From Pseudofrankia coriaricola (lineage in GTDB: Bacteria; Actinomycetota; Actinomycetes; Frankiales; Frankiaceae), in assembly GCF_001854805.1 (NCBI RefSeq), contig NZ_MBLO01000091.1, positions 279 to 55,964 of the forward strand: DNA of 55,686 nt, in the 5' to 3' direction. Each line of letters starts with the position of its first letter. Position 1 is the stretch's first letter. Positions 1 through 55,686 of this stretch are shown one piece after another. The notes below the pieces were generated by a model that saw only the letters and a program-made list of their open reading frames with translations, was not told where the DNA came from and ran no database searches. A program made the position numbers and the translations under genes.

Positions 1-855
<855 letters not shown>

Positions 856-859
<4 letters not shown>

Positions 860-978
860 CGCCACCCCTCCCGAATCCTGTTGCCGGAATGACGATGATG
901 AACCGATCTGGCGTGATCGACCGACCTACAGTAATCGCCAAAGTGGCCGGGACCGGTAGATGCGCGCTCGATTTTCAA
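856..978 (-). CDS. 40-residue upstream ORF (leader peptide) overlapping the sigma factor start
   Basis: A short ORF reads [17 protein letters not shown]... and ends GNRIREGWR. It starts at TTG (978-976), exactly seven bases after a near-perfect AAAGGAGG ribosome binding site (986-993 on the minus strand), which is the strongest Shine-Dalgarno match in this region. Its TGA stop (858-856) shares bases with the TTG start of the sigma gene (859-857), giving a TTGA overlap. I do not recognise the peptide and would not expect it to be a conserved enzyme. The arrangement suggests a leader peptide whose translation delivers ribosomes to the sigma start or controls it. An alternative is that this TTG is a true distal start of a longer leader transcript without function. 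Confidence 0.5.
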
Positions 979-1073
979 GATCGCACCTCCTTTGGTCGGC
1001 CCGCCCTGCCTGATCTGGTCGTTTCGTCGCGCCGGACTGTCGTCGGGCTCACCGTCGCCGCGCATCCAATGTA

Positions 1074-1102
1074 TTGACCAAACTACCGTGATGTAGTATA
1101 GT
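1074..1102 (+). promoter_or_regulatory. Consensus sigma-70-type promoter with a palindrome in its spacer
   Basis: TTGACC (1074-1079), a 17-base spacer and TATAGT (1097-1102) make one of the best vegetative promoter matches in the window, pointing away from the sigma gene. The spacer contains ACTAC-N6-GTAGT (1082-1097), a candidate operator. On the opposite strand the same -10 region reads TATACT, with TTGAGG 15 bases upstream, so divergent transcription towards the sigma gene is possible but its spacing is poor. Confidence 0.55.
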
Positions 1103-1108
1103 GGCGAG

Positions 1109-1460
1109 GTTTCGCCCTCAAGGATACGACACAACTCGCGGTGAGTGGGTAGCGAGGCTGCGGCCCGGTTCGACGAGGCGGTCCTCGCTGTTCCCGGCCC
1201 CCCGGCGGTGACCGGTGGCCGCCCGACGGCGGCGCGGATTCCCGGCGGCTCCCGGAGCGCGTCGACCGGGGAGACGTTCACCCGATCTCCTGCTCGGTGC
1301 CCGGAGAATCTCGCTTCGCACGGGGGCGGGCGCGGGCGCCCGACCGCGGGTCGGTCCCCTGAAACTCCCGGTGGTGGGTGGAACAGCCCAGGCTCCCGGA
1401 TGTCACGCTTCGGCTCGCTCCGATCCTCGCGGGTCGGCATGGCTGACCCGCATACTTTCG
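1109..1460 (+). ncRNA. Candidate untranslated transcript from the consensus promoter
   Basis: Downstream of the 1074-1102 promoter there is no convincing gene: the reading frames are arginine/proline-rich and lack a ribosome binding site. A hairpin at 1429-1451 (GCGGGTC...GACCCGC, with further inner pairs) is followed by a short T-richer stretch and could end a transcript of about 340 nt. I looked for RNase P RNA, tmRNA and SRP RNA signature sequences and did not see them. This is an inference from promoter plus hairpin only. Confidence 0.2.
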
Positions 1461-1893
1461 CACTTGGGCGACGGCTGGACCGGCGGCACGCGGAGACGAC
1501 GGCACAAGGACCCTCCGCCCTGCCTGGCCGGACTCGCCCATAGCGCCCATCTCCTCGCCTGCCGACGTCACCGGGCCCGGCGACGCCGAGTCCCCGACGG
1601 CGGCGTGATCGTTAGGGGAGCGCAGCCATGGTCGCACGATCTCGCCTCCGCCACCACAACCGTCGTCTTTCTCATCGAGTGGTAGGCCGGGGAGTGCCGC
1701 GCGCCGGAACGCCCGGTCCTCGGCAGTTCGGCCGCCCGCCGCGTCGCGTCGCGTCGCGGACCTCGCGGGAACTCCGGGCTCCGCCGAACGGCGGGAACCT
1801 GGTGCCCTGTGCCCCGGTGTTCCCGCTCCGGTGCCCTGGTGCGACGCGGACACGTCGGTGCCGAGGACGACGCTCGTGGGCCTGCTCCGGTTG
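1461..1893. other. Intergenic stretch with no recognised content
   Basis: GC-rich spacer between the candidate transcript and the pseudokinase stop codon. Several long frames exist on both strands but have shadow-like composition. I see no tRNA, repeat copy or clear promoter. Confidence 0.4.
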
Positions 1894-3924
1894 TCAGGCG
1901 GCTGTTACCCGCTGAGAGATGCGCCAGCCGGCCGTGGTGCGGACCAGAGTGACGTCGTGGCGCTCGGGCGCGGCCTGCTCCTTGCGCAGGAGCACCTTGC
2001 CGCTCGCGTCCAGGATCTCGTAGGCGTCCAGCTGGTCGGTGACCCGCAGTACCGCGCGGTCCTGGGTCTGCTCGCGGATCTGGAGGTCCACGACCCGCAA
2101 CGACAGCCCGGAGACGTGGCCACCCTGGCTGGCGACCTGGCGCAGGAGGGCCAGGTCGGCGGCGTAGACCGCGCTGCCGACCTCGTAGACGTCGGCGAGC
2201 GCGGACTCGTTGGCCTGCTCGAAGGCGCGGCCCCTGGCCGCGTCCAGACCGGCGAGCACCGTCTCCCATGCCTTCTCCGGCGGCTGGCTCGCCGTCGCGG
2301 GCGTCGTCGCCGACGGCCTGGGCGCGCTCCCGCTGGCCGAGCTCCCGCCGCCGGGAGTGACCGCGCCGGATACCGGGGCACCCACCTCGTCGTGCGTGCC
2401 GCCGCCCGAGGTGCTCAGCAGCACCGCGGCGACAGCGACCGCGACGAGCCCGACGACCCCCGTCAGCACCAGCACCGGGCGTGACAGCCGGCCGCGCCCG
2501 CGCGCCTCCCGGCTGCCCAGCCGGGGCGGTGTGTGGGCCCGGTTCCGGCCCGCGGTGCCCGCGCGCCCGTCCGGCCGGGCGCCTCCCACCCGCGCGCCCG
2601 ACCGGATGTCCGGCCCCGCCGCGGTGCCAGGACCGCCGCCGCGTGGCGCCGTCGCGGGACCTCGCCCGGCGCCGGGAGTCGAACCGTCCGTGGGGCGGCC
2701 GCCGGGGAACGGCCGGGGGGCGCGGCCGCGCGGGCGTCCCTCGCGGATCGGGGGTGCCGACCCGGGAGGCCTGGGGTGCCTAGGGCCTGGCGGTTCCGGC
2801 CGGGGCAGTATCGGCAGGACGTCGACCTCCGGGTCGACGACGGCCCCCTCGACGACCGTGCCGTCGGCCGCGGGCTCGTCGTCCATGACGGATGGGCCGA
2901 TGATGACGGCGTCGACGACGTCGTCGTCTTCGCCTCCAGTGCCGGTGCCGAACGTCTCGTGGACGGCGCCGCCGCCGTACCTGTCGTATCCGTCGTCCTC
3001 GTCCTCGTCCTCGTCCTGCCCGCCCTCTCGGCCTGGGTCGCCCGGCTCTGCCTCGGTGGCGGGCGCCTGGGCGTCATCTGTGGCCAGGACGCCGTCGCCG
3101 CCCCGGGGACGGAGCTCCTCGTCGGGAGGCGGCACCGGTGGCGGGGGGTCAATCATCTGGACGGGGGCCGGGCGGGCGCTGTGCGCGAGCGCCGAGGCGA
3201 GCTCCGCCGCGGTGGGCCGTCTGGCCGGGTCGGGCACCAGGGCGGTCGCCACGGCGACCGCCACCGCCGCGGCATCCGGCCCGGTCGCCCGCGCCATCGT
3301 GTCGAGCAACAGGTCCGCGAGGTCGTACACGTCGCCCGCCGCCGTCGGCGCGGGCCCGCCGGCCGCGAGCGCGCGCAGCGCCGCGACGCCGATCCCGGCG
3401 AGCTGGGGCCGGCCGTTCGGCTCCAGCAGGATGTCGGCCGGAGTGAGCGTGCCGTGCGCGAGGCCGGCCTCGTGCGTGGCCGCCAGCGCCTGCGCGAGCG
3501 GCAGGCCGACCGTGACGACCTCGCCCGGCTCCAGCCGGTCACGTGCGGCGAGCAGCCTGCGCAGGCTCACGGCCTCCGGTACCCGAGCCATCACCACCGC
3601 GAGGCCGTCGTCGACCTCCTCCACCGCGAGTACCGGCACCAGGTGGGCATGACTCAGCTGGATGAGACGCCGCCCCGCGGAGGCGGCCCGGCCGCGCCTG
3701 ACAGGGTCGGCCGGCAGCCGGATCAGCCGGACCACGCACGGGGTGGCGTCGTCGTCGAGTGTCGCGGCCCAGACCTCGCCGGTACCCGCGTCGCCCGGCC
3801 ATCCGCCGAGCGTCACCCCTGGCACCGTCGGCGGCGCGGGCGTCTCCGCCCCGCCCGGCGGCCCCAGCTCGTCCGGGCCGTCGGGCGGGGGAGGTTCTGG
3901 CCCATAACCGTGGGTCGACGTCAC
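1894..3924 (-). CDS. Membrane-anchored serine/threonine pseudokinase-like protein
   Basis: The N-terminal ~270 residues have a protein-kinase fold pattern but lack the catalytic residues. The VAxK-like strand reads CVVRLIRL, with no Lys. The HRD loop is AHGTLTPADILL, with His kept and Asp lost. The DFG position reads LAGIG. The C-lobe signatures DVYDLADLLLDT and DPARRPTAAELASAL are preserved. A long acidic and proline-rich juxtamembrane segment follows, then one membrane helix (VLVLTGVVGLVAVAVAAVLL) and a ~150-residue extracytoplasmic domain ending in WRISQRVTAA. It is probably a scaffold or sensor rather than an active kinase. The start is uncertain: GTG at 3924 is used because the protein becomes typically Pro-rich there, but ATG 3996 and GTG 4047 are in frame and none has a good ribosome binding site. 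It lies upstream of the sigma gene in the same direction, separated by about 0.9 kb. Confidence 0.75.
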   Translation of the reverse strand: MTSTHGYGPEPPPPDGPDELGPPGGAETPAPPTVPGVTLGGWPGDAGTGEVWAATLDDDATPCVVRLIRLPADPVRRGRAASAGRRLIQLSHAHLVPVLAVEEVDDGLAVVMARVPEAVSLRRLLAARDRLEPGEVVTVGLPLAQALAATHEAGLAHGTLTPADILLEPNGRPQLAGIGVAALRALAAGGPAPTAAGDVYDLADLLLDTMARATGPDAAAVAVAVATALVPDPARRPTAAELASALAHSARPAPVQMIDPPPPVPPPDEELRPRGGDGVLATDDAQAPATEAEPGDPGREGGQDEDEDEDDGYDRYGGGAVHETFGTGTGGEDDDVVDAVIIGPSVMDDEPAADGTVVEGAVVDPEVDVLPILPRPEPPGPRHPRPPGSAPPIREGRPRGRAPRPFPGGRPTDGSTPGAGRGPATAPRGGGPGTAAGPDIRSGARVGGARPDGRAGTAGRNRAHTPPRLGSREARGRGRLSRPVLVLTGVVGLVAVAVAAVLLSTSGGGTHDEVGAPVSGAVTPGGGSSASGSAPRPSATTPATASQPPEKAWETVLAGLDAARGRAFEQANESALADVYEVGSAVYAADLALLRQVASQGGHVSGLSLRVVDLQIREQTQDRAVLRVTDQLDAYEILDASGKVLLRKEQAAPERHDVTLVRTTAGWRISQRVTAA

Positions 3925-4237
3925 AAACCGCGACGCTGGCCGATTGGGATAGCGATGTCCCGGGTTCCGCGCAAGTTGTGGATAACTTCCTGCCATGCGG
4001 TGCTGATCCCGGCCGCACCGATCGTCGGAGCGGGGCCAGCGCGGCACCTCGGCACCGGCACGTCGGCCTGATCCGCCGCTTGGCCACCCATCACGGACCT
4101 CCTCGCGAACCTCCTGGCTGGCCTGCCGGCGGGCGGCTCGGCTTCGCCGGTCCGGGAGGATCCACGGGAGCCCCGCGGATAGGTTGGGATCGAGGCCGGA
4201 CCGGCCCCAGGTCCCGCCCTAGGACTGGAGCGCAGCG

Positions 4238-4969
4238 GTGAACATCCTCGCGACGAGCGGCGGCTACCGCCCGGACGGGCGCTACGGGGCCCGGATCGGG
4301 CCGCTGATCGAGCATGCGATCGCCCTGTCGGGCGCCGGTGACCGGCCGCGGGTGTGCCTGCTGGAGACCGCGCTCGGCGACGACTCGGCGGCCTACGCCC
4401 GCTGGTACGCGGCGATGTCGCGCGACCGTCCCGACGTGCGGGCCAGCCACCTGGCGCTGTTCCCGATGCCGAACGTGGACGACGTCCGCGCACACCTGCT
4501 CGGCCAGGACGTCATCTGGGTCGGCGGCGGAAGCGTCGCGAACCTGCTCGCGGTGTGGCGCGCGCACGGGCTGCCGGAGATCCTGGCCGAGGCATGGCGG
4601 GCCGGGGTGGTGCTCGCGGGAGTGTCGGCCGGCTCGCTGTGCTGGCATGTCGGCGGCACGACCGACTCCTTCGGCCCCGACCTGCGGCCGGTGACGGGCG
4701 GCCTTGCGCTGCTGCCGTTCAGCAACACCCCGCACTACGACTCCGAGGCCGCCCGGCGCCCGCTCTACCAGAAGCTCGTCGGCGACGGCGTGCTGCCCGC
4801 GGGCTGGGCCACCGACGACGGGGTCGGCCTGCACTTCCGCGGTACGGAGCTCGTCGAGGCGGTCGCCGACCGGCCGAACGCCAAGGCCTGGCGAGTCCAG
4901 CTCGGTGAGGACGGCGCGGTCGTCGAGACGGCCGTCGAGCCCCGGCTGCTACCAGACCCGCACGGCTGA
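4238..4969 (+). CDS. Peptidase S51 (dipeptidase E-like) family protein
   Basis: 243 residues with the peptidase E/cyanophycinase fold: an N-terminal ATSGGY loop, [15 protein letters not shown], and the nucleophile elbow [13 protein letters not shown], whose Ser is the expected catalytic residue. [11 protein letters not shown] supplies the conserved His region, and the later [10 protein letters not shown] segment is also typical of the family. Members hydrolyse Asp-X dipeptides or related substrates in the cytoplasm; the substrate here cannot be read from sequence. Start GTG 4238 has GGAG seven bases upstream. It is divergent from the pseudokinase, and lipB follows 76 bases after the stop in the same direction. 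Confidence 0.85.
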
Positions 4970-5045
4970 GCCTCAGTCCTTCGCCCGCTTCTACTTCTGC
5001 CCCGGCCCGGCGCGAGGGGTCCCGGTGGCAGGTAGGCTCGGGCGG

Positions 5046-5732
5046 GTGGATGTCCTGCGGTTGTCCGTAGTGCCGTATGTCGAGGCGTGGGATCTGCAGC
5101 GTGACCTGGCGGCGAGGCGGGCCGCGGGGGACGCGCCGGACACGCTGATCCTGCTGGAACACCCCGACGTCTACACCGCCGGCCGGCGCACCGAGGCCTG
5201 GGAACGCCCGCTCGACGGCACCCCGGTCGTCGACGTCGACCGAGGTGGCAAGATCACTTGGCACGGCCCTGGCCAGCTCGTCGGCTACCCGATCGTGGCG
5301 CTGCCCCGGCCGCTCGACGTGGTCGCCTACGTCAGGGCGCTTGAGGGCGCGATGATCGCCGTGTGCGCCGGGTTCGGCGTGCCGACCCATCGGGTTGAGG
5401 GGCGATCGGGCGTCTGGACGATGGACGACCAGCGAAAGCTGGGCGCCATCGGCATCCGGGTGCGCAAGGGCGTCACCTACCACGGCTTCGCGCTGAACTG
5501 CTGCCCCGACCTGGAGGCCTTCAGCCGGATCATCGCCTGCGGGATCACCGATGCGAGCGCCGGCAGCCTCACCGGTGAGCTGGGCCGGACCGTGACGGTC
5601 GCCGAGGCCCGACCGGTCGTCGAGCACCACATGCTCCATCACCTCAGCCACCTCCTCACCGGCGGTCGCCCGTCCGACGGGGACGGCGCGGTCCTGGCGG
5701 CGCACGAGCCGACGGCGGCGGTGTCCGCATGA
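5046..5732 (+). CDS. lipB: Octanoyl-[acyl carrier protein]:protein octanoyltransferase LipB
   Basis: Transfers octanoate from acyl carrier protein to the lipoyl domains of 2-oxoacid dehydrogenases and GcvH, the first step of lipoate synthesis. 228 residues. Diagnostic motifs are [31 protein letters not shown], the lysine-containing [26 protein letters not shown] and IIACGI, whose Cys corresponds to the catalytic thiol (the family usually has IIPCGI, so Pro is Ala here). Start GTG 5046 fits the conserved beginning [11 protein letters not shown]; the open frame upstream is not homologous and the ribosome site is weak. The stop overlaps the lipA start by four bases (ATGA), so the two are co-translated. 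Confidence 0.96.
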
Positions 5733-6688
5733 GCGCGGTGGCGCCGGAGGGGCGCCCGCTGCTGCGGCTGGAGGCGCGCAACGCGGCGACGCCGATCGAG
5801 CGCAAGCCGCCGTGGATCCGCACCCGGCTGCGCACCGGGCCGCAGTACTCCGACATCAAGAACCTGGTCCGCGCCGAAGGCCTGCACACGGTGTGCGAGG
5901 AGGCCGGCTGTCCCAACATCTACGAGTGCTGGGAGGACCGGGAGGCGACGTTCCTCATCGGCGGTGATGTCTGCACCCGCCGGTGCGACTTCTGCCAGAT
6001 CGACACCGGCCGGCCGGCCCCGCTCGACCGGGACGAGCCCCGCCGGGTCGCCGAGTCGGTGCGCACGATGGGCCTGCGCTACGCGACCATCACCGGTGTC
6101 GCCCGCGACGACCTGCCCGACGGCGGCTCCTGGCTGTACGCGGAGACGGTCCGCGCCGTGCACGAGATGTCTCCCGGTACCGGGGTCGAGGTGCTCATCC
6201 CCGACTTCGGCGGCCGTCCCGAGCAGCTGGCCGAGGTGTTCGGCGCCGTCCCAGAGGTGCTGGCGCACAACGTCGAGACCGTTCCCCGGATCTTCAAGCG
6301 GATCCGGCCGGCGTTCCGCTACGAGCGCTCGCTGGAGGTCATCGGCGCCGCCCGCGCGGCGGGGCTGGTGACGAAGTCGAACCTGATCCTCGGGCTCGGC
6401 GAGACCGACGACGAGATCGAGACGGCGATGGCCGACCTGGTCGCCGCCGGCTGCGACCTGCTGACCGTCACCCAGTACCTGCGGCCCACCCCGCGTCACC
6501 ATCCGGTGGAGCGCTGGGTCAGGCCGGAGGAGTTCGTCGCGTGGGCGCGGCGAGGCGAGGAGCTGGGCTTCGCCGGTGTGCTCGCCGGTCCGCTCGTCCG
6601 CTCGTCCTACCGCGCCGGCCGCCTCTACCAGCAGGCGATCGCGGCCCGCCGCCAGTCTCCGGACGCGATGACCGCCCCGACCGCCTGA
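5729..6688 (+). CDS. lipA: Lipoyl synthase LipA (radical SAM)
   Basis: Radical-SAM enzyme inserting two sulfurs into the protein-bound octanoyl chain. 319 residues. The auxiliary cluster that is consumed as sulfur donor is bound by [12 protein letters not shown] (Cys 56, 61, 67). The radical SAM cluster motif is CTRRCDFC (Cys 82, 86, 89). [33 protein letters not shown] and the C-terminal RSSYRAG, which contributes the serine ligand of the auxiliary cluster, are all present. It is translationally coupled to lipB (ATGA). Its product modifies the E2 protein encoded just downstream on the opposite strand. A 12-bp hairpin follows the stop immediately. Confidence 0.97.
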
Positions 6689-6693
6689 GCACC

Positions 6694-6721
6694 GCCCGCG
6701 TATCCAGTCGGATACGCGGGC
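6694..6721 (+). terminator. Hairpin terminator after lipA
   Basis: Perfect 12-bp stem (GCCCGCGTATCC and its complement) with a four-base AGTC loop, starting six bases after the lipA stop. There is no T-tract, as is common in high-GC actinobacteria. Confidence 0.75.
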
Positions 6722-6725
6722 CCCG

Positions 6726-6915
6726 CAGACATCCCATGGGCTCGGATGTCCAGCCACAGCTGGTGACGGCGCATTGGCGCAGTACCTACCCAGCCACCTC
6801 GTCAGCCCGGTCCCAGCTCTACCACCGCCATCTGCCAGGGCCCGGTACCACGCGGGGAGGGCGCTCAGCGCCCGACACGGGGCGAGCGCGTCCAGCGTCT
6901 CGCCCCGATGGGCGG
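6726..6915 (-). repeat. Dispersed repeat family A, copy 1
   Basis: About 190 bp that is roughly 95% identical, as an inverted copy, to 10252-10441. Landmarks in the family orientation are TGTCGGGCGC..GCGCCCTCC, GGTTCCGGGC (GGTACCGGGC here), GGCGGTGG, GCGCCAATGCGCCGTCAC and GCTGTGGCTGG. Both copies lie outside genes and flank sucB-lpdA. No ORF or terminal transposase signal is visible. Confidence 0.85.
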
Positions 6916-6938
6916 CCCGCGCGGTGCGCGGGCCGCCC
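6910..6938 (-). terminator. Hairpin terminator after sucB
   Basis: Perfect 13-bp stem (GGGCGGCCCGCGC and its complement) with a three-base loop, a few bases beyond the sucB stop codon in the reading direction of sucB. Confidence 0.7.
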
Positions 6939-6950
6939 TCGTACCCGGTG

Positions 6951-8381
6951 CTAGAGGCCGAGCTCGGCCTCGAAGGCGCCCTCTTCCAGGCGGGTCTTGA
7001 TCGTGTTGAGGAAGCGGGCCGCGTCGGCGCCGTCGACGACCCGGTGGTCGTAGGTCAGCGACAGGTAGACCGTCGAGCGAACGGCGATCACCTCGCCGAG
7101 GTTCGGGTCCTCGATGACGGCCGGGCGCTTGACGACGGCGCCGGTGCCGAGGATGCCGACCTGCGGCTGGTTGATGATCGGCGTGTCGATCAGCGCGCCC
7201 CGGCTGCCGGTGTTGGTCAGCGTGAAGGTGCCGCCGCCCAGCTCGTCGGGCGAGACCTGGTTCGCCCGGGTCCGCTTCGCCAGGTCGTCGATCTTGCGGG
7301 CCATGCCGGCGAGGTTCAGGTCGCCGGCACTGTGGATCACGGGCACGAGGAGGCCGCGATCGCTGTCCACCGCGATGCCCAGGTGCTCGACGTCGTAGTA
7401 GGTGATCGTGCCGGCCTCGGTGTCGACGCTGGAGTTGAGCACCGGGTGCTCGCGCAGCGCCTCACAGGCGGCCACCGCGAAGAACGGCAGGAACGACAGC
7501 TTCACACCCTCGCGGGCCACGAACGCGTCCTTCGCCTGCGCCCGCAGCCGGGCGATCTTCGTGACGTCGGCTTCGACGATCGTGGTCAACTGGGCGCTGA
7601 CCTGCAGCGACTCCACCATGCGGCGGGCGATGACCGAGCGCAACCGGGACAGTTTCTCGGTCTTGCCCCGCAGCGCCGGCACCGGGGCGGGGGGGGCGGC
7701 CGGGCGGGTGGGCGCGGGAGCGGGCACGGCGGCGGCGGTCGGAGCCGGGGCAGCCGGGGCCGGGGCGGCAGTGGGAGCCGGCGCGGGTGCTTCGGCCGGC
7801 GCGGGTGCCGCCGAGCGGGCGGCGTCCAGGATGTCCTGCTTGCTGATGCGGCCGCCGGGGCCTGAGCCGGTGACCGACCCCAGGTCGACGCCCAGCTCGC
7901 CGGCCATCTTGCGCACCAGCGGGGTGACGTAGCGCGCCTCGCCGTTGGCGGAGGGAGCCGGGGCGACGGCGACCGGGGAGGGAACCGGCGGGGGCGTCGG
8001 CGCGGCCGGCGCCGGCGCCGGCGGCGGGGTAGCGGCGACAGGAGCTGGTGCCGGCGGGGGCGTCGGTGCCGGCGGGGGCGGGGGCGGGGGAGCCGGAGCG
8101 GGCTCGGGCGCGGCGGCCGCGGCCGGGGCCGCGGCCCCGCCGGCGCCGTCCTCGATCACCGCGAGCTCGACGCCGACCTCGACGGTCTCGTCCTCGGCGA
8201 CCTTGATCGAGGCGAGCACGCCGGAGGCCGGCGCCGGGATCTCGGTGTCGACCTTGTCAGTGCTGACCTCGAGGAGGGGCTCGTCGGCCTCGACGCGCTC
8301 ACCCTCCTGCTTGAGCCACCGGGTGACCGTGCCCTCGGACACGCTCTCGCCCAGGCGGGGCATCGTGACGGATACAGACAT
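6951..8381 (-). CDS. sucB: 2-oxoacid dehydrogenase E2, dihydrolipoamide acyltransferase
   Basis: Core acyltransferase of a pyruvate or 2-oxoglutarate dehydrogenase complex. 476 residues. One N-terminal lipoyl domain (residues 3-77; [17 protein letters not shown] with the lipoylated Lys at 43) is followed by a very long Ala/Pro linker and a peripheral subunit-binding domain ([16 protein letters not shown]...[12 protein letters not shown]). A second Ala/Pro linker leads to the catalytic domain ending in [15 protein letters not shown], with the active-site His near 446 and Asp at 450. Many family members have two or three lipoyl domains; only one is present here. Start ATG 8381 has AAGGAG upstream. 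In actinobacteria this syntenic gene is usually called sucB or dlaT, and the same E2 may serve pyruvate dehydrogenase, so the substrate assignment is uncertain. Confidence 0.93.
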
Positions 8382-8675
8382 TGCTGCGGGACTCCTTCAT
8401 GGTGCCCGTGGGGCGCCCCGCCACCGCGCCGCCCGGCCGGCGTCTCGACATCGCCCCGCTCGCCTGCCGCCGGACCGAGCGTGCGGTGGCAGGCGGGCAG
8501 ACGGGCGGCATGATGCCGCGACGCCGGGCGGGCGTCCACGGGGCGGCGATACGCCTAGCGGGACGCGTGCCGGCACTGGCCGAGGCCAGGTGCCGTGCCT
8601 GGCGAGTTGCGGTGCGGTGCGGTGCGGCGGGTCGCCGGGGTCTCGCGTGAGCGGGGATGCACCCGGCGCCAGCCG
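8382..8675. other. Spacer between lpdA and sucB with a five-base tandem repeat
   Basis: 294 bp between two genes of the same direction, without a convincing ORF. It contains a run of GCGGT units at about 8608-8628. The length leaves room for a separate sucB promoter, but none is clear. Confidence 0.4.
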
Positions 8676-10064
8676 TCAGTCGTGCAGGTGCAGCGGCTTG
8701 CCGGCCAGGGCGAGGTGGGCCTCGCCGAGTGCCTCCGACATGGTGGGGTGTGGGTGGATCAGCTGGGCGACGTCCGCCGGGTACGCCTCCCAGTTCGTGA
8801 TCAGCTGCGCCTCGGCGATCAGCTCGCCAACCCGGTCACCGACCATGTGCACGCCGACCACCGGCCCGTCCTTGACGGCGATGACCGTGACCGCGCCGGA
8901 AGTCTTCAGAATCTGGGACTTCCCGTTGCCCGCGAGGTTGTAGGTCACGGAGGTGACCGCGTCCGCGCCGAACCGCTCCTTCGCGACCGCGAGCGTCACG
9001 CCGACCGAGGCCACCTCCGGGGAGGAGTACGTGACCCGGGGGACGTTGTCGTAGTCGATCGGCACCGGGTTCAGCCCGGCGAGCTGCTCGGCTACGAAGA
9101 TGCCCTCGGCGAAGCCGACGTGCGCGAGCTGCAGGCCCGGCCGCAGGTCGCCGATCGCCGAGATCGTCGGGATGTTGGTCCGCAGGTCGCGGTCGACGAG
9201 CACGAAGCCACGCTCGATCGCGACGCCGACCTCGTCGTAGCCGAGGCCCTCGGAGACCGGGCCGCGGCCGACCGCGACGAGCAGCAGCTCGGCGTCCAGC
9301 GTCGAGCCGTCCTCGAGCGAGACCGTGACGCCGTGGTCGGTGGTCTTCACCCCGGAGAAACGGGTCTTCAGCTTGAACTTGATGCCACGGCGACGGAAGC
9401 CGCGCTCCAGCAGCTTCGAGCTGGACTCGTCCTCCAGCGGCACCAGGTGCGGCAGGGCCTCGACGATCGTGACGTCGGCGCCGTAGGAGCGCCACACCGA
9501 CGCGAACTCGCAGCCGATGACGCCGCCGCCGAGCACGACGACCGAACCGGGCACCCGGTCCAGCTCCAGCGCGTCCTCGCTGGTGATGACCTTCTCGTGG
9601 TCGATCTCCAGGCCAGGAAGGGAGCGCGAGTAGGAACCCGTGGCCAGGATCACGTGCCGGCCCTCGACGACCCGGCCGCCGACGGCGACCGCGGTCGGGG
9701 AGACCAGCCGGCCCTCGCCCGTGACGACCTCGATGCCGCGCGCCTTGATGAGCCCCGTCAGGCCCTTGAACAGGCCGCCGACGACCGACTCCTTATACGC
9801 GTTGACCTTGGCCATGTCGACCCCGTTGAAGGTCGACAGGACGCCGAAGGTCTCGCTCTCGTGGATGTTGTCCACGATCTCCGCCGAGTGCAGCAGCGCC
9901 TTCGTCGGGATGCACCCGCGGTGGAGGCACGTGCCGCCAAGCTTGTCCTTCTCGACCAGGACAACGCTCAGTCCGAGCTCGGCGGCGCGCAGCGCGGCGG
10001 CGTATCCGCCGCTGCCGCCACCGAGGATGACAAGGTCGACGGGACCGGCCGCAGATTCTGCCAC
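8676..10064 (-). CDS. lpdA: Dihydrolipoyl dehydrogenase (E3)
   Basis: FAD-dependent E3 that reoxidises the dihydrolipoyl groups of the E2 component and passes electrons to NAD. 462 residues. FAD-binding GGGSGGYAAALRAAELG is at the N-terminus, the redox disulfide motif GGTCLHRGCIPTKALL has Cys 46 and 51, the NAD-binding GGGVIGCEFASVW is central, and ISAIGDL closes the FAD site. The interface motif HPHPTMSEALGE supplies the catalytic His. Start GTG 10064 has GAAGGGG upstream. Next to the lipoyl synthesis genes and E2, it completes the lipoyl-dependent part of a 2-oxoacid dehydrogenase; no E1 gene is in the window. Confidence 0.96.
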   Translation of the reverse strand: MAESAAGPVDLVILGGGSGGYAAALRAAELGLSVVLVEKDKLGGTCLHRGCIPTKALLHSAEIVDNIHESETFGVLSTFNGVDMAKVNAYKESVVGGLFKGLTGLIKARGIEVVTGEGRLVSPTAVAVGGRVVEGRHVILATGSYSRSLPGLEIDHEKVITSEDALELDRVPGSVVVLGGGVIGCEFASVWRSYGADVTIVEALPHLVPLEDESSSKLLERGFRRRGIKFKLKTRFSGVKTTDHGVTVSLEDGSTLDAELLLVAVGRGPVSEGLGYDEVGVAIERGFVLVDRDLRTNIPTISAIGDLRPGLQLAHVGFAEGIFVAEQLAGLNPVPIDYDNVPRVTYSSPEVASVGVTLAVAKERFGADAVTSVTYNLAGNGKSQILKTSGAVTVIAVKDGPVVGVHMVGDRVGELIAEAQLITNWEAYPADVAQLIHPHPTMSEALGEAHLALAGKPLHLHD

Positions 10065-10214
10065 GCCAAGGGCCCCTTCTCGTTACTCGTAGCCAGCAGG
10101 GCCGCGCGGGCCGCGATCATGTTGATCCGCGTGCCCTGCCACCCCTGCGGGACCGCCGATGGTCCCGGCTGCCCAGTCTTTCACGGCATGGCCACCCGTC
10201 GGGCAGGTTGTGGC

Positions 10215-10252
10215 GGTCGGCGATAAGGATGCTTGCGCATCCATCGCCGACC
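10215..10252 (-). terminator. Long hairpin between gcvT and lpdA
   Basis: GGTCGGCGAT pairs with ATCGCCGACC, and inside it GGATGC pairs with GCATCC around a TTGC loop with a small AA bulge: 16 base pairs in all. Probable transcription terminator for gcvT; it abuts repeat copy A2. Confidence 0.55.
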
Positions 10253-10441
10253 CGCCTGTCGGGGCGAGACGCTGGGCGCGCTCGCCCCGTGTCGGGCGCT
10301 GAGCGCCCTCCCCGCATGGTTCCGGGCCCTGGCATATGGCGGTGGTAGAGCTGGGACCGGGCTGACGCGGTGGCTGGGTAGGCATTGCGCCAATGCGCCG
10401 TCACTTGCTGTGGCTGGACATCCGAGCCCATGGGATGTCTG
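10252..10441 (+). repeat. Dispersed repeat family A, copy 2
   Basis: 190-bp partner of copy 1 (6726-6915) in inverted orientation, about 95% identical by eye over the whole length. It ends with the same GGGATGTCTG. Non-coding. Confidence 0.85.
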
Positions 10442-10545
10442 TCGGGCGCGGGGCGCCCTCCCTCTGTGGTTCCGGGGATGGCGTGTATGTCCGGGGCTGG
10501 GCTGGTTACGGGTCGGGAACATGCCGTGCGCTGTGCATCGATTCC
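10442..10545 (+). repeat. Family A, partial tandem unit
   Basis: Directly after copy 2 the pattern restarts: GTCGGGCGCGGGGCGCCCTC, GGTTCCGGGG, then a GGGGCTGGGCTGGTTACGGG stretch. This is a diverged, shorter unit in tandem with copy 2, like the tandem pair at 53795-54108. Confidence 0.6.
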
Positions 10546-10652
10546 GGTCCGGTTCGAAGCCGGGATTGCGACCAGGCTTCGTCGATGGCTGCCGGCCAGT
10601 GTGACCAACCTCGCAGGTCGGCCGTCGAGGATCGACGACCGCGGCGCGGCCG

Positions 10653-11795
10653 CTACTTGGGCGACGACGGGACGAACGGCGGGCGCACCACCGTCATCGT
10701 CGACCGCCGTCCGCGGACGTCCACGCCGACCTCGTCGCCCTCGCTCACAGAGCGGTCGAGCAGCGCGAGGCCGATGCCGACCCGCAGGGTCGGCGAGAAC
10801 GTGCCGCTGGTGACCTCGCCCACATCGGTACCGGCCGCGTCGAGGACGTGCATGTGCGGCCGGGGGATCCCGCGGTCGGTGGCCTTCAGGCCCCACAGCA
10901 GCCGCGTCGCCCCGGCGGCCCGCTCGGCGAGCAGCGCCTCCCGGCCCCAGAACGCCTCCTTGCCCCAGCCGACCGCCCAGCCGGCCCGCGCCCGCACCGG
11001 GCTGATCGACAGCGACAGGTCCTGACCGTGCAGCGGATAGCCCATCTCGGTGCGCAGCGTGTCCCGCGCGCCCAGACCGCAGGCCCGCCCGCCGAGACCG
11101 GAGGCGACGGCGAGCAGCGCGTCCCACAGCTCGACCGCGTCGCCCCAGCGGGGCAGCAGCTCGTAGCCGCGCTCGCCGGTGTAGCCGGAGCGGCAGACGA
11201 CGACCGGCCGGCCCTTCCACTCGGCGTCGCGGAACGACATGTAGTCGCCCTCGGCCGGCAGGCCAAGCGCCACGAGCACCTCGGGCGCGCGCGGGCCCTG
11301 CACGGCGAGCACGCCATAGGCGTCGTGCAGATTGGTGACCGTGAGCCCGGGCGGCGCGGCGGCGGCGAGCCGGCGCACCACCTCCGCGGTGTTCGCCGCG
11401 TTCGGCACCAGAAAGACGTCCTCGTCACCGTAGAGGTAGGCGATCAGGTCGTCGACGACGCCGCCGGACTCGTCGCAGCACAGCGTGTACTGCGCTCGCC
11501 CTGGGCTGATGCGGCCGAGGTCGTTGGTGAGGGCGGCGTTGACGAAGGCGGCGGCGCCGGGGCCGGCCACCCTGGCCTTGCCGAGGTGGCTCACGTCGAA
11601 GACGCCGACTGCCTCGCGGACGGCCTTGTGCTCGGCGAGCACCCCGCCGCCGGTGTACTCGATCGGCATCTCCCAGCCACCGAACGAGGCGAGCTTGGCA
11701 CCGGCCTCAACGTGCCGCTCGAACAGCGGCGTGCGCAGCAGCGGGGCGCCGCCGGTGGTCTCGGTGGTCTCGGAGGTCGCGGAGGTCTCGGCCAT
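10653..11795 (-). CDS. gcvT: Aminomethyltransferase (glycine cleavage T protein)
   Basis: Tetrahydrofolate-dependent T protein that releases ammonia and forms methylene-THF from the aminomethyl-lipoyl H protein. About 380 residues. Recognised by [63 protein letters not shown], the substrate-site motif [32 protein letters not shown] and the C-terminal [11 protein letters not shown]. Start ATG 11795 (MAETSATSE) is chosen over the GTG at 11843 because homology begins after a short Ser/Thr linker. No GcvH or GcvP gene is nearby, although the lipoyl-synthesis genes are. It is divergent from pepA, whose start is 77 bases away. Confidence 0.94.
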
Positions 11796-11871
11796 GTCAC
11801 CGCAGCGTAGACCGCTTCCACCTGGTCGGGCGCGAGCAGGCACTTCCGCTTGGAAGCACTAGGCTTTGGGC

Positions 11872-13422
11872 ATGACCTCCGCCGCCGCCGCAGCCGCAGC
11901 CCTCAAGACCCTGGACGTGGACGCGGTGGTGATCGGTACCGCCGCCGGCGATGACGGCCCGATACCGCTCGGCGGCTCGACCGAGCTTGACGCGGCGCTC
12001 GGCGGCCGGCTGGCCAAGGTGCTCGCCGACGTCGGCGCGACCGGCCGGGCCGGCGACGTGGTCCGGTTCGCGACGCTCGGCGCGATCCAGGCGGGCAGCG
12101 TCGTCGCCGTCGGGGTCGGGCCGCTGCCGGCCGGCGGGGCGGGGGAGCTCGAGCACGAGGCGCTGCGGCGCGCCGCGGGGGCGGCGACGCGGGCGCTCGC
12201 CGGCACCGCCAAGGTCGCGACCACGCTCGCGCTCGCGGGCGGCGCGGCCACCCCCGAGTCGGTGCGGTCGGTCGCCGAGGGCGCGCTGCTCGGCGCGTAC
12301 AGCTTCGACGTGTTCCGGACGACGTCGGCGAAGGGCCGCCCGGCCCCGGCCGAGGAGGTCGTCGTGCTCGTCGACGAGGCGGACGCGGAGATGGCCGCCA
12401 CCGCGGTCGAGCACGCGGTGACCGTGACCGACGCGGTCCGGCTGGTGCGTGACCTGGTGAACACCCCGCCCGGGCACCTGCCCCCGGCGCGGCTCGCGGA
12501 GATCGCCGAGCAGGAGGCGGCCGCGGCCGGCCTGCTCGTCGAGGTCCTGGACGAGAAGGAGCTCGCGGACGGCGGGTACGGCGGCCTGCTCGGCGTCGGG
12601 CAGGGCTCCACCAACCCGCCCCGGCTGGTGCGCCTGGAGTGGCCGGGCGCGGGCGCCGCCGACGGCGCCGAGCCGGCGCCGGTGGCGCTGGCGCTCGTCG
12701 GCAAGGGCATCACGTTCGACTCGGGCGGCCTCTCGCTCAAGCCGCCAACGTCGATGGAGTGGATGAAGACCGACATGGCGGGCTCCGCGTCCGTGCTGGC
12801 GGCCCTCGTCGCGGCCGCGCGGCTGCGGCTGCCGGCCCGGGTGGTCGGCTGGCTCGCCTGCGCGGAGAACATGCCGAGCGGGACGGCGATCCGGCCGTCG
12901 GACGTGCTCACGCTGCGCGGTGGCACCCGGGTCGAGGTGCTCAACACCGACGCCGAGGGCCGGCTGGTGCTCGGTGACGCGCTGGTGCGGGCGGGCGAGG
13001 AGAAGCCGGCGATGATCGTCGACGTCGCGACGCTCACCGGCGCGCAGATCGTCGCGCTCGGCCAGCGCACCACCGGCCTGCTCGGCCGGGACGGCGCCGT
13101 CGACGCGGTCGCCGCCGCGGCGAAGGCCACCGGCGAGGCCGTCTGGCCGATGCCGATGCCGCCGGAGCTGCGCAAGGGCCTGGACTCGACGGTCGCCGAC
13201 ATCGCCAACGTGCCGACCAACGGCAGCCGCGACGGCGGCATGCTTGTCGCCGCCCACTTCCTGGCCGCCTTCGCGCCCGCCGACATCCCCTGGGCTCACC
13301 TGGACATCGCCGGCCCGTCCTGGAACGGCGGCGAGCCCTACGGCCACACCCCCAAGGCCGCCACCGGCGCCATCACCCGCACCCTCATCCAGCTCGCTGA
13401 GGACCGCGCCTCAGCCAGCTGA
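11872..13422 (+). CDS. pepA: Leucyl aminopeptidase (M17 family)
   Basis: Cytoplasmic hexameric two-metal aminopeptidase. 516 residues. Metal and catalytic motifs are intact: VGKGITFDSGGLSLKP, EWMKTDMAGSASVL, GWLACAENMPSGTAIRPSDV and the family signature NTDAEGRLVLGDAL. The N-terminal regulatory/DNA-binding-like domain (residues 1 to ~180) is present but divergent, as usual. ATG 11872 is taken as start; a TTG six bases upstream is also possible and neither has a good ribosome binding site. It sits in the same cluster as gcvT and the cob genes, a conserved actinobacterial neighbourhood without an obvious shared pathway. Confidence 0.94.
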   Translation: MTSAAAAAAALKTLDVDAVVIGTAAGDDGPIPLGGSTELDAALGGRLAKVLADVGATGRAGDVVRFATLGAIQAGSVVAVGVGPLPAGGAGELEHEALRRAAGAATRALAGTAKVATTLALAGGAATPESVRSVAEGALLGAYSFDVFRTTSAKGRPAPAEEVVVLVDEADAEMAATAVEHAVTVTDAVRLVRDLVNTPPGHLPPARLAEIAEQEAAAAGLLVEVLDEKELADGGYGGLLGVGQGSTNPPRLVRLEWPGAGAADGAEPAPVALALVGKGITFDSGGLSLKPPTSMEWMKTDMAGSASVLAALVAAARLRLPARVVGWLACAENMPSGTAIRPSDVLTLRGGTRVEVLNTDAEGRLVLGDALVRAGEEKPAMIVDVATLTGAQIVALGQRTTGLLGRDGAVDAVAAAAKATGEAVWPMPMPPELRKGLDSTVADIANVPTNGSRDGGMLVAAHFLAAFAPADIPWAHLDIAGPSWNGGEPYGHTPKAATGAITRTLIQLAEDRASAS

Positions 13423-13437
13423 TCCGAGCACGCCTCC

Positions 13438-13475
13438 GATCCCCCGTCCAGGCCGGACGCCTGGGCGGGAGGATC
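13438..13475. terminator. Bidirectional hairpin between pepA and the cobS-like gene
   Basis: An imperfect ~17-bp stem (GATCCCCCGTCCAGGC against GCCTGGGCGGGAGGATC) with a five-base loop, lying between convergent genes and reaching the cobS-like stop codon. Confidence 0.65.
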
Positions 13476-14382
13476 AGCCGCCGATGGCGTCCTGGATGCG
13501 GCCGGGGATCGTGAAGGCCATCGTGATGAGGGCGACCGTGACGGTCAGCTCGACGATGGCGCAGAGGACCGGTGCGGGGGTGCCGCCGAGACGGCGGGCC
13601 AGGAACCGGCGCAGCAGCAGGCCGGCGGCGGTGGCGAGCGCGAGGGCGACGACGGCGCGCAGGGCTCGGCTGGGGTCGCCCCCGTCGTAGTCGAGGCGGC
13701 CGGCGATCGTGGCCAGCACGAACGACAGCACCGTCGCGAGCGCCGCGCCGGACGTCGAGACCTGGCCCACCACGATCCGCCGCCTGGACACGGCCGCGCC
13801 GGCGACCGTGCTGGCCGCCGGGACGGCGGCCCGGGCGGAGAGACGGGTGGCGGGCACCTCGCCTGCCTCGGGTTCCCGCGAGAGGCGGGCGCCGGCCAGG
13901 GTGACGGCCAGCCGGCTGGCCAGACAGGCGACGAGGATGCTGACCGTGCCGCGATGGGCGAGGATCGCCGTGCTCAGCGCGAAGACCTGGATCAGCACGG
14001 TGAACAGCACCGTGACCGCGCCGACCCCGGTCAGCGCGCCGCCGGGGCTGTCCGCCGGCGCGTCCCAGACCGGCGCATCCCGCCTGGCCCGGTCACCGGC
14101 GAGAGCGTCCGCGACCGCGGCGAGGCCGGTCAGGTGACGTGCCCCGGTCGCCAGAGCGAGCAGCGCCAGGCCGCCGGCGGCCGGCAGCAGCGACTGGGGC
14201 TCGCCGCCGGGCAGCTCCGCCCACACCCGGATGGTGACGACGACCACGGCCGTGACCAGGCCGAGCAGCAGGCCGCCCAGCGGGGCGAGCGTCGTCAGCC
14301 GGCTCGCCGCGGTCCGGCTCACCGGCTCGGTCGGGCGCACCGGCGCGGCGGTGAGCACGGCGAGCATGGTGCGAAGGCTCAT
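13474..14382 (-). CDS. CobS-like integral membrane protein with degenerate active site
   Basis: 302 residues with six or more hydrophobic segments, aligned by pattern with adenosylcobinamide-GDP ribazoletransferase (CobS). The family motif HLDGLADTADGL reads HLTGLAAVADAL here (83-94), and the C-terminal GLTGDxLGA reads GTPAPVLCA (267 onward). The acidic residues expected to bind Mg and phosphates are therefore mostly missing. The gene lies ten bases downstream of the cobT-like gene in the same operon, as true cobS does. Either this is a lineage-specific divergent CobS or it has lost the transferase activity. Calling it CobS by family is reasonable; calling it a functional enzyme is not supported. 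The motif comparison is from memory of the family. Confidence 0.7.
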   Translation of the reverse strand: MSLRTMLAVLTAAPVRPTEPVSRTAASRLTTLAPLGGLLLGLVTAVVVVTIRVWAELPGGEPQSLLPAAGGLALLALATGARHLTGLAAVADALAGDRARRDAPVWDAPADSPGGALTGVGAVTVLFTVLIQVFALSTAILAHRGTVSILVACLASRLAVTLAGARLSREPEAGEVPATRLSARAAVPAASTVAGAAVSRRRIVVGQVSTSGAALATVLSFVLATIAGRLDYDGGDPSRALRAVVALALATAAGLLLRRFLARRLGGTPAPVLCAIVELTVTVALITMAFTIPGRIQDAIGG

Positions 14383-14392
14383 GGACGAACCA

Positions 14393-15598
14393 TCAGGTGA
14401 TGTCCGCCGCGTCGACGTCGGCCTCGGCTTCGCCCGCCGCCGCCCCGGCCTCCGCCGCGGCGGCGTCGAGGTCGGCGGCGGTCTCCACCGCGGCCGCCAC
14501 CAGCGCGGCCGCGGCGAACGCGCCGGTTCCGTCGTCGACGCGGATCTTCAGGTCGACCAGCGGGGACAGGCTGAGCGCCTCGGCCGCGTGGCGTGCCGCC
14601 GGGTCGGGACAGTCGCTGCCCACCAGCCACCAGGCGCGCGAGCCCGGCGCCAGCCGCTCGGCGGCGAGCGCCGCGGCGCAGGCCGCGGGGCCGTCGACGA
14701 TGACCGGGGTGCGCCGGACGGCGGCCTGGACGAGCACGCCGGCGATGGCCGCGAGGTCCGCGCCGCCGGCGACCCGCAGCACCGAGCGGGCGTCGGGGGC
14801 GAACGGGCGGGTGCGGCGAAGCGCGTCCCGGATCGCCGCGGTGCGCAGCATCCAGCGCGCGTCGTCGACGCCGTCGCCGCGGTCCACGACGTCGATCGGC
14901 TCGTGGTCGCGCAGCGCCGCGACGACGACCGCTGCGGCGGTGTCGGCCCCCACGCCCAGCGCGCCCGGGATCAGCAGGTCCGCGCCCGCGTCGATCTCCT
15001 CGTCCGCGAGCCGCCGGCCGGTCGCGAAAGCCCGTTCGGCCTCGGCGACGGTCAGCGCGTCGTCCTGGTCGATCCGCCCGTTGCCAGCCCGTACCCGGTA
15101 GCCCTCGTCGTCCGGCAGCCCGGTTCCCGCGCCGCCGTCGGCCGTCACGCCGAGGGCGATGTCGACGAGGCGCAGGCCGACGCCGGCGCGGCGGGCGAGG
15201 ACGGCGAGCGGCGAGGCGCCGGCGGCGACGGCGGCCAGCCGGCGGGCGGTGGCGCCGGCCGGCCAGGGATACAGGCCTGCCTCGGCGATGCCGTGGTCGG
15301 CGGCCAGGAGGATGGCGCGGGCCCGCGTGATCGGCCGCGGCGGCGACGTGCCCTGGACCGCGGCGAGCCAGGCGGCCACCTCGGAGAGCTTGCCGAGCGA
15401 GCCCCGCGGCAGGTCGAGCGCGCGCGCCCGGCGGTGCGCGGCGGCCTGCTCGACGGCGGCCGCCGCCGCGTCCGGCTCGGGCACCTCGCCGATGTTGGCC
15501 GAGACGCCCGCCCAGCTGGCCGTGGCCGCGGGCGACACCCCAGCCGTCGGCTCTCCGGCCGAGGACGCCCCGGTCGCGGCGGTCAGCGGGTTCTCCAC
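14393..15598 (-). CDS. CobT-like nicotinate-nucleotide:dimethylbenzimidazole phosphoribosyltransferase homolog, catalytic residues altered
   Basis: 401 residues. The N-terminal 40 are an Ala/Ser-rich extension. The CobT fold is clear from PRGSLGKLSEVAAWLAAVQG, ILLAADHGIAEAG and the late SLSPLVDLKIRVDDGTGA. Two catalytic sites differ from the family: GEMGIGNT is GALGVGADT (212-220), which loses the first conserved Glu, and LGEGTGA is VDDGTGA (354-360), where Asp replaces the catalytic Glu (Glu174 and Glu317 of the Salmonella enzyme, from memory). Normal CobT activates the lower ligand base of cobalamin. It is first gene of a two-gene operon with the CobS-like protein, which is degenerate too. 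No cobalamin riboswitch was recognised upstream. Confidence 0.75.
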   Translation of the reverse strand: MENPLTAATGASSAGEPTAGVSPAATASWAGVSANIGEVPEPDAAAAAVEQAAAHRRARALDLPRGSLGKLSEVAAWLAAVQGTSPPRPITRARAILLAADHGIAEAGLYPWPAGATARRLAAVAAGASPLAVLARRAGVGLRLVDIALGVTADGGAGTGLPDDEGYRVRAGNGRIDQDDALTVAEAERAFATGRRLADEEIDAGADLLIPGALGVGADTAAAVVVAALRDHEPIDVVDRGDGVDDARWMLRTAAIRDALRRTRPFAPDARSVLRVAGGADLAAIAGVLVQAAVRRTPVIVDGPAACAAALAAERLAPGSRAWWLVGSDCPDPAARHAAEALSLSPLVDLKIRVDDGTGAFAAAALVAAAVETAADLDAAAAEAGAAAGEAEADVDAADIT

Positions 15599-15988
15599 GA
15601 GGTCCTTACTACCTGATTGTCCGTGCCCCGGGCCGCGCGCCCCCGTGAGTGGCTCGTCGGCCGAGGTCGACGACGGTCACCGGCCCTACGTCGGCGGGGG
15701 TTCGGGCCGACCCGGGCCGACGTCGGCCAGTGCGGGCCGGTGGGGGGCGCCGATCCGGTGGGCTCACCTCAGCCGGGGCGATGTAGGGGCACGAACGGGG
15801 GTGGACCTCACGGCCCGGGAACATCGCATGATCACCGTGGACGAACCCGCCGAATCGGGCCGGATCGGGTAGGTCGCATGTGGGCGGACGGTGAGACCAG
15901 ATGGCGCGAACAGCATGAATCGGGCGAGCGACACAACCGGCGAGCAAGGATGGCGATCAGGGTGGGGCGAAGGCGGTAGTTTCCAGAT
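15599..15988. other. 390-bp divergent spacer upstream of the STAND gene
   Basis: Between the cobT-like start and the STAND gene start, with no repeat-family copy. No adenosylcobalamin riboswitch core could be recognised on the minus strand, and no clear promoter hexamers on either strand. Short GC-rich near-palindromes exist (for example around 15690-15740) but nothing I can assign. Confidence 0.35.
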
Positions 15989-18900
15989 GTGTCGCTGGTT
16001 CCGGATCGGCGGGGAATCGCCCCGCGGAGGTGGGGGGCGGGCGACCGGCGGCGGGTGTTCCTCAGCCACACGTCCGAGCTCCGGGCCTACCCGCGCGACC
16101 TGTCGTTCGTCGCCGCGGCGGAGCGTGCCGTGGCGCGGGCGGGCGACCTCGCCGTCGACATGGCGTACTTCGGTGCCCGCGACGACCCGCCGGCCGACTT
16201 CTGCGCCCAGCAGGTCCGCGCGAGCGACGTCTACGTCGGCCTGATCGGCTTCCGCTACGGCTCGCCGGTGCGCGAGCGGCCGGACCTGTCCTACACCGAG
16301 GTCGAGTTCGAGGCGGCCACTGAGGCCGGCATCCCACGGCTGGTGTTCCTGCTCGCTGAGGATGCGCTCGTCCCGTTCCAGGAGTTCTCGGACATCGTCC
16401 ACGGCGGCCGCCAGCGCCGCTTCCGTGAGCGGCTGAACGACGCCGGCCTCATCACCACGAGCTTCCGGGCGCCGGCCGACCTCGAGACGGCCGTCCTCGA
16501 TGCCCTGGTCAAGCTGCGTGAGCGCGAGCGCCGCGAGCTGGAGGAGGCATCCGCCGGCCCTGCGAACGGCCACACCCTGATGCCTGGCCCCGCCGTGGTC
16601 ATCGTCGGGGTCGGCACGGTCAGCCCGGACGCGGCGCCGGTGGGCACCGGGCCGCGCCGGCCGTGGATGGTGCCGTCGCCGCACGGCAAGGTCGTCGCCC
16701 GTCCGGAGCTCACCGAGGCCGTTCTCACCCGGCTGCTGGCCCACGCCACCGGCGTCACCCGCGCCGCCACGCCGCCCGCTGGCGCGGCGGCACCGGACGT
16801 CGACGTGGACGCGGACCTAGACGCGGACACCGTTGACGAGATCACCTTGCCCGCCCTGCCGCCTTCGCTGGTCCACCGGCAGATCGCCCAGACGGCCGGG
16901 ACCTCGGCGTCGCGACTGCCGGCTGTGCCGTCGGCGGTCGGCGACGGTGGGACGGGCGCCTTTCCGGTCGTCCCCGGCGGCGCGGCGCCGGGGGAGCGGT
17001 CCCAGGGCGCGGTCCCGCCACGGACGGTGGTGCTGCGCGGAGTGGGCGGCTTCGGCAAGACCACGCTCGCCGCGGAGGTGTGCCGGCGCCCGGAGATCGC
17101 CGGCGCGTTCCCCGGCGGGGTGCTGTGGGTGACCGTCGGCGAGTCGGTGACCGGCGCGAACCTCGCGGACAAGATCAACGACCTGAGCGAGGCCCTGTCG
17201 GGCGCCCGGCCGGCGCTCGCGGACCCCGAACAGGCCGGGTTCCGCCTCGGCGAGCTGCTTGGCACGCCTCGGCGGCTGCTCGTCGTCGACGACGTATGGA
17301 CGCGGGCACAGCTCGCGCCGTTCCTGCAGGGCGGCCCGGGCTGCGTTCGGCTGGTCACAACCCGGATGCGGGATCTGCGTTCGGACCTCGCCGCCGCCGA
17401 CACGGTCGAGGTGCTGGCGATGTCCGACGCGGAGGCCGCCCGCCTCCTCACCCTCGACCTCAGCCCGGGGCAGGGGGAGGCGCCCATCTGGGGGACTGGC
17501 ACCGGCGGCGGCGCCACCCGCGGGACCGATGCCACCGGCCGGACCGATGCCAGCGGCGCGACCGAGACCGCCGAAGCCGGGGTTCCTGCCGGATCCGGGG
17601 TCCCTGCCCGATTCGGGGTTCCTGCCGGATTGGCGGAGCCTGCGGAGCCAATCTGGGAGGTCCGGAAGCCGATCGGGGAGGTCGGGAAGCCGATCCGGGA
17701 GGTTGGGCTCGCGCTGGGCCAGGTGCTGCCGGCCGACCGGGCGCGGCGGCTGCTGGACGCGACCGGGCGTTGGCCGGTGCTGCTGCGGCTGGTCAACCGG
17801 GCACTCGTCCGGCTGGTGCGCGACGGCGTGCCGCCACCGCGTGCCGCCGACCGGGTGCTCGCCCGGCTGGCCCGCCGCGGCCCGACGGCGTTCGACGTCA
17901 CCCGGCTCGAGGACCGCAACCAGGCCGTCGGCGCCACCCTGTCGGCGAGTGTCGGCCTGCTCACCGGCGACGAGCTGGACCGGTACCTGGAACTCGCCGT
18001 CTTCCCCGAGGACGTCGAGATCCCCCGCTATGTGCTCGACGCCTACTGGGGCGCCACCGGGGAGCTCACCCTCGACGAGGTCGACGACCTGTGCCAGGAG
18101 CTCCTCGACCTGTCGCTGGTGCTCGCCTACCGCCGGTACCCGCCGGCGTTGCTGATGCAGGATGTGCTGCGCTCCTACCTGCGTGTCCGCGTCGGCCCGC
18201 GGCGGCTGCGTGAGCTGCACGGGGTGCTGTGCGACGCGCTGCGGGCCCGACTGCTCGTGCCGGGCCGGCCACCCGCGGCCGGCCTTCCGGGCGCCGAGGA
18301 CACCGGGGGCTACGGCTACGACCTCGGGGACACCGACAACTACGGCGGCGACGTCGCTGGTGGCACCGAGCGCCCCGGCGTGGGCTTCGCGGACCCTGGC
18401 GCCGATCCGGCGGGAAGCCCTGCGCCCGTGGCCTGGTGGGAGCTGCCGAGCCGAGCCGGCTACGTGTGGACGAACCTGGTCGCGCACCTCGGCGGCGCCG
18501 GCCGGGCCGACGAGGCGCTCGCGCTGGTGCGCGACCTGCGCTGGACCGTCGCCAAACTCGCCCGGCCCAGCCTCGGCCTGGTCGCCGTCGACGCGGACCT
18601 GGCGCTCGCCACCGAGCTGGACCCGGCGGATCCGGCGCCCAGGGCGTTGCGTCGTGTGCTGCGCCAGACCGCCCACCTGTTCGGCCCCACCGACCCGCCG
18701 GACGCCCTGAGCGCGGTGCTGGCGAGCCGGCTCGACGGCATCCCGGCGCTGGCCGGCGCCCGCGCCCAGTTCGCCGCCACCGTGCGCGGGCCGCGGCTGG
18801 TCAACCGCTGGAGCCTGCCCGACCAGCCGCACCCCGGGCTCGTCCGGGTGCTCCAGGCCCATCGCCCGTCGGTCAACGCCTGCGCGGTGGCCCCGTCGGG

Positions 18901-20830
18901 CGACTGGCTGGCCTGCGCCGGCGACGACGGCACCGTTCAGATCTGGGACGCGGACGCATCCGCCGCCCGCGCGGTGCTGACCGGCCACACGGGCGCCGTG
19001 CACACCTGCGTGATCGCGCTGGACGGCGGCTTCCTCGTGTCGGGCGGCGCGGACCGGGTGGTCCGGGTCTGGGACGCCCGCGGCGGCCCGGCCCGGTTCG
19101 AGCTGCGCGGCCATTCCGGGGAGGTGCGCGGCGCCGCGGTCGCGCCGTCCGGCGCCTGGTTCGCGACCTGTGGCGACGACGGCATCGTCCGCTGCTGGCG
19201 CGCCCGCAGCGGCCTGCCCGGCCCGATGATCGTGGTGACACCAGGCCGCCGGCTCCGCGACTGCGCGATCTCGCCCGACGGCTCGCTGCTCGCGGCGGCG
19301 TGCGAGGACGGGGTGATCCGGCTGTTCGACACCCGCCAGGGCGGCGCCCCGGTCGGTGAGCTGCGCGGGCACCGCGGTCCGGTGCGCCGGCTCGCTGGCT
19401 GCCACGGGCCGGCCTGGCTGGTCTCCGCCGGGGAGGACGGCACGGTCCGGCGGTGGGACCCGGCGGCCCGCATGGCCGTCGCGCGCTACGACGTGGGCGC
19501 CGCGGCGCGCGGCTGCGCGGTCACCGCGGACGGCGCGGCGGTGGCCGCGACCGCGGCCGACGGCGTCGTGCGGCTGTGGGACACGGCGACCGGCACGCGT
19601 CGCCAGCTGGTCGGTCCGAGCGGGACGGCGGCGGTCTGCGCGATCGCCCCGGACGGGAGCTGGCTGGTCTCCGCCGGTCGGCACGGGGCGCTGCGGATCT
19701 GGGATGTGGGGCTCGCCGACCCGGGCGTCGCGGCGAGCGGCCGGGATGAGGGGATGCGCGCCTGCGTCGCGAGCTCGGACGGGCGCTGGGTCGTCTCCGT
19801 CTCCGAGGACGCCACTGCCGTCCAGTGGGACGTCGCCACGGCCGAGCAGGGGGCCGCGCTGGTGGGGGAGCGGCTCAACCCCGTCCGTGGCGGCGCGGTT
19901 GCCCCCGACGACAGCTGGGTGGCGCTGCCCGGCCGGGACGGCGGTGTGCGGCTGTGGGAGCCCGCAACCGGCACGGTCCGGGCCGTCCTTAGCTCACCGA
20001 GCGAGGTCCGCGGCTTCGCCGCGTCGCCCGACGGTTCCTGGCTGGTGGGCGCATGCGCGGACGGCGCCGTGCGGATGTGGGACACCCAGAGCGGCGAGTG
20101 GCTCGCCTCGTTCGCCGGCCGCAAGGCCGGCGGCGGCAGCGCCGGCGGCCGCGGCGCCAGCGGGCCAGGCGGCGCCGGCAGCCGCCGGCCGGGTGAGCCG
20201 TCGCGCCTGTACGGCAGCCAGCCGTCGACCAGCCAGCCGTCCACCACGGGCCGACGGGCCCGGAACCCGAACGACACCGACCTGTACCCGACCGGTCCAT
20301 ACCCCGAAGATCCCTACGACATCGAGGCTTACTACACCGAACCGGCGACCGGTGGCGGTGGCGCCGGGCACACCTGCGTCGTCGCCCCGGACGGCGCCTG
20401 GGTGGCCGCGGGCGGCGCTGACCAGGAGATCCGGGTCTGGGACGTCGCCACGCTGGAGCCGCTGGACCTGCTCACCGGGCACACCGGCGAGGTGCTGGGC
20501 CTCACCGTCGCGCCGGACGGCCGTTTCCTGGCCTCCGCGGGCGCCGACCACACGCTGAGGGTCTGGTGGACCGACGGCTGGCGGGCGGGCCCGGTGCTGA
20601 CGGGGCACACCCACACGGTCCGGGGCGCGGCGGTCAGCCCCGACGGGGCGTTCCTCGCCAGCGCCGGCGGCGACGGCTCGGTGCGGATCTGGGAGACGGC
20701 GCGCTGGCGGTGCGTCACGCTGATGCGGTTCGACGGCGCGGCCAGGGACTGCGCCTGGCTGCCCGACTCGCGCGGCCTCGCCGTAGCCGCCTCCGGCGGC
20801 CTCTACCTCTACGAACTACGCCTCGACTGA
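15989..20830 (+). CDS. STAND NTPase: DUF4062 + NB-ARC + 14 WD40 repeats
   Basis: 1613 residues. Residues ~20-150 form a DUF4062-type domain (RRVFLSHTSELRAYP, SDVYVGLIGFRYGSP, TEVEFEAATEAGIPRLVFLL). The NB-ARC ATPase follows, with Walker A GVGGFGKTT (351-359), Walker B RLLVVDDVW (~430) and a sensor-like VRLVTTRMRDL. About 14 WD40 repeats start near 955 (for example GDWLACAGDDGTVQIWDAD and FLASAGGDGSVRIWE), consistent with two seven-bladed propellers. A ~75-residue Gly/Ser/Tyr-rich linker separates blades 10 and 11. Such STAND proteins act as ligand-triggered oligomerising switches, often in signalling, cell death or phage defence. DUF4062 is a possible effector, but its activity here is unknown. 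Residues ~534-565 are encoded by a copy of palindromic element B inserted in the helical part of NB-ARC. Start GTG 15989 follows GAAGGCGG at a longer-than-usual spacing. No partner gene is evident: both neighbours are ordinary. Confidence 0.9.
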   Translation: MSLVPDRRGIAPRRWGAGDRRRVFLSHTSELRAYPRDLSFVAAAERAVARAGDLAVDMAYFGARDDPPADFCAQQVRASDVYVGLIGFRYGSPVRERPDLSYTEVEFEAATEAGIPRLVFLLAEDALVPFQEFSDIVHGGRQRRFRERLNDAGLITTSFRAPADLETAVLDALVKLRERERRELEEASAGPANGHTLMPGPAVVIVGVGTVSPDAAPVGTGPRRPWMVPSPHGKVVARPELTEAVLTRLLAHATGVTRAATPPAGAAAPDVDVDADLDADTVDEITLPALPPSLVHRQIAQTAGTSASRLPAVPSAVGDGGTGAFPVVPGGAAPGERSQGAVPPRTVVLRGVGGFGKTTLAAEVCRRPEIAGAFPGGVLWVTVGESVTGANLADKINDLSEALSGARPALADPEQAGFRLGELLGTPRRLLVVDDVWTRAQLAPFLQGGPGCVRLVTTRMRDLRSDLAAADTVEVLAMSDAEAARLLTLDLSPGQGEAPIWGTGTGGGATRGTDATGRTDASGATETAEAGVPAGSGVPARFGVPAGLAEPAEPIWEVRKPIGEVGKPIREVGLALGQVLPADRARRLLDATGRWPVLLRLVNRALVRLVRDGVPPPRAADRVLARLARRGPTAFDVTRLEDRNQAVGATLSASVGLLTGDELDRYLELAVFPEDVEIPRYVLDAYWGATGELTLDEVDDLCQELLDLSLVLAYRRYPPALLMQDVLRSYLRVRVGPRRLRELHGVLCDALRARLLVPGRPPAAGLPGAEDTGGYGYDLGDTDNYGGDVAGGTERPGVGFADPGADPAGSPAPVAWWELPSRAGYVWTNLVAHLGGAGRADEALALVRDLRWTVAKLARPSLGLVAVDADLALATELDPADPAPRALRRVLRQTAHLFGPTDPPDALSAVLASRLDGIPALAGARAQFAATVRGPRLVNRWSLPDQPHPGLVRVLQAHRPSVNACAVAPSGDWLACAGDDGTVQIWDADASAARAVLTGHTGAVHTCVIALDGGFLVSGGADRVVRVWDARGGPARFELRGHSGEVRGAAVAPSGAWFATCGDDGIVRCWRARSGLPGPMIVVTPGRRLRDCAISPDGSLLAAACEDGVIRLFDTRQGGAPVGELRGHRGPVRRLAGCHGPAWLVSAGEDGTVRRWDPAARMAVARYDVGAAARGCAVTADGAAVAATAADGVVRLWDTATGTRRQLVGPSGTAAVCAIAPDGSWLVSAGRHGALRIWDVGLADPGVAASGRDEGMRACVASSDGRWVVSVSEDATAVQWDVATAEQGAALVGERLNPVRGGAVAPDDSWVALPGRDGGVRLWEPATGTVRAVLSSPSEVRGFAASPDGSWLVGACADGAVRMWDTQSGEWLASFAGRKAGGGSAGGRGASGPGGAGSRRPGEPSRLYGSQPSTSQPSTTGRRARNPNDTDLYPTGPYPEDPYDIEAYYTEPATGGGGAGHTCVVAPDGAWVAAGGADQEIRVWDVATLEPLDLLTGHTGEVLGLTVAPDGRFLASAGADHTLRVWWTDGWRAGPVLTGHTHTVRGAAVSPDGAFLASAGGDGSVRIWETARWRCVTLMRFDGAARDCAWLPDSRGLAVAASGGLYLYELRLD
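17588..17683 (+). repeat. Palindromic element family B, copy 1 (in-frame inside the STAND gene)
   Basis: 96 bp identical at 95 positions to 27759-27854. Core inverted repeat: GATTGGC (17628-17634), a 12-base loop, GCCAATC (17647-17653), with GTTCCTGCCG on the left and TGGGAGGTC on the right. It is translated as GVPAGLAEPAEPIWEV and flanking Gly/Val/Pro repeats. Confidence 0.9.
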
Positions 20831-20847
20831 GCCACCTCGCGTCGGCG

Positions 20848-21141
20848 TCAGCCGATGTTGGGTGGGGTGAGGGCCGCGGCGGCCGAGGCCACCACCACGA
20901 GCATGAGCGCGAGCGCCGAGACGGCGTCGAGCCTGGCTCGCCCGGCCGGCGGGCGGGCCCGCGCGGAACGGCCGGTGACGACGACCCCCAGCGCGACGAC
21001 GCCCACCAGCGCCGCCAACCGGCCGGAGACGCCGTCCGCCGGCACCCAGCCGAGCCCCGCCCACAGACCCATGAGCACAGCCAGGGCGCGTCCCATGCGA
21101 ACGCCGCGGCCACGGACATTGTGGCCCGTCCGACACGTCAC
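20848..21141 (-). CDS. Small membrane protein, unknown function
   Basis: Up to 97 residues; homology-like composition starts at MGRALAVLMG (ATG 21096). It has two hydrophobic helices (LAALVGVVALGVVVTG and VSALALMLVVVASAAAAL) separated by an Arg-rich loop. No recognised domain. It lies downstream of the MBL hydrolase gene in the same direction with a 142-base gap. The stop codon is 17 bases from the end of the convergent STAND gene. The start is uncertain (GTG 21141 or ATG 21096), without a clear ribosome site. Confidence 0.45.
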   Translation of the reverse strand: MTCRTGHNVRGRGVRMGRALAVLMGLWAGLGWVPADGVSGRLAALVGVVALGVVVTGRSARARPPAGRARLDAVSALALMLVVVASAAAALTPPNIG

Positions 21142-21283
21142 GGCAGGGAAGTACCCACGGTGCCAGATCCGGACGCCGGTGCCCCGGCGGGGCGGGCGGA
21201 AGGGCCCGCCCGGGCTGTCCTGTTCGCGGAGCCTTTGCCGCTGCCCGGCCGGGGGACGGGTGCCCGGCCGGGCAGCGCCGGCC

Positions 21284-22174
21284 TCAGCCCGGCGAGGGAA
21301 GCGTGACGGTGGCGCGCTTTCCGGGGGCGGCCTCGAGGACCGCGCCGTCCGGAAGCAGGTCGACGCCGATCGCGGCCAGGCGCTCGGCGAGCCGCGGACC
21401 CGGCGGGTTGCGGTGGCTCAGGTGGACGGCGACGACGGTCGAGGTGCCCGTCAGGGCGCCATGCGCGCGGAGCCGATCGACGTCGGCGGCGAACGTCGCC
21501 AGGTCCAGGTGGTCGCCGAAGCCGGGCTGGTCGCCGTTGTTCTCCTCGACCAGTGCCACGTCGAACTCCCGGCCGGCCAGCGCCTCGATGGTCGCCGCGG
21601 GCAGCGGACCGGTGTCGCAGGCGTAGAGCAGCCGGGCACCGTCCGGGGCGGTGATGTCGTAGAGCACCGCGGGCCCGATCGAGGCGTCCCCGTGCGCCGC
21701 CGCGACCGGAACCACCAGGTAGCCGTCCCCGTCCGGCCCCGGACCGCCCAGCCGGATGGCATTGCCGGCAAGGGCCTGCCTGGGGCGCAGCGGCGAGCCG
21801 GCCTCGCCGGGTGCCCGTCGCTCCCAGCGGGTCAGGAAGGCCGCGACGACGTCGAGCACCGCCGGCGGGCCGACAACGTCGAGCGGGCGGTCGGCCGCGG
21901 TGCTCCACGACCGCCACATCAGCACCTCCGGCCCGATGTGGTCCGGATGGGCGTGCCCGACCACGAGGTGGCGCAGGCCGCCCAGGTCGACGCCGAACCG
22001 GGCCGCCGCGCGCGGCACGTCCGGCCCGAGATCGACGAGCATGGCGTCGTCGAGCAGCACGCCCGTCTGCGTGCGGGCATTACCGGTGTCGCGTGCCCAG
22101 GTGCACGACGAACACGCACACCACGGATTCGGCCAGCCGTCGGCCGAGCCCGTGCCCAGCAGGGTGACGCGCAC
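21284..22174 (-). CDS. MBL-fold metallo-hydrolase, PhnP-like
   Basis: 296 residues of a beta-lactamase-fold hydrolase. The N-terminal LLGTGSADGWPNPWCACSSC holds a C-x-C-x2-C structural zinc motif as in PhnP-type phosphodiesterases. The metal site HAHPDH is at 74-79 and later ligands are provided by LLYACDTGP and VAVHLSHRNP. Likely substrates are cyclic phosphodiesters or related compounds, but the specific one is unknown. Similar genes accompany cobalamin loci in actinomycetes, which fits the cob-like pair nearby, although the STAND gene separates them here. Start GTG 22174 has a clear AGGAG site. Confidence 0.85.
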   Translation of the reverse strand: MRVTLLGTGSADGWPNPWCACSSCTWARDTGNARTQTGVLLDDAMLVDLGPDVPRAAARFGVDLGGLRHLVVGHAHPDHIGPEVLMWRSWSTAADRPLDVVGPPAVLDVVAAFLTRWERRAPGEAGSPLRPRQALAGNAIRLGGPGPDGDGYLVVPVAAAHGDASIGPAVLYDITAPDGARLLYACDTGPLPAATIEALAGREFDVALVEENNGDQPGFGDHLDLATFAADVDRLRAHGALTGTSTVVAVHLSHRNPPGPRLAERLAAIGVDLLPDGAVLEAAPGKRATVTLPSPG

Positions 22175-22335
22175 TTCTCCTGCCCCGCTCTCTGCCGCGG
22201 ACGGCCGGTGTCAGACCAGGCCGCCCGCCGCGCCGGGGCCTGGCCGAGGCGTCCCCAGCCACCTGCTGGCGCGGTTCGTGGGTGCCGCCGCGGCGGGCGT
22301 GACGCCCACGTGGCCGCGGGCCCTCCGGCGGATGC

Positions 22336-22488
22336 TCAGACGTGCGGGTGGCGCTTGCGCTCCGCGAGCGTCATCAGCGTCAGCACGATGCCGAGCAGGA
22401 TGATCGAGCCGAACGTGAGGGCCGCCACGACCCAGGGGGCGAACCCGCTGTCGCTGTGCTGGGCCGCCTCGGCGAGCTGTGTGACCAC
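22336..22488 (-). CDS. 50-residue single-span membrane protein
   Basis: Starts at GTG 22488 with a GGAGG site nine bases upstream. It begins MVTQLAEAAQHSDSGFAPW, then has one hydrophobic helix (VVAALTFGSIILLGIVLTL) and a basic tail AERKRHPHV. The pattern (short N-terminus with His and Ser, one helix, Lys/Arg/His tail) resembles small conserved actinobacterial membrane proteins of unknown role. It lies 161 bases upstream of the MBL gene in the same direction and is divergent from the 70-residue gene. Confidence 0.7.
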   Translation of the reverse strand: MVTQLAEAAQHSDSGFAPWVVAALTFGSIILLGIVLTLMTLAERKRHPHV

Positions 22489-22838
22489 GTGGACATTCCT
22501 CCGCTTCTGATGCTGGCCTGCGCGTGCCGGTGCTGGCGCCGACATGCCGGGTCTTGCCCGGCCGCTGGGCCGCCCGGCCCGTTCGTCCCCTGGCAGGTCC
22601 GGGCCCGCCGACGTGCCCGCGCGCGGGCGCCGGCCGGCTGACCACCGAACGCGAGGCGGGGCGTCGCGCCTACGGTAGCCAATCGGTGGCGAATCCGTGC
22701 CGAGGTCGCGGACAGCCGGCGTTACCGACGTAGGGCACATCCTGGCCTGACCGCCCCGCCCGAGGCCAGTGACGGTTGGATGGGGTGGACGGCGGGATGC
22801 CGCCGACGGTCGTGGCGGGTTCACGAGGAGGTGCGCGG
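22489..22838. other. 350-bp divergent intergenic region
   Basis: Lies between the 50-residue membrane protein and the 70-residue protein. No strong promoter hexamers, repeat-family copy or tRNA are seen. The longer reading frames lack ribosome sites. Confidence 0.35.
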
Positions 22839-23051
22839 GTGAGCTGGACCTGGCGGTACGAGGCCGAGGACGGGGCGCTGGTGACGGTGGCCGGGGCGTC
22901 CGGGTCCGAGTCGTTCCCGAGTCAGGGCGACGCGGAGACCTGGATCGGGGAGATCTGGTCCGAGCTGCTCGACGGCGGCGTCACGCAGGTCACGCTGTGC
23001 GATGCGGGCCGCAAGGTCTACGGCCCGATGAGCCTGCGCCCGACGACCTGA
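22839..23051 (+). CDS. Small conserved-type protein, unknown function (70 residues)
   Basis: Starts at GTG 22839, seven bases after a strong GAGGAGG. Sequence begins VSWTWRYEAEDGALV, continues SQGDAETWIGEIWSELLDGG and ends in RKVYGPMSL. It is acidic with several Trp, soluble, and compact enough to be a single small domain. I recall similar short proteins annotated as hypothetical in many actinobacteria but cannot name a family. An ATG at 22776 is in frame but has no ribosome site. Confidence 0.7.
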   Translation: MSWTWRYEAEDGALVTVAGASGSESFPSQGDAETWIGEIWSELLDGGVTQVTLCDAGRKVYGPMSLRPTT

Positions 23052-23116
23052 GCCGCGAGCACGAGCGGCCTGGCGCGCACGCGGCGCCACCGCGGTCGGT
23101 GAAGATCCAGATCGTC

Positions 23117-23188
23117 GTGGCTAACAAAGTTAGCCACGGCGGTTGACGAAGCTAACGGCGTTAGCCATAGTGGGCTAACGCTGTTAGC
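23117..23188 (+). promoter_or_regulatory. Promoter with three GCTAAC-N3-GTTAGC operators
   Basis: Three copies of the same palindrome: 23117-23137 (extended to GTGGCTAAC/GTTAGCCAC), 23151-23165 and 23174-23188. A promoter TTGACG (23143-23148), 17-base spacer, CATAGT (23166-23171) has the second operator filling its spacer exactly and the third just downstream of the -10. This is a typical repressor-blocked promoter. The obvious candidate repressor is the TetR protein encoded at 23726-24334 in the same transcript. Confidence 0.85.
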
Positions 23189-23207
23189 TACCTTCTTGGG
23201 AGTCGTC

Positions 23208-23729
23208 ATGAACGAGGCCCTGCCGGCCGCCGAGTCCACTGTTTCCGCCGAGGCCGCTGGTTCCGCCATGCCGGGCGCGTCGGCGCACTACCAGGCGCCG
23301 GGCGCGTTCACCCGGAAGGTCTTCAACCGCCTGGTCGCGGCCCTCACCCGGCGCGGGGTGAGCGTGCTCGGCAGCCGAGTGCTCGAGGTGCGTGGCCGGA
23401 CCAGCGGCGAGCCGCGGCGCACGCCCGTCAACCTTCTCGTCCTCGACGGCCGGGAGTATCTGGTGTCGCCTCGCGGCCACGGCCAGTGGGTGCGCAACGT
23501 GCGGGCGGCCGACGGCGAGCTGTACCTGCTGCTCGGCCGGTCCCGAGCCCACTACCGAGCCACGGAGCTGGCCGACCAGGAGAAGGTCCGGGTGCTGCGC
23601 TCCTACCTTCAGCGGTGGAAGGCCGAGGTCGGCGTCTTCTTCGGCGGTGTGGGGCCCGACTCGTCCGACGAGGAGCTCGCCGCGATCGCTCCCCGCCACC
23701 CGGCCTTCGTCCTGGAGCGGATCAACTGA
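23208..23729 (+). CDS. Nitroreductase/deazaflavin-dependent oxidoreductase family (Ddn-like, DUF385)
   Basis: 173 residues. The F420-binding split-barrel pattern of the Ddn family is seen in LEVRGRTSGEPRRTPVNLL, LDGREYLVSPRGHGQWVRN and ADGELYLLLGRSRAHYRATEL. Members use reduced cofactor F420 to reduce quinones, nitroaromatics or aflatoxin-type lactones; the substrate here is unknown. Start ATG 23208 follows GGGAG at five bases. It is the first gene after a promoter with three palindromic operators and overlaps the TetR gene by four bases, so it is likely induced by a small ligand sensed by that repressor. Confidence 0.85.
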   Translation: MNEALPAAESTVSAEAAGSAMPGASAHYQAPGAFTRKVFNRLVAALTRRGVSVLGSRVLEVRGRTSGEPRRTPVNLLVLDGREYLVSPRGHGQWVRNVRAADGELYLLLGRSRAHYRATELADQEKVRVLRSYLQRWKAEVGVFFGGVGPDSSDEELAAIAPRHPAFVLERIN

Positions 23730-24334
23730 CCGCCCACGCCACCACGACGGCGGGGGGCGTCGGCGGGGAGCTGGCCGGGCTGCCGCTGGCGCGGATCGCG
23801 GCGCGGCCGGAGCCGGCGGGACGGTCGGAGCGGGTGCGCGAGATCGTCGCCGCCGGGCTCGCGGTGCTGGCGGCGGAGGGGGCGGACGCGTTGACGATGC
23901 GCCGTCTCGGTGACGAGGTCGGTATCAGGGCGGCGTCGCTCTACAAGCACCTGCCCGGCAAGCCGGCGCTGGAGGCGGCGCTCGTCGAGACCGGCCTGTT
24001 CGAGATGGGCGACGCGCTGCACGCCGTCGTCGACTCGGCGAGCGCCGCGGGTGTCGTCACCGCGCTCCTGGCCGAGTACCGGCGGTTCGCGCTCATGAGC
24101 GCCAACCTCTACCGGCTCGCCACCTCCGGCCGCATCGACCGGAGCCTGCTGACCCCCGGTCTGGACGGCTGGTCCGGCGAGCCGTTCTACCGGGCGACCG
24201 GCGACCCCTGGGTCGCCCAGGCGCTGTTCGCCGCCGCCCACGGCGCGGTGATCCTGGAAATGGACAGTGCCTACTCCGACATGTCCGACCTGGACGCGAC
24301 CTGGCGCGCACTCGCCAGGGCTTTCACCGGCTGA
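23726..24334 (+). CDS. TetR/AcrR-family transcriptional repressor
   Basis: About 202 residues. N-terminal helix-turn-helix: RVREIVAAGLAVLAAEGADA then LTMRRLGDEVGIRAASLYKH. A mostly helical ligand-binding domain follows (TALLAEYRRFALMSANLYRL, QALFAAAHGAVILEM). No ATG, GTG or TTG is in frame close to the expected start. CTG at 23726 overlaps the preceding stop (CTGA) and has GGAG eight bases upstream, so I propose a CTG start; GTG 23835 would truncate the domain before its first helix. It probably represses its own operon by binding the GCTAAC/GTTAGC palindromes. Confidence 0.85.
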   Translation: MTAHATTTAGGVGGELAGLPLARIAARPEPAGRSERVREIVAAGLAVLAAEGADALTMRRLGDEVGIRAASLYKHLPGKPALEAALVETGLFEMGDALHAVVDSASAAGVVTALLAEYRRFALMSANLYRLATSGRIDRSLLTPGLDGWSGEPFYRATGDPWVAQALFAAAHGAVILEMDSAYSDMSDLDATWRALARAFTG

Positions 24335-24372
24335 CCGCTGGCCGCCGTTCGCGGCGAAGTCCTCGTACCCGC

Positions 24373-24433
24373 CACGCGCGGCTGTGGTGGCCGGCCGGCA
24401 TACGGACCGGGCCGGCCACCACAGCCGCGCGTG
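24373..24433. terminator. Bidirectional hairpin between TetR and aldo/keto reductase genes
   Basis: A perfect 24-bp inverted repeat (24373-24396 with 24410-24433) with a 13-base loop, between convergent genes. No T-tract. Confidence 0.85.
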
Positions 24434-24438
24434 CCTGG

Positions 24439-25401
24439 CTAGGACTCGGCGACGCCGCCGAGTGCCTCGTCGATGCGGGCGAGGGCCTCCGGGGCGAGAG
24501 TGACGCCGGCGGCCTTGACGTTCTCGCGGACCTGCTCGGGCCGGGATGCGCCGATGATCGCGGACGCGACGTTGTCGTTCTGCAGCACCCACGCGACGGC
24601 CAGTTGGGCGAGCGAGAGCCCGGCCTCGTCGGCGATCGGGCGCAGGTTCTGCACGGCGGTCAGCACATCGTCGCCCATCAGGCGCTGGATGAAGCCGGAG
24701 CCGGTGGCGCCGGTGGCGCGGCTGCCGGGGGGCGGAGGCTGCCCTGGAAGGTACTTACCGGTCAGCACGCCCTGCGCGATCGGCGACCAGACGATCTGCG
24801 AGACACCCGCCTTCGCGGACGCCGGCACGATCTCGGCCTCGATCGTGCGCACGAGCGCCGAGTACTGCGGCTGGTTGGAGATGATCCGGTCCAGGCCCAG
24901 CTCCCCGGCCAGCCGCACCGCCTCGGTGATCTGTTCGGCGGACCACTCGGAGACGCCGATGTAGAGCGTCTTGCCGGTGCGCACCAGGTCGTCGAACGCC
25001 CGAAGTGTCTCCTCGAGCGGCACCGTCGGGTCGTAGCGGTGCGCCTGGTACAGGTCGACGTAGTCGGTGCGCAGCCGCTTCAGCGACGCGTTCATCGACT
25101 CGATGATGTGCTTCCGGCCCAGGCCCCTGTCGTTCTGGCCGGGGCCCGTCGGCCAGAAGACCTTGGTCGCGAGCTCGTAGGACTCGCGCCGGACGCCGGC
25201 GAGCGCCTCGCCCAGCACGGCCTCGGCCCGCCCGCCGGCGTAGACGTCGGCGGTGTCGAAGGTTGTGATGCCTTCGTCGAAGGCTGCGCGCACGCAGGCG
25301 ATCGCCTGCTCGGCCTCGATCTGGTCACCATGGGTGATCCAGTTTCCGTATGCGATCTGGCTAACGGTCAGGCCGCTGCGCCCTAGGCGTCGATACTCCA
25401 C
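24439..25401 (-). CDS. Aldo/keto reductase
   Basis: 320-residue NADPH-dependent TIM-barrel reductase. The catalytic tetrad is complete: Asp49 and Tyr54 (TFDTADVYAGG), Lys80 (YELATKVFW) and His121 (LYQAHRYDP). C-terminal cofactor contacts are in ASAIIGASRPEQVRENVKA. The N-terminus MEYRRLGRSGLTVSQIAYGNW is typical of the potassium-channel beta-subunit-like AKR branch. Physiological substrate unknown. Monocistronic, convergent with the TetR operon. Confidence 0.93.
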   Translation of the reverse strand: MEYRRLGRSGLTVSQIAYGNWITHGDQIEAEQAIACVRAAFDEGITTFDTADVYAGGRAEAVLGEALAGVRRESYELATKVFWPTGPGQNDRGLGRKHIIESMNASLKRLRTDYVDLYQAHRYDPTVPLEETLRAFDDLVRTGKTLYIGVSEWSAEQITEAVRLAGELGLDRIISNQPQYSALVRTIEAEIVPASAKAGVSQIVWSPIAQGVLTGKYLPGQPPPPGSRATGATGSGFIQRLMGDDVLTAVQNLRPIADEAGLSLAQLAVAWVLQNDNVASAIIGASRPEQVRENVKAAGVTLAPEALARIDEALGGVAES

Positions 25402-25539
25402 CCCGCCGACTCTAGGACTTCTACAGGAGACCGAACGTCGCGGTTCCCGCCCTGCGCAGGTCGCCTGGAACCAGGCGGGTCAGGGCGCTCCGCGCCAGCT
25501 CCACCGCCTGTGACGTCGCCCCGGGTGCTGTGTGACGGC

Positions 25540-26166
25540 TTAGCGCCCCGCCTTTCCGCGGGAGACGCGGGGCGGTGGCATGCGCCAGCGGCGCGGGACC
25601 AGCGAGCGCTGCACCGCATACGCGCGGACCTTCACCCGCGAGTCCGGGTAGCGTTCCTGGACCGCCTTGCTGACCTTGCGGGCCAGGAAGAAGCCGTCGA
25701 TGACCACGGCGGCGATGCCGAGGATCATCACGTAGACGGCGACCAGCCGCACGTAGCCGTTCGGCACGATCCCGCCGACGAAGTAGACGACGATCGCGAA
25801 CAGGAACAGCGAGCCGGCGTTGATCCGGCTGTCCACGACGTCGCGGGCCAGCACCCGCTCCGGCACGCGCTCCCGCGCGGGCATCTTCGACAGGTCGCCG
25901 GAACGCAGTGCGGCCCGCTGCTCGGCCATCGCGCGGCGACGCTCGCCGCGGTCGCGCTGGCGCCCATCCTTGGTGTTCGCCGAGGGGCTGAAGGCGCCGA
26001 CCGTCGAGCGGGCCGCGCGCGCCTGCGAACGCTTCGGCGTCGGCCGGCCCTTCTTGGCCGTCATCCGCGCTTCCGTCGTGGGGGCGAGCTCGTCCACGTC
26101 GACCGTCGCGCCGGAGTCCTCCGGCTCGGCGTCGCGCGACCGCTTTCTGAGGCCGATCGTGGCCAT
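25540..26166 (-). CDS. DUF3043-family membrane protein
   Basis: 208 residues. The N-terminal half is hydrophilic and very basic (TAKKGRPTPKRSQARAARST, DRGERRRAMAEQRAALRSGD), followed by the conserved PERVLARDVVDSRINAGSLF. Two membrane helices follow (FLFAIVVYFVGGIVP and LVAVYVMILGIAAVVIDGFF) and then a basic C-terminus. This order matches the actinobacterial DUF3043 family, whose function is not known to me. Start ATG 26166 overlaps the nadA stop by one base (TAATG), so it is probably translated from the nadA transcript by re-initiation. Confidence 0.85.
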   Translation of the reverse strand: MATIGLRKRSRDAEPEDSGATVDVDELAPTTEARMTAKKGRPTPKRSQARAARSTVGAFSPSANTKDGRQRDRGERRRAMAEQRAALRSGDLSKMPARERVPERVLARDVVDSRINAGSLFLFAIVVYFVGGIVPNGYVRLVAVYVMILGIAAVVIDGFFLARKVSKAVQERYPDSRVKVRAYAVQRSLVPRRWRMPPPRVSRGKAGR

Positions 26167-27356
26167 TACGGGAGAGTCAACATCTGGTCGAGGGCCTTTC
26201 GGGCATATGTGGCCACGTCCGGCGCGACCGTGATCCGGTTGACCGGCTCGCCGCGGACGAGGGACTCCAGCGCCCACACGAGGTGTGGCATGTCGATGCG
26301 GTTCATTGTGGAACAGAAACACACGGTGCGGTCCAGGAAGACGATGTTCTTGTCGGGGTGGCGGTTCGCGAGCCGCTGTACGAGGTTGAGCTCGGTGCCG
26401 ATCGCGAACGACGAACCGGCCGGGGCCGCGTCCACCACCTTGATGATGTACTCCGTCGATCCGACCAGGTCGGCGGCGGTCACCACCTCGCGCTTGCACT
26501 CGGGGTGTACCAGGACAGTTACCCCGGGAACCCGCGCTCGCACCTCGTCGACGCAGTTCCGGCTGAACCGGCCGTGCACCGAGCAGTGGCCCCGCCAGAG
26601 GATCATCTTCGCGTCCCGCAGCTGGGCGGGGGTGAGCCCACCGTTCGGGCGGTGCGGGTCGTAGACGACGCAGTCGGCCTCGGTCATCCCCAGCTCGCCG
26701 ATCGCGGTGTTGCGGCCCAGGTGCTGGTCGGGCAGGAACAGCGCACGCTGCCCGCCGCGCTCCGGGCCGAACGCCCAGTCGAGCGCGCGCCGAGCGTTCG
26801 AGGACGTGCAGACAGTGCCGTCGTGGCGGCCGGTAAACGCCTTGATCGCGGCCGAGGAGTTCATGTAGGTCACCGGCACCGTGCCCTCGGCCGCGCCCGC
26901 GTCGAGCAGGTCGTCCCAGGCCTGCTCGACCTGTTCGGCGGTGGCCATGTCGGCCATCGAGCAGCCCGCGGCCAGGTCCGGGAGGATCACTCCCTGGTGC
27001 GGCGCGGTCAGGATGTCGGCGCTCTCGGCCATGAAGTGCACGCCGCAGAACACGATGTGCTCGGCCTCGGGCCGGGCCGCGGCCTGCTGGGCGAGCCTGA
27101 ACGAGTCACCGGTGACGTCCGCGAAGGCGATCACGTCGTCGCGTTGGTAGTGGTGCCCGAGGACGAAGACCTTCTCGCCCAGCGCGGCCTTGGCCGCGGC
27201 GGCCCGCTCGGCCAGCGCGGGATCGGCGGCCGGGGGCAGCTCGCCTGGGCACTCGACGCCGCGCTCGCTGCCGGCGTCCGTCCCGTGGCCGAGCAGCAGG
27301 AGGGCCAGCGGTGACGGGGTTACGCCTATGCGTTCCAGGGTCGGGTTGGTCGTCAT
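26166..27356 (-). CDS. nadA: Quinolinate synthase NadA
   Basis: Fe-S enzyme condensing iminoaspartate with dihydroxyacetone phosphate to quinolinate in de novo NAD synthesis. About 396 residues. Recognised by KVFVLGHHYQRDDVIAFADV, IVFCGVHFMAESADIL, GCSMADM, VTYMNSSAAIKAF, VCTSSNA, FLPDQHLGRNTA, LVHPECKREVV and RTVCFCSTMNRID. The cluster cysteines are those in FCGVHF, HPEC and the late Cys-rich segment. Start ATG 27356 (MTTNPTLERI) has AAGGGGG upstream; the longer open frame to 27506 is not conserved. No nadB or nadC follows in the window. A 21-base direct repeat upstream may be its operator. Confidence 0.94.
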   Translation of the reverse strand: MTTNPTLERIGVTPSPLALLLLGHGTDAGSERGVECPGELPPAADPALAERAAAAKAALGEKVFVLGHHYQRDDVIAFADVTGDSFRLAQQAAARPEAEHIVFCGVHFMAESADILTAPHQGVILPDLAAGCSMADMATAEQVEQAWDDLLDAGAAEGTVPVTYMNSSAAIKAFTGRHDGTVCTSSNARRALDWAFGPERGGQRALFLPDQHLGRNTAIGELGMTEADCVVYDPHRPNGGLTPAQLRDAKMILWRGHCSVHGRFSRNCVDEVRARVPGVTVLVHPECKREVVTAADLVGSTEYIIKVVDAAPAGSSFAIGTELNLVQRLANRHPDKNIVFLDRTVCFCSTMNRIDMPHLVWALESLVRGEPVNRITVAPDVATYARKALDQMLTLP

Positions 27357-27506
27357 GGCAGGCCCCCTTGGGTGGCGCGCTGTGTGCGAGGACGGCTCCA
27401 CCGGTCGGCCCCGGCCGACCTGGGACGCTCCGCACGGCTCCGATGGCTCGGGACCGCGGGCGACGCCGGGCTGGCTCTGGTGATCGGTGGGTAGGTCGGT
27501 CGACAT

Positions 27507-27553
27507 ATGGTCGAAGAGACTCTAACTCATTAATGGTCGACGAGACACTAACT
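27507..27553. promoter_or_regulatory. Direct 21-base repeat upstream of nadA (candidate operator)
   Basis: 27507-27527 and 27533-27553 differ at only two positions; both read ATGGTCGA-x-GAGAC-x-CTAACT and are 26 bases apart. On the nadA strand the half-site is GTTAG-x-GTCTC-x-TCGACCAT. A NAD-responsive repressor such as NrtR is a candidate, but I have not matched the known motif. Confidence 0.5.
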
Positions 27554-27701
27554 GCGGCCCGTGGGCCATGTGTGGTTTGTCCGAGCGTCGCTGACCGGTC
27601 ACCCTCCCGACAGCTCCGGCCGTCCGGGCGATCGCCGGGGGGCTCTTGGCGGAGGGGCCTGAGCGCCTGGGCCGAGTCACCCGAGTTTGCCGAGGGCTGC
27701 C

Positions 27702-27748
27702 GGAGTTCCCAGGGCTCGTCGGGGTTCCCAGAACTCGTCGGGGTTCCT
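27702..27748 (+). repeat. Short tandem repeat adjoining element B2
   Basis: About 20-bp units of the form GTTCCCAG-x2-CTCGTCGGG, occurring twice and leading into GTTCCTGG. Non-coding in nadA/erpA context. Confidence 0.55.
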
Positions 27749-27758
27749 GGAGGGCCCT

Positions 27759-27854
27759 GCCGGATCCGGGGTTCCTGCCCGATTCGGGGTTCCTGCCGGA
27801 TTGGCGGAGCCTGCGGAGCCAATCTGGGAGGTCCGGAAGCCGATCGGGGAGGTC
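27759..27854 (+). repeat. Palindromic element family B, copy 2 (intergenic)
   Basis: Differs from 17588-17683 at one base in 96. Core palindrome GATTGGC (27799-27805) and GCCAATC (27818-27824). Further GATCGGGGAGGTC/TGGGAGCCGATCTGGGAGG units extend to about 27915. It lies in the ~990-bp nadA-erpA interval; the remaining ~430 bp up to erpA hold nothing else that I can name. Confidence 0.9.
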
Positions 27855-28344
27855 TGGGAGCCGATCTGGGAGGTCAGCGATCGGGGAGGTCTGGGAGGCG
27901 ATCCCGGAAGTTCGTGATGGGCCGGGCCGCCCACACCGGGGCGCCCGTTCGGTGGAGTAGGGGCGTTCGACCTGAGTGAGAGATGGGTCACTGGGGGAAC
28001 GCGAACGGGCCGTCTGGCTGGGAATGCCTGCCCCGCCGGCACTGGCGCCGCGTGCCCGCGGCCCAGGGAGCGCGCTGGGGAAAGGGCCGGCGTCATGGCC
28101 GGCCCACCGGCCGGTAGCTACGATGGGAAGCGGAACCGGGCCGAGGTTGTTAGCGCTGACGACATGACACCAGTGACACGGTGTGCGTCGAGACGGCGTG
28201 CGTCACCTCGGCTGAACCACGCGGCGGCAGCGGTGCCGTCGTGGCACCGACTGGGCCGCGTGGAGGGCGCCGGCGCGGCTCGGGTCGCGCGGATCCCCGC
28301 GGCGCACCCTGTAGGCACCTTCCGAAAGGGCAGGAGCAGCCCCT

Positions 28345-28710
28345 ATGACCGTCCAGGACACGACGACGGACACCCAGACCCGGCCTAGCCAGGTCATCCT
28401 CACCGACCTGGCCGCGAGCAAGGTGAAGTCCCTGCTCGAGCAGGAAGGCCGCGACGACCTGGCACTGCGCATCGCCGTGCAGCCCGGCGGCTGTTCCGGT
28501 ATGCGCTACCAGCTGTTCTTCGACGAGCGTCAGCTCGACGGCGACACCGTCCTCGATTTTTCCGGTGTCAAGGTCACGGTTGACCGGATGAGCTCCCCGT
28601 ACCTGGGTGGCGCCACCATCGACTTCGTCGACACCATCGAGAAGCAGGGCTTCACGATCGACAACCCCAACGCCCAGGGCTCCTGCGCCTGCGGCGACTC
28701 CTTCCACTAG
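28345..28710 (+). CDS. erpA: Iron-sulfur cluster insertion protein (HesB/IscA/ErpA)
   Basis: 121-residue A-type carrier that passes Fe-S clusters to apo-proteins. All three ligand cysteines are present: Cys50 in QPGGCSGMRYQLFFD and Cys114/116 in GSCACGDSFH. The N-terminus is a short Thr/Gln-rich tail, followed by ILTDLAASKVKSLLEQEG. The start is ATG 28345, after a GCAGGAGCAGC stretch. Monocistronic, closed by a strong hairpin. Likely clients encoded nearby are NadA, LipA and the Rieske protein. Confidence 0.95.
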   Translation: MTVQDTTTDTQTRPSQVILTDLAASKVKSLLEQEGRDDLALRIAVQPGGCSGMRYQLFFDERQLDGDTVLDFSGVKVTVDRMSSPYLGGATIDFVDTIEKQGFTIDNPNAQGSCACGDSFH

Positions 28711-28749
28711 ATCGACTCGGCGCCCACGGGCGCGCCGTTGGCTGATCGT

Positions 28750-28802
28750 CCGAGAGCCTGGTGTGACGGGATGAATCCCGTCACACCAGGCTCTCGGTTT
28801 GT
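28750..28802 (+). terminator. Intrinsic terminator after erpA
   Basis: A perfect 23-bp inverted repeat (28750-28772 with 28775-28797) separated by only two bases, followed by TTTGT. The inner pairs probably open to a GATGAATC loop. Confidence 0.9.
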
Positions 28803-28841
28803 CGAGTCCCGGCCGCGCTCGTGGGGCGATACTGATGGTGA

Positions 28842-29852
<1,011 letters not shown>

Positions 29853-29932
29853 GTTCCATGAGGCCGTGGAGTTCTGAGGCTTGAGGGTTCCGCGGGTCCT
29901 CAGGCTTTGAGGTTCTGACGTCCACGGACGCG

Positions 29933-29977
29933 GCGTGGCGGCGGTGACCGAATCGGGTTCACCGCCGCCCGCCACGC
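29933..29977. terminator. Bidirectional hairpin between PfkB kinase and TusA genes
   Basis: GCGTGGCGGCGGTGA pairs with TCACCGCC(GC)CGCCACGC around an ~11-base loop; a 15-bp stem with one small bulge, between convergent genes. Confidence 0.75.
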
Positions 29978-30018
29978 CCGCGGCGCTGCTGACCGTCGGC
30001 TGACGCCACCTTCCAGCT

Positions 30019-30279
30019 TCAGTGCGTCCGGCGGATGAGGTACGCCTGGCCGGTGGGCAGATCGCGGGTGCCGAGAAGCTGCTGGCCGCGCAGGCGGCAC
30101 CAGGCGGCCACGTCGGCGGCGGCGGCCGGGTCGTCGGCCAGCAGCTCGACCGTGCCGTCGACCGGCACCTCGCCGATTCGTCTGGCCAGGTCGATGATCG
30201 GCAGCGGGCAGAGCCGACCCAGCGCATCCACCACGACGTCCGGGGCGTCCAGCGCCGGGTCAGGATCCGCGTCGCTCAT
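30019..30279 (-). CDS. TusA-family sulfurtransferase
   Basis: 86 residues. It has the family's Cys-Pro-x-Pro motif in DALGRLCPLPIIDLARRIGE (Cys24), then VPVDGTVELLADDPAAAADV and a C-terminal YLIRR. TusA-like proteins accept persulfide sulfur from cysteine desulfurases and relay it to tRNA thiolation, molybdopterin or other pathways. The gene is 135 bases downstream of the cysteine desulfurase in the same direction, which supports that partnership. ATG 30279 is chosen because residues before it are Arg/Gly-rich and unlike the family. Confidence 0.9.
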   Translation of the reverse strand: MSDADPDPALDAPDVVVDALGRLCPLPIIDLARRIGEVPVDGTVELLADDPAAAADVAAWCRLRGQQLLGTRDLPTGQAYLIRRTH

Positions 30280-30414
30280 GCCCGCTGCCCGCCCTCCTCC
30301 GCCTTCCCGGCGTCTCGGTCTTCGGCGTCCTCGGCCACTTGCCTTCCTGGCGTCTTCGGCCACTTGCGCCCTTCCGGCTGTCTTCGGGCGTCTGTGCCGC
30401 GGACATCATCGCCG

Positions 30415-31659
30415 TTACAGGCCCACCGCGCCGGCTCGCTCGCGGATCGCGGCGACGGCGCCCGGCAGGACATCCAGCAGGGCCGTGAGGTCGGCGGCGG
30501 TGGAGTCGCGGCCGAGTGAGACCCGCACGTTGCCATGCGACAGGGCGCCCATCGCCACGAGCACGTGGCTCGGCGTCAGTGAGTCCGACGTGCAGCTCGA
30601 CCCGCTGCTGACCGCGATCCCCGCCCGGTCCAGCTCGCCGAGCAGCGCCTCGCCCGCGACGTACAGGCAGGAGAAAGCGACCAGGTTCGGCAGCCGGCCG
30701 GCTGGGTCCGGATCGCCGAGCAGCTCGACGTCGTCGACCAGCGCCGGCAGCCGGGCGCGCAGCTGGGCGGTGAGCGCTCCCAGCCGTTCGCGTTCGGCGG
30801 CGAGCTCGCCGGCCCTCGCGTGCAGCGCCGCCGCGGCCGCCACGATCGCCGGCAGGTTCGGGAAACCGGCGGCCCGGCCCGCCTCGCGCTCGTCGGCCGG
30901 CATCGGGTTCGTCCAGCGGGTGCCGGCCCGCACCACCAGGATCCCGACACCCGCCGGCCCGCCGAACTTGTGCGCGCTCGCCGTCAGCAGGTCGGCGCCC
31001 AGCGCGGTGACGTCCACCGGGATGCGCCCGACGGTCATCGCGGCGTCCGTGTGCAAGGGCACCCTGTCCACCGAACTTCTGTCTACCGAACTTCTGTCCA
31101 CCGAACTTCTGTCCGCAGACCCTCCTGCGCCCGCCGGGCCGCTGGCGTCCCTGGAACCGGCGGCCGTGTGCAACGCCTCGGCCACCTCCGCCACCGGCTG
31201 GATGGTGCCGACCTCGTGGTTGGCGTGCTGCACCGAGACGAGCGCGGTGCCAGGCGGGGGCACGCAGCTCGCCGGGTCCACCCGGCCGTGACGGTCCACA
31301 TCCAGGGTGCGAGTGCGCCCGCCGGCCCGTTCGTGGCGCTCGGCCGCGTGCAGCACGCTCGAGTGCTCGACCGCGCTGACCAGCACCAGGTCGCCGGCGC
31401 GTCTGCGCGCCGCCGCCGTGCCCAGCACGGCCAGGTGGGCGGCCGTCGCGCCGCTGGAACAGAAGGAGACCTCGTCGGCCCGCGCTCCGAGGACCCCGGC
31501 GACGGTCTCGCGCGCCGCGTCCAGCAGCATGCGGGCGCGGCGGCCCTCCCGGTAGAGCCGGGCCGGGTCGGCCCAGCCGTCGTCGAGGGCCGCCAGCAGC
31601 GCCGCGCGGCCGGCCGGGTGCAGCGGGGTCGTCGACGCGTGGTCAAGATAGGCCGGCAC
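30415..31659 (-). CDS. Cysteine desulfurase (class V aminotransferase, IscS/NifS-like)
   Basis: PLP enzyme producing enzyme-bound persulfide from cysteine. 414 residues. Cofactor and active-site motifs: YLDHASTTPLHPAG, FCSSGATAAHLAVLG, AVEHSSVLHA, QHANHEVGTIQP, the PLP lysine in SAHKFGGPAG (Lys231) and the persulfide cysteine in SSGSSCTSDS (Cys356). A ~30-residue Gly/Ser/Asp insertion (168-199), including a triple SSVDR repeat, sits in the loop before PLHTDA, where most homologs have a short turn. Divergent from ctaC, and followed by tusA. It probably supplies sulfur to TusA and Fe-S assembly. Confidence 0.93.
   Translation of the reverse strand: MPAYLDHASTTPLHPAGRAALLAALDDGWADPARLYREGRRARMLLDAARETVAGVLGARADEVSFCSSGATAAHLAVLGTAAARRRAGDLVLVSAVEHSSVLHAAERHERAGGRTRTLDVDRHGRVDPASCVPPPGTALVSVQHANHEVGTIQPVAEVAEALHTAAGSRDASGPAGAGGSADRSSVDRSSVDRSSVDRVPLHTDAAMTVGRIPVDVTALGADLLTASAHKFGGPAGVGILVVRAGTRWTNPMPADEREAGRAAGFPNLPAIVAAAAALHARAGELAAERERLGALTAQLRARLPALVDDVELLGDPDPAGRLPNLVAFSCLYVAGEALLGELDRAGIAVSSGSSCTSDSLTPSHVLVAMGALSHGNVRVSLGRDSTAADLTALLDVLPGAVAAIRERAGAVGL
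31066..31110 (-). repeat. Triple 15-bp in-frame tandem repeat in the cysteine desulfurase gene
   Basis: Three units of GTCCACCGAACTTCT (the middle one with one change) at 31066-31080, 31081-31095 and 31096-31110, encoding repeated SSVDR. Unit length is a multiple of three, so copy-number change keeps the frame. Confidence 0.95.
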
Positions 31660-32021
31660 ACCCCGACGCTACGACCTTCCCGACGGGGCCAGGCCGCGGG
31701 CGTCAATCGGGCCAGGCCGGAGACGCTGATCGGGCCAGGCCCGCGTCGTCGGCTGGGTCACATTAGTGGTCCTGCTGGGCCCCCTGGCGGGGGCTGAGGC
31801 CCCGGTTTGGCGACTGATCGTAAATGATCGTTACGCTGTGTTTTCTTCCGCCGGATCGATTCGTGTGAAGCCCGGCGTGGGAGGGCCTCTGGCGAGAACC
31901 GTGACGTCGGCTGGGATACGCTCCCGTCGCAGCATCTACAGCGTGTCGAAGACCGTGCGCCGGCCCAGGTGACCCACCCTTGCGTGTCCCGGGCCGACGT
32001 AGTCGTGGGAGGCAGGACCTG
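31660..32021. other. Divergent promoter region, cysteine desulfurase / ctaC
   Basis: 362 bp. It contains the most AT-rich stretch of this part of the window (about 31803-31865), with a direct repeat TGATCGTAA/TGATCGTTA (31815-31833, period 10) that could be a binding site or part of a promoter. No good -35/-10 pair is clear and no gene is visible. Confidence 0.4.
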
Positions 32022-33122
32022 GTGAGGAGTTCCTTCGGTCGGATCCGGCCGGCGCGCGCGGACGCGGGTGAGGCGGGCGCTGCGCGCCCGCCCGCGCGGC
32101 TCGGGGCTGAGGCCGAGTCCTATGACGATGGCATGGCCTCGTCCGGGGTCGGAGGAGGTGGCTGGCAGACCTCCCAGATCGGCGTCGCCGATCCGGCAGG
32201 GACCCCGGGCGCCGCGCCGATGCTCCGGGAGGCCGCCGACGGCGCGGGCGAGTCAGCCCTCGAGGGTGGCGGTCGCGACGCCGGTATAGCCCGTAGCAGT
32301 CATCGCCGCGGGCGCGTCGGCCGCGTGACGCGGCTCGGCGCTGGCCTCGCCGTGCTCGCGCTGACCGCGACCGCCTGCGGCGTGCCGAACTTCGGGTTCC
32401 CGGACGGGGTGACCAACCAGACCCCCCGCATTCTGAACCTGTGGAAGGGCTCGGCCATCGCCGCGCTCGCCGTCGGTGTGCTGGTCTGGGGGCTGATCTT
32501 CTACGCGATCATCGCGTTCCGGAAGCGGTCGGACGTCCTGCCTCGCCAGGTCCGGTACAACCTCCCCGTCGAGGTGCTGTACACGATCGTGCCGCTGGTG
32601 GTCGTCGCCGGGCTGTTCTACTACACCGCCCGGGACGAGACCAAGATTGACAAGGTCTCGGCCAACCCGGACGTCACGGTGAACGTGGTGGGCTTCCGCT
32701 GGAACTGGCAGTTCCGTTACACGGACACCGGCCAGAACGGCGGTAACGTCGTCGAGGTGACCGGCCAGCCCGGCCAGCCGGCCGTGCTGGTGCTGCCCGA
32801 GGGCCGCTCCGTGAAGTTCGTGCTGACCTCGCCGGACGTCATCCACTCGTTCTGGGTGCCGGAGTTCCTGTTCAAGCGGGACGTCGTGCCGGGCCGGATC
32901 AACACGTTCGAGGTCACGCCGACCGAAACCGGCACGTTCATCGGCCGCTGCGCCGAGCTGTGTGGCGCGGACCACGACAAGATGAACTTCTACGTCAACG
33001 TCGTCCCCGCCGACCAGTACGACAAGTTCATCGCGGAGCAGGAGGCGGCGAGCGCCACGGCCGTCGGCGCTCCCGCGCTCACCACTGCCGGCAGCGGCAC
33101 GACCTCCGGGAGCGGACAGTGA
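32022..33122 (+). CDS. ctaC: Cytochrome c oxidase subunit II (aa3 type), lipoprotein
   Basis: CuA-containing subunit that accepts electrons from the cytochrome c domain of QcrC. 366 residues from GTG 32022, which has GGGAGG eight bases upstream. A lipobox LTATAC (Cys119) follows a basic segment and hydrophobic core, then two membrane helices ([20 protein letters not shown] and [19 protein letters not shown]). CuA ligands are seen in [13 protein letters not shown] and [12 protein letters not shown]. The ~95 residues before the signal peptide are unusual; part of them ([14 protein letters not shown]) is encoded by an inverted copy of element B. If translation really starts downstream (for example ATG 32133), the element would lie close to the N-terminus or in the leader. 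The stop overlaps ctaD (GTGA). Confidence 0.92.
32166..32206 (-). repeat. Palindromic element family B, copy 3 (within ctaC)
   Basis: On the minus strand: GGTCCCTGCCG, GATCGGC, three-base loop, GCCGATC, TGGGAGGTCTG. It has the same flanks and stem as the long copies, with the 12-base loop reduced to three. Palindrome at 32177-32193. Confidence 0.8.
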
Positions 33123-34816
33123 CGCTTGTGCACGAGCCGCCGGTCGGGCACGCTGGCCCGCCGGCCGACGAGGCGCCGCCCAAGGCGGTGAACAGCCTCC
33201 TGGGCTACCTGCGGACGACGTCCCACAAGGACATCGCCCTCATGTACTTCCTGACCTCGTTCGCGTTCTTCGCCTTCGCCGGCATCCTGGCCATGTTCAT
33301 GCGGGCCGAGCTCGCCCGGCCGGGCCTGCAGTTCCTCTCGAACGAGCAGTACAACCAGCTGTTCACGATCCACGGCACGCTGATGCTGCTGATGTTCGCG
33401 ACGCCGCTGGCCTTCGCGTTCGCGAACTACCTGATCCCGCTGCAGATCGGCTCGCCGGACGTCGCGTTCCCGCGGCTGAACGCGCTGTCGTACTGGCTGT
33501 TCCTGTTCGGCAGCCTGACGGTGGTCGCCGGCTTCCTGACGCCGGACGGCGCCGCGGCCTTCGGCTGGTTCGCCTACGCGCCGCTGAACAGCGCCACCTA
33601 CTCGCCCGGCGTCGGCGGTGACCTGTGGGTGCTCGGTCTGGCGACCTCCGGTATGGGCACCATCCTCGGCGGCGTCAACATGATCACCACGATTCTGTGC
33701 CTGCGGGCGCCCGGGATGACGATGTTCCGGATGCCGATCTTCTGCTGGAACTTCCTGGTGACGTCGATCCTGGTGCTGGTCGCCTTCCCGCCGCTGGCGG
33801 CGGCGCTGCTGGCGCTGGAGGCCGACCGCCGGTTCGGCGCCCACATCTTCGACGCGGCGAACGGCGGCGCGATCCTGTGGCAGCACCTGTTCTGGTTCTT
33901 CGGGCATCCCGAGGTCTACATCATCGCCCTGCCGTTCTTCGGGATCATCACCGAGGTGCTGCCGGTCTTCTCCCGAAAGCCGCTGTTCGGCTACAAGGGC
34001 CTGGTCTTCGCAACCATCGGCATCGGCGCGCTGTCGATCTCGGTGTGGGCGCACCACATGTTCGTCACCGGCGCGGTGTTGCTGCCGTTCTTCGCCTTCC
34101 TGTCGTTCCTGATCGCGGTGCCCACCGGGGTCAAGTTCTTCAACTGGATCGGCACGATGTGGCGCGGCTCGCTCACCTTCGAGACGCCGATGCTGTTCGC
34201 CCTCGGCTTCCTGGTGACGTTCCTGTTCGGCGGTCTGACCGGTGTGCTGCTCGCCAGCCCGCCGATCGACTTCCACGTCTCCGACAGCTACTTCGTCGTC
34301 GCCCACTTCCACTACGTGGTGTTCGGGTCGGTCGTGTTCGCCGCCTACTCCGGCGTCTACTTCTGGTTCCCGAAGGTGACCGGTCGGCTGATGGACGAGC
34401 GCCTCGGGAAGATTCACTTCTGGACGCTGTTCTTCGGCTTCCACCTGACCTTCCTGGTGCAGCACTGGCTGGGCATCAAGGGCATGCCGCGCCGGTACGC
34501 CGACTATGGCCCGAACGACGGCTTCACCACGCTGAACACCGTCTCGACGGCGGGCGCGTTCCTCCTGGCGCTGTCGACCCTGCCGTTCATGTACAACCTG
34601 TGGCATTCGTACAAGAAAGGCCGGATCGTCAAGGTCGACGACCCGTGGGGCTTCGGCAACTCGCTGGAATGGGCCACGTCCTGCCCGCCGCCGCGGCACA
34701 ACTTCCTGTCGCTGCCGCGGATTCGCTCCGAGCGTCCCGCCTTCGACCTGCACCACCCGTCGTACGCCCCGGGCGGGGCGATCGAGCACCGCGCCACTCC
34801 GGAACTGACCAGCTAA
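33119..34816 (+). CDS. ctaD: Cytochrome c oxidase subunit I (aa3 type)
   Basis: Catalytic haem-copper subunit that reduces O2 and pumps protons. 565 residues with about 12 helices. Haem and CuB ligands: [15 protein letters not shown] (low-spin haem His), [15 protein letters not shown] (CuB His and cross-linked Tyr), WAHHMF, and [11 protein letters not shown]. Proton-channel residues are present in the usual loops (for example [19 protein letters not shown]). Start GTG 33119 overlaps the ctaC stop by four bases and has GGGAG six bases upstream; the longer frame upstream lies within ctaC. Part of the ctaC-ctaD-ctaF operon. Confidence 0.97.
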
Positions 34817-34828
34817 GGCGGCCGTGGG

Positions 34829-35230
34829 ATGAGGGTAGAAGGGTACGTCTTCAGCATCGTCGGCGCCTTCGCGGTGATCGTCGACATCATCTACTGGATC
34901 TACTCGCACGACCCGACAGGCACCGCGGCGCTGGCCCTGACCGGGGGCATGGGCTTCCTGGTGGGCTTCTACCTGCTGTTCACCGGCCGCCGGATCGGGA
35001 TGCGCCCGCAGGACCTTCCCGACGCGGAGGTGGCGGACGGCGCGGGCGAGCTCGGGCATTTCACCCCGGGCAGCTACTACCCGTTCTTCATCGCCGCCAG
35101 CGCCACCGTCGGCGTCGCCGGCCTGATCTTCGGTATCTGGCTCGCCCTGATCGGCGCCCTGATGACCGTGTTCTTCGTGACCTGCCTGGTCTTCGAGAAC
35201 TTCTGGCACCCCCCGGTCCCCGAGGACTAG
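34829..35230 (+). CDS. ctaF: Cytochrome c oxidase subunit IV (actinobacterial CtaF)
   Basis: 133-residue protein with four membrane helices (FSIVGAFAVIVDIIYWIYS, LALTGGMGFLVGFYLLFTG, FFIAASATVGVAGLIFGIWL, LIGALMTVFFVTCLVFENFW) and the conserved HFTPGSYYPFF loop. This is the actinobacteria-specific fourth subunit of the aa3 oxidase in the bcc-aa3 supercomplex. It starts 12 bases after ctaD. A 25-bp hairpin follows. Confidence 0.95.
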   Translation: MRVEGYVFSIVGAFAVIVDIIYWIYSHDPTGTAALALTGGMGFLVGFYLLFTGRRIGMRPQDLPDAEVADGAGELGHFTPGSYYPFFIAASATVGVAGLIFGIWLALIGALMTVFFVTCLVFENFWHPPVPED

Positions 35231-35253
35231 CGAGACCCTGACACCGGGTACGG

Positions 35254-35305
35254 CAAAGGCCTGGCGGTAGAACACGGAACTCCGTGTTCTACCGCCAGGC
35301 CTTTG
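35254..35305 (+). terminator. Terminator after ctaF
   Basis: Perfect 25-bp inverted repeat (35254-35278 with 35281-35305) with only two bases between arms; the right arm ends in CTTTG. Similar in design to the erpA terminator. Confidence 0.9.
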
Positions 35306-35374
35306 TGCTGCCGCGCGCGACGTCCCGAACCGGGCCGCGCCGGGTGGCGTGGCCGCGCTGGCCAGCTGGTGACG

Positions 35375-35770
35375 TCAGTTGTGGAGCCGGCGGGCGGCGG
35401 CGACCACCTCGTCGAAGATCCCCTCGCGCAGTGCCGCGCCCTCGCGGCGGACCTCCGCCGGGTCGAGGACAAGCAGCCGGTCGAGCCGGACCTCGCTCGG
35501 CCGGCCCTCGCGGTCCCAGCCGCCGGTGCCGACGTCCATCCAGTGACGGCCGTGGCGCGCTTCCTGCTCGGCGTCCCGGTCGTGGTCCTTGCTGGTGAGC
35601 ATGAGGCCGAGAAGCCGGCTGCCACGGGTGCCGATCAGCAGCACGGGACGGTCCTTGCCCTGGCTCGGGTCGTCCTCGAAGGGCACCCATGCCCATACGA
35701 CCTCGCCCGGGTCAGGGCGCCCGTCGCGCCTGGGCTCGTAGACGATCTGGTCCCGCACGTCGTCGATCAT
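35375..35770 (-). CDS. PemK/MazF-family toxin-like protein, no adjacent antitoxin
   Basis: 131 residues from ATG 35770 (MIDDVRDQIVYEPRRDG). The SH3-like barrel of the PemK/MazF family is recognised by PGEVVWAWVPFEDDPSQGKDRPVLLIG (first ~20 residues of the barrel, RPVLLIG strand) and MLTSKDHDRD. The family's ribonuclease site uses the Arg and the later Thr/Ser-Lys segment, both present. The C-terminal helix carries RREGAALREGIFDEVV. No small antitoxin frame precedes it in the same operon: the upstream bases lead towards trpD's downstream hairpin. It may be a domesticated RNase or a stand-alone member, which is common in actinobacteria. Confidence 0.8.
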   Translation of the reverse strand: MIDDVRDQIVYEPRRDGRPDPGEVVWAWVPFEDDPSQGKDRPVLLIGTRGSRLLGLMLTSKDHDRDAEQEARHGRHWMDVGTGGWDREGRPSEVRLDRLLVLDPAEVRREGAALREGIFDEVVAAARRLHN

Positions 35771-35960
35771 GATGCTGAGCCTAGTGGAGGCCGGCGGGCT
35801 TCCGCCCGGCTGGCTGGCGCCTTCGAGGAGGCCCGACGCGCGTCCCGGCTGGCGGTGGCCGGGGCGGAGATCGGCGGGTCCGCCCGGCGCGTGTCCGGCG
35901 CGTGCTCGTCCGAGCAGCCCGGAGCACGGATGGGCCACGCGGTCCCGTGAGCCACGTCGC

Positions 35961-36002
35961 CCCGCCGGGCCGGGGCCATCTATGCCTGCCCGGGCCGGCG
36001 GG
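35961..36002 (-). terminator. Hairpin after trpD
   Basis: CCCGCCGGGCCGGGGC pairs with GCCCGGGCCGGCGGG, with one or two mismatches and an 11-base loop, 15 bases past the trpD stop. Confidence 0.6.
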
Positions 36003-36017
36003 ACGCGTGAGCGGGAA

Positions 36018-37103
36018 CTAGGCGGCGGCGGCCTGGCTGGCGGCGGCCCAGCGCTCCAGGAGGGCGGCGGCCGTGCCGGAGTCGACGGCGGCGGCGGCGC
36101 GCTCGAGCTGCGCGCGGATCTGCTCGGTCACGGGCCGCTCGGTAGGGCCGTCGGCCGCGACGATCGCGGCGGCGGCGGCGAGCAGCACCGCGTCGCGCAC
36201 CGGGCTCGGCTTGCCGGCGAGCACCGCGCGGGTGATCCCGGCGTTGAACGGCGCGTCCGCGCCGCGCAGCGCCTCGAGATCCGGCACGTCGATGCCGACG
36301 TCGCGCGGGTCGAAGCGCTCCGTGCGCAGCTCACCGTCACCGCCGGTCACCCAGATCGTCGACGTCGCGGACGGGGAGAGCTCGTCCAGTCCGTCGTCGC
36401 CGCGGAACACCAGCGCCCGGGTGCCCCGGTCCGCGAGCACCCGCGCCATCACCGGCGCGAGCCGGGCGTCGGCGACGCCGAGCGACTGCGCGCCGGGCCT
36501 GGCCGGGTTCGTCAGCGGCCCGAGAATGTTGAACGCCGTCGGCACCCCCAGCTCGGCGCGCACCGCCCCCACGTGGCGCATAGCCGGGTGGAACGCCCTC
36601 GCGAAGCAGAAGGCGATCCCCGCCTCGGCGAGCGTCGACGCGACCCCCGCCGGCGACAGCTCGATGACGACACCGAGCTCCTCGAGCAGGTCGGCCGAGC
36701 CGCACGACGACGACGACGCCCGGTTGCCGTGCTTGACGACCGGGATGCCGGCGGCGGCGACGACGATCGCCGCCATCGTCGACAGGTTGACGGTGTGCGA
36801 CCGGTCCCCGCCGGTGCCGCAGGTGTCGACGGCGGCGGCGAGCAACGAGGCATCGGCGTGCACGGGCAGGGCGAAGTCGAGCATCGAGGCGACCATGCCG
36901 CCGATCTCGGCCGCGGTCTCGCCCTTGGCGCGCAGCGCGGTGAGGAACGCGGCGACCCGAGCGGGGCTCGCCGCCCCGGACATGATCTGGTTCATCGCCC
37001 AGCCGGCCTGCTCCGCCGCGAGGTCCTCGCGGGACAGCAGCGCGTGCAGCAGGTCGGGCCAGGTCTGCTCGGCCGGCGCCCGCGCCGGAGCCGAGGCCGT
37101 CAC
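36018..37103 (-). CDS. trpD: Anthranilate phosphoribosyltransferase
   Basis: Second step of tryptophan synthesis: anthranilate + PRPP to phosphoribosylanthranilate. 361 residues. PRPP-binding motif VDTCGTGGDRSHTVNLSTMA, the glycine loop KHGNRASSSSCGSADLLEELG (20 residues or fewer per segment), the anthranilate-site FARAFHPAMRHVGAVRAELG and the metal-site GDDGLDELS are intact. Start GTG 37103 overlaps the stop of the receiver-like gene (GTGA). It stands alone here, away from other trp genes, as in the homologous mycobacterial locus. Confidence 0.95.
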   Translation of the reverse strand: MTASAPARAPAEQTWPDLLHALLSREDLAAEQAGWAMNQIMSGAASPARVAAFLTALRAKGETAAEIGGMVASMLDFALPVHADASLLAAAVDTCGTGGDRSHTVNLSTMAAIVVAAAGIPVVKHGNRASSSSCGSADLLEELGVVIELSPAGVASTLAEAGIAFCFARAFHPAMRHVGAVRAELGVPTAFNILGPLTNPARPGAQSLGVADARLAPVMARVLADRGTRALVFRGDDGLDELSPSATSTIWVTGGDGELRTERFDPRDVGIDVPDLEALRGADAPFNAGITRAVLAGKPSPVRDAVLLAAAAAIVAADGPTERPVTEQIRAQLERAAAAVDSGTAAALLERWAAASQAAAA

Positions 37104-37537
37104 GGCTCGGACGTTCCGTGCGCGGCGTAGGTGACCGGCCGGCGGACAGGCGCGCCGGAGACTCGGGCCCGCAGCAGGCCGACGACGGCGGCCGTCAGCT
37201 CGTCCGGGTCGACCGGGTGAGTCACCACCGCATCGGCCAGCGACCATGTCGCGAGCCACCGGTCGTCCTGACGTGCCACCAGCAGGATCGTGGGCGGGCA
37301 GTCGGTGACCTCGTTCTTCAGCTGGCGGGACAGGCCCATCCCGCCCTCAGGGGTGGCCTCCGCGTCCAGGACGCAGAGGTCGGCCTCGCCGTGGTCGACG
37401 GCGGCCACCAGATCGCGGCCGTGGGTCACGTCGACGAACTCGATCTCGCCGAGCTGCTGATCGGGGAGGGTGCCGATGGCCGCCTTGACGCGCTCGCGCA
37501 CGTCAGCCCGGTCGGCGTACACCAGGACTGTGCTCAT
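37100..37537 (-). CDS. Receiver-like (pseudo-response-regulator) protein
   Basis: 145 residues from ATG 37537 (MSTVLVYADRADVRERVKAA). The CheY-like alternation of strands and helices is visible: VLVYADRADV, ADLCVLDAEATPEGGMGLSR (candidate phospho-acceptor Asp in VLDAE), PPTILLVARQDDRWLATWS and DAVVTHPVDPDELTAAVVGL. The acidic pair that binds Mg in the first loop is not canonical (ADRAD), and the conserved Lys before the last helix appears to be His (VTHP). It has no DNA-binding output domain. It is translationally coupled to trpD by GTGA. A non-canonical receiver with unknown partner; similar stand-alone proteins occur at this place in streptomycetes, from memory. Confidence 0.75.
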   Translation of the reverse strand: MSTVLVYADRADVRERVKAAIGTLPDQQLGEIEFVDVTHGRDLVAAVDHGEADLCVLDAEATPEGGMGLSRQLKNEVTDCPPTILLVARQDDRWLATWSLADAVVTHPVDPDELTAAVVGLLRARVSGAPVRRPVTYAAHGTSEP

Positions 37538-37857
37538 GTCCTGCGCGGCCTTTCGCTCCGAGGTACCGCCGCGGTAGGCGGCGGGGCGGCGCCCCGTCCG
37601 TCGCGGCCGGCCGAGGGCGCCGGCCGGGCCGGCATGCCAGCCCGGCCGCTCGCCGCGCCTGCCGGTGCCCGCCGACACCCGCGACGCCAACGGCGCTGGC
37701 TTGGGCGTGGTGAACACCACGACGACAAGGAGTCCGGTGCGAGGGTATCGGACCAGGCGCGATACGGTCTGCCCAGCCCGGGGACCGACAGCGGCCCAGG
37801 CCATGAGACCCACCTCACCATCCCTCCGTTTGTCACCCGTCAGTGGAGGAATCGATA

Positions 37858-37874
37858 CTGAGACTCGTTCTCAG
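37858..37874 (+). promoter_or_regulatory. Candidate Fur/PerR operator
   Basis: CTGAGA-N5-TCTCAG, an interrupted palindrome 65 bases upstream of the Fur-family gene, fits an autoregulated PerR/Fur box by position and symmetry. The remaining divergent spacer (37538-37857) shows no other gene. Confidence 0.5.
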
Positions 37875-37938
37875 AGATGGCTTGGCTCGGCCAGCAGGAA
37901 CCGCCGACCGGCCCGCCATGGTGTGAAGGAGGTGACGC

Positions 37939-38379
37939 GTGCCGAGCCGGGAGCAGGAATTACGGCTGACTCCTCAGCGTGCCGCCGTGCTGGCGGTGCT
38001 GCGGGCGGCGCACGACCATCCGACCGCGGCGGAGGTGTACGAGCGGGTACGAGCGGTCGCGCCGGGCATCGGGAGCGCGACCGTCTACCGCTCGCTCGGG
38101 TTGCTGGTCGCCACCGGGCACGCCCTGGAACTGAACCTGGGCGCCGGGGCCGCCGCCCGCTATGACGCCAACACCGACCGCCATGACCACGCGGTCTGTG
38201 ACCGGTGCGGACGCGCGGTCGACATCGACCACCCCATCCCCAGCGGGATGGTGGCGGAGATCGCTCGGGACTCGGGCTTCTCCATCACCGGCTACGACCT
38301 GCAGTTCCGTGGCCTGTGTCCGGAGTGCGCGGCGCCAGCGGGCGCCGTGACCGGCCCGAGTGCGGACAACGGAGCCTGA
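37939..38379 (+). CDS. Fur-family metalloregulator (PerR/Zur-like)
   Basis: 146 residues. Winged-helix part: ELRLTPQRAAVLAVLRAAHD, HPTAAEVYERVRAV and IGSATVYRSLGLLVATGHAL. Metal part: ARYDANTDRHDHAVCDRCGR, then GLCPECAAP, giving two CxxC motifs for structural zinc and a His-rich regulatory site. The pairing with rubrerythrin suggests peroxide sensing (PerR type). Start GTG 37939 has an excellent AAGGAGGTGA. A CTGAGA/TCTCAG palindrome lies upstream, suggesting autoregulation; rubrerythrin follows 66 bases later. Confidence 0.92.
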   Translation: MPSREQELRLTPQRAAVLAVLRAAHDHPTAAEVYERVRAVAPGIGSATVYRSLGLLVATGHALELNLGAGAAARYDANTDRHDHAVCDRCGRAVDIDHPIPSGMVAEIARDSGFSITGYDLQFRGLCPECAAPAGAVTGPSADNGA

Positions 38380-38445
38380 GGCCCACGCGGGACCGAGGGC
38401 GCCGACGGATCCACCTCAGCTCGAAACGACATCGAAGGAGCACGT

Positions 38446-38880
<435 letters not shown>

Positions 38881-38941
38881 CCTTCGGCCCGCACCGGCCG
38901 GAGCGCCGCACGCCGCGGGCAGTGCGAGGCTCCGCGTCCGG

Positions 38942-39103
38942 GGTTTCCTGACGGCGCATTGGCGCAGTGCCAACGCGACCACCCCACCGACCCGGGGCCG
39001 GGCCAGCCATCGCTGTGTGGCCTTGCCCCGGATCGGCGGGGGAGGGCGCCCCAGGCGCCCGACACGGGGCGAGCGCGTCCAGCGCCTCGCCCCGACACCG
39101 TCG
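38942..39103 (-). repeat. Dispersed repeat family A, copy 3
   Basis: Read on the minus strand: GCTCGCCCCGTGTCGGGCGC, GGCGCCCTCC, then GGGTCGGTGGGGTGGTCGCG and GCGCCAATGCGCCGTCA. Middle part diverged from copies 1 and 2. It fills most of the 396-bp gap between the rubrerythrin and DUF3501 genes. Confidence 0.75.
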
Positions 39104-39276
39104 CCGCCGCCCGGGCCCCGGTCCCGCGCATTTCACGACCGGTGCCCGCCCGAGCCGGGCCGGCACGCTCAGGTTCGCGTACGCGTGCGGGCGGCTCAAC
39201 CGTGGCGCGTTTCCCTGAGCCAGGACCGGACCGCGGGCCGCGGGCCACCGTGCCGCTCGCACCCAGGGGGTTACCG

Positions 39277-39873
39277 ATGATGCTGACCGTCGACGACATC
39301 AACACCGACCACCAGGCCTACGCGGCCACCCGCGCTGAGATGCGCAAACGCATGATTCCGGTGCGCGCCGAGCGGCGAGTCCGCGTCGGCGACATCGTCG
39401 CGTTCGAGTTCGAGAACCTGGACACGCTGCGCTACCAGGTGCAGGAGATGGTCTACACCGAGCGGCTGACCGAGCGGTCGGACGTCGCGCACGAGGTCGA
39501 GGTGTACGGGCGCCTGATGCCGTCCAGCCATGCGCTGACGGCGACGATGTTCGTGGAGCTCAGGGCCACCGAGTCGGTCCGCGAGGAACTGGCGCACCTC
39601 GACGGCCTGCAGCGCGCGATCTCCCTGGAGATCGACGGCGAGAGCGCGCCCGCCGAGGAGATCCGCGGCACCGAAGAGGACCTGGACATGCCGAGCGAGA
39701 CCGTCTCGGTGCACATGTTCCGATTCCCGCTGACCGACGAGCAGCGCGACAAGTTCCGCGACCCCGAGGTCGCCGTCGAGCTCGTCGTCGACCATGAGGC
39801 CTACAACGACTCGACCCCCATCGAGGGCGCGACCCGCAGGAGCCTCATCGCCGACCTCACCCTGCGCTCCTAA
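39277..39873 (+). CDS. DUF3501-family protein
   Basis: 198 residues, soluble and acidic. It has the DUF3501 pattern: a start [20 protein letters not shown], then [55 protein letters not shown] and the C-terminal [10 protein letters not shown]. Function unknown; the family is commonly encoded beside rubrerythrins and Fe-S oxidoreductases, matching this context. Start ATG 39277 (ATGATG) has AGGGGG six bases upstream. The next ~1 kb is non-coding and contains the long inverted repeat. Confidence 0.85.
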
Positions 39874-39983
39874 TTTTTGGTTTGCTCCGCGCGGGCTGTG
39901 TTGCTGGTTCGCTCCGTCTGGGCTGCACGGGTCTGGGACTGGTTCAGGCACGACAGACGCGGAACATGATCGGGCTCGGGCGG

Positions 39984-40565
39984 GAAGGTTGTTGCTGGTT
40001 CGCTCCGTCCGGGCGCGGCGCTCCGGCCCCTTACTCGCTTCGCTCCCAAGGGACCTCCGCGCCGCGTCCTCCTGCGCTCACGTGCGCTGCGGCGACCTCC
40101 GCTGCGGCCCGACCACGTCGCTTCGCTCGTGGCCGGGCCTCCGCGAAGGCACGCCTCCGCGCCAGCGCAGTTGCGTTTCGCTTGAACGTCACCAATCCAA
40201 GGCCGACCCCGGAACCGTGGTCAGACCTTCGCGGGAGCCACGTCGCTTCGCTCGTGGAACGTCTGGACTGGTGCTGGTCGCGTTCCGTGCCGATCAGGTG
40301 CGAAGGCCGCCCACGAGCGAAGCGACGTGGCCCCACCAAGACAGCAGCTTCGGCCTCGCGACGTGCAGCGGGACGCAACCGGGCTGGGCGCGGAGGCGCG
40401 CCTCGCGGAGGCTCTCCTACGAGCGAAGCGACGTAGGGGGGCCGCAGCGAGGTCGCCGGAGCGCCCGTGAGCGGAGGAGGACGGCGCGCGGAGGTCCCGT
40501 GGGAGCGAAGCGAGTACGGGGCCGGAGCGCGCCGCCCGCACGGAGCGAACCAGAAACAACCTTCA
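39984..40565. repeat. Very long inverted repeat (~290-bp arms) between DUF3501 and ctaE
   Basis: The left arm starting GAAGGTTGTTGCTGGTTCGC (39984) is the reverse complement, with scattered mismatches and small indels, of the right arm ending near 40565. The GCGCTCCGGCCCC, ACTCGCTTCGCTCCCA, GGACCTCCGCGC and ACGTCGCTTCGCTCGT blocks all recur in mirror order. The arms meet near 40275 with a ~55-base less-paired centre. The motif TCGCTTCGC appears three times on the left and three times inverted on the right. An additional copy of GCTGGTTCGCTCCGTC lies outside at ~39902. No credible ORF. The flanks 39874-39983 and 40566-40932 hold no gene. Confidence 0.9.
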
Positions 40566-40932
40566 CCCCGACCCCGGAACCTGTTCTGCGGCGGCCCGAA
40601 GCTGCCGCCGAAGTTCGTGAGCCGCAGCACATCCTGGGCAAGGCTTCGCGATGCTGGCTGACTCGGCCGGCTCGGGGCCGGTCGGCGCGTTCGGCACCGG
40701 AAGCGCGCTGCGGGCGGGGCGCGGTAGGGCCTGGGTTTTGGGAGATTTTTGCCGCAGTGCTGGCGGTGCGCTGCGGGGGTGTCGGCGCTGGCCGGTGCGC
40801 GTCCTACCTAGCTCAGAAGGGCCATCGGACAGTCTTCTACTAGTCGTAGGAGGTGGGTCGGCGGGCCCTCGACGGGCCGTAGTCCTACCGAACGTCGAAC
40901 CTTCGGTGGCGCTTGCGCCAGCGCGTGCCAGA

Positions 40933-41571
40933 ATGACCGACGTGGCCACGGCACCCGTCCTCGAGAAGGCTCCGCCACCACATCCCATGGCCAACCGTCC
41001 GTCGATGGTCTCGGTTGGCACCGTGGTGTGGCTGTCGTCGGAGCTGATGTTCTTCGCGGCGCTTTTCGCGATGTACTACACGATCCGTTCGGTCAACAGC
41101 GGCAACTGGCCGCCTACGACCGGTGACCCGGCTGGTTCCGAGATCGGCCCGGTGCACCTGCACGTCGCCTACGCGCTGGTCTTCACGATCATCCTGGTGC
41201 TGTCCAGCGTGACCTGCCAGCTTGGCGTGTTCGCCGCGGAGCGGGGCGACGTGTTCGGGCTGCGCCGCTGGTACACGATCTCGTTCGTCATGGGCCTGGT
41301 CTTCGTCCTCGGCCAGGCGAACGAGTTCTTCCGGGAGAACGAGTTCGGGCTGAACTCGCACGCCTACGGCTCGGTCTACTACCTGACCAGCGGCTTCCAC
41401 GGTCTGCACGTGATCGGTGGTCTGATCGCCTTCATCATGGTCCTGGCCAGGTCGACCTTCGGGCGCTTCACGCCGGAGAAGGCGACCTCGGCGATCGTCG
41501 TGTCGTACTACTGGCACTTCGTCGACGTCGTCTGGATCGGCCTGTTCGCGACCATCTACCTCCTCCAGTGA
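40933..41571 (+). CDS. ctaE: Cytochrome c oxidase subunit III
   Basis: 212 residues with five helices, as typical for the actinobacterial form. Motifs: [55 protein letters not shown] and [20 protein letters not shown]. It stabilises subunit I. Start ATG 40933 ([16 protein letters not shown]) is chosen because the upstream frame reads through non-conserved DNA. It is separated from ctaCDF by ~5.7 kb and fused into an operon with the bc complex genes: GTGA overlap with qcrC. Translation of this operon begins shortly after the giant inverted repeat. Confidence 0.96.
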
Positions 41572-42650
41572 GCGACATGACTGCATCCACCGGCAACGAG
41601 AACGACATGGCCGCGCCCACCGGTCCCGCCGACGAGGCGGCCGCGGTGACCGCGTCGACCGACGTGACCGAGGCGGCGGAGGTGAGCGACGTGGCCGGGG
41701 CGGTGGAGATGGCCGAGGCGAGCGACGTGACCGAGGTGGCGGAGCCGGAGGCCGGGCCGACGGAGCCGGAGGCCCAGGCGGAGGACGCCGAGAAGCCGGA
41801 GGCAGCCGCGTCGGCGCCCCCCACGGGTGTACGCGGGCGGCTGGTCACCAGGACCTCCCGCCGGTCCCGCGGCCCGGCCAGCGCGCGCCGCCGGCGCCGC
41901 TCGTCCACGCTCGTCCTCTCGCTCGCCCTCATGGCCACGGGCGTGCTGTGGTCGGTGCTGGCGCCCAGCGGCAGCGCGGCGGACTCGACCGACAACGCGG
42001 CGGTCAAGGCGGGCCGCGCTCTCTACGTGCAGGGCTGCTCGACCTGCCATGGGCTCAACGCGGCCGGCACCGTCTCCGGCCCGAGCCTGATCGGCGTCGG
42101 CTCCGCCGCGGTCGACTTCCAGGTGTCCACCGGGCGCATGCCGCTCGCGCACCCGGGCGCCCAGGCAGAGCGCAAGGACCCGAGCTACTCGGAGACGCAG
42201 ATCGACCAGCTCGCGGCCTACATCCAGACGCTCGGCGGCGGCACCACCACGCCGGAGATCAGCAAGGATGACCTCGCCGACGCGGACCTGACGTACGGCG
42301 GCGAGCTCTACCGGGCGAACTGCGCACAGTGCCACCAGTCCGCGGGCGCGGGCGCTCCGCTGACCTACGGCAAGTACGCGCCGGCGCTGACCAACGCGAC
42401 GCCGGAGCAGATCGTCGAGGCCATGCGCGTCGGTCCCGAGTCGATGCCGGTGTTCGGTTCCGGCCAGATCGACGACGAGGGCGCCAAGGCGATCGCGGCC
42501 TACATCATCATGAACCGCGACACCCCCAGCCCCGGTGGCCACAAGCTGGGCAGCTACGGCCCCGTCCCAGAGGGCCTGCTCGGCTGGCTGATCGGCATCG
42601 GCGGCCTGCTCGGCGTGTGCCTGTGGATCGGAGCGAGGCAGAAGGTATGA
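41568..42650 (+). CDS. qcrC: Dihaem cytochrome c subunit QcrC of the bcc complex
   Basis: 360 residues. Two c-type haem sites, CSTCH and CAQCH, with Met ligands in later loops ([19 protein letters not shown]), and a C-terminal anchor [20 protein letters not shown]. In actinobacteria this subunit replaces soluble cytochrome c and feeds CtaC directly. The N-terminal ~90 residues form an unusually long acidic Ala/Glu/Val-rich tail (for example [20 protein letters not shown]) before an Arg-rich stretch and the first membrane helix. Start GTG 41568 overlaps ctaE (GTGA); ATG 41577 is also in frame. The stop overlaps qcrA (ATGA). Confidence 0.95.
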
Positions 42651-43792
42651 GCGAGCAGGACGACACCTCCACCGGAGGTGGGAGCGTCTTCGACCGGGTG
42701 AAGCGCCCGGCCGGGGGCGGGCCGGCCGGCGGGAGCGGTGGCGCCGGGGCCCCGGAGGGCCCCGAGGTGCTGGGCACCCCGCCGGCTCCGACCGACTCCA
42801 CCCAGCTGGAGGAGCACACCTCCTGGCGGCACGCGGGCGTCGCGCACCGGCCGCCGCGGGCCGAGGACGTCGACCGGCGCGCCGAGCGGCGTGCCGAGCG
42901 GCTGATCGCGCTCTGGTTCACCGTCTCGGTGATCGGCACGCTCGGCTTCATCGTCGCGAACTTCGCGGGCGACAAGCACAAGGCGTACTACACCCCGTGC
43001 CTGGGCCTCGGGATCGCGCTCGCCGTCGGCGGCCTCGGCGTCGGGATGATCCTGTGGGCCAAGCGGCTGATGCCGCACGAGCAGGCCGTGCAGGAGCGGC
43101 ACTCCTTCAAGAGCACCGACGTGGAGACGGCGGTCCTCGAGGAGGAGGTGGCGCTCGGCTTCGACGCCATGGGCCTGGGCCGGTTCAAGCTGGTACGCCG
43201 CAGCCTGCTTGGTGCTGGCGCCGTGCTCGGCGGCCTCGCGGTGGTGCCGCTGCTGAACCTCACGAACGCCAAGCCGGGCAAGAAGCTCGACCACACCCAC
43301 TGGGTGAAGGGCGCCCGGATGGTCACCGGCGAGGGACGGTTCGTCAAGCTCGGCGACATCTCCATCGGCGGCATCGAGACCGTCTTCCCGGCGGTGCCCG
43401 TCAAGGACGCGGGCGGCACCACCAGGTTCGAGCCCCAGCTGGACCTGCACACCAAGGCCGACAGCGCCACGATCCTGGTCCGCCTCGAGCCGGGCATCAA
43501 CAAGCCCCGGCCCGGGCGGGAGAACTGGGACCTGGCGGGCCTGGTCGCCTACTCGAAGATCTGCTCGCACGCCGGCTGCCCGGTCAGCCTCTACGAGCAG
43601 CAGACCCATCACCTGCTCTGCCCGTGCCACCAGTCGGTGTTCGACGTGCCGGACGGCTGCCGCGCCATCTTCGGCCCGGCCAGCCGGTCGCTGCCGCAGC
43701 TCGCGCTCGGCGTCGACGGCGATGGCTACCTCATCGCCCGGGACGGCGACTACACCGAGCCGATCGGGCCCGCGTTCTGGGAGCGCTCATGA
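42647..43792 (+). CDS. qcrA: Rieske iron-sulfur subunit QcrA
   Basis: 381 residues. [2Fe-2S] ligands: CSHAGCPVSLYEQ and CPCHQSVFD. The N-terminal ~60 residues are Gly/Pro-rich, followed by three helices (LIALWFTVSVIGTLGFIVAN, LGLGIALAVGGLGVGMILWA and SLLGAGAVLGGLAVVPLLNL) as in actinobacterial QcrA, instead of the single anchor of mitochondrial Rieske proteins. Start ATG 42647 ([12 protein letters not shown]) overlaps the qcrC stop; the stop overlaps the qcrB start, both as ATGA. Confidence 0.96.
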   Translation: MSEQDDTSTGGGSVFDRVKRPAGGGPAGGSGGAGAPEGPEVLGTPPAPTDSTQLEEHTSWRHAGVAHRPPRAEDVDRRAERRAERLIALWFTVSVIGTLGFIVANFAGDKHKAYYTPCLGLGIALAVGGLGVGMILWAKRLMPHEQAVQERHSFKSTDVETAVLEEEVALGFDAMGLGRFKLVRRSLLGAGAVLGGLAVVPLLNLTNAKPGKKLDHTHWVKGARMVTGEGRFVKLGDISIGGIETVFPAVPVKDAGGTTRFEPQLDLHTKADSATILVRLEPGINKPRPGRENWDLAGLVAYSKICSHAGCPVSLYEQQTHHLLCPCHQSVFDVPDGCRAIFGPASRSLPQLALGVDGDGYLIARDGDYTEPIGPAFWERS

Positions 43793-45417
43793 CGACGACG
43801 CACGGGCCGGCCGGTTCGCCCGCGGCCGCCCCGAAGCTCGAGAAGCGGCCGAGCCCGGTTCGCAAGCTCAACCGGGCGGCGGACGAGCGGTTCCACACCC
43901 AGCGGGCGCTGCGGGAGAACCTGAACAAGGTCTTCCCCGACCACTGGTCGTTCATGATCGGTGAGATCGCGCTCTACAGCTTTATCATCCTGATATTGAC
44001 CGGGATCTACCTGACGCTGTTCTTCGACCCGAGCAACACCGAGGTCATCTACAACGGCTCGTACGTCCCGCTCAAGGGCGTGGAGATGAGCCGGGCGTAC
44101 GCGTCGACGCTGGACATCAGCTTCGACATCCGGGCCGGGCTGGTGTTCCGCCAGATCCACCACTGGGCGGCGCTGCTGTTCGTCGCGTCGATCATGGTCC
44201 ACCTGTTCCGGGTGTTCTTCACCGGCGCGTACCGCAAGCCGCGCGAGATCAACTGGCTGATCGGTGTCGGCCTGCTGGTCATGGGCATCTTCGAGGGCTT
44301 CGCCGGCTACTCGCTGCCGGACGACCTGCTCTCCGGCACCGGCCTGCGGATCGCCTCGTCGATCGCCCAGTCGATCCCGGTGGCCGGCACCTGGGCATCG
44401 TTCCTGCTGTTCGACGGCGAATGGCCCGGCATGAACTTCCTGCCTCGGCTCTACGTCGCGCACATCCTGCTGATCCCCGGCCTCCTGCTCGCGCTCGTCG
44501 GCGCGCACCTGGGCATCCTCTGGTACCAGAAACACACCGACTTCCCCGGCCCGGGCAAGACCGAGGACAACGTCATCGGCCACCGGGTGTTCCCGGTGTT
44601 CGCGGTGAAGTCCGGCGGGTTCTTCATGATGGTCTTCGCGATGCTGGCGCTGCTGGGTGGCCTCGCGCAGATCAACCCGATCTGGGTGTTCGGCCCGTAC
44701 GACCCGTCGAAGGTCAGCTCGGCGTCTCAGCCGGACTTCTACATCGGCTTCCTGGACGGCTCGACCCGTCTCATGCCGCCCTGGGAGTTCCGCGGGCTCG
44801 GGCACACGGTGGCCGCGGTGTTCTGGCCGACGGTGATCCTTCCCGGCATCCTGTTCACGCTGCTGGCGCTGTGGCCGTGGCTCGAGGCGAAGTTCACCGG
44901 GGACCGCGAGTCGCACAACTTGCTGCAACGGCCGCGGGAGGCGCCGACCCGTACCGCGATCGGCGCCATGTCGATCAGCTTCTACCTGGTGCTGCTGATC
45001 TCGGGTGGTAACGACGTCATCGCGAAGACGTTCAGCATCTCGCTGAACGCGATGACCTGGGCCGGCCGAGTCGGGCTGATCATCGTCCCACCGATCGCGT
45101 ACAAAGCCACCAAGGTGATCTGTATCGCGCTCAACAAGCGGGACCACGACATCGCCCACCACGGCATCGAGACCGGCATCATCCGGCAGCTGCCGACCGG
45201 CGAGTTCGTCGAGGACCACCGGCCCAAGCCGGACCCGGTGCCCGACTACCCGCTGGTGCCGACGCACCGCTTCGAGCTGCCGGCTCCGGGCCACGGCAAC
45301 GGCGATGGGCACGCGAAGGGCGGCATCACCACCCGCGCCCGCAAGGCCGTCACCGGCTTCTTCACCGAGGAGAAGACCGAAAGCGGCGAGGAACCGGTAG
45401 GCGGCCCCCGCCACTGA
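43789..45417 (+). CDS. qcrB: Cytochrome b subunit QcrB
   Basis: 542 residues; menaquinol-oxidising core with haems bL and bH. Recognised by FRQIHHWAALLFVASIMVHL, GFAGYSLPDDLLSGTGLRIA, HILLIPGLLLALVGAHLGIL and PDFYIGFLDGSTRLMPPWEF, the latter corresponding to the quinol site where mitochondrial proteins have PEWY. The C-terminal hydrophilic tail of ~90 residues (RQLPTGEFVEDHRP to GGPRH) is typical of actinobacteria. Start ATG 43789 overlaps qcrA by four bases. Last gene of the ctaE-qcrCAB operon; a hairpin at 45604 closes it. Confidence 0.97.
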   Translation: MTTTHGPAGSPAAAPKLEKRPSPVRKLNRAADERFHTQRALRENLNKVFPDHWSFMIGEIALYSFIILILTGIYLTLFFDPSNTEVIYNGSYVPLKGVEMSRAYASTLDISFDIRAGLVFRQIHHWAALLFVASIMVHLFRVFFTGAYRKPREINWLIGVGLLVMGIFEGFAGYSLPDDLLSGTGLRIASSIAQSIPVAGTWASFLLFDGEWPGMNFLPRLYVAHILLIPGLLLALVGAHLGILWYQKHTDFPGPGKTEDNVIGHRVFPVFAVKSGGFFMMVFAMLALLGGLAQINPIWVFGPYDPSKVSSASQPDFYIGFLDGSTRLMPPWEFRGLGHTVAAVFWPTVILPGILFTLLALWPWLEAKFTGDRESHNLLQRPREAPTRTAIGAMSISFYLVLLISGGNDVIAKTFSISLNAMTWAGRVGLIIVPPIAYKATKVICIALNKRDHDIAHHGIETGIIRQLPTGEFVEDHRPKPDPVPDYPLVPTHRFELPAPGHGNGDGHAKGGITTRARKAVTGFFTEEKTESGEEPVGGPRH

Positions 45418-45420
45418 GTC

Positions 45421-45566
45421 GGGCGCCGCCTGGTCGGGCGCGGAGCGCCCTCCCGGCCTTGGTTCCGGGCACAGCCGTATGGCGGCGGCTCGGCCTGTCT
45501 GGGGTCGGGGACGTGATTGGGTTGGCGCCAGCGCTGATGCGCGGTCGCTTGCTGTGGCTGGATTGA
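45421..45566 (+). repeat. Dispersed repeat family A, copy 4
   Basis: Landmarks in order: GGTCGGGCGCGGAGCGCCCT, TTGGTTCCGGGC, GTATGGCGGCGG, GGGGTCGGGGACGTGATTGG, GTTGGCGCCAGCGCTGATGC and TTGCTGTGGCTGG. It starts within four bases of the qcrB stop. Confidence 0.8.
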
Positions 45567-45603
45567 GTGATTTGCCCGCTGGAGCGGTGCGGCACGCATC
45601 GTC

Positions 45604-45648
45604 GCTGAGGGAGGCACGTCCTCGAGGGCGTGTCTCCCTCAGCTCTTT
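45604..45648. terminator. Bidirectional terminator, qcrB / exonuclease gene
   Basis: GCTGAGGGAGGCACG pairs with CGTGTCTCCCTCAGC (one mismatch) around a ten-base loop, followed by TCTTT on the plus strand. It overlaps the stop codon of the convergent exonuclease gene. Confidence 0.85.
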
Positions 45649-47426
45649 CCCGGCGCAGGCGTGCGGGCGGAGCGGTGGGGTTCGCCTGGGCGGTGGGTGA
45701 GGTCCCGGTGGTCGGTCCGTGGCAGCGGGGGGAGCTCGGCCGCGGCCCTGGCGGCGCCGGCGGCGGGCCAGGCCCAGGTGCCAGTGAGCTGGACGAGCCG
45801 GGCGCCCGGGGTGGCGAGCCAGCGTTCGATCCGCTCCATCTCCTCGGCGCTCGCCGCCGGCGTCGGCCCGGGGCCCGGGCGGACGGTCTCGGCGGTGGCG
45901 ACGACCGCATCCACCCAGGGACGCGGGTCGACGCCCCGCGCGACGGTCGCGGACGCGGCGAGCCGGCCGTACCGGATGACGGCCAGGTCCCAGCCACGGT
46001 CGGCGGTGGGCACGGCGCCCACCAGTTCGGGGACGACACCCAACGCGGTCAGCCGCTGCTGACGGGCGGAGGCCCGGACAAACGCGACCATCCGATCCCT
46101 GGCCAGCGCTGCCTCCTCGAACCGGGTCTGCGCGGCCAGCACGGAGATCCGCGCCCGCGCGGCGGCGACGACGACCGTCGGGTCGCCCGCCATCGCCTCC
46201 CTGGCATCGGCCACGACCGCGGCGTACTCCTCCAGGGACTGCCGCCTGTCGCAGGGCGCGCCGCACTTGCCGAGGTCCGCGAGCGCGCAGGCCGGGTTCG
46301 ACTGCCGCGGTGAGAGCCGCCCTCCGCAGCGGCGCAGTGCCACCGCCTCCTGCAGGCCGTCAGCCGCCAGCTCGGCCCCGCCGACGCGGCCGAAGGGGCC
46401 GAGGTAGGTTCCGCCGTCGGCGCGCACCTGGCGCACTCTGGACAGCCGGGGAAACGGCTCGTCGGTGAGGCGCAGGAACACCGTGCGCTCCGGGAACCGG
46501 GAGCGGCGGTTGTAGGGCGGTTTGTGCTGGGCGATCAGACGCAGCTCGCGCACCTCCGCCTCGAGCGTGTGCGCGCACTCGATCGCGTCCACCCGCTCCG
46601 CGGCGGCGACCATCTCGGCCATCCGGGTGCGCGTCTCGCTCGCGGTGAAGTAGGTGCGTACGCGGGCGCGTATCGAGGCCGACTTGCCGACGTAGAGCAC
46701 CCGGCCGGAACCATCACGGAACAGGTACACCCCGGGGCCGGTGGGCAGGTCGTCGGCGAGCGTGCGCTTGCGCCGCTGGGCGGGGGAGACCCTGTTGCTG
46801 TACTCGTGGACGTCCTCCAGCGTCCTCACTCCGAGGTTGCCGAGCCGCTCGAACAGGCCGTGCAGGACGTCCACCGTGGCGCGGGCGTCGGCGAGCGCGC
46901 GGTGACGCGGCTCGTGGCGAGCGTGGAACAGCCGGGCGAGCGAGGACAGCTTGTTGTCGGGGCTCTCGTCGCGCGTGACGACCCGGCGGGCCAGCCTGAC
47001 GGTATCCAGGTGCTCCCAGGCGGGGACGGGGTAGCCGACGCGTTCGCAGGCCGCCTTGAGGAAGCTCAGGTCGAAGCCGGCGTTGTGCGCGACGAGCACC
47101 GAGCCGCGGATGAACTCCAGGAACGCGGGCAGCACCTCGGCCAGCGCGGGCGCCGTCGCGACCATCGAGTCAGTGATCCCGGTCAGCACGGTGATCAGCG
47201 GCGGCACAGCGTTCGACGTACGCACCAGTGTGGCGAACTCGGCGATCACCTCACCGCCGCGGACCTTCACCGCGCCGAACTCGGTGATCTCGGAGTCGGC
47301 CGGCCCGGTGCCGGTCGTCTCCAGATCGAACACGACGAAGGTGACGTCCCGCAGCGGCCGGCCCAGCTCGTCGAAGCTGCCCTGCCGCCCGCCGGCTGGG
47401 GCCGGCGCCGAAGGCTCAGGTGACAC
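45639..47426 (-). CDS. DEDDh 3'-5' exonuclease fused to UvrC-like GIY-YIG domain
   Basis: 595 residues. Residues ~28-190 are a DnaQ-like exonuclease with Exo I FVVFDLETTGTGP, Exo II VLVAHNAGFDLSFL and Exo III HRALADARATVDVL (DEDDh). Residues ~220-300 are a GIY-YIG domain (GPGVYLFRDGSGRVLYVGKS, IRARVRTYFT), followed by a UvrC-like region with KPPYNRRSRFPERTVFLRLT and a Cys-containing CALADLGKCGAPC segment, as in M. tuberculosis Rv2191 (from memory). Actinobacteria keep this protein beside trpD and the bcc genes. A role in DNA repair or processing is inferred from the domains. Start GTG 47426. The C-terminus is Arg/Pro-rich and ends inside the terminator hairpin. Confidence 0.93.
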   Translation of the reverse strand: MSPEPSAPAPAGGRQGSFDELGRPLRDVTFVVFDLETTGTGPADSEITEFGAVKVRGGEVIAEFATLVRTSNAVPPLITVLTGITDSMVATAPALAEVLPAFLEFIRGSVLVAHNAGFDLSFLKAACERVGYPVPAWEHLDTVRLARRVVTRDESPDNKLSSLARLFHARHEPRHRALADARATVDVLHGLFERLGNLGVRTLEDVHEYSNRVSPAQRRKRTLADDLPTGPGVYLFRDGSGRVLYVGKSASIRARVRTYFTASETRTRMAEMVAAAERVDAIECAHTLEAEVRELRLIAQHKPPYNRRSRFPERTVFLRLTDEPFPRLSRVRQVRADGGTYLGPFGRVGGAELAADGLQEAVALRRCGGRLSPRQSNPACALADLGKCGAPCDRRQSLEEYAAVVADAREAMAGDPTVVVAAARARISVLAAQTRFEEAALARDRMVAFVRASARQQRLTALGVVPELVGAVPTADRGWDLAVIRYGRLAASATVARGVDPRPWVDAVVATAETVRPGPGPTPAASAEEMERIERWLATPGARLVQLTGTWAWPAAGAARAAAELPPLPRTDHRDLTHRPGEPHRSARTPAPGKS

Positions 47427-47526
47427 ACCGCGAACCTAGTGACGAGGTCCGACACTCCACGAACCGGTGACCAGGTAGCGGGTGATGTGACATCCGGCCG
47501 CCGCCAGCCTGCCGCCTGGCTCCCCT

Positions 47527-47997
47527 GTGATCATGTTCGGTGGCCTGACGATGTCTGGCTGGCTGATCGGGCCCGTCGCGGTCCAACTGGCCGACGGCAC
47601 CCGCCTCGTGCCCATCGGGCCGATGCGTTCCCGGTTGCCCGAGTCCCTCGTGCTCGAGCCGACGACGACGCGCACCTGGCCGGCCCGGTGGAATCGAGCG
47701 GCCTTCTTCGCTCTCGTCGGCACCGCCGTGTGCGGCACGTTCGCAACGATGATTGCCATCGCCGGCAGGCTATTCCGTCGGAGCGATCGCGGCCGGCGCG
47801 CTGGCTCCGGGGTCGCTGGGGGCGCCTTTCTCGTCAACGCCTGGGCCGGTCACGGTGATGCGCCGCCCTGGCCATGGGAAGTCGGCCCGCGCCGCCCGGC
47901 TGGGCGCGGCTGCGGCTACGCGAAGGGGCGGGTGAAGGCGGCGGGGCCGGCGGTGATGACACGGAACTCGTTGCCCTCGGGATCGGCGAGAAGGTAG
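47527..47997 (+). CDS. Possible small membrane-associated protein (doubtful)
   Basis: An open frame of 156 residues beginning MIMFGGLTMSGWLIGPVAVQ, with one credible membrane helix (RAAFFALVGTAVCGTFATMI, then AIAGRLF) and a basic tail. The last ~27 codons overlap the VOC gene on the other strand, so the true protein, if any, may be shorter. There is no ribosome binding site. The competing frame on the minus strand (47436-47837) looks like a shadow. I include this because the helix is unusual for random GC-rich DNA; otherwise 47427-47915 is empty. Confidence 0.25.
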   Translation: MIMFGGLTMSGWLIGPVAVQLADGTRLVPIGPMRSRLPESLVLEPTTTRTWPARWNRAAFFALVGTAVCGTFATMIAIAGRLFRRSDRGRRAGSGVAGGAFLVNAWAGHGDAPPWPWEVGPRRPAGRGCGYAKGRVKAAGPAVMTRNSLPSGSARR

Positions 47998-48329
47998 CCG
48001 GCCTCGCCGACGGCCTCCAGGCGGCGGACTCGCCGGGCGCCCAGGGTGGCGAGCCAGCTGGCGACGCGCTCGGCGTCGACCGCGTAGAGGTCGAGCTGGA
48101 GACGGTTGCGCGCCGGCCCGAGCTTGCGGACCTGGCGCAGCAGCAGCTTCGGCCCCGCACTCGCCGGGTGGCGCAGTTCCGCGGTGTCACCGTCGCGGAG
48201 GGTTACCTCGTATCCCAGCGCTCTGGACCAGAAGCGGATCATTCGGTCGACATCCACGCAGTCGACCCCGACTCGCGCTACCCTCAGCCCGTGCGTCTCA
48301 AACCTGGCCACTCGCGCATGATGCCGCAT
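47916..48329 (-). CDS. VOC-superfamily (glyoxalase/bleomycin-resistance-like) protein
   Basis: 137 residues with the paired beta-alpha-beta-beta-beta pattern: VGVDCVDVDRMIRFWSRALGYEV, DTAELRHPASAGPKLLLRQV, then NRLQLDLYAVDAERVASWLA and GYLLADPEGNEFRVI. The final DPEGNEF motif is typical of this group and carries a metal-type Glu. Substrate unknown. Isolated gene between doubtful sequence and the divergent HIT gene. Confidence 0.88.
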   Translation of the reverse strand: MRHHARVARFETHGLRVARVGVDCVDVDRMIRFWSRALGYEVTLRDGDTAELRHPASAGPKLLLRQVRKLGPARNRLQLDLYAVDAERVASWLATLGARRVRRLEAVGEAGYLLADPEGNEFRVITAGPAAFTRPFA

Positions 48330-48460
48330 TGCGGGTGCCTTGGTTCATCGGTGGCCGGCGTGTTGTGAAACGGTCATCGATCCGAGCCGGCCGAAGGGCC
48401 CGGCGGCGGGCCGCGTCCCGCTAGATCCCTTGGGGCACCTGGATCGGTAGGGTCCTGGCC

Positions 48461-48856
48461 ATGCCGACTATCTTCACCCGGATCATCAACGGGGAGCTGC
48501 CGGGTCGGTTCGTCTACGAGGACGAGCACACGGTCGCCTTCCTGACCGTCGCCCCGATCCGGCCGGGCCACACGCTCGTCGTGCCGCGCCTCGAGGTCGA
48601 CCACTGGATCGACCTGCCGGACGCCGAGCAGCGCGAGCTGTGGAGCGCGGCGGCGAAGGTCGGCAGAGCGATCCAGGACGCGTTCCAGCCGCGCCGGGTC
48701 GCGGCGATCATCGCGGGGCTGGAGGTGCCGCACGTGCACGTGCACCTCATCCCGATCGACAGCGAGAAGCAGCTGGACTTCGGCCTCGCGGATTCCAGCC
48801 CGACGCCCGAGGCGCTGGACGAGGCCGCCGAACGGATCAGGGCCGCGCTCGCCTGA
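48461..48856 (+). CDS. HIT-family nucleotide hydrolase/transferase
   Basis: 131 residues. Histidine triad HVHVHLIP (His 91, 93, 95) with the preceding RRVAAIIAGLEVPH; N-terminal TIFTRIINGELPGRFVYEDE and PIRPGHTLVVPRLEV are standard for the Hint/protein kinase C inhibitor branch, which hydrolyses nucleoside phosphoramidates or adenylates. Start ATG 48461. Monocistronic and convergent with the Cys-motif gene. Confidence 0.94.
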   Translation: MPTIFTRIINGELPGRFVYEDEHTVAFLTVAPIRPGHTLVVPRLEVDHWIDLPDAEQRELWSAAAKVGRAIQDAFQPRRVAAIIAGLEVPHVHVHLIPIDSEKQLDFGLADSSPTPEALDEAAERIRAALA

Positions 48857-48909
48857 CCCGCGGCGCGAACTCCACGGGGCTGCCGGGAGCGTGGCGACGA
48901 GGAGGACGG

Positions 48910-49293
48910 TCAGCCGGCCCTGCGGGAGCGGCGGCGGGGGCCGGCGGCATCGGGGCGGCGCGCCAGGGGTCCCTGCCGGATCGGCGAAGCCGCATCCGGG
49001 AGGTTCGGGGAGCGCCGACGCGGGCCGACCGCGAACGGCTCGGGAAGTGGAATCATCTGCTGCGCCGTCGGGACCTCCGCCGCGGCGCCGCCGTCAGCCG
49101 GCACGACGTCCAACGGCGTCACCAGCCGGAGCCTCGGCAACAGGCCCGCGTCGGCGAGCAGCGCGAGCGCTCGGCGCTCGTCCTCATCCCACTCCACGAC
49201 CGGTGGTGGTGCCAGCAGCACCGACAGCACACAGTCCTCACACGCGTCCCCACGCGCCACGCACGAATCACAGTCGATCAGCATCGCGCTCAC
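48910..49293 (-). CDS. Small Cys-motif protein of actinobacterial type
   Basis: Up to 127 residues. The first ~75 look conserved: MLIDCDSCVARGDACEDCVLS with four Cys in a C-x2-C-x6-C-x2-C spacing, then EDERRALALLADAGLLPRLR. It suggests a small zinc-binding fold; I recall similar uncharacterised actinobacterial proteins. The C-terminal ~40 residues are Arg/Pro-rich and are encoded in part by palindromic element B4, so the tail is probably recent. It lies downstream of the NYN-domain gene in the same direction (74-base gap). Start ATG 49284 or 49293. Confidence 0.7.
   Translation of the reverse strand: MSAMLIDCDSCVARGDACEDCVLSVLLAPPPVVEWDEDERRALALLADAGLLPRLRLVTPLDVVPADGGAAAEVPTAQQMIPLPEPFAVGPRRRSPNLPDAASPIRQGPLARRPDAAGPRRRSRRAG
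48967..49010 (+). repeat. Palindromic element family B, copy 4
   Basis: GGGTCCCTGCCG, GATCGGC, three-base loop, GCCGCATC, CGGGAGGTTCGGGG: same flanks as the other copies, with one extra base in the right stem. It overlaps the 3' part of the Cys-motif gene in antisense orientation. Confidence 0.75.
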
Positions 49294-49367
49294 CTCTGTC
49301 GCTCACACTGTGTCATCGCTGACGGTAGACGCGTGGTCCGACAGTTTTTCGCGACGTGGGTGTCGCC

Positions 49368-50678
49368 TCAGCGCTCCAGCCGGGCGAGGAGGGCGGCGGA
49401 GGGAACGGCGCGGGCACCGGCGGCCGCGCAGGTCTCGGCGACCTCACGGTCAGAGGTCACGACCACCACCGGGCGGCCGGAGGGCTCGGCACGGACCAGC
49501 CGGACGATCTCCTCGTCGGCGAGCTCGCCCAGCCGGCTGAACAGCACTCGCACGCCGCGTGGTGCCGTCACCCCGACCGGGCGGCTGACGACCGCCGTCG
49601 CGTCGAAGACCACGGTGACCTCGGCGTCCGACGCCCGGCCGGCGAGCGGGCCGAGACCGGACAGCAGCCGCACCCGTTGGGCCTGCAGCGGCAGCGCGCC
49701 GTAGCCGCGCTTGGTGACGTTGTACCCGTCGATGATCAGGTGGATGCCGGGGATCGCGAGAACCTCGTCGATGACCGTCGGGTCGTCGTCGGGGCGCCCG
49801 CGGGCGCCGACCGCGGAGAACGGGTCGCGCGCCTGCCCGTCCTCCGTGGCGCACAGGTCCGCCGGGCGCTGCACCGTGCTGGGCAGAGCAAGCTCGCGGC
49901 GCACGCCGTTGGCCGCGCCCATCAGCGTGTCCAGCAGCACCCGCAGGCGGGCGTCGTCGAGGCTGCGCGCGTCGCGCCCCTCTCGCCGGGCGGCGGCGAG
50001 CGCCGTCTCCAGCTCGCCGACCCGGGCCCGCAGCCGGCGGGTCTCGCCCTCCGCGGCCCTGACGAGGGCGCGCGCCGCGTCCCGGTCCGCGGCCGCGGCC
50101 GCGATCTCCTCCTGCGCCGCTTGCTCGGCGCGGCGGACCCGCTCGGCCGAGCCGCGCATCCGCCGGCGCAGGTCGTCCACCTCCAGACGGGCCGTGGCCA
50201 GCTGGTCGCGCAGCTGCGCCCGCTCCGCGCGGCCGCCCTCCTGGACCGCGGCGAGCGCCTCGGTGAGCCGGTCGACCTCCCGGGCGGCCTCCTCGGCCTT
50301 GGCCGACACCGCGGCCTGCACGGACGAGGTGGCGGCGACGGCGAGCAGATCCTCCCAGCCAGCCGGGCGCAGCACGAAGGCGACCGCGGCCACCTCGGCC
50401 GGCGGCGCCGCGGCCGGCGGGCCGTCGGTCGCCATCACGGCGTCCGCGAGCCCCGGATGGGCCCGCCGGACCCACTCCGCCACCCGGCCCCGGAAGACCG
50501 CGTCGTGCTCGACCGCGGCCGCGAGCGGGACCGCGCCCTGCTTGGGCCGGCGCGCGGGCGTGAACCTGCGCACGGCGACGAGGCTCGCGGGCACCTCGGC
50601 GTCCTCGAGGCCGGCGAGTGTCTCGGCGGCGAAGGCGACGACCTGGGTGCGTACCTCCACCGGCAGCGGCTCGCTCAC
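49368..50678 (-). CDS. NYN-domain (PIN-like RNase) protein with coiled coil
   Basis: 436 residues from GTG 50678 (VSEPLPVEVRTQVVAF). The N-terminal third is helical (RRFTPARRPKQGAVPLAAAV is conserved-looking). A long coiled coil runs from about residue 140 to 260 (AKAEEAAREVDRLTEALAAV, LEVDDLRRRMRGSAERVRRA). The C-terminal NYN nuclease-like domain has IHLIIDGYNVTKRGYG, VTVVFDATAVV and VVVVTSDREVAETCAAAGAR, giving the expected Asp cluster. Probably acts on RNA. ATG 50775 is an alternative start. Confidence 0.85.
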   Translation of the reverse strand: MSEPLPVEVRTQVVAFAAETLAGLEDAEVPASLVAVRRFTPARRPKQGAVPLAAAVEHDAVFRGRVAEWVRRAHPGLADAVMATDGPPAAAPPAEVAAVAFVLRPAGWEDLLAVAATSSVQAAVSAKAEEAAREVDRLTEALAAVQEGGRAERAQLRDQLATARLEVDDLRRRMRGSAERVRRAEQAAQEEIAAAAADRDAARALVRAAEGETRRLRARVGELETALAAARREGRDARSLDDARLRVLLDTLMGAANGVRRELALPSTVQRPADLCATEDGQARDPFSAVGARGRPDDDPTVIDEVLAIPGIHLIIDGYNVTKRGYGALPLQAQRVRLLSGLGPLAGRASDAEVTVVFDATAVVSRPVGVTAPRGVRVLFSRLGELADEEIVRLVRAEPSGRPVVVVTSDREVAETCAAAGARAVPSAALLARLER

Positions 50679-51106
50679 CCGGCGTCCGGGGGAGGCAGGT
50701 CGACGGGCACGGTACGGACTCCCTGTCGCAGGAACGAGTGGCAGCACTCCAGCGTAGTCCGGCGTCGGAGCCATCACCATCCGCCATGAACCATCACCAT
50801 CCGCCACGAGCCCGCGAACGCGGCGGGGATGGGACAACGCGTGCCCGGTGCTTCCGCCGGAGCGGGGGACCCGCTGGCCCGGGAGTGCTCCAACCGTCGG
50901 GTATCCACGCCGGTAGGTCACCGCGATGTCAATCCCAACGACGGGGAGACAACATTGGCCGAAGGATGTCCCGCGCCGGTTGACACAACCATCGAGAAAG
51001 TGTTCGACAAGGGCATTTCCCTTGTGGATGACTGACTTCTGTAATGTCGCGCTATCCATCCCCATGCTCCGTTTTTGGCAGCGGGGTGTACGCCGAGAGG
51101 AACACC
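50679..51106. other. Divergent region upstream of the DUF4352-like gene
   Basis: Contains a two-copy direct repeat CCATCACCATCCGCCA (about 50770-50803). It also has an isolated perfect -35 hexamer TTGACA (50980-50985) inside a GGTTG-ACA-CAACC palindrome, and a hairpin ACAAGGG-N5-CCCTTGT (51007-51025). No convincing -10 box accompanies the TTGACA. Confidence 0.4.
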
Positions 51107-52390
51107 GTGAGCGACCAGAACCCCCCGACCCCGCCAGATGGTGGGGGTGGAAACGCGCAGAACGGCGGTGGGTGGCCGCCGAGCACCCCAGTGCCGGACT
51201 GGCAGGCGGCACCGACTACCAGGGCGGATGGCTCGGCCTGGCCATCGGGCGCCGGCCAGACCCCGCAGGGCGTCACCCCTGGAGCGACGCCGCCGGGCAC
51301 CCCGACCTCACCCGGCCAGTGGCCCGCACCCCCCGGCTACCAGCAGCCCGACTACCAGCAGCCCGGCTATCAGCAGCCTGGCTATCAGCAGGCCGGCTAC
51401 CCGCCGCCCGGCACTCCGCCGCCCGGTGGCTACCCGCCGCCCGGCACGCCGGCACCAGGTGGCTACCCGCAGTCGACGCCCTATCCGCAGGGCGACGCCT
51501 ACCCGCCCGCCGGTGGCTACCCTCCCTCGCAGCCCGGCTACCAGCAGCCTGACTACGCCCAGCAGGGCGGCTACCAGCAGCCTGACTATGCCCAGCAGCC
51601 TGACTATGCCCAGCAGGGCGGCTACCAGCAGACGGGGTACCAGCAGGGCGGCTACGCCCAGCCCGGGACTCCTACCGGCTGGACCGGTCAGCCCGGCCAA
51701 CCCGGTCAGCCCGGCCGGCCAGGCCGCTCCAACCGCAACGTGGTCATCCTCGTCTCCGCGCTCGTGGCGGTCCTGGCGATTGTCCTCGGCGTCGTCATCG
51801 CGCTCGCGGTGAGTGGCGACGACGGTGACAACACGCCGATCACCGCACCGCCGGTGACCACGCTGGGGACAGGTACCCCGTCTCCGGCGCCGACGCAGGC
51901 ATCCAGCGGGCCGGTCACCGCGCCGTCGACGCGCCCGGGGCCGGCCGGCTGCACGCCGATCAGCCCTCCGGGAGGCGCGCCCGCGGCGGGCGTCGCCGAC
52001 ATCGGCCAGACGGCGACCGTCATGGGCGAAGGCACCAGCGACCTCACCACCTACACCGCGCGGATCACGCTGAACAGCATGTGCCGCACCACGGCCCCGG
52101 TGACGACATACGGCGACCCGCCGGAGAACGGCGTCTTCATCGTCGCCAACTTCACGGTGCAGATGGTCACCGGCAAAGCCAACGTCTACCCGCTGAGCTT
52201 CTTCGGCCAGACCACGGACGGCACCCGGTACGACGCCAGCTACGAGGAGGTCGGGTCGCGGCTGGACGCCGATGACCTCGCGGCCGGCCAGCAGGTGCGA
52301 GGCAACATCGTCTTTGACGTTCCGGACGACAACCACCTCGTGTACTGGGAGCCGCTGTTCGCCACGTCCCGGGCGAACTTCCGCTACTGA
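51107..52390 (+). CDS. Membrane protein with Pro/Gln/Tyr/Gly repeat tail and DUF4352-like exported domain
   Basis: 427 residues. The first ~205 are cytoplasmic low-complexity sequence with imperfect [15 protein letters not shown] and YAQQGG repeats. One membrane helix follows ([20 protein letters not shown]), then a Thr/Pro/Ser linker and a ~130-residue extracytoplasmic domain with paired Cys ([20 protein letters not shown]) and the DUF4352-like core [49 protein letters not shown]. Exported immunoglobulin-like fold, function unknown. Start GTG 51107 has AGAGG six bases upstream. The repeats are plausible hot spots for length variation. Confidence 0.88.
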
Positions 52391-52652
52391 TCGGCACCCC
52401 ACTCGGGACCTGGCCCAAGACCCGGCCCGGTCCCGACAGACAACCTCATCGGCCGGCGGCGGTGGCTGGCGCCCTCCGGCGCCGGCCGCGGCCATGGCAC
52501 GTCCCGGTCGGGTCCTCGGGCCGTGGCCCGGCCGTCAGGCCGCGCGGTCGCCCGACGCCGCGATGACCTCGCCGAGCCGCACGCTCCGCCGCGCGTGCCC
52601 TTCCGGTAGGGAGGGGCCAGCGGTGGAAGGGCCGGTAGAGGACCATGGGCGC

Positions 52653-53774
52653 ATGCGGGTGCTCGTGGTGACCAACGACTTTCCGCCGCGTGCCGGCGGC
52701 ATCCAGGCATACGTGCACAACTTCGCGAGCAGACTGCCCGCCGGCGACGTCGTCGTCTATGCGCCCGCGTGGAAGGGCGCGGCCGAGTTCGACGCGGCCC
52801 AGAGCTTCCCCGTCATCCGGCACCCGACGTCGCTGATGCTGCCCACCCGGTCCGTGCTGCGCCGCGCCCGCGGGATCGCCCGCGCCGAGCGGTGCGACGC
52901 GGTCTGGTTCGGCGCGGCGGCGCCGCTCGGCCTGCTCGGCGCGCCGCTGCGCGCCACGACCGGGATCGAGCGCGTCGTCGCGAGCACCCACGGCCACGAG
53001 GTCGGCTGGGCCGCGTTGCCCGGCGCTCGCCAGACGCTGCGCCGCGTCGGCGCGACCACCGACGTCATCACCTACCTCGGCGACTACACCCGACGCCGGA
53101 TCGGCCCGGCCTTCGGGCCTCGCCCGCGCCTGGAGCGGCTGCCCAGCGGCGTCGACGCGGAGCTGTTCCGTCCCGGCGCCGGCCGCGACGAGATCCGCGC
53201 CCGGCACGGGCTCACCGGCCGGCGGGTGGTCGTCTGCGTGAGCCGTCTGGTCCCGCGCAAGGGGCAGGACATGCTGATCCGCGCCCTGCCGAGCTGGCGG
53301 CGCCGCTACCCGGACACCGCGCTGCTGCTCGTCGGCGGCGGCCCCTACCGCGCCGACCTGGCCCGGCTCGCCAGGGAGCACGACGTCGAGGACCACGTCG
53401 TCTTCACCGAGTCGGTGCCCTGGGAGGAACTGCCGGCGCACTACGCGGCCGGGGACATCTTCGCGATGCCGTGCCGCTCCCGGCTCGGCGGCCTGGAAGT
53501 CGAGGGCCTGGGGATCGTCTACCTCGAGGCGTCCGCCGCCGGGCTCCCGGTCGTGGCCGGGGACAGCGGCGGCGCGCCCGACGCCGTGATCGACGGCCGG
53601 ACCGGTCTCGTGGTCGACGGCCGCCGGCTGGCAGACGTGGCCTCGGCCGTCGCCGAGCTGCTGGACGACCCGGACCGCGGCCGATCCATGGGCGCCGCCG
53701 GCCGCGCCTGGGTCGAGCTCACCTGGCGCTGGGATCTCCTCACCAAGAACCTCGCCGAGTTCCTCAGCGGCTGA
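52653..53774 (+). CDS. pimB: GT4 glycosyltransferase, PimB'-type phosphatidylinositol mannoside mannosyltransferase
   Basis: 373 residues, GT-B fold. N-terminal VLVVTNDFPPRAGGIQAYVHN (glycine-rich acceptor loop), THGHEVGWAALPGARQTLRR, LPSGVDAELFRP, VVCVSRLVPRKGQDMLIRAL (nucleotide-sugar Arg/Lys), and the E-x7-E motif EGLGIVYLEASAAGLPVVAG. This matches the GDP-mannose-dependent alpha-1,6-mannosyltransferase PimB' that forms Ac1PIM2 at the membrane. The location beside the exonuclease/bcc cluster agrees with Rv2188c. Start ATG 52653. No other pim gene is visible here. A tandem 157-bp repeat follows. Confidence 0.9.
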   Translation: MRVLVVTNDFPPRAGGIQAYVHNFASRLPAGDVVVYAPAWKGAAEFDAAQSFPVIRHPTSLMLPTRSVLRRARGIARAERCDAVWFGAAAPLGLLGAPLRATTGIERVVASTHGHEVGWAALPGARQTLRRVGATTDVITYLGDYTRRRIGPAFGPRPRLERLPSGVDAELFRPGAGRDEIRARHGLTGRRVVVCVSRLVPRKGQDMLIRALPSWRRRYPDTALLLVGGGPYRADLARLAREHDVEDHVVFTESVPWEELPAHYAAGDIFAMPCRSRLGGLEVEGLGIVYLEASAAGLPVVAGDSGGAPDAVIDGRTGLVVDGRRLADVASAVAELLDDPDRGRSMGAAGRAWVELTWRWDLLTKNLAEFLSG

Positions 53775-53794
53775 CGCGCGGCCCGGTCGCTGCG

Positions 53795-54108
53795 GCTGAC
53801 GCGCGGCCCGGTCGCTGCGCGCCCGTCCGCTGCGTCAGCCTGTCGGGCGCCTGGGGCGCCCTCCTGGGCTGGTTCCGGGCTGAGGCATTTGGCGGTGGCC
53901 GGGGCTGAGTTCGGGTCGGTGACGTGGTGGCGTTGGCGCAGCGCCGATGCGGCTGACGCGCGGCCCGGTCGCTGCGCGCCCGTCCGCTGCGTCAGCCTGT
54001 CGGGCGCCTGGGGCGCCCTCTTGGGCTGGTTCCGGGCTGAGGCATTTGGCGGTGGCCGGGGCTGAGTTCGGGTCGGTGACGTGGTGGCGTTGGCGCAGCG
54101 CCGATGCG
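53795..54108 (+). repeat. 157-bp tandem duplication carrying family A units (copies 5 and 6)
   Basis: Units 53795-53951 and 53952-54108 are nearly identical (a CTCCTGGG/CTCTTGGG difference is visible), and 53770-53794 is a further 25-bp partial unit directly after the pimB stop. Each unit contains the family A series: TGTCGGGCGC, GGCGCCCTC, TGGTTCCGGGCTGAGGCAT, GGCGGTGGCCGGGGCTGAG, GACGTGGTGGCGTTGGCGCA. The rest of the 478-bp gap holds the ROK terminator. Confidence 0.92.
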
Positions 54109-54153
54109 CTGTCACCTTCTGTGGCTCGGTTGCGTACATTGCTCGCCAGAACG

Positions 54154-54221
54154 ACATCCGCGTACGCGGATGTGGGCGCGGGACGGGCTAGGACGGCGTT
54201 GACATCTTGGTGTCCGACGCC
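54154..54221 (-). terminator. Palindrome and hairpin after the ROK kinase gene
   Basis: 54154-54173 is a perfect 20-base palindrome (ACATCCGCGT and its complement). 54195-54221 forms a second hairpin (GGCGT..GACA with TGTC..ACGCC). Both lie beyond the ROK stop at 54253 in its reading direction. Confidence 0.55.
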
Positions 54222-54252
54222 CGCCCCGATACCCCAGGTGCGCGCCGTCGGT

Positions 54253-55365
54253 TTAGGCGCGGCCCAGTGTGACTGTGCGGGCCAGGTCGGCCGCCCCGAC
54301 GAAACCCGCGTCGGGTCCCAGGTCGGCGAGGACGATCTCGGCCTCGGGGCGGTGGCCGCGGCCGGGGAGGGCGGCGCGGAACTGGGCCCTGGCCGGGCCG
54401 AGCAGGAGCTCACCGGCGTCGGAGACGCCTCCGCCGATGACGAACCTCGCCGGGTCGAGCACGGCGGTGAGGCTGGCCAGGCCCTGGCCGAGCCAGTAGC
54501 CGACCTCCTCGAAGCACTTGATGGCCGCCGGGTCGCCCTCGCGGGCCGCGGTCGTGACGTCCGGGCCGGTCAACTGCCCCAGGTCGCCGCCGGCGAGCTC
54601 GAGCAGCCGCCGCCCGGCCGCCGACGAGCCACCGATGATCTCCCGGGCGTGGCGGACCAGCGCCCGGCCGCTCGCGTACTGCTCCCAGCAGCCCTGGCTG
54701 CCGCAGCCACACGGGAGCCCGGCCGGTACCACCTGCATGTGGCCGAACTCGGCGCCGACGCCGAACGCGCCGTGGCGCACCTTCCCCTCCACTACCAGCC
54801 CGCTGCCGATCCCGGTGCCCACCGTGACGCAGACCAGTTCGGCGCAGTCGCGCCCCGCGCCGAAGCGGTACTCCGCCCACGCCATCGTGTTCGCGTCGTT
54901 GTCGACGATCACCGGGCGGCCGAGCCGGTCGGAGATGATGTCCCGCAGCGGCTCGTCGCGCCAGGCGAGGTTCGGCGCGAACATCACCCGCGCCCCGTCG
55001 CGGTCGAGCCAGCCGGCGGCGCCGATGCCGATCGGCGCCTCCAGGCCGACGGCGTGGCGGGCGAGCAGCTCGCCGACGACCTCGGCGATCGTGTCCGCCA
55101 CCAGCGCCGGCTCGTGCCCCGGGGTCGGGCGGCGCACCGAGCCGACGATCCGGCCGTGCTCGTCGACGACGCCCGCGGCCACCTTCGTCCCGCCGACGTC
55201 GACGCCGATCGCCAGACCCCGCGCGCCGCCGGCCGGCGCGAGCGGCGGGGGCGGCGCGCCCGGCTCGGTGCCGGGCATGCCGGACGTGCGCGAGGCCGGG
55301 GGCGCAAAGGGCGCGCCGGACGAGATGGATGTGCCGGATGTGCCGGTCGTGTGCGTGCTACTCAC
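54253..55365 (-). CDS. ROK-family glucokinase
   Basis: 370 residues. ATP-binding GVDVGGTKVAAGVVDEHGRI, sugar-site NDANTMAWAEYRFGAG with catalytic Asp, VTVGTGIGSGLVVEGKVRHG, EFGHMQVVPAG and the ROK zinc motif CGCGSQGCWEQYASGRAL. Phosphorylates glucose, feeding glycolysis and possibly carbon-catabolite signalling as GlkA does in streptomycetes. The N-terminal ~45 residues are a Ser/Thr/Pro-rich extension. Start GTG 55365 has AGAGGA upstream and overlaps the preceding gene by eight bases, so the two are co-transcribed. Confidence 0.93.
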   Translation of the reverse strand: MSSTHTTGTSGTSISSGAPFAPPASRTSGMPGTEPGAPPPPLAPAGGARGLAIGVDVGGTKVAAGVVDEHGRIVGSVRRPTPGHEPALVADTIAEVVGELLARHAVGLEAPIGIGAAGWLDRDGARVMFAPNLAWRDEPLRDIISDRLGRPVIVDNDANTMAWAEYRFGAGRDCAELVCVTVGTGIGSGLVVEGKVRHGAFGVGAEFGHMQVVPAGLPCGCGSQGCWEQYASGRALVRHAREIIGGSSAAGRRLLELAGGDLGQLTGPDVTTAAREGDPAAIKCFEEVGYWLGQGLASLTAVLDPARFVIGGGVSDAGELLLGPARAQFRAALPGRGHRPEAEIVLADLGPDAGFVGAADLARTVTLGRA

Positions 55366-55686
55366 CGATGTCGATCCTCTGTACCCGGCCGCGGGCCGGC
55401 CGGGTCTGCTGCGTCGCGGTCTGTCGTGGAGAAGCCTGCCAGCCCGGCGGGTCGTCGTGCTGGTCACCCGTGCCCTGGCCGGGGCCGCCTGCGGGCGGCC
55501 AGGCGGCGCGGGCCGCGGCGGCGAGCGAGCTCGCCGCCGCGAGCAGGTGCCCGAGGACCTCCGCGTGGCTGCCGGCGACGCTGGCGAGCAGCCTGCACAA
55601 CGGGCAGCCGGTGCACAGCGTCTCGCCCGGTCCCACCGCCCAGGGCGGGCCGTGGCGTGGCCCCGGGCCGGGCGTGGGGCCGTCGC
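55358..55686 (-). CDS. Small Cys-motif protein, possibly cut by the right window edge
   Basis: The frame is open to the edge (upstream residues DGPTPGPGPRHGPPWAV), so the gene may continue outside; GTG 55636 is the only start inside. The recognisable part is GETLCTGCPLCRLLASVAG, with a C-x2-C-x2-C cluster, then a helix LGHLLAAASSLAAAARAAW and a hydrophilic Gln/Arg-rich tail ending QRIDIGE. Small proteins of this kind (CPxC near the N-terminal part, one amphipathic helix) occur upstream of ROK kinases in actinobacteria as far as I remember; function unknown. The stop lies inside the ROK start. Confidence 0.6.
   Translation of the reverse strand, partial: DGPTPGPGPRHGPPWAVGPGETLCTGCPLCRLLASVAGSHAEVLGHLLAAASSLAAAARAAWPPAGGPGQGTGDQHDDPPGWQASPRQTATQQTRPARGRVQRIDIGE

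Follow-up and report, generated by a model that had tools for sequence, protein, structure and literature searches.

Small dispersed repeats (SDR) are very small hairpin repeats of 21–27 nt that are not known outside cyanobacteria and thought to be mobile, and some SDR families nest in their own copies. The double-hairpin elements of fungal mitochondria are tiny mobile hairpins that enter genes and spacers. The SDR of Nostoc and its relatives were reportedly described by Elhai et al. in Genome Res. in 2008. Passages of PMC4390886 and PMC3116915 cite the SDR study of these authors, and the family SDR5 is described as inserting in HIP1. According to passages of PMC10969869, Rickettsia palindromic elements (RPE) are dispersed, palindromic, rickettsial sequences of ~150 bp, which lie in frame in unrelated genes and have a conserved peptide. 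REP sequences are palindromes of 20–40 bp with many copies, some of them within genes; the REP superfamilies are defined by GTAG and CGTC tags, and CGTC REPs are without a dedicated transposase (passages of PMC3733652). No actinobacterial REP host is named in these passages, and the paper contains neither the word Frankia nor the word Actinobacteria.

The hairpin family of Pseudofrankia coriaricola described here belongs among the very small mobile palindromic repeats. Its behavior is closest to that of SDR, RPE and REP/REPIN, and it is without a defining feature of each. We consider it likely, with a probability of roughly 0.8, that the family is made up of mobile, non-autonomous DNA hairpins of very small size, which spread by self-copying to new sites. 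No report of the hairpin in Frankia was found in the open-licence literature, and the passages of PMC4447401 on Frankia genomes describe a generic palindrome and repeat screen without mention of it.

The unit is an imperfect hairpin of ~42 nt, C-GGGGTYCCTGCCGGATC-GGC-GAA-GCC-GATCTGGGAGGT-CNG, with a loop of 3 or 12 nt. Among the strict matches and the parsed arrays, the main loops are indeed of 3 or 12 nt, in keeping with the 3 to 12 bases reported for the first copies noticed. Folding of the consensus as single-stranded DNA gave −13.3 kcal/mol (z −4.5). The stem has been kept by compensatory changes, with stem pair 1 occurring as G-C (96), T-A (7), C-G (2), A-T (1) and G-T (1), stem pair 2 as G-C (102), A-T (4) and A-C (1), and the adjoining C-G pair as C-G (92), T-A (13), T-G (11) or unpaired (2). 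Scanning of nine loci against Rfam at the gathering score gave no match. At several sites, alignment to relatives showed a net gain of 39 nt per insertion, corresponding to the entry of ~42 nt and the loss of 3 target bases. This balance follows from the alignments of the QueA, NRPS and ctaC sites described below, together with the 3 bases found after the outermost GGGAGGT at 88 sites outside a larger repeat family (CCG 34, CTG 24, CGG 11, TCG 6, CGT 6, others 7). The hairpin kept by compensatory changes, together with the nesting in its own copies described below, resembles SDR. Unlike SDR, with their 21–27 nt and cyanobacterial hosts, the present hairpin adds 39 nt net, replaces 3 target bases, has in-frame copies in genes and is found in Frankiaceae. 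It also differs from SDR5 with its HIP1 target, as no fixed short target was seen.

The window, i.e. the whole 55,686-nt stretch of P. coriaricola DNA that was analyzed, was matched in all seven genus mates, which include Pseudofrankia asymbiotica NRRL B-16386 (G028), Frankia nepalensis CN7 (G030) and Frankia sp. AgB1.9 (G033). A preliminary description of the window had listed four copies of a palindromic element, and all four were found at the positions given there. The first is a three-level nest on the plus strand (17575–17706, by alignment breakpoints against G028), which lies in frame, as had been claimed, inside a plus-strand STAND-type gene with NB-ARC and WD40 repeats (ORF 15989–20830, Pfam). 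Its innermost hairpin, in the long-loop form, occupies 17621–17661 (+; strict match C91:17899–17939, at a window offset of 278). The nest adds 126 nt net relative to G028, and is absent in all six relatives aligned. The second copy is an intergenic plus-strand nest at 27756–27890, containing three L and four R half-units (the left and right arms defined below), with its innermost hairpin at 27792–27832, as identified by strict match and parsing; a longer stretch surrounding it is absent in G028 and G031.

The third copy is a single, inverted hairpin on the minus strand (32166–32206, core 32169–32200), in frame in the N-terminal leader of a plus-strand gene at 32022–33122, which we take to be ctaC, encoding cytochrome oxidase subunit II. 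The GTG start at 32022 is common to relatives, and the protein was compared. A diverged copy is present in G028, while the other six relatives aligned lack the insert, with a clean 39-nt gap in G031. The fourth copy, a single hairpin with one extra base (48965–49004, +, from alignments to relatives), runs antisense to a small minus-strand ORF with Cys motifs (48913–49302, 130 codons stop to stop), close to the C-terminal end of that ORF. The codon score of this ORF is weak (0.05), yet the stretch still aligns with three relatives; all three lack the insert, which adds 39 nt net relative to G028. The segments assigned to the STAND, ctaC and Cys-motif genes are thus missing from the orthologous stretches, except for the diverged ctaC copy of G028. 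The two long copies (17588–17683 and 27759–27854) are identical at 95 of 96 bases, reproducing the earlier count. The 96-bp segments are real; as the basic unit of the element they were ruled out, because they are three-level nests, built from a unit that contributes 39 nt.

The core pattern CCTGCCNGATYNGC-N(1-20)-GCNRATCNGGGAGGT was searched for exact matches on both strands of the source genome, an 11.2-Mb draft of 280 contigs. This gave 98 strict matches (52 forward and 46 reverse), versus 0 for a reversed control pattern in the same genome, so that the search for further copies proposed for the four original ones was amply answered. Of the two outcomes that the preliminary description had named as refuting it, a lack of further copies and conservation of the same segments in distant orthologs, neither was borne out. 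All 98 sites were fetched as 87 stretches totaling 486,750 bases, from which the 98 strict cores were recovered; the initial DNA search had scored 40 of 269 candidates. Among 35 family genomes searched, the element is present in nine, including seven of the eight in the genus of the source (98, 37, 24, 16, 6, 4 and 1 copies) and two of the five in a second genus (4 and 1 copies), with 0 of the 22 other family genomes containing it. The remaining genus member, G034, gave no strict core match. Unlike RPE of Rickettsia, the element is thus found in Frankiaceae, the view beyond the family coming from a wider contig scan with at least 47 stretches, where all of the matches listed are in records named Frankia or Pseudofrankia. 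Double-hairpin elements are organellar, whereas the hairpin of Frankiaceae is bacterial. A 131-base array query gave no match in either plasmid or phage collections, and carriage by a phage or plasmid was set aside on this basis.

To parse the arrays, half-units L (CCTGCC[GC]GAT[CT]) and R ([AG]ATC[TCG]GGGAGGT) were called with at most one mismatch each and clustered at gaps of ≤45 bases; in the resulting counts, a near-palindromic copy can appear once per strand, as C217 does. The order L..LR..R was found in 117 of the 119 clusters holding both half-units. Forty-four clusters are a single LR, and the longest symmetric array is built of five half-units of each type. Of the 73 larger ordered arrays, 32 have as many L as R (shuffle mean 19.8, as high in 3 of 10,000 shuffles), and in 59 the two numbers differ by at most one. 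Similar shapes, with no R before an L, are seen in the arrays of other genomes, namely 30 of 32 arrays in the loci of F. nepalensis, 13 of 13 in those of P. asymbiotica, 7 of 7 in those of AgB1.9, CIT1 and californiensis, and 3 of 4 in the G031 loci read. The linker on the outer side of an L is predictive of the one outside the R at equal depth, with a mutual information of 1.32 bits over 97 level pairs, compared to a mean of 0.13 and a maximum of 0.32 in 5000 shuffles, and to 0.17 bits for off-depth pairs (n = 159). The L..LR..R order and the depth-matched linkers together indicate that most arrays are nests, with an inner hairpin placed within the loop region of an outer one. The insertion points implied by the main linker types lie after GGC-GA, GATC, GGC-GGA or GAAGCC of the outer hairpin. 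Of 97 nesting levels, 75 correspond to a gain of 39 nt and seven to a gain of 48 nt, the remaining 15 ranging from 34 to 93 nt.

Nesting is directly visible at two loci. The array at C25:8889 is common to G028, but contains one extra hairpin here (net 39 nt), inside an outer hairpin that is whole in G028. At C242:81774, G028 has one hairpin, and P. coriaricola has two more inside it, amounting to 78 nt as read from the alignment; the automated span against G028 is 60, owing to other bases inserted nearby in G028. The loop region of the element's own earlier copies serves as an insertion target, and Russian-doll nests are built in this way. This own-loop nesting with a fixed gain of 39 nt distinguishes the element from REP/REPIN.

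An immobile repeat could also produce symmetric arrays, if these grew in place by half-unit slippage and were kept for protein binding or for RNA or DNA folding. The L and R numbers are unequal in 41 of the 73 larger arrays, and in a few cases a single R unit seems to have been duplicated in situ, as slippage would predict. It would not, however, account for whole new hairpins within older ones, for the depth-matched linkers, for copies in enzyme genes in both orientations, or for single copies at unrelated sites that differ from relatives by exactly 39 nt. The empty sites speak against it as well, unless relatives have lost their copies, and we regard slippage as very improbable.

The reading as a mobile hairpin was examined further by mapping 28 additional sites and nine coding sites to relatives, for a comparison total of 41 sites; the 28 are the top-ranked of 97 candidates by flank coding signal, and hence a non-random sample. 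Twenty-five of the 41 sites are empty in G028 (4 with one unit-like match, 9 occupied, 3 unresolved) and 25 in G031 (9 with one unit-like match, 6 occupied, 1 unresolved), where a unit-like match allows 2 mismatches and 45 bases of flank, such that some of the one-unit calls are due to chance. The STAND and Cys sites in G028, for example, were called as one unit by matching, yet are empty in the alignments. Eighteen of the 41 sites are empty in both genomes. Single hairpins differ by exactly 39 nt at the sites in QueA (versus G028 and G031), the NRPS domain (G031), ctaC (G031) and the Cys ORF (G028), and a long-loop copy at C210:176850 differs by 48 from G028. Differences of 78 were found at the FadB/J site versus G031 and at C102:9643 versus G028, and differences of 156 versus G028 at the four-level nest C236:123618 and the L5R3 array C262:12484. 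Other differences cannot be composed of 39 and 48, e.g. 111 (C14), 133 (C254:42224), 138 (C257, and C252 in G028) and 165 (C234). Together with the nesting levels off these values, they suggest that insertion is not always clean, or that it has been blurred by later changes. The G031 orthologue of C210:176850 (L239) has a 39-nt hairpin copy of its own, a few dozen bases away, which is absent here and in G028.

The alignments of nested (C25, C242) and single-copy sites were inspected for the target-site duplication that had been proposed as a check, and none was seen; nor was a direct repeat visible flanking the inserted hairpin at several sites. The usual net insertion length, the element's own loop region as target, both orientations and the lack of a visible target-site duplication can all be read directly from these alignments. 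The lack of a duplication is a difference from MITEs. A very short MITE, mobilized by the transposase of a parent insertion sequence, would have the inverted-repeat structure and dispersed copies seen here, but the alignments show no visible target-site duplication (the transposase search covered PF01797 only), and we consider this origin unlikely.

To determine how the mobile hairpin relates to genes, flanks were assessed by a codon-score test, with one contig-edge row dropped. Coding signal on both sides was found in 16 of 118 rows, compared to 726 of 2000 control positions, which were taken from other stretches than the sites, namely the window itself and eleven regions of relatives. Genes are thus under-hit, and presumed selection against disruptive copies would account for this, with gene-disrupting copies presumably being purged. 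The preliminary description had presented the element as one that lodges inside protein-coding genes whose reading frames stay open. The in-frame lodging holds more widely, since the reading frame is kept in 16 of 16 coding rows with shifts of 1 and 2 allowed (14 distinct arrays, after dropping C213:8160, of order RL, and the second C217 row). Since 39 nt is 13 codons, an in-gene copy leaves the frame unshifted and can survive as a 13-residue insert.

The innermost hairpins in coding arrays are read in four frames, two sense (4 and 1 arrays) and two antisense (8 and 1, C217 counted once), with a fifth frame apparently represented by the Cys-ORF copy. A design for openness in six frames was considered and dropped. 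Although no frame of the consensus unit contains a stop, the same is true of 22% of its shuffles and of 40% of random 42-mers from the window. In a two-level composite, one of the frames is closed by a stop, and 36 of 48 single-L arrays and 27 of 71 other arrays are open in all six frames.

Nine of ten host ORFs gave Pfam hits, which comprise Queuosine_synth (QueA), AMP-binding and Condensation (NRPS), 3HCDH and ECH, Alpha-amylase, FAD_binding_3 (two ORFs), TP_methylase, FtsX, and NB-ARC with WD40. QueA reads DPA-GVPAGSAKPIWEV-GTGP here, and the 13-residue insert is absent in G028, G031 and G029. The insert in the NRPS adenylation domain is common to G028, and absent in G031 and G029. In-frame gene insertion (16 of 16 coding rows, 13-residue inserts) is a likeness to RPE. 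Unlike RPE, with their length of about 100–150 bp, the unit here adds 39 nt, uses several frames and under-hits genes. The likeness to RPE drawn in the preliminary description is therefore one of behavior, and does not extend to size and taxon.

Candidate partners for movement were sought with PF01797 (transposases) and PF00078 (reverse transcriptases). The hairpin could be a REP/REPIN-type element, moved via single-stranded DNA by a RAYT (Y1 tyrosine transposase), which would be in keeping with its small size, single-strand folding and lack of a visible target duplication. Like the CGTC REPs, it has no dedicated RAYT, and consists of small palindromes in many copies, some of them within genes. 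The source genome, however, contains no match to PF01797 (Y1/RAYT), which disfavors RAYT mobilization; the domain occurs in 17 of the 35 family genomes, including one of the nine with the element versus 16 of the 26 without it. In addition, unlike REP, BIME and REPIN, the consensus has neither a GTAG nor a CGTC tag on either strand (tags as defined in passages of PMC3733652). Mobilization by a RAYT is thus highly doubtful.

Alternatively, a hairpin RNA could be copied into exposed single strands by a reverse transcriptase acting in trans, e.g. that of group II introns. PF00078 was matched in 9 of 9 element-bearing genomes, and had no match in G034, the sole genus member without the element, but it is also present in 18 of the 26 genomes without the element, and reverse transcriptase is not supported as a specific partner on this account. 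Copy numbers within the genus do not track the matches (98 copies with 9 matches, 37 with 2, 6 with 8). We consider an RNA-mediated route, raised already in the preliminary description, possible, though rather unlikely. Among the 35 family genomes, Ca. Frankia californiensis (G023) has the most reverse-transcriptase matches (19).

The mobile hairpin is probably mobilized in trans by an enzyme other than a Y1/RAYT transposase, with a folded single strand as the probable intermediate. Tentatively, and with somewhat less than even confidence, we propose that the 13-codon hairpin represents a new class of mobile DNA, with a fixed net gain of 39 nt, a 3-base target replacement, a preference for its own loop, and mobilization by an enzyme or pathway that would so far not have been linked to any such element.

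A larger dispersed repeat (GTGACGGCGCATCAGCGC, CCGCCATATGCCAGGG, TGGTTCCGGG) often bears the hairpin at fixed inner places. It occurs in the window at 10291–10476, 45433–45562 and 54098–54129, and elsewhere in the genome at C1:72886–73028, C34:26662–26814, C225:12640 and C248:10937. G028 and G031 lack stretches of ~190–350 nt that contain a hairpin core at C1:72992, C225:12640 and C248:10937. Many hairpin copies lie inside this larger repeat, which may have brought them to their present sites. Other repeats in the window are a 157-bp tandem duplication at 53788–54101 (99% identical), a 15-bp tandem repeat at 31064–31114 (CTGTCCACCGAACTT, 3.4 copies), and tandem repeats of 15, 18 and 33 bp at 51332–51666, apparently coding for a stretch rich in Gly, Tyr, Gln and Pro, as judged by eye.

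The hairpin is a very small mobile element for which orthologues provide evidence of single insertions, including insertions into its own older copies. Because the nests reveal both where insertion occurs (in the hairpin loop region) and what it yields (a gain of 39 nt, with ~3 bases replaced), the movement of transposase-less palindromic repeats becomes testable. Enzyme genes, including QueA and an NRPS adenylation domain, are shown to receive 13-residue inserts. If the proposed new class is true, each nest would be a readable stack of successive insertions, and the hairpin family would be a natural generator of 13-residue protein inserts.
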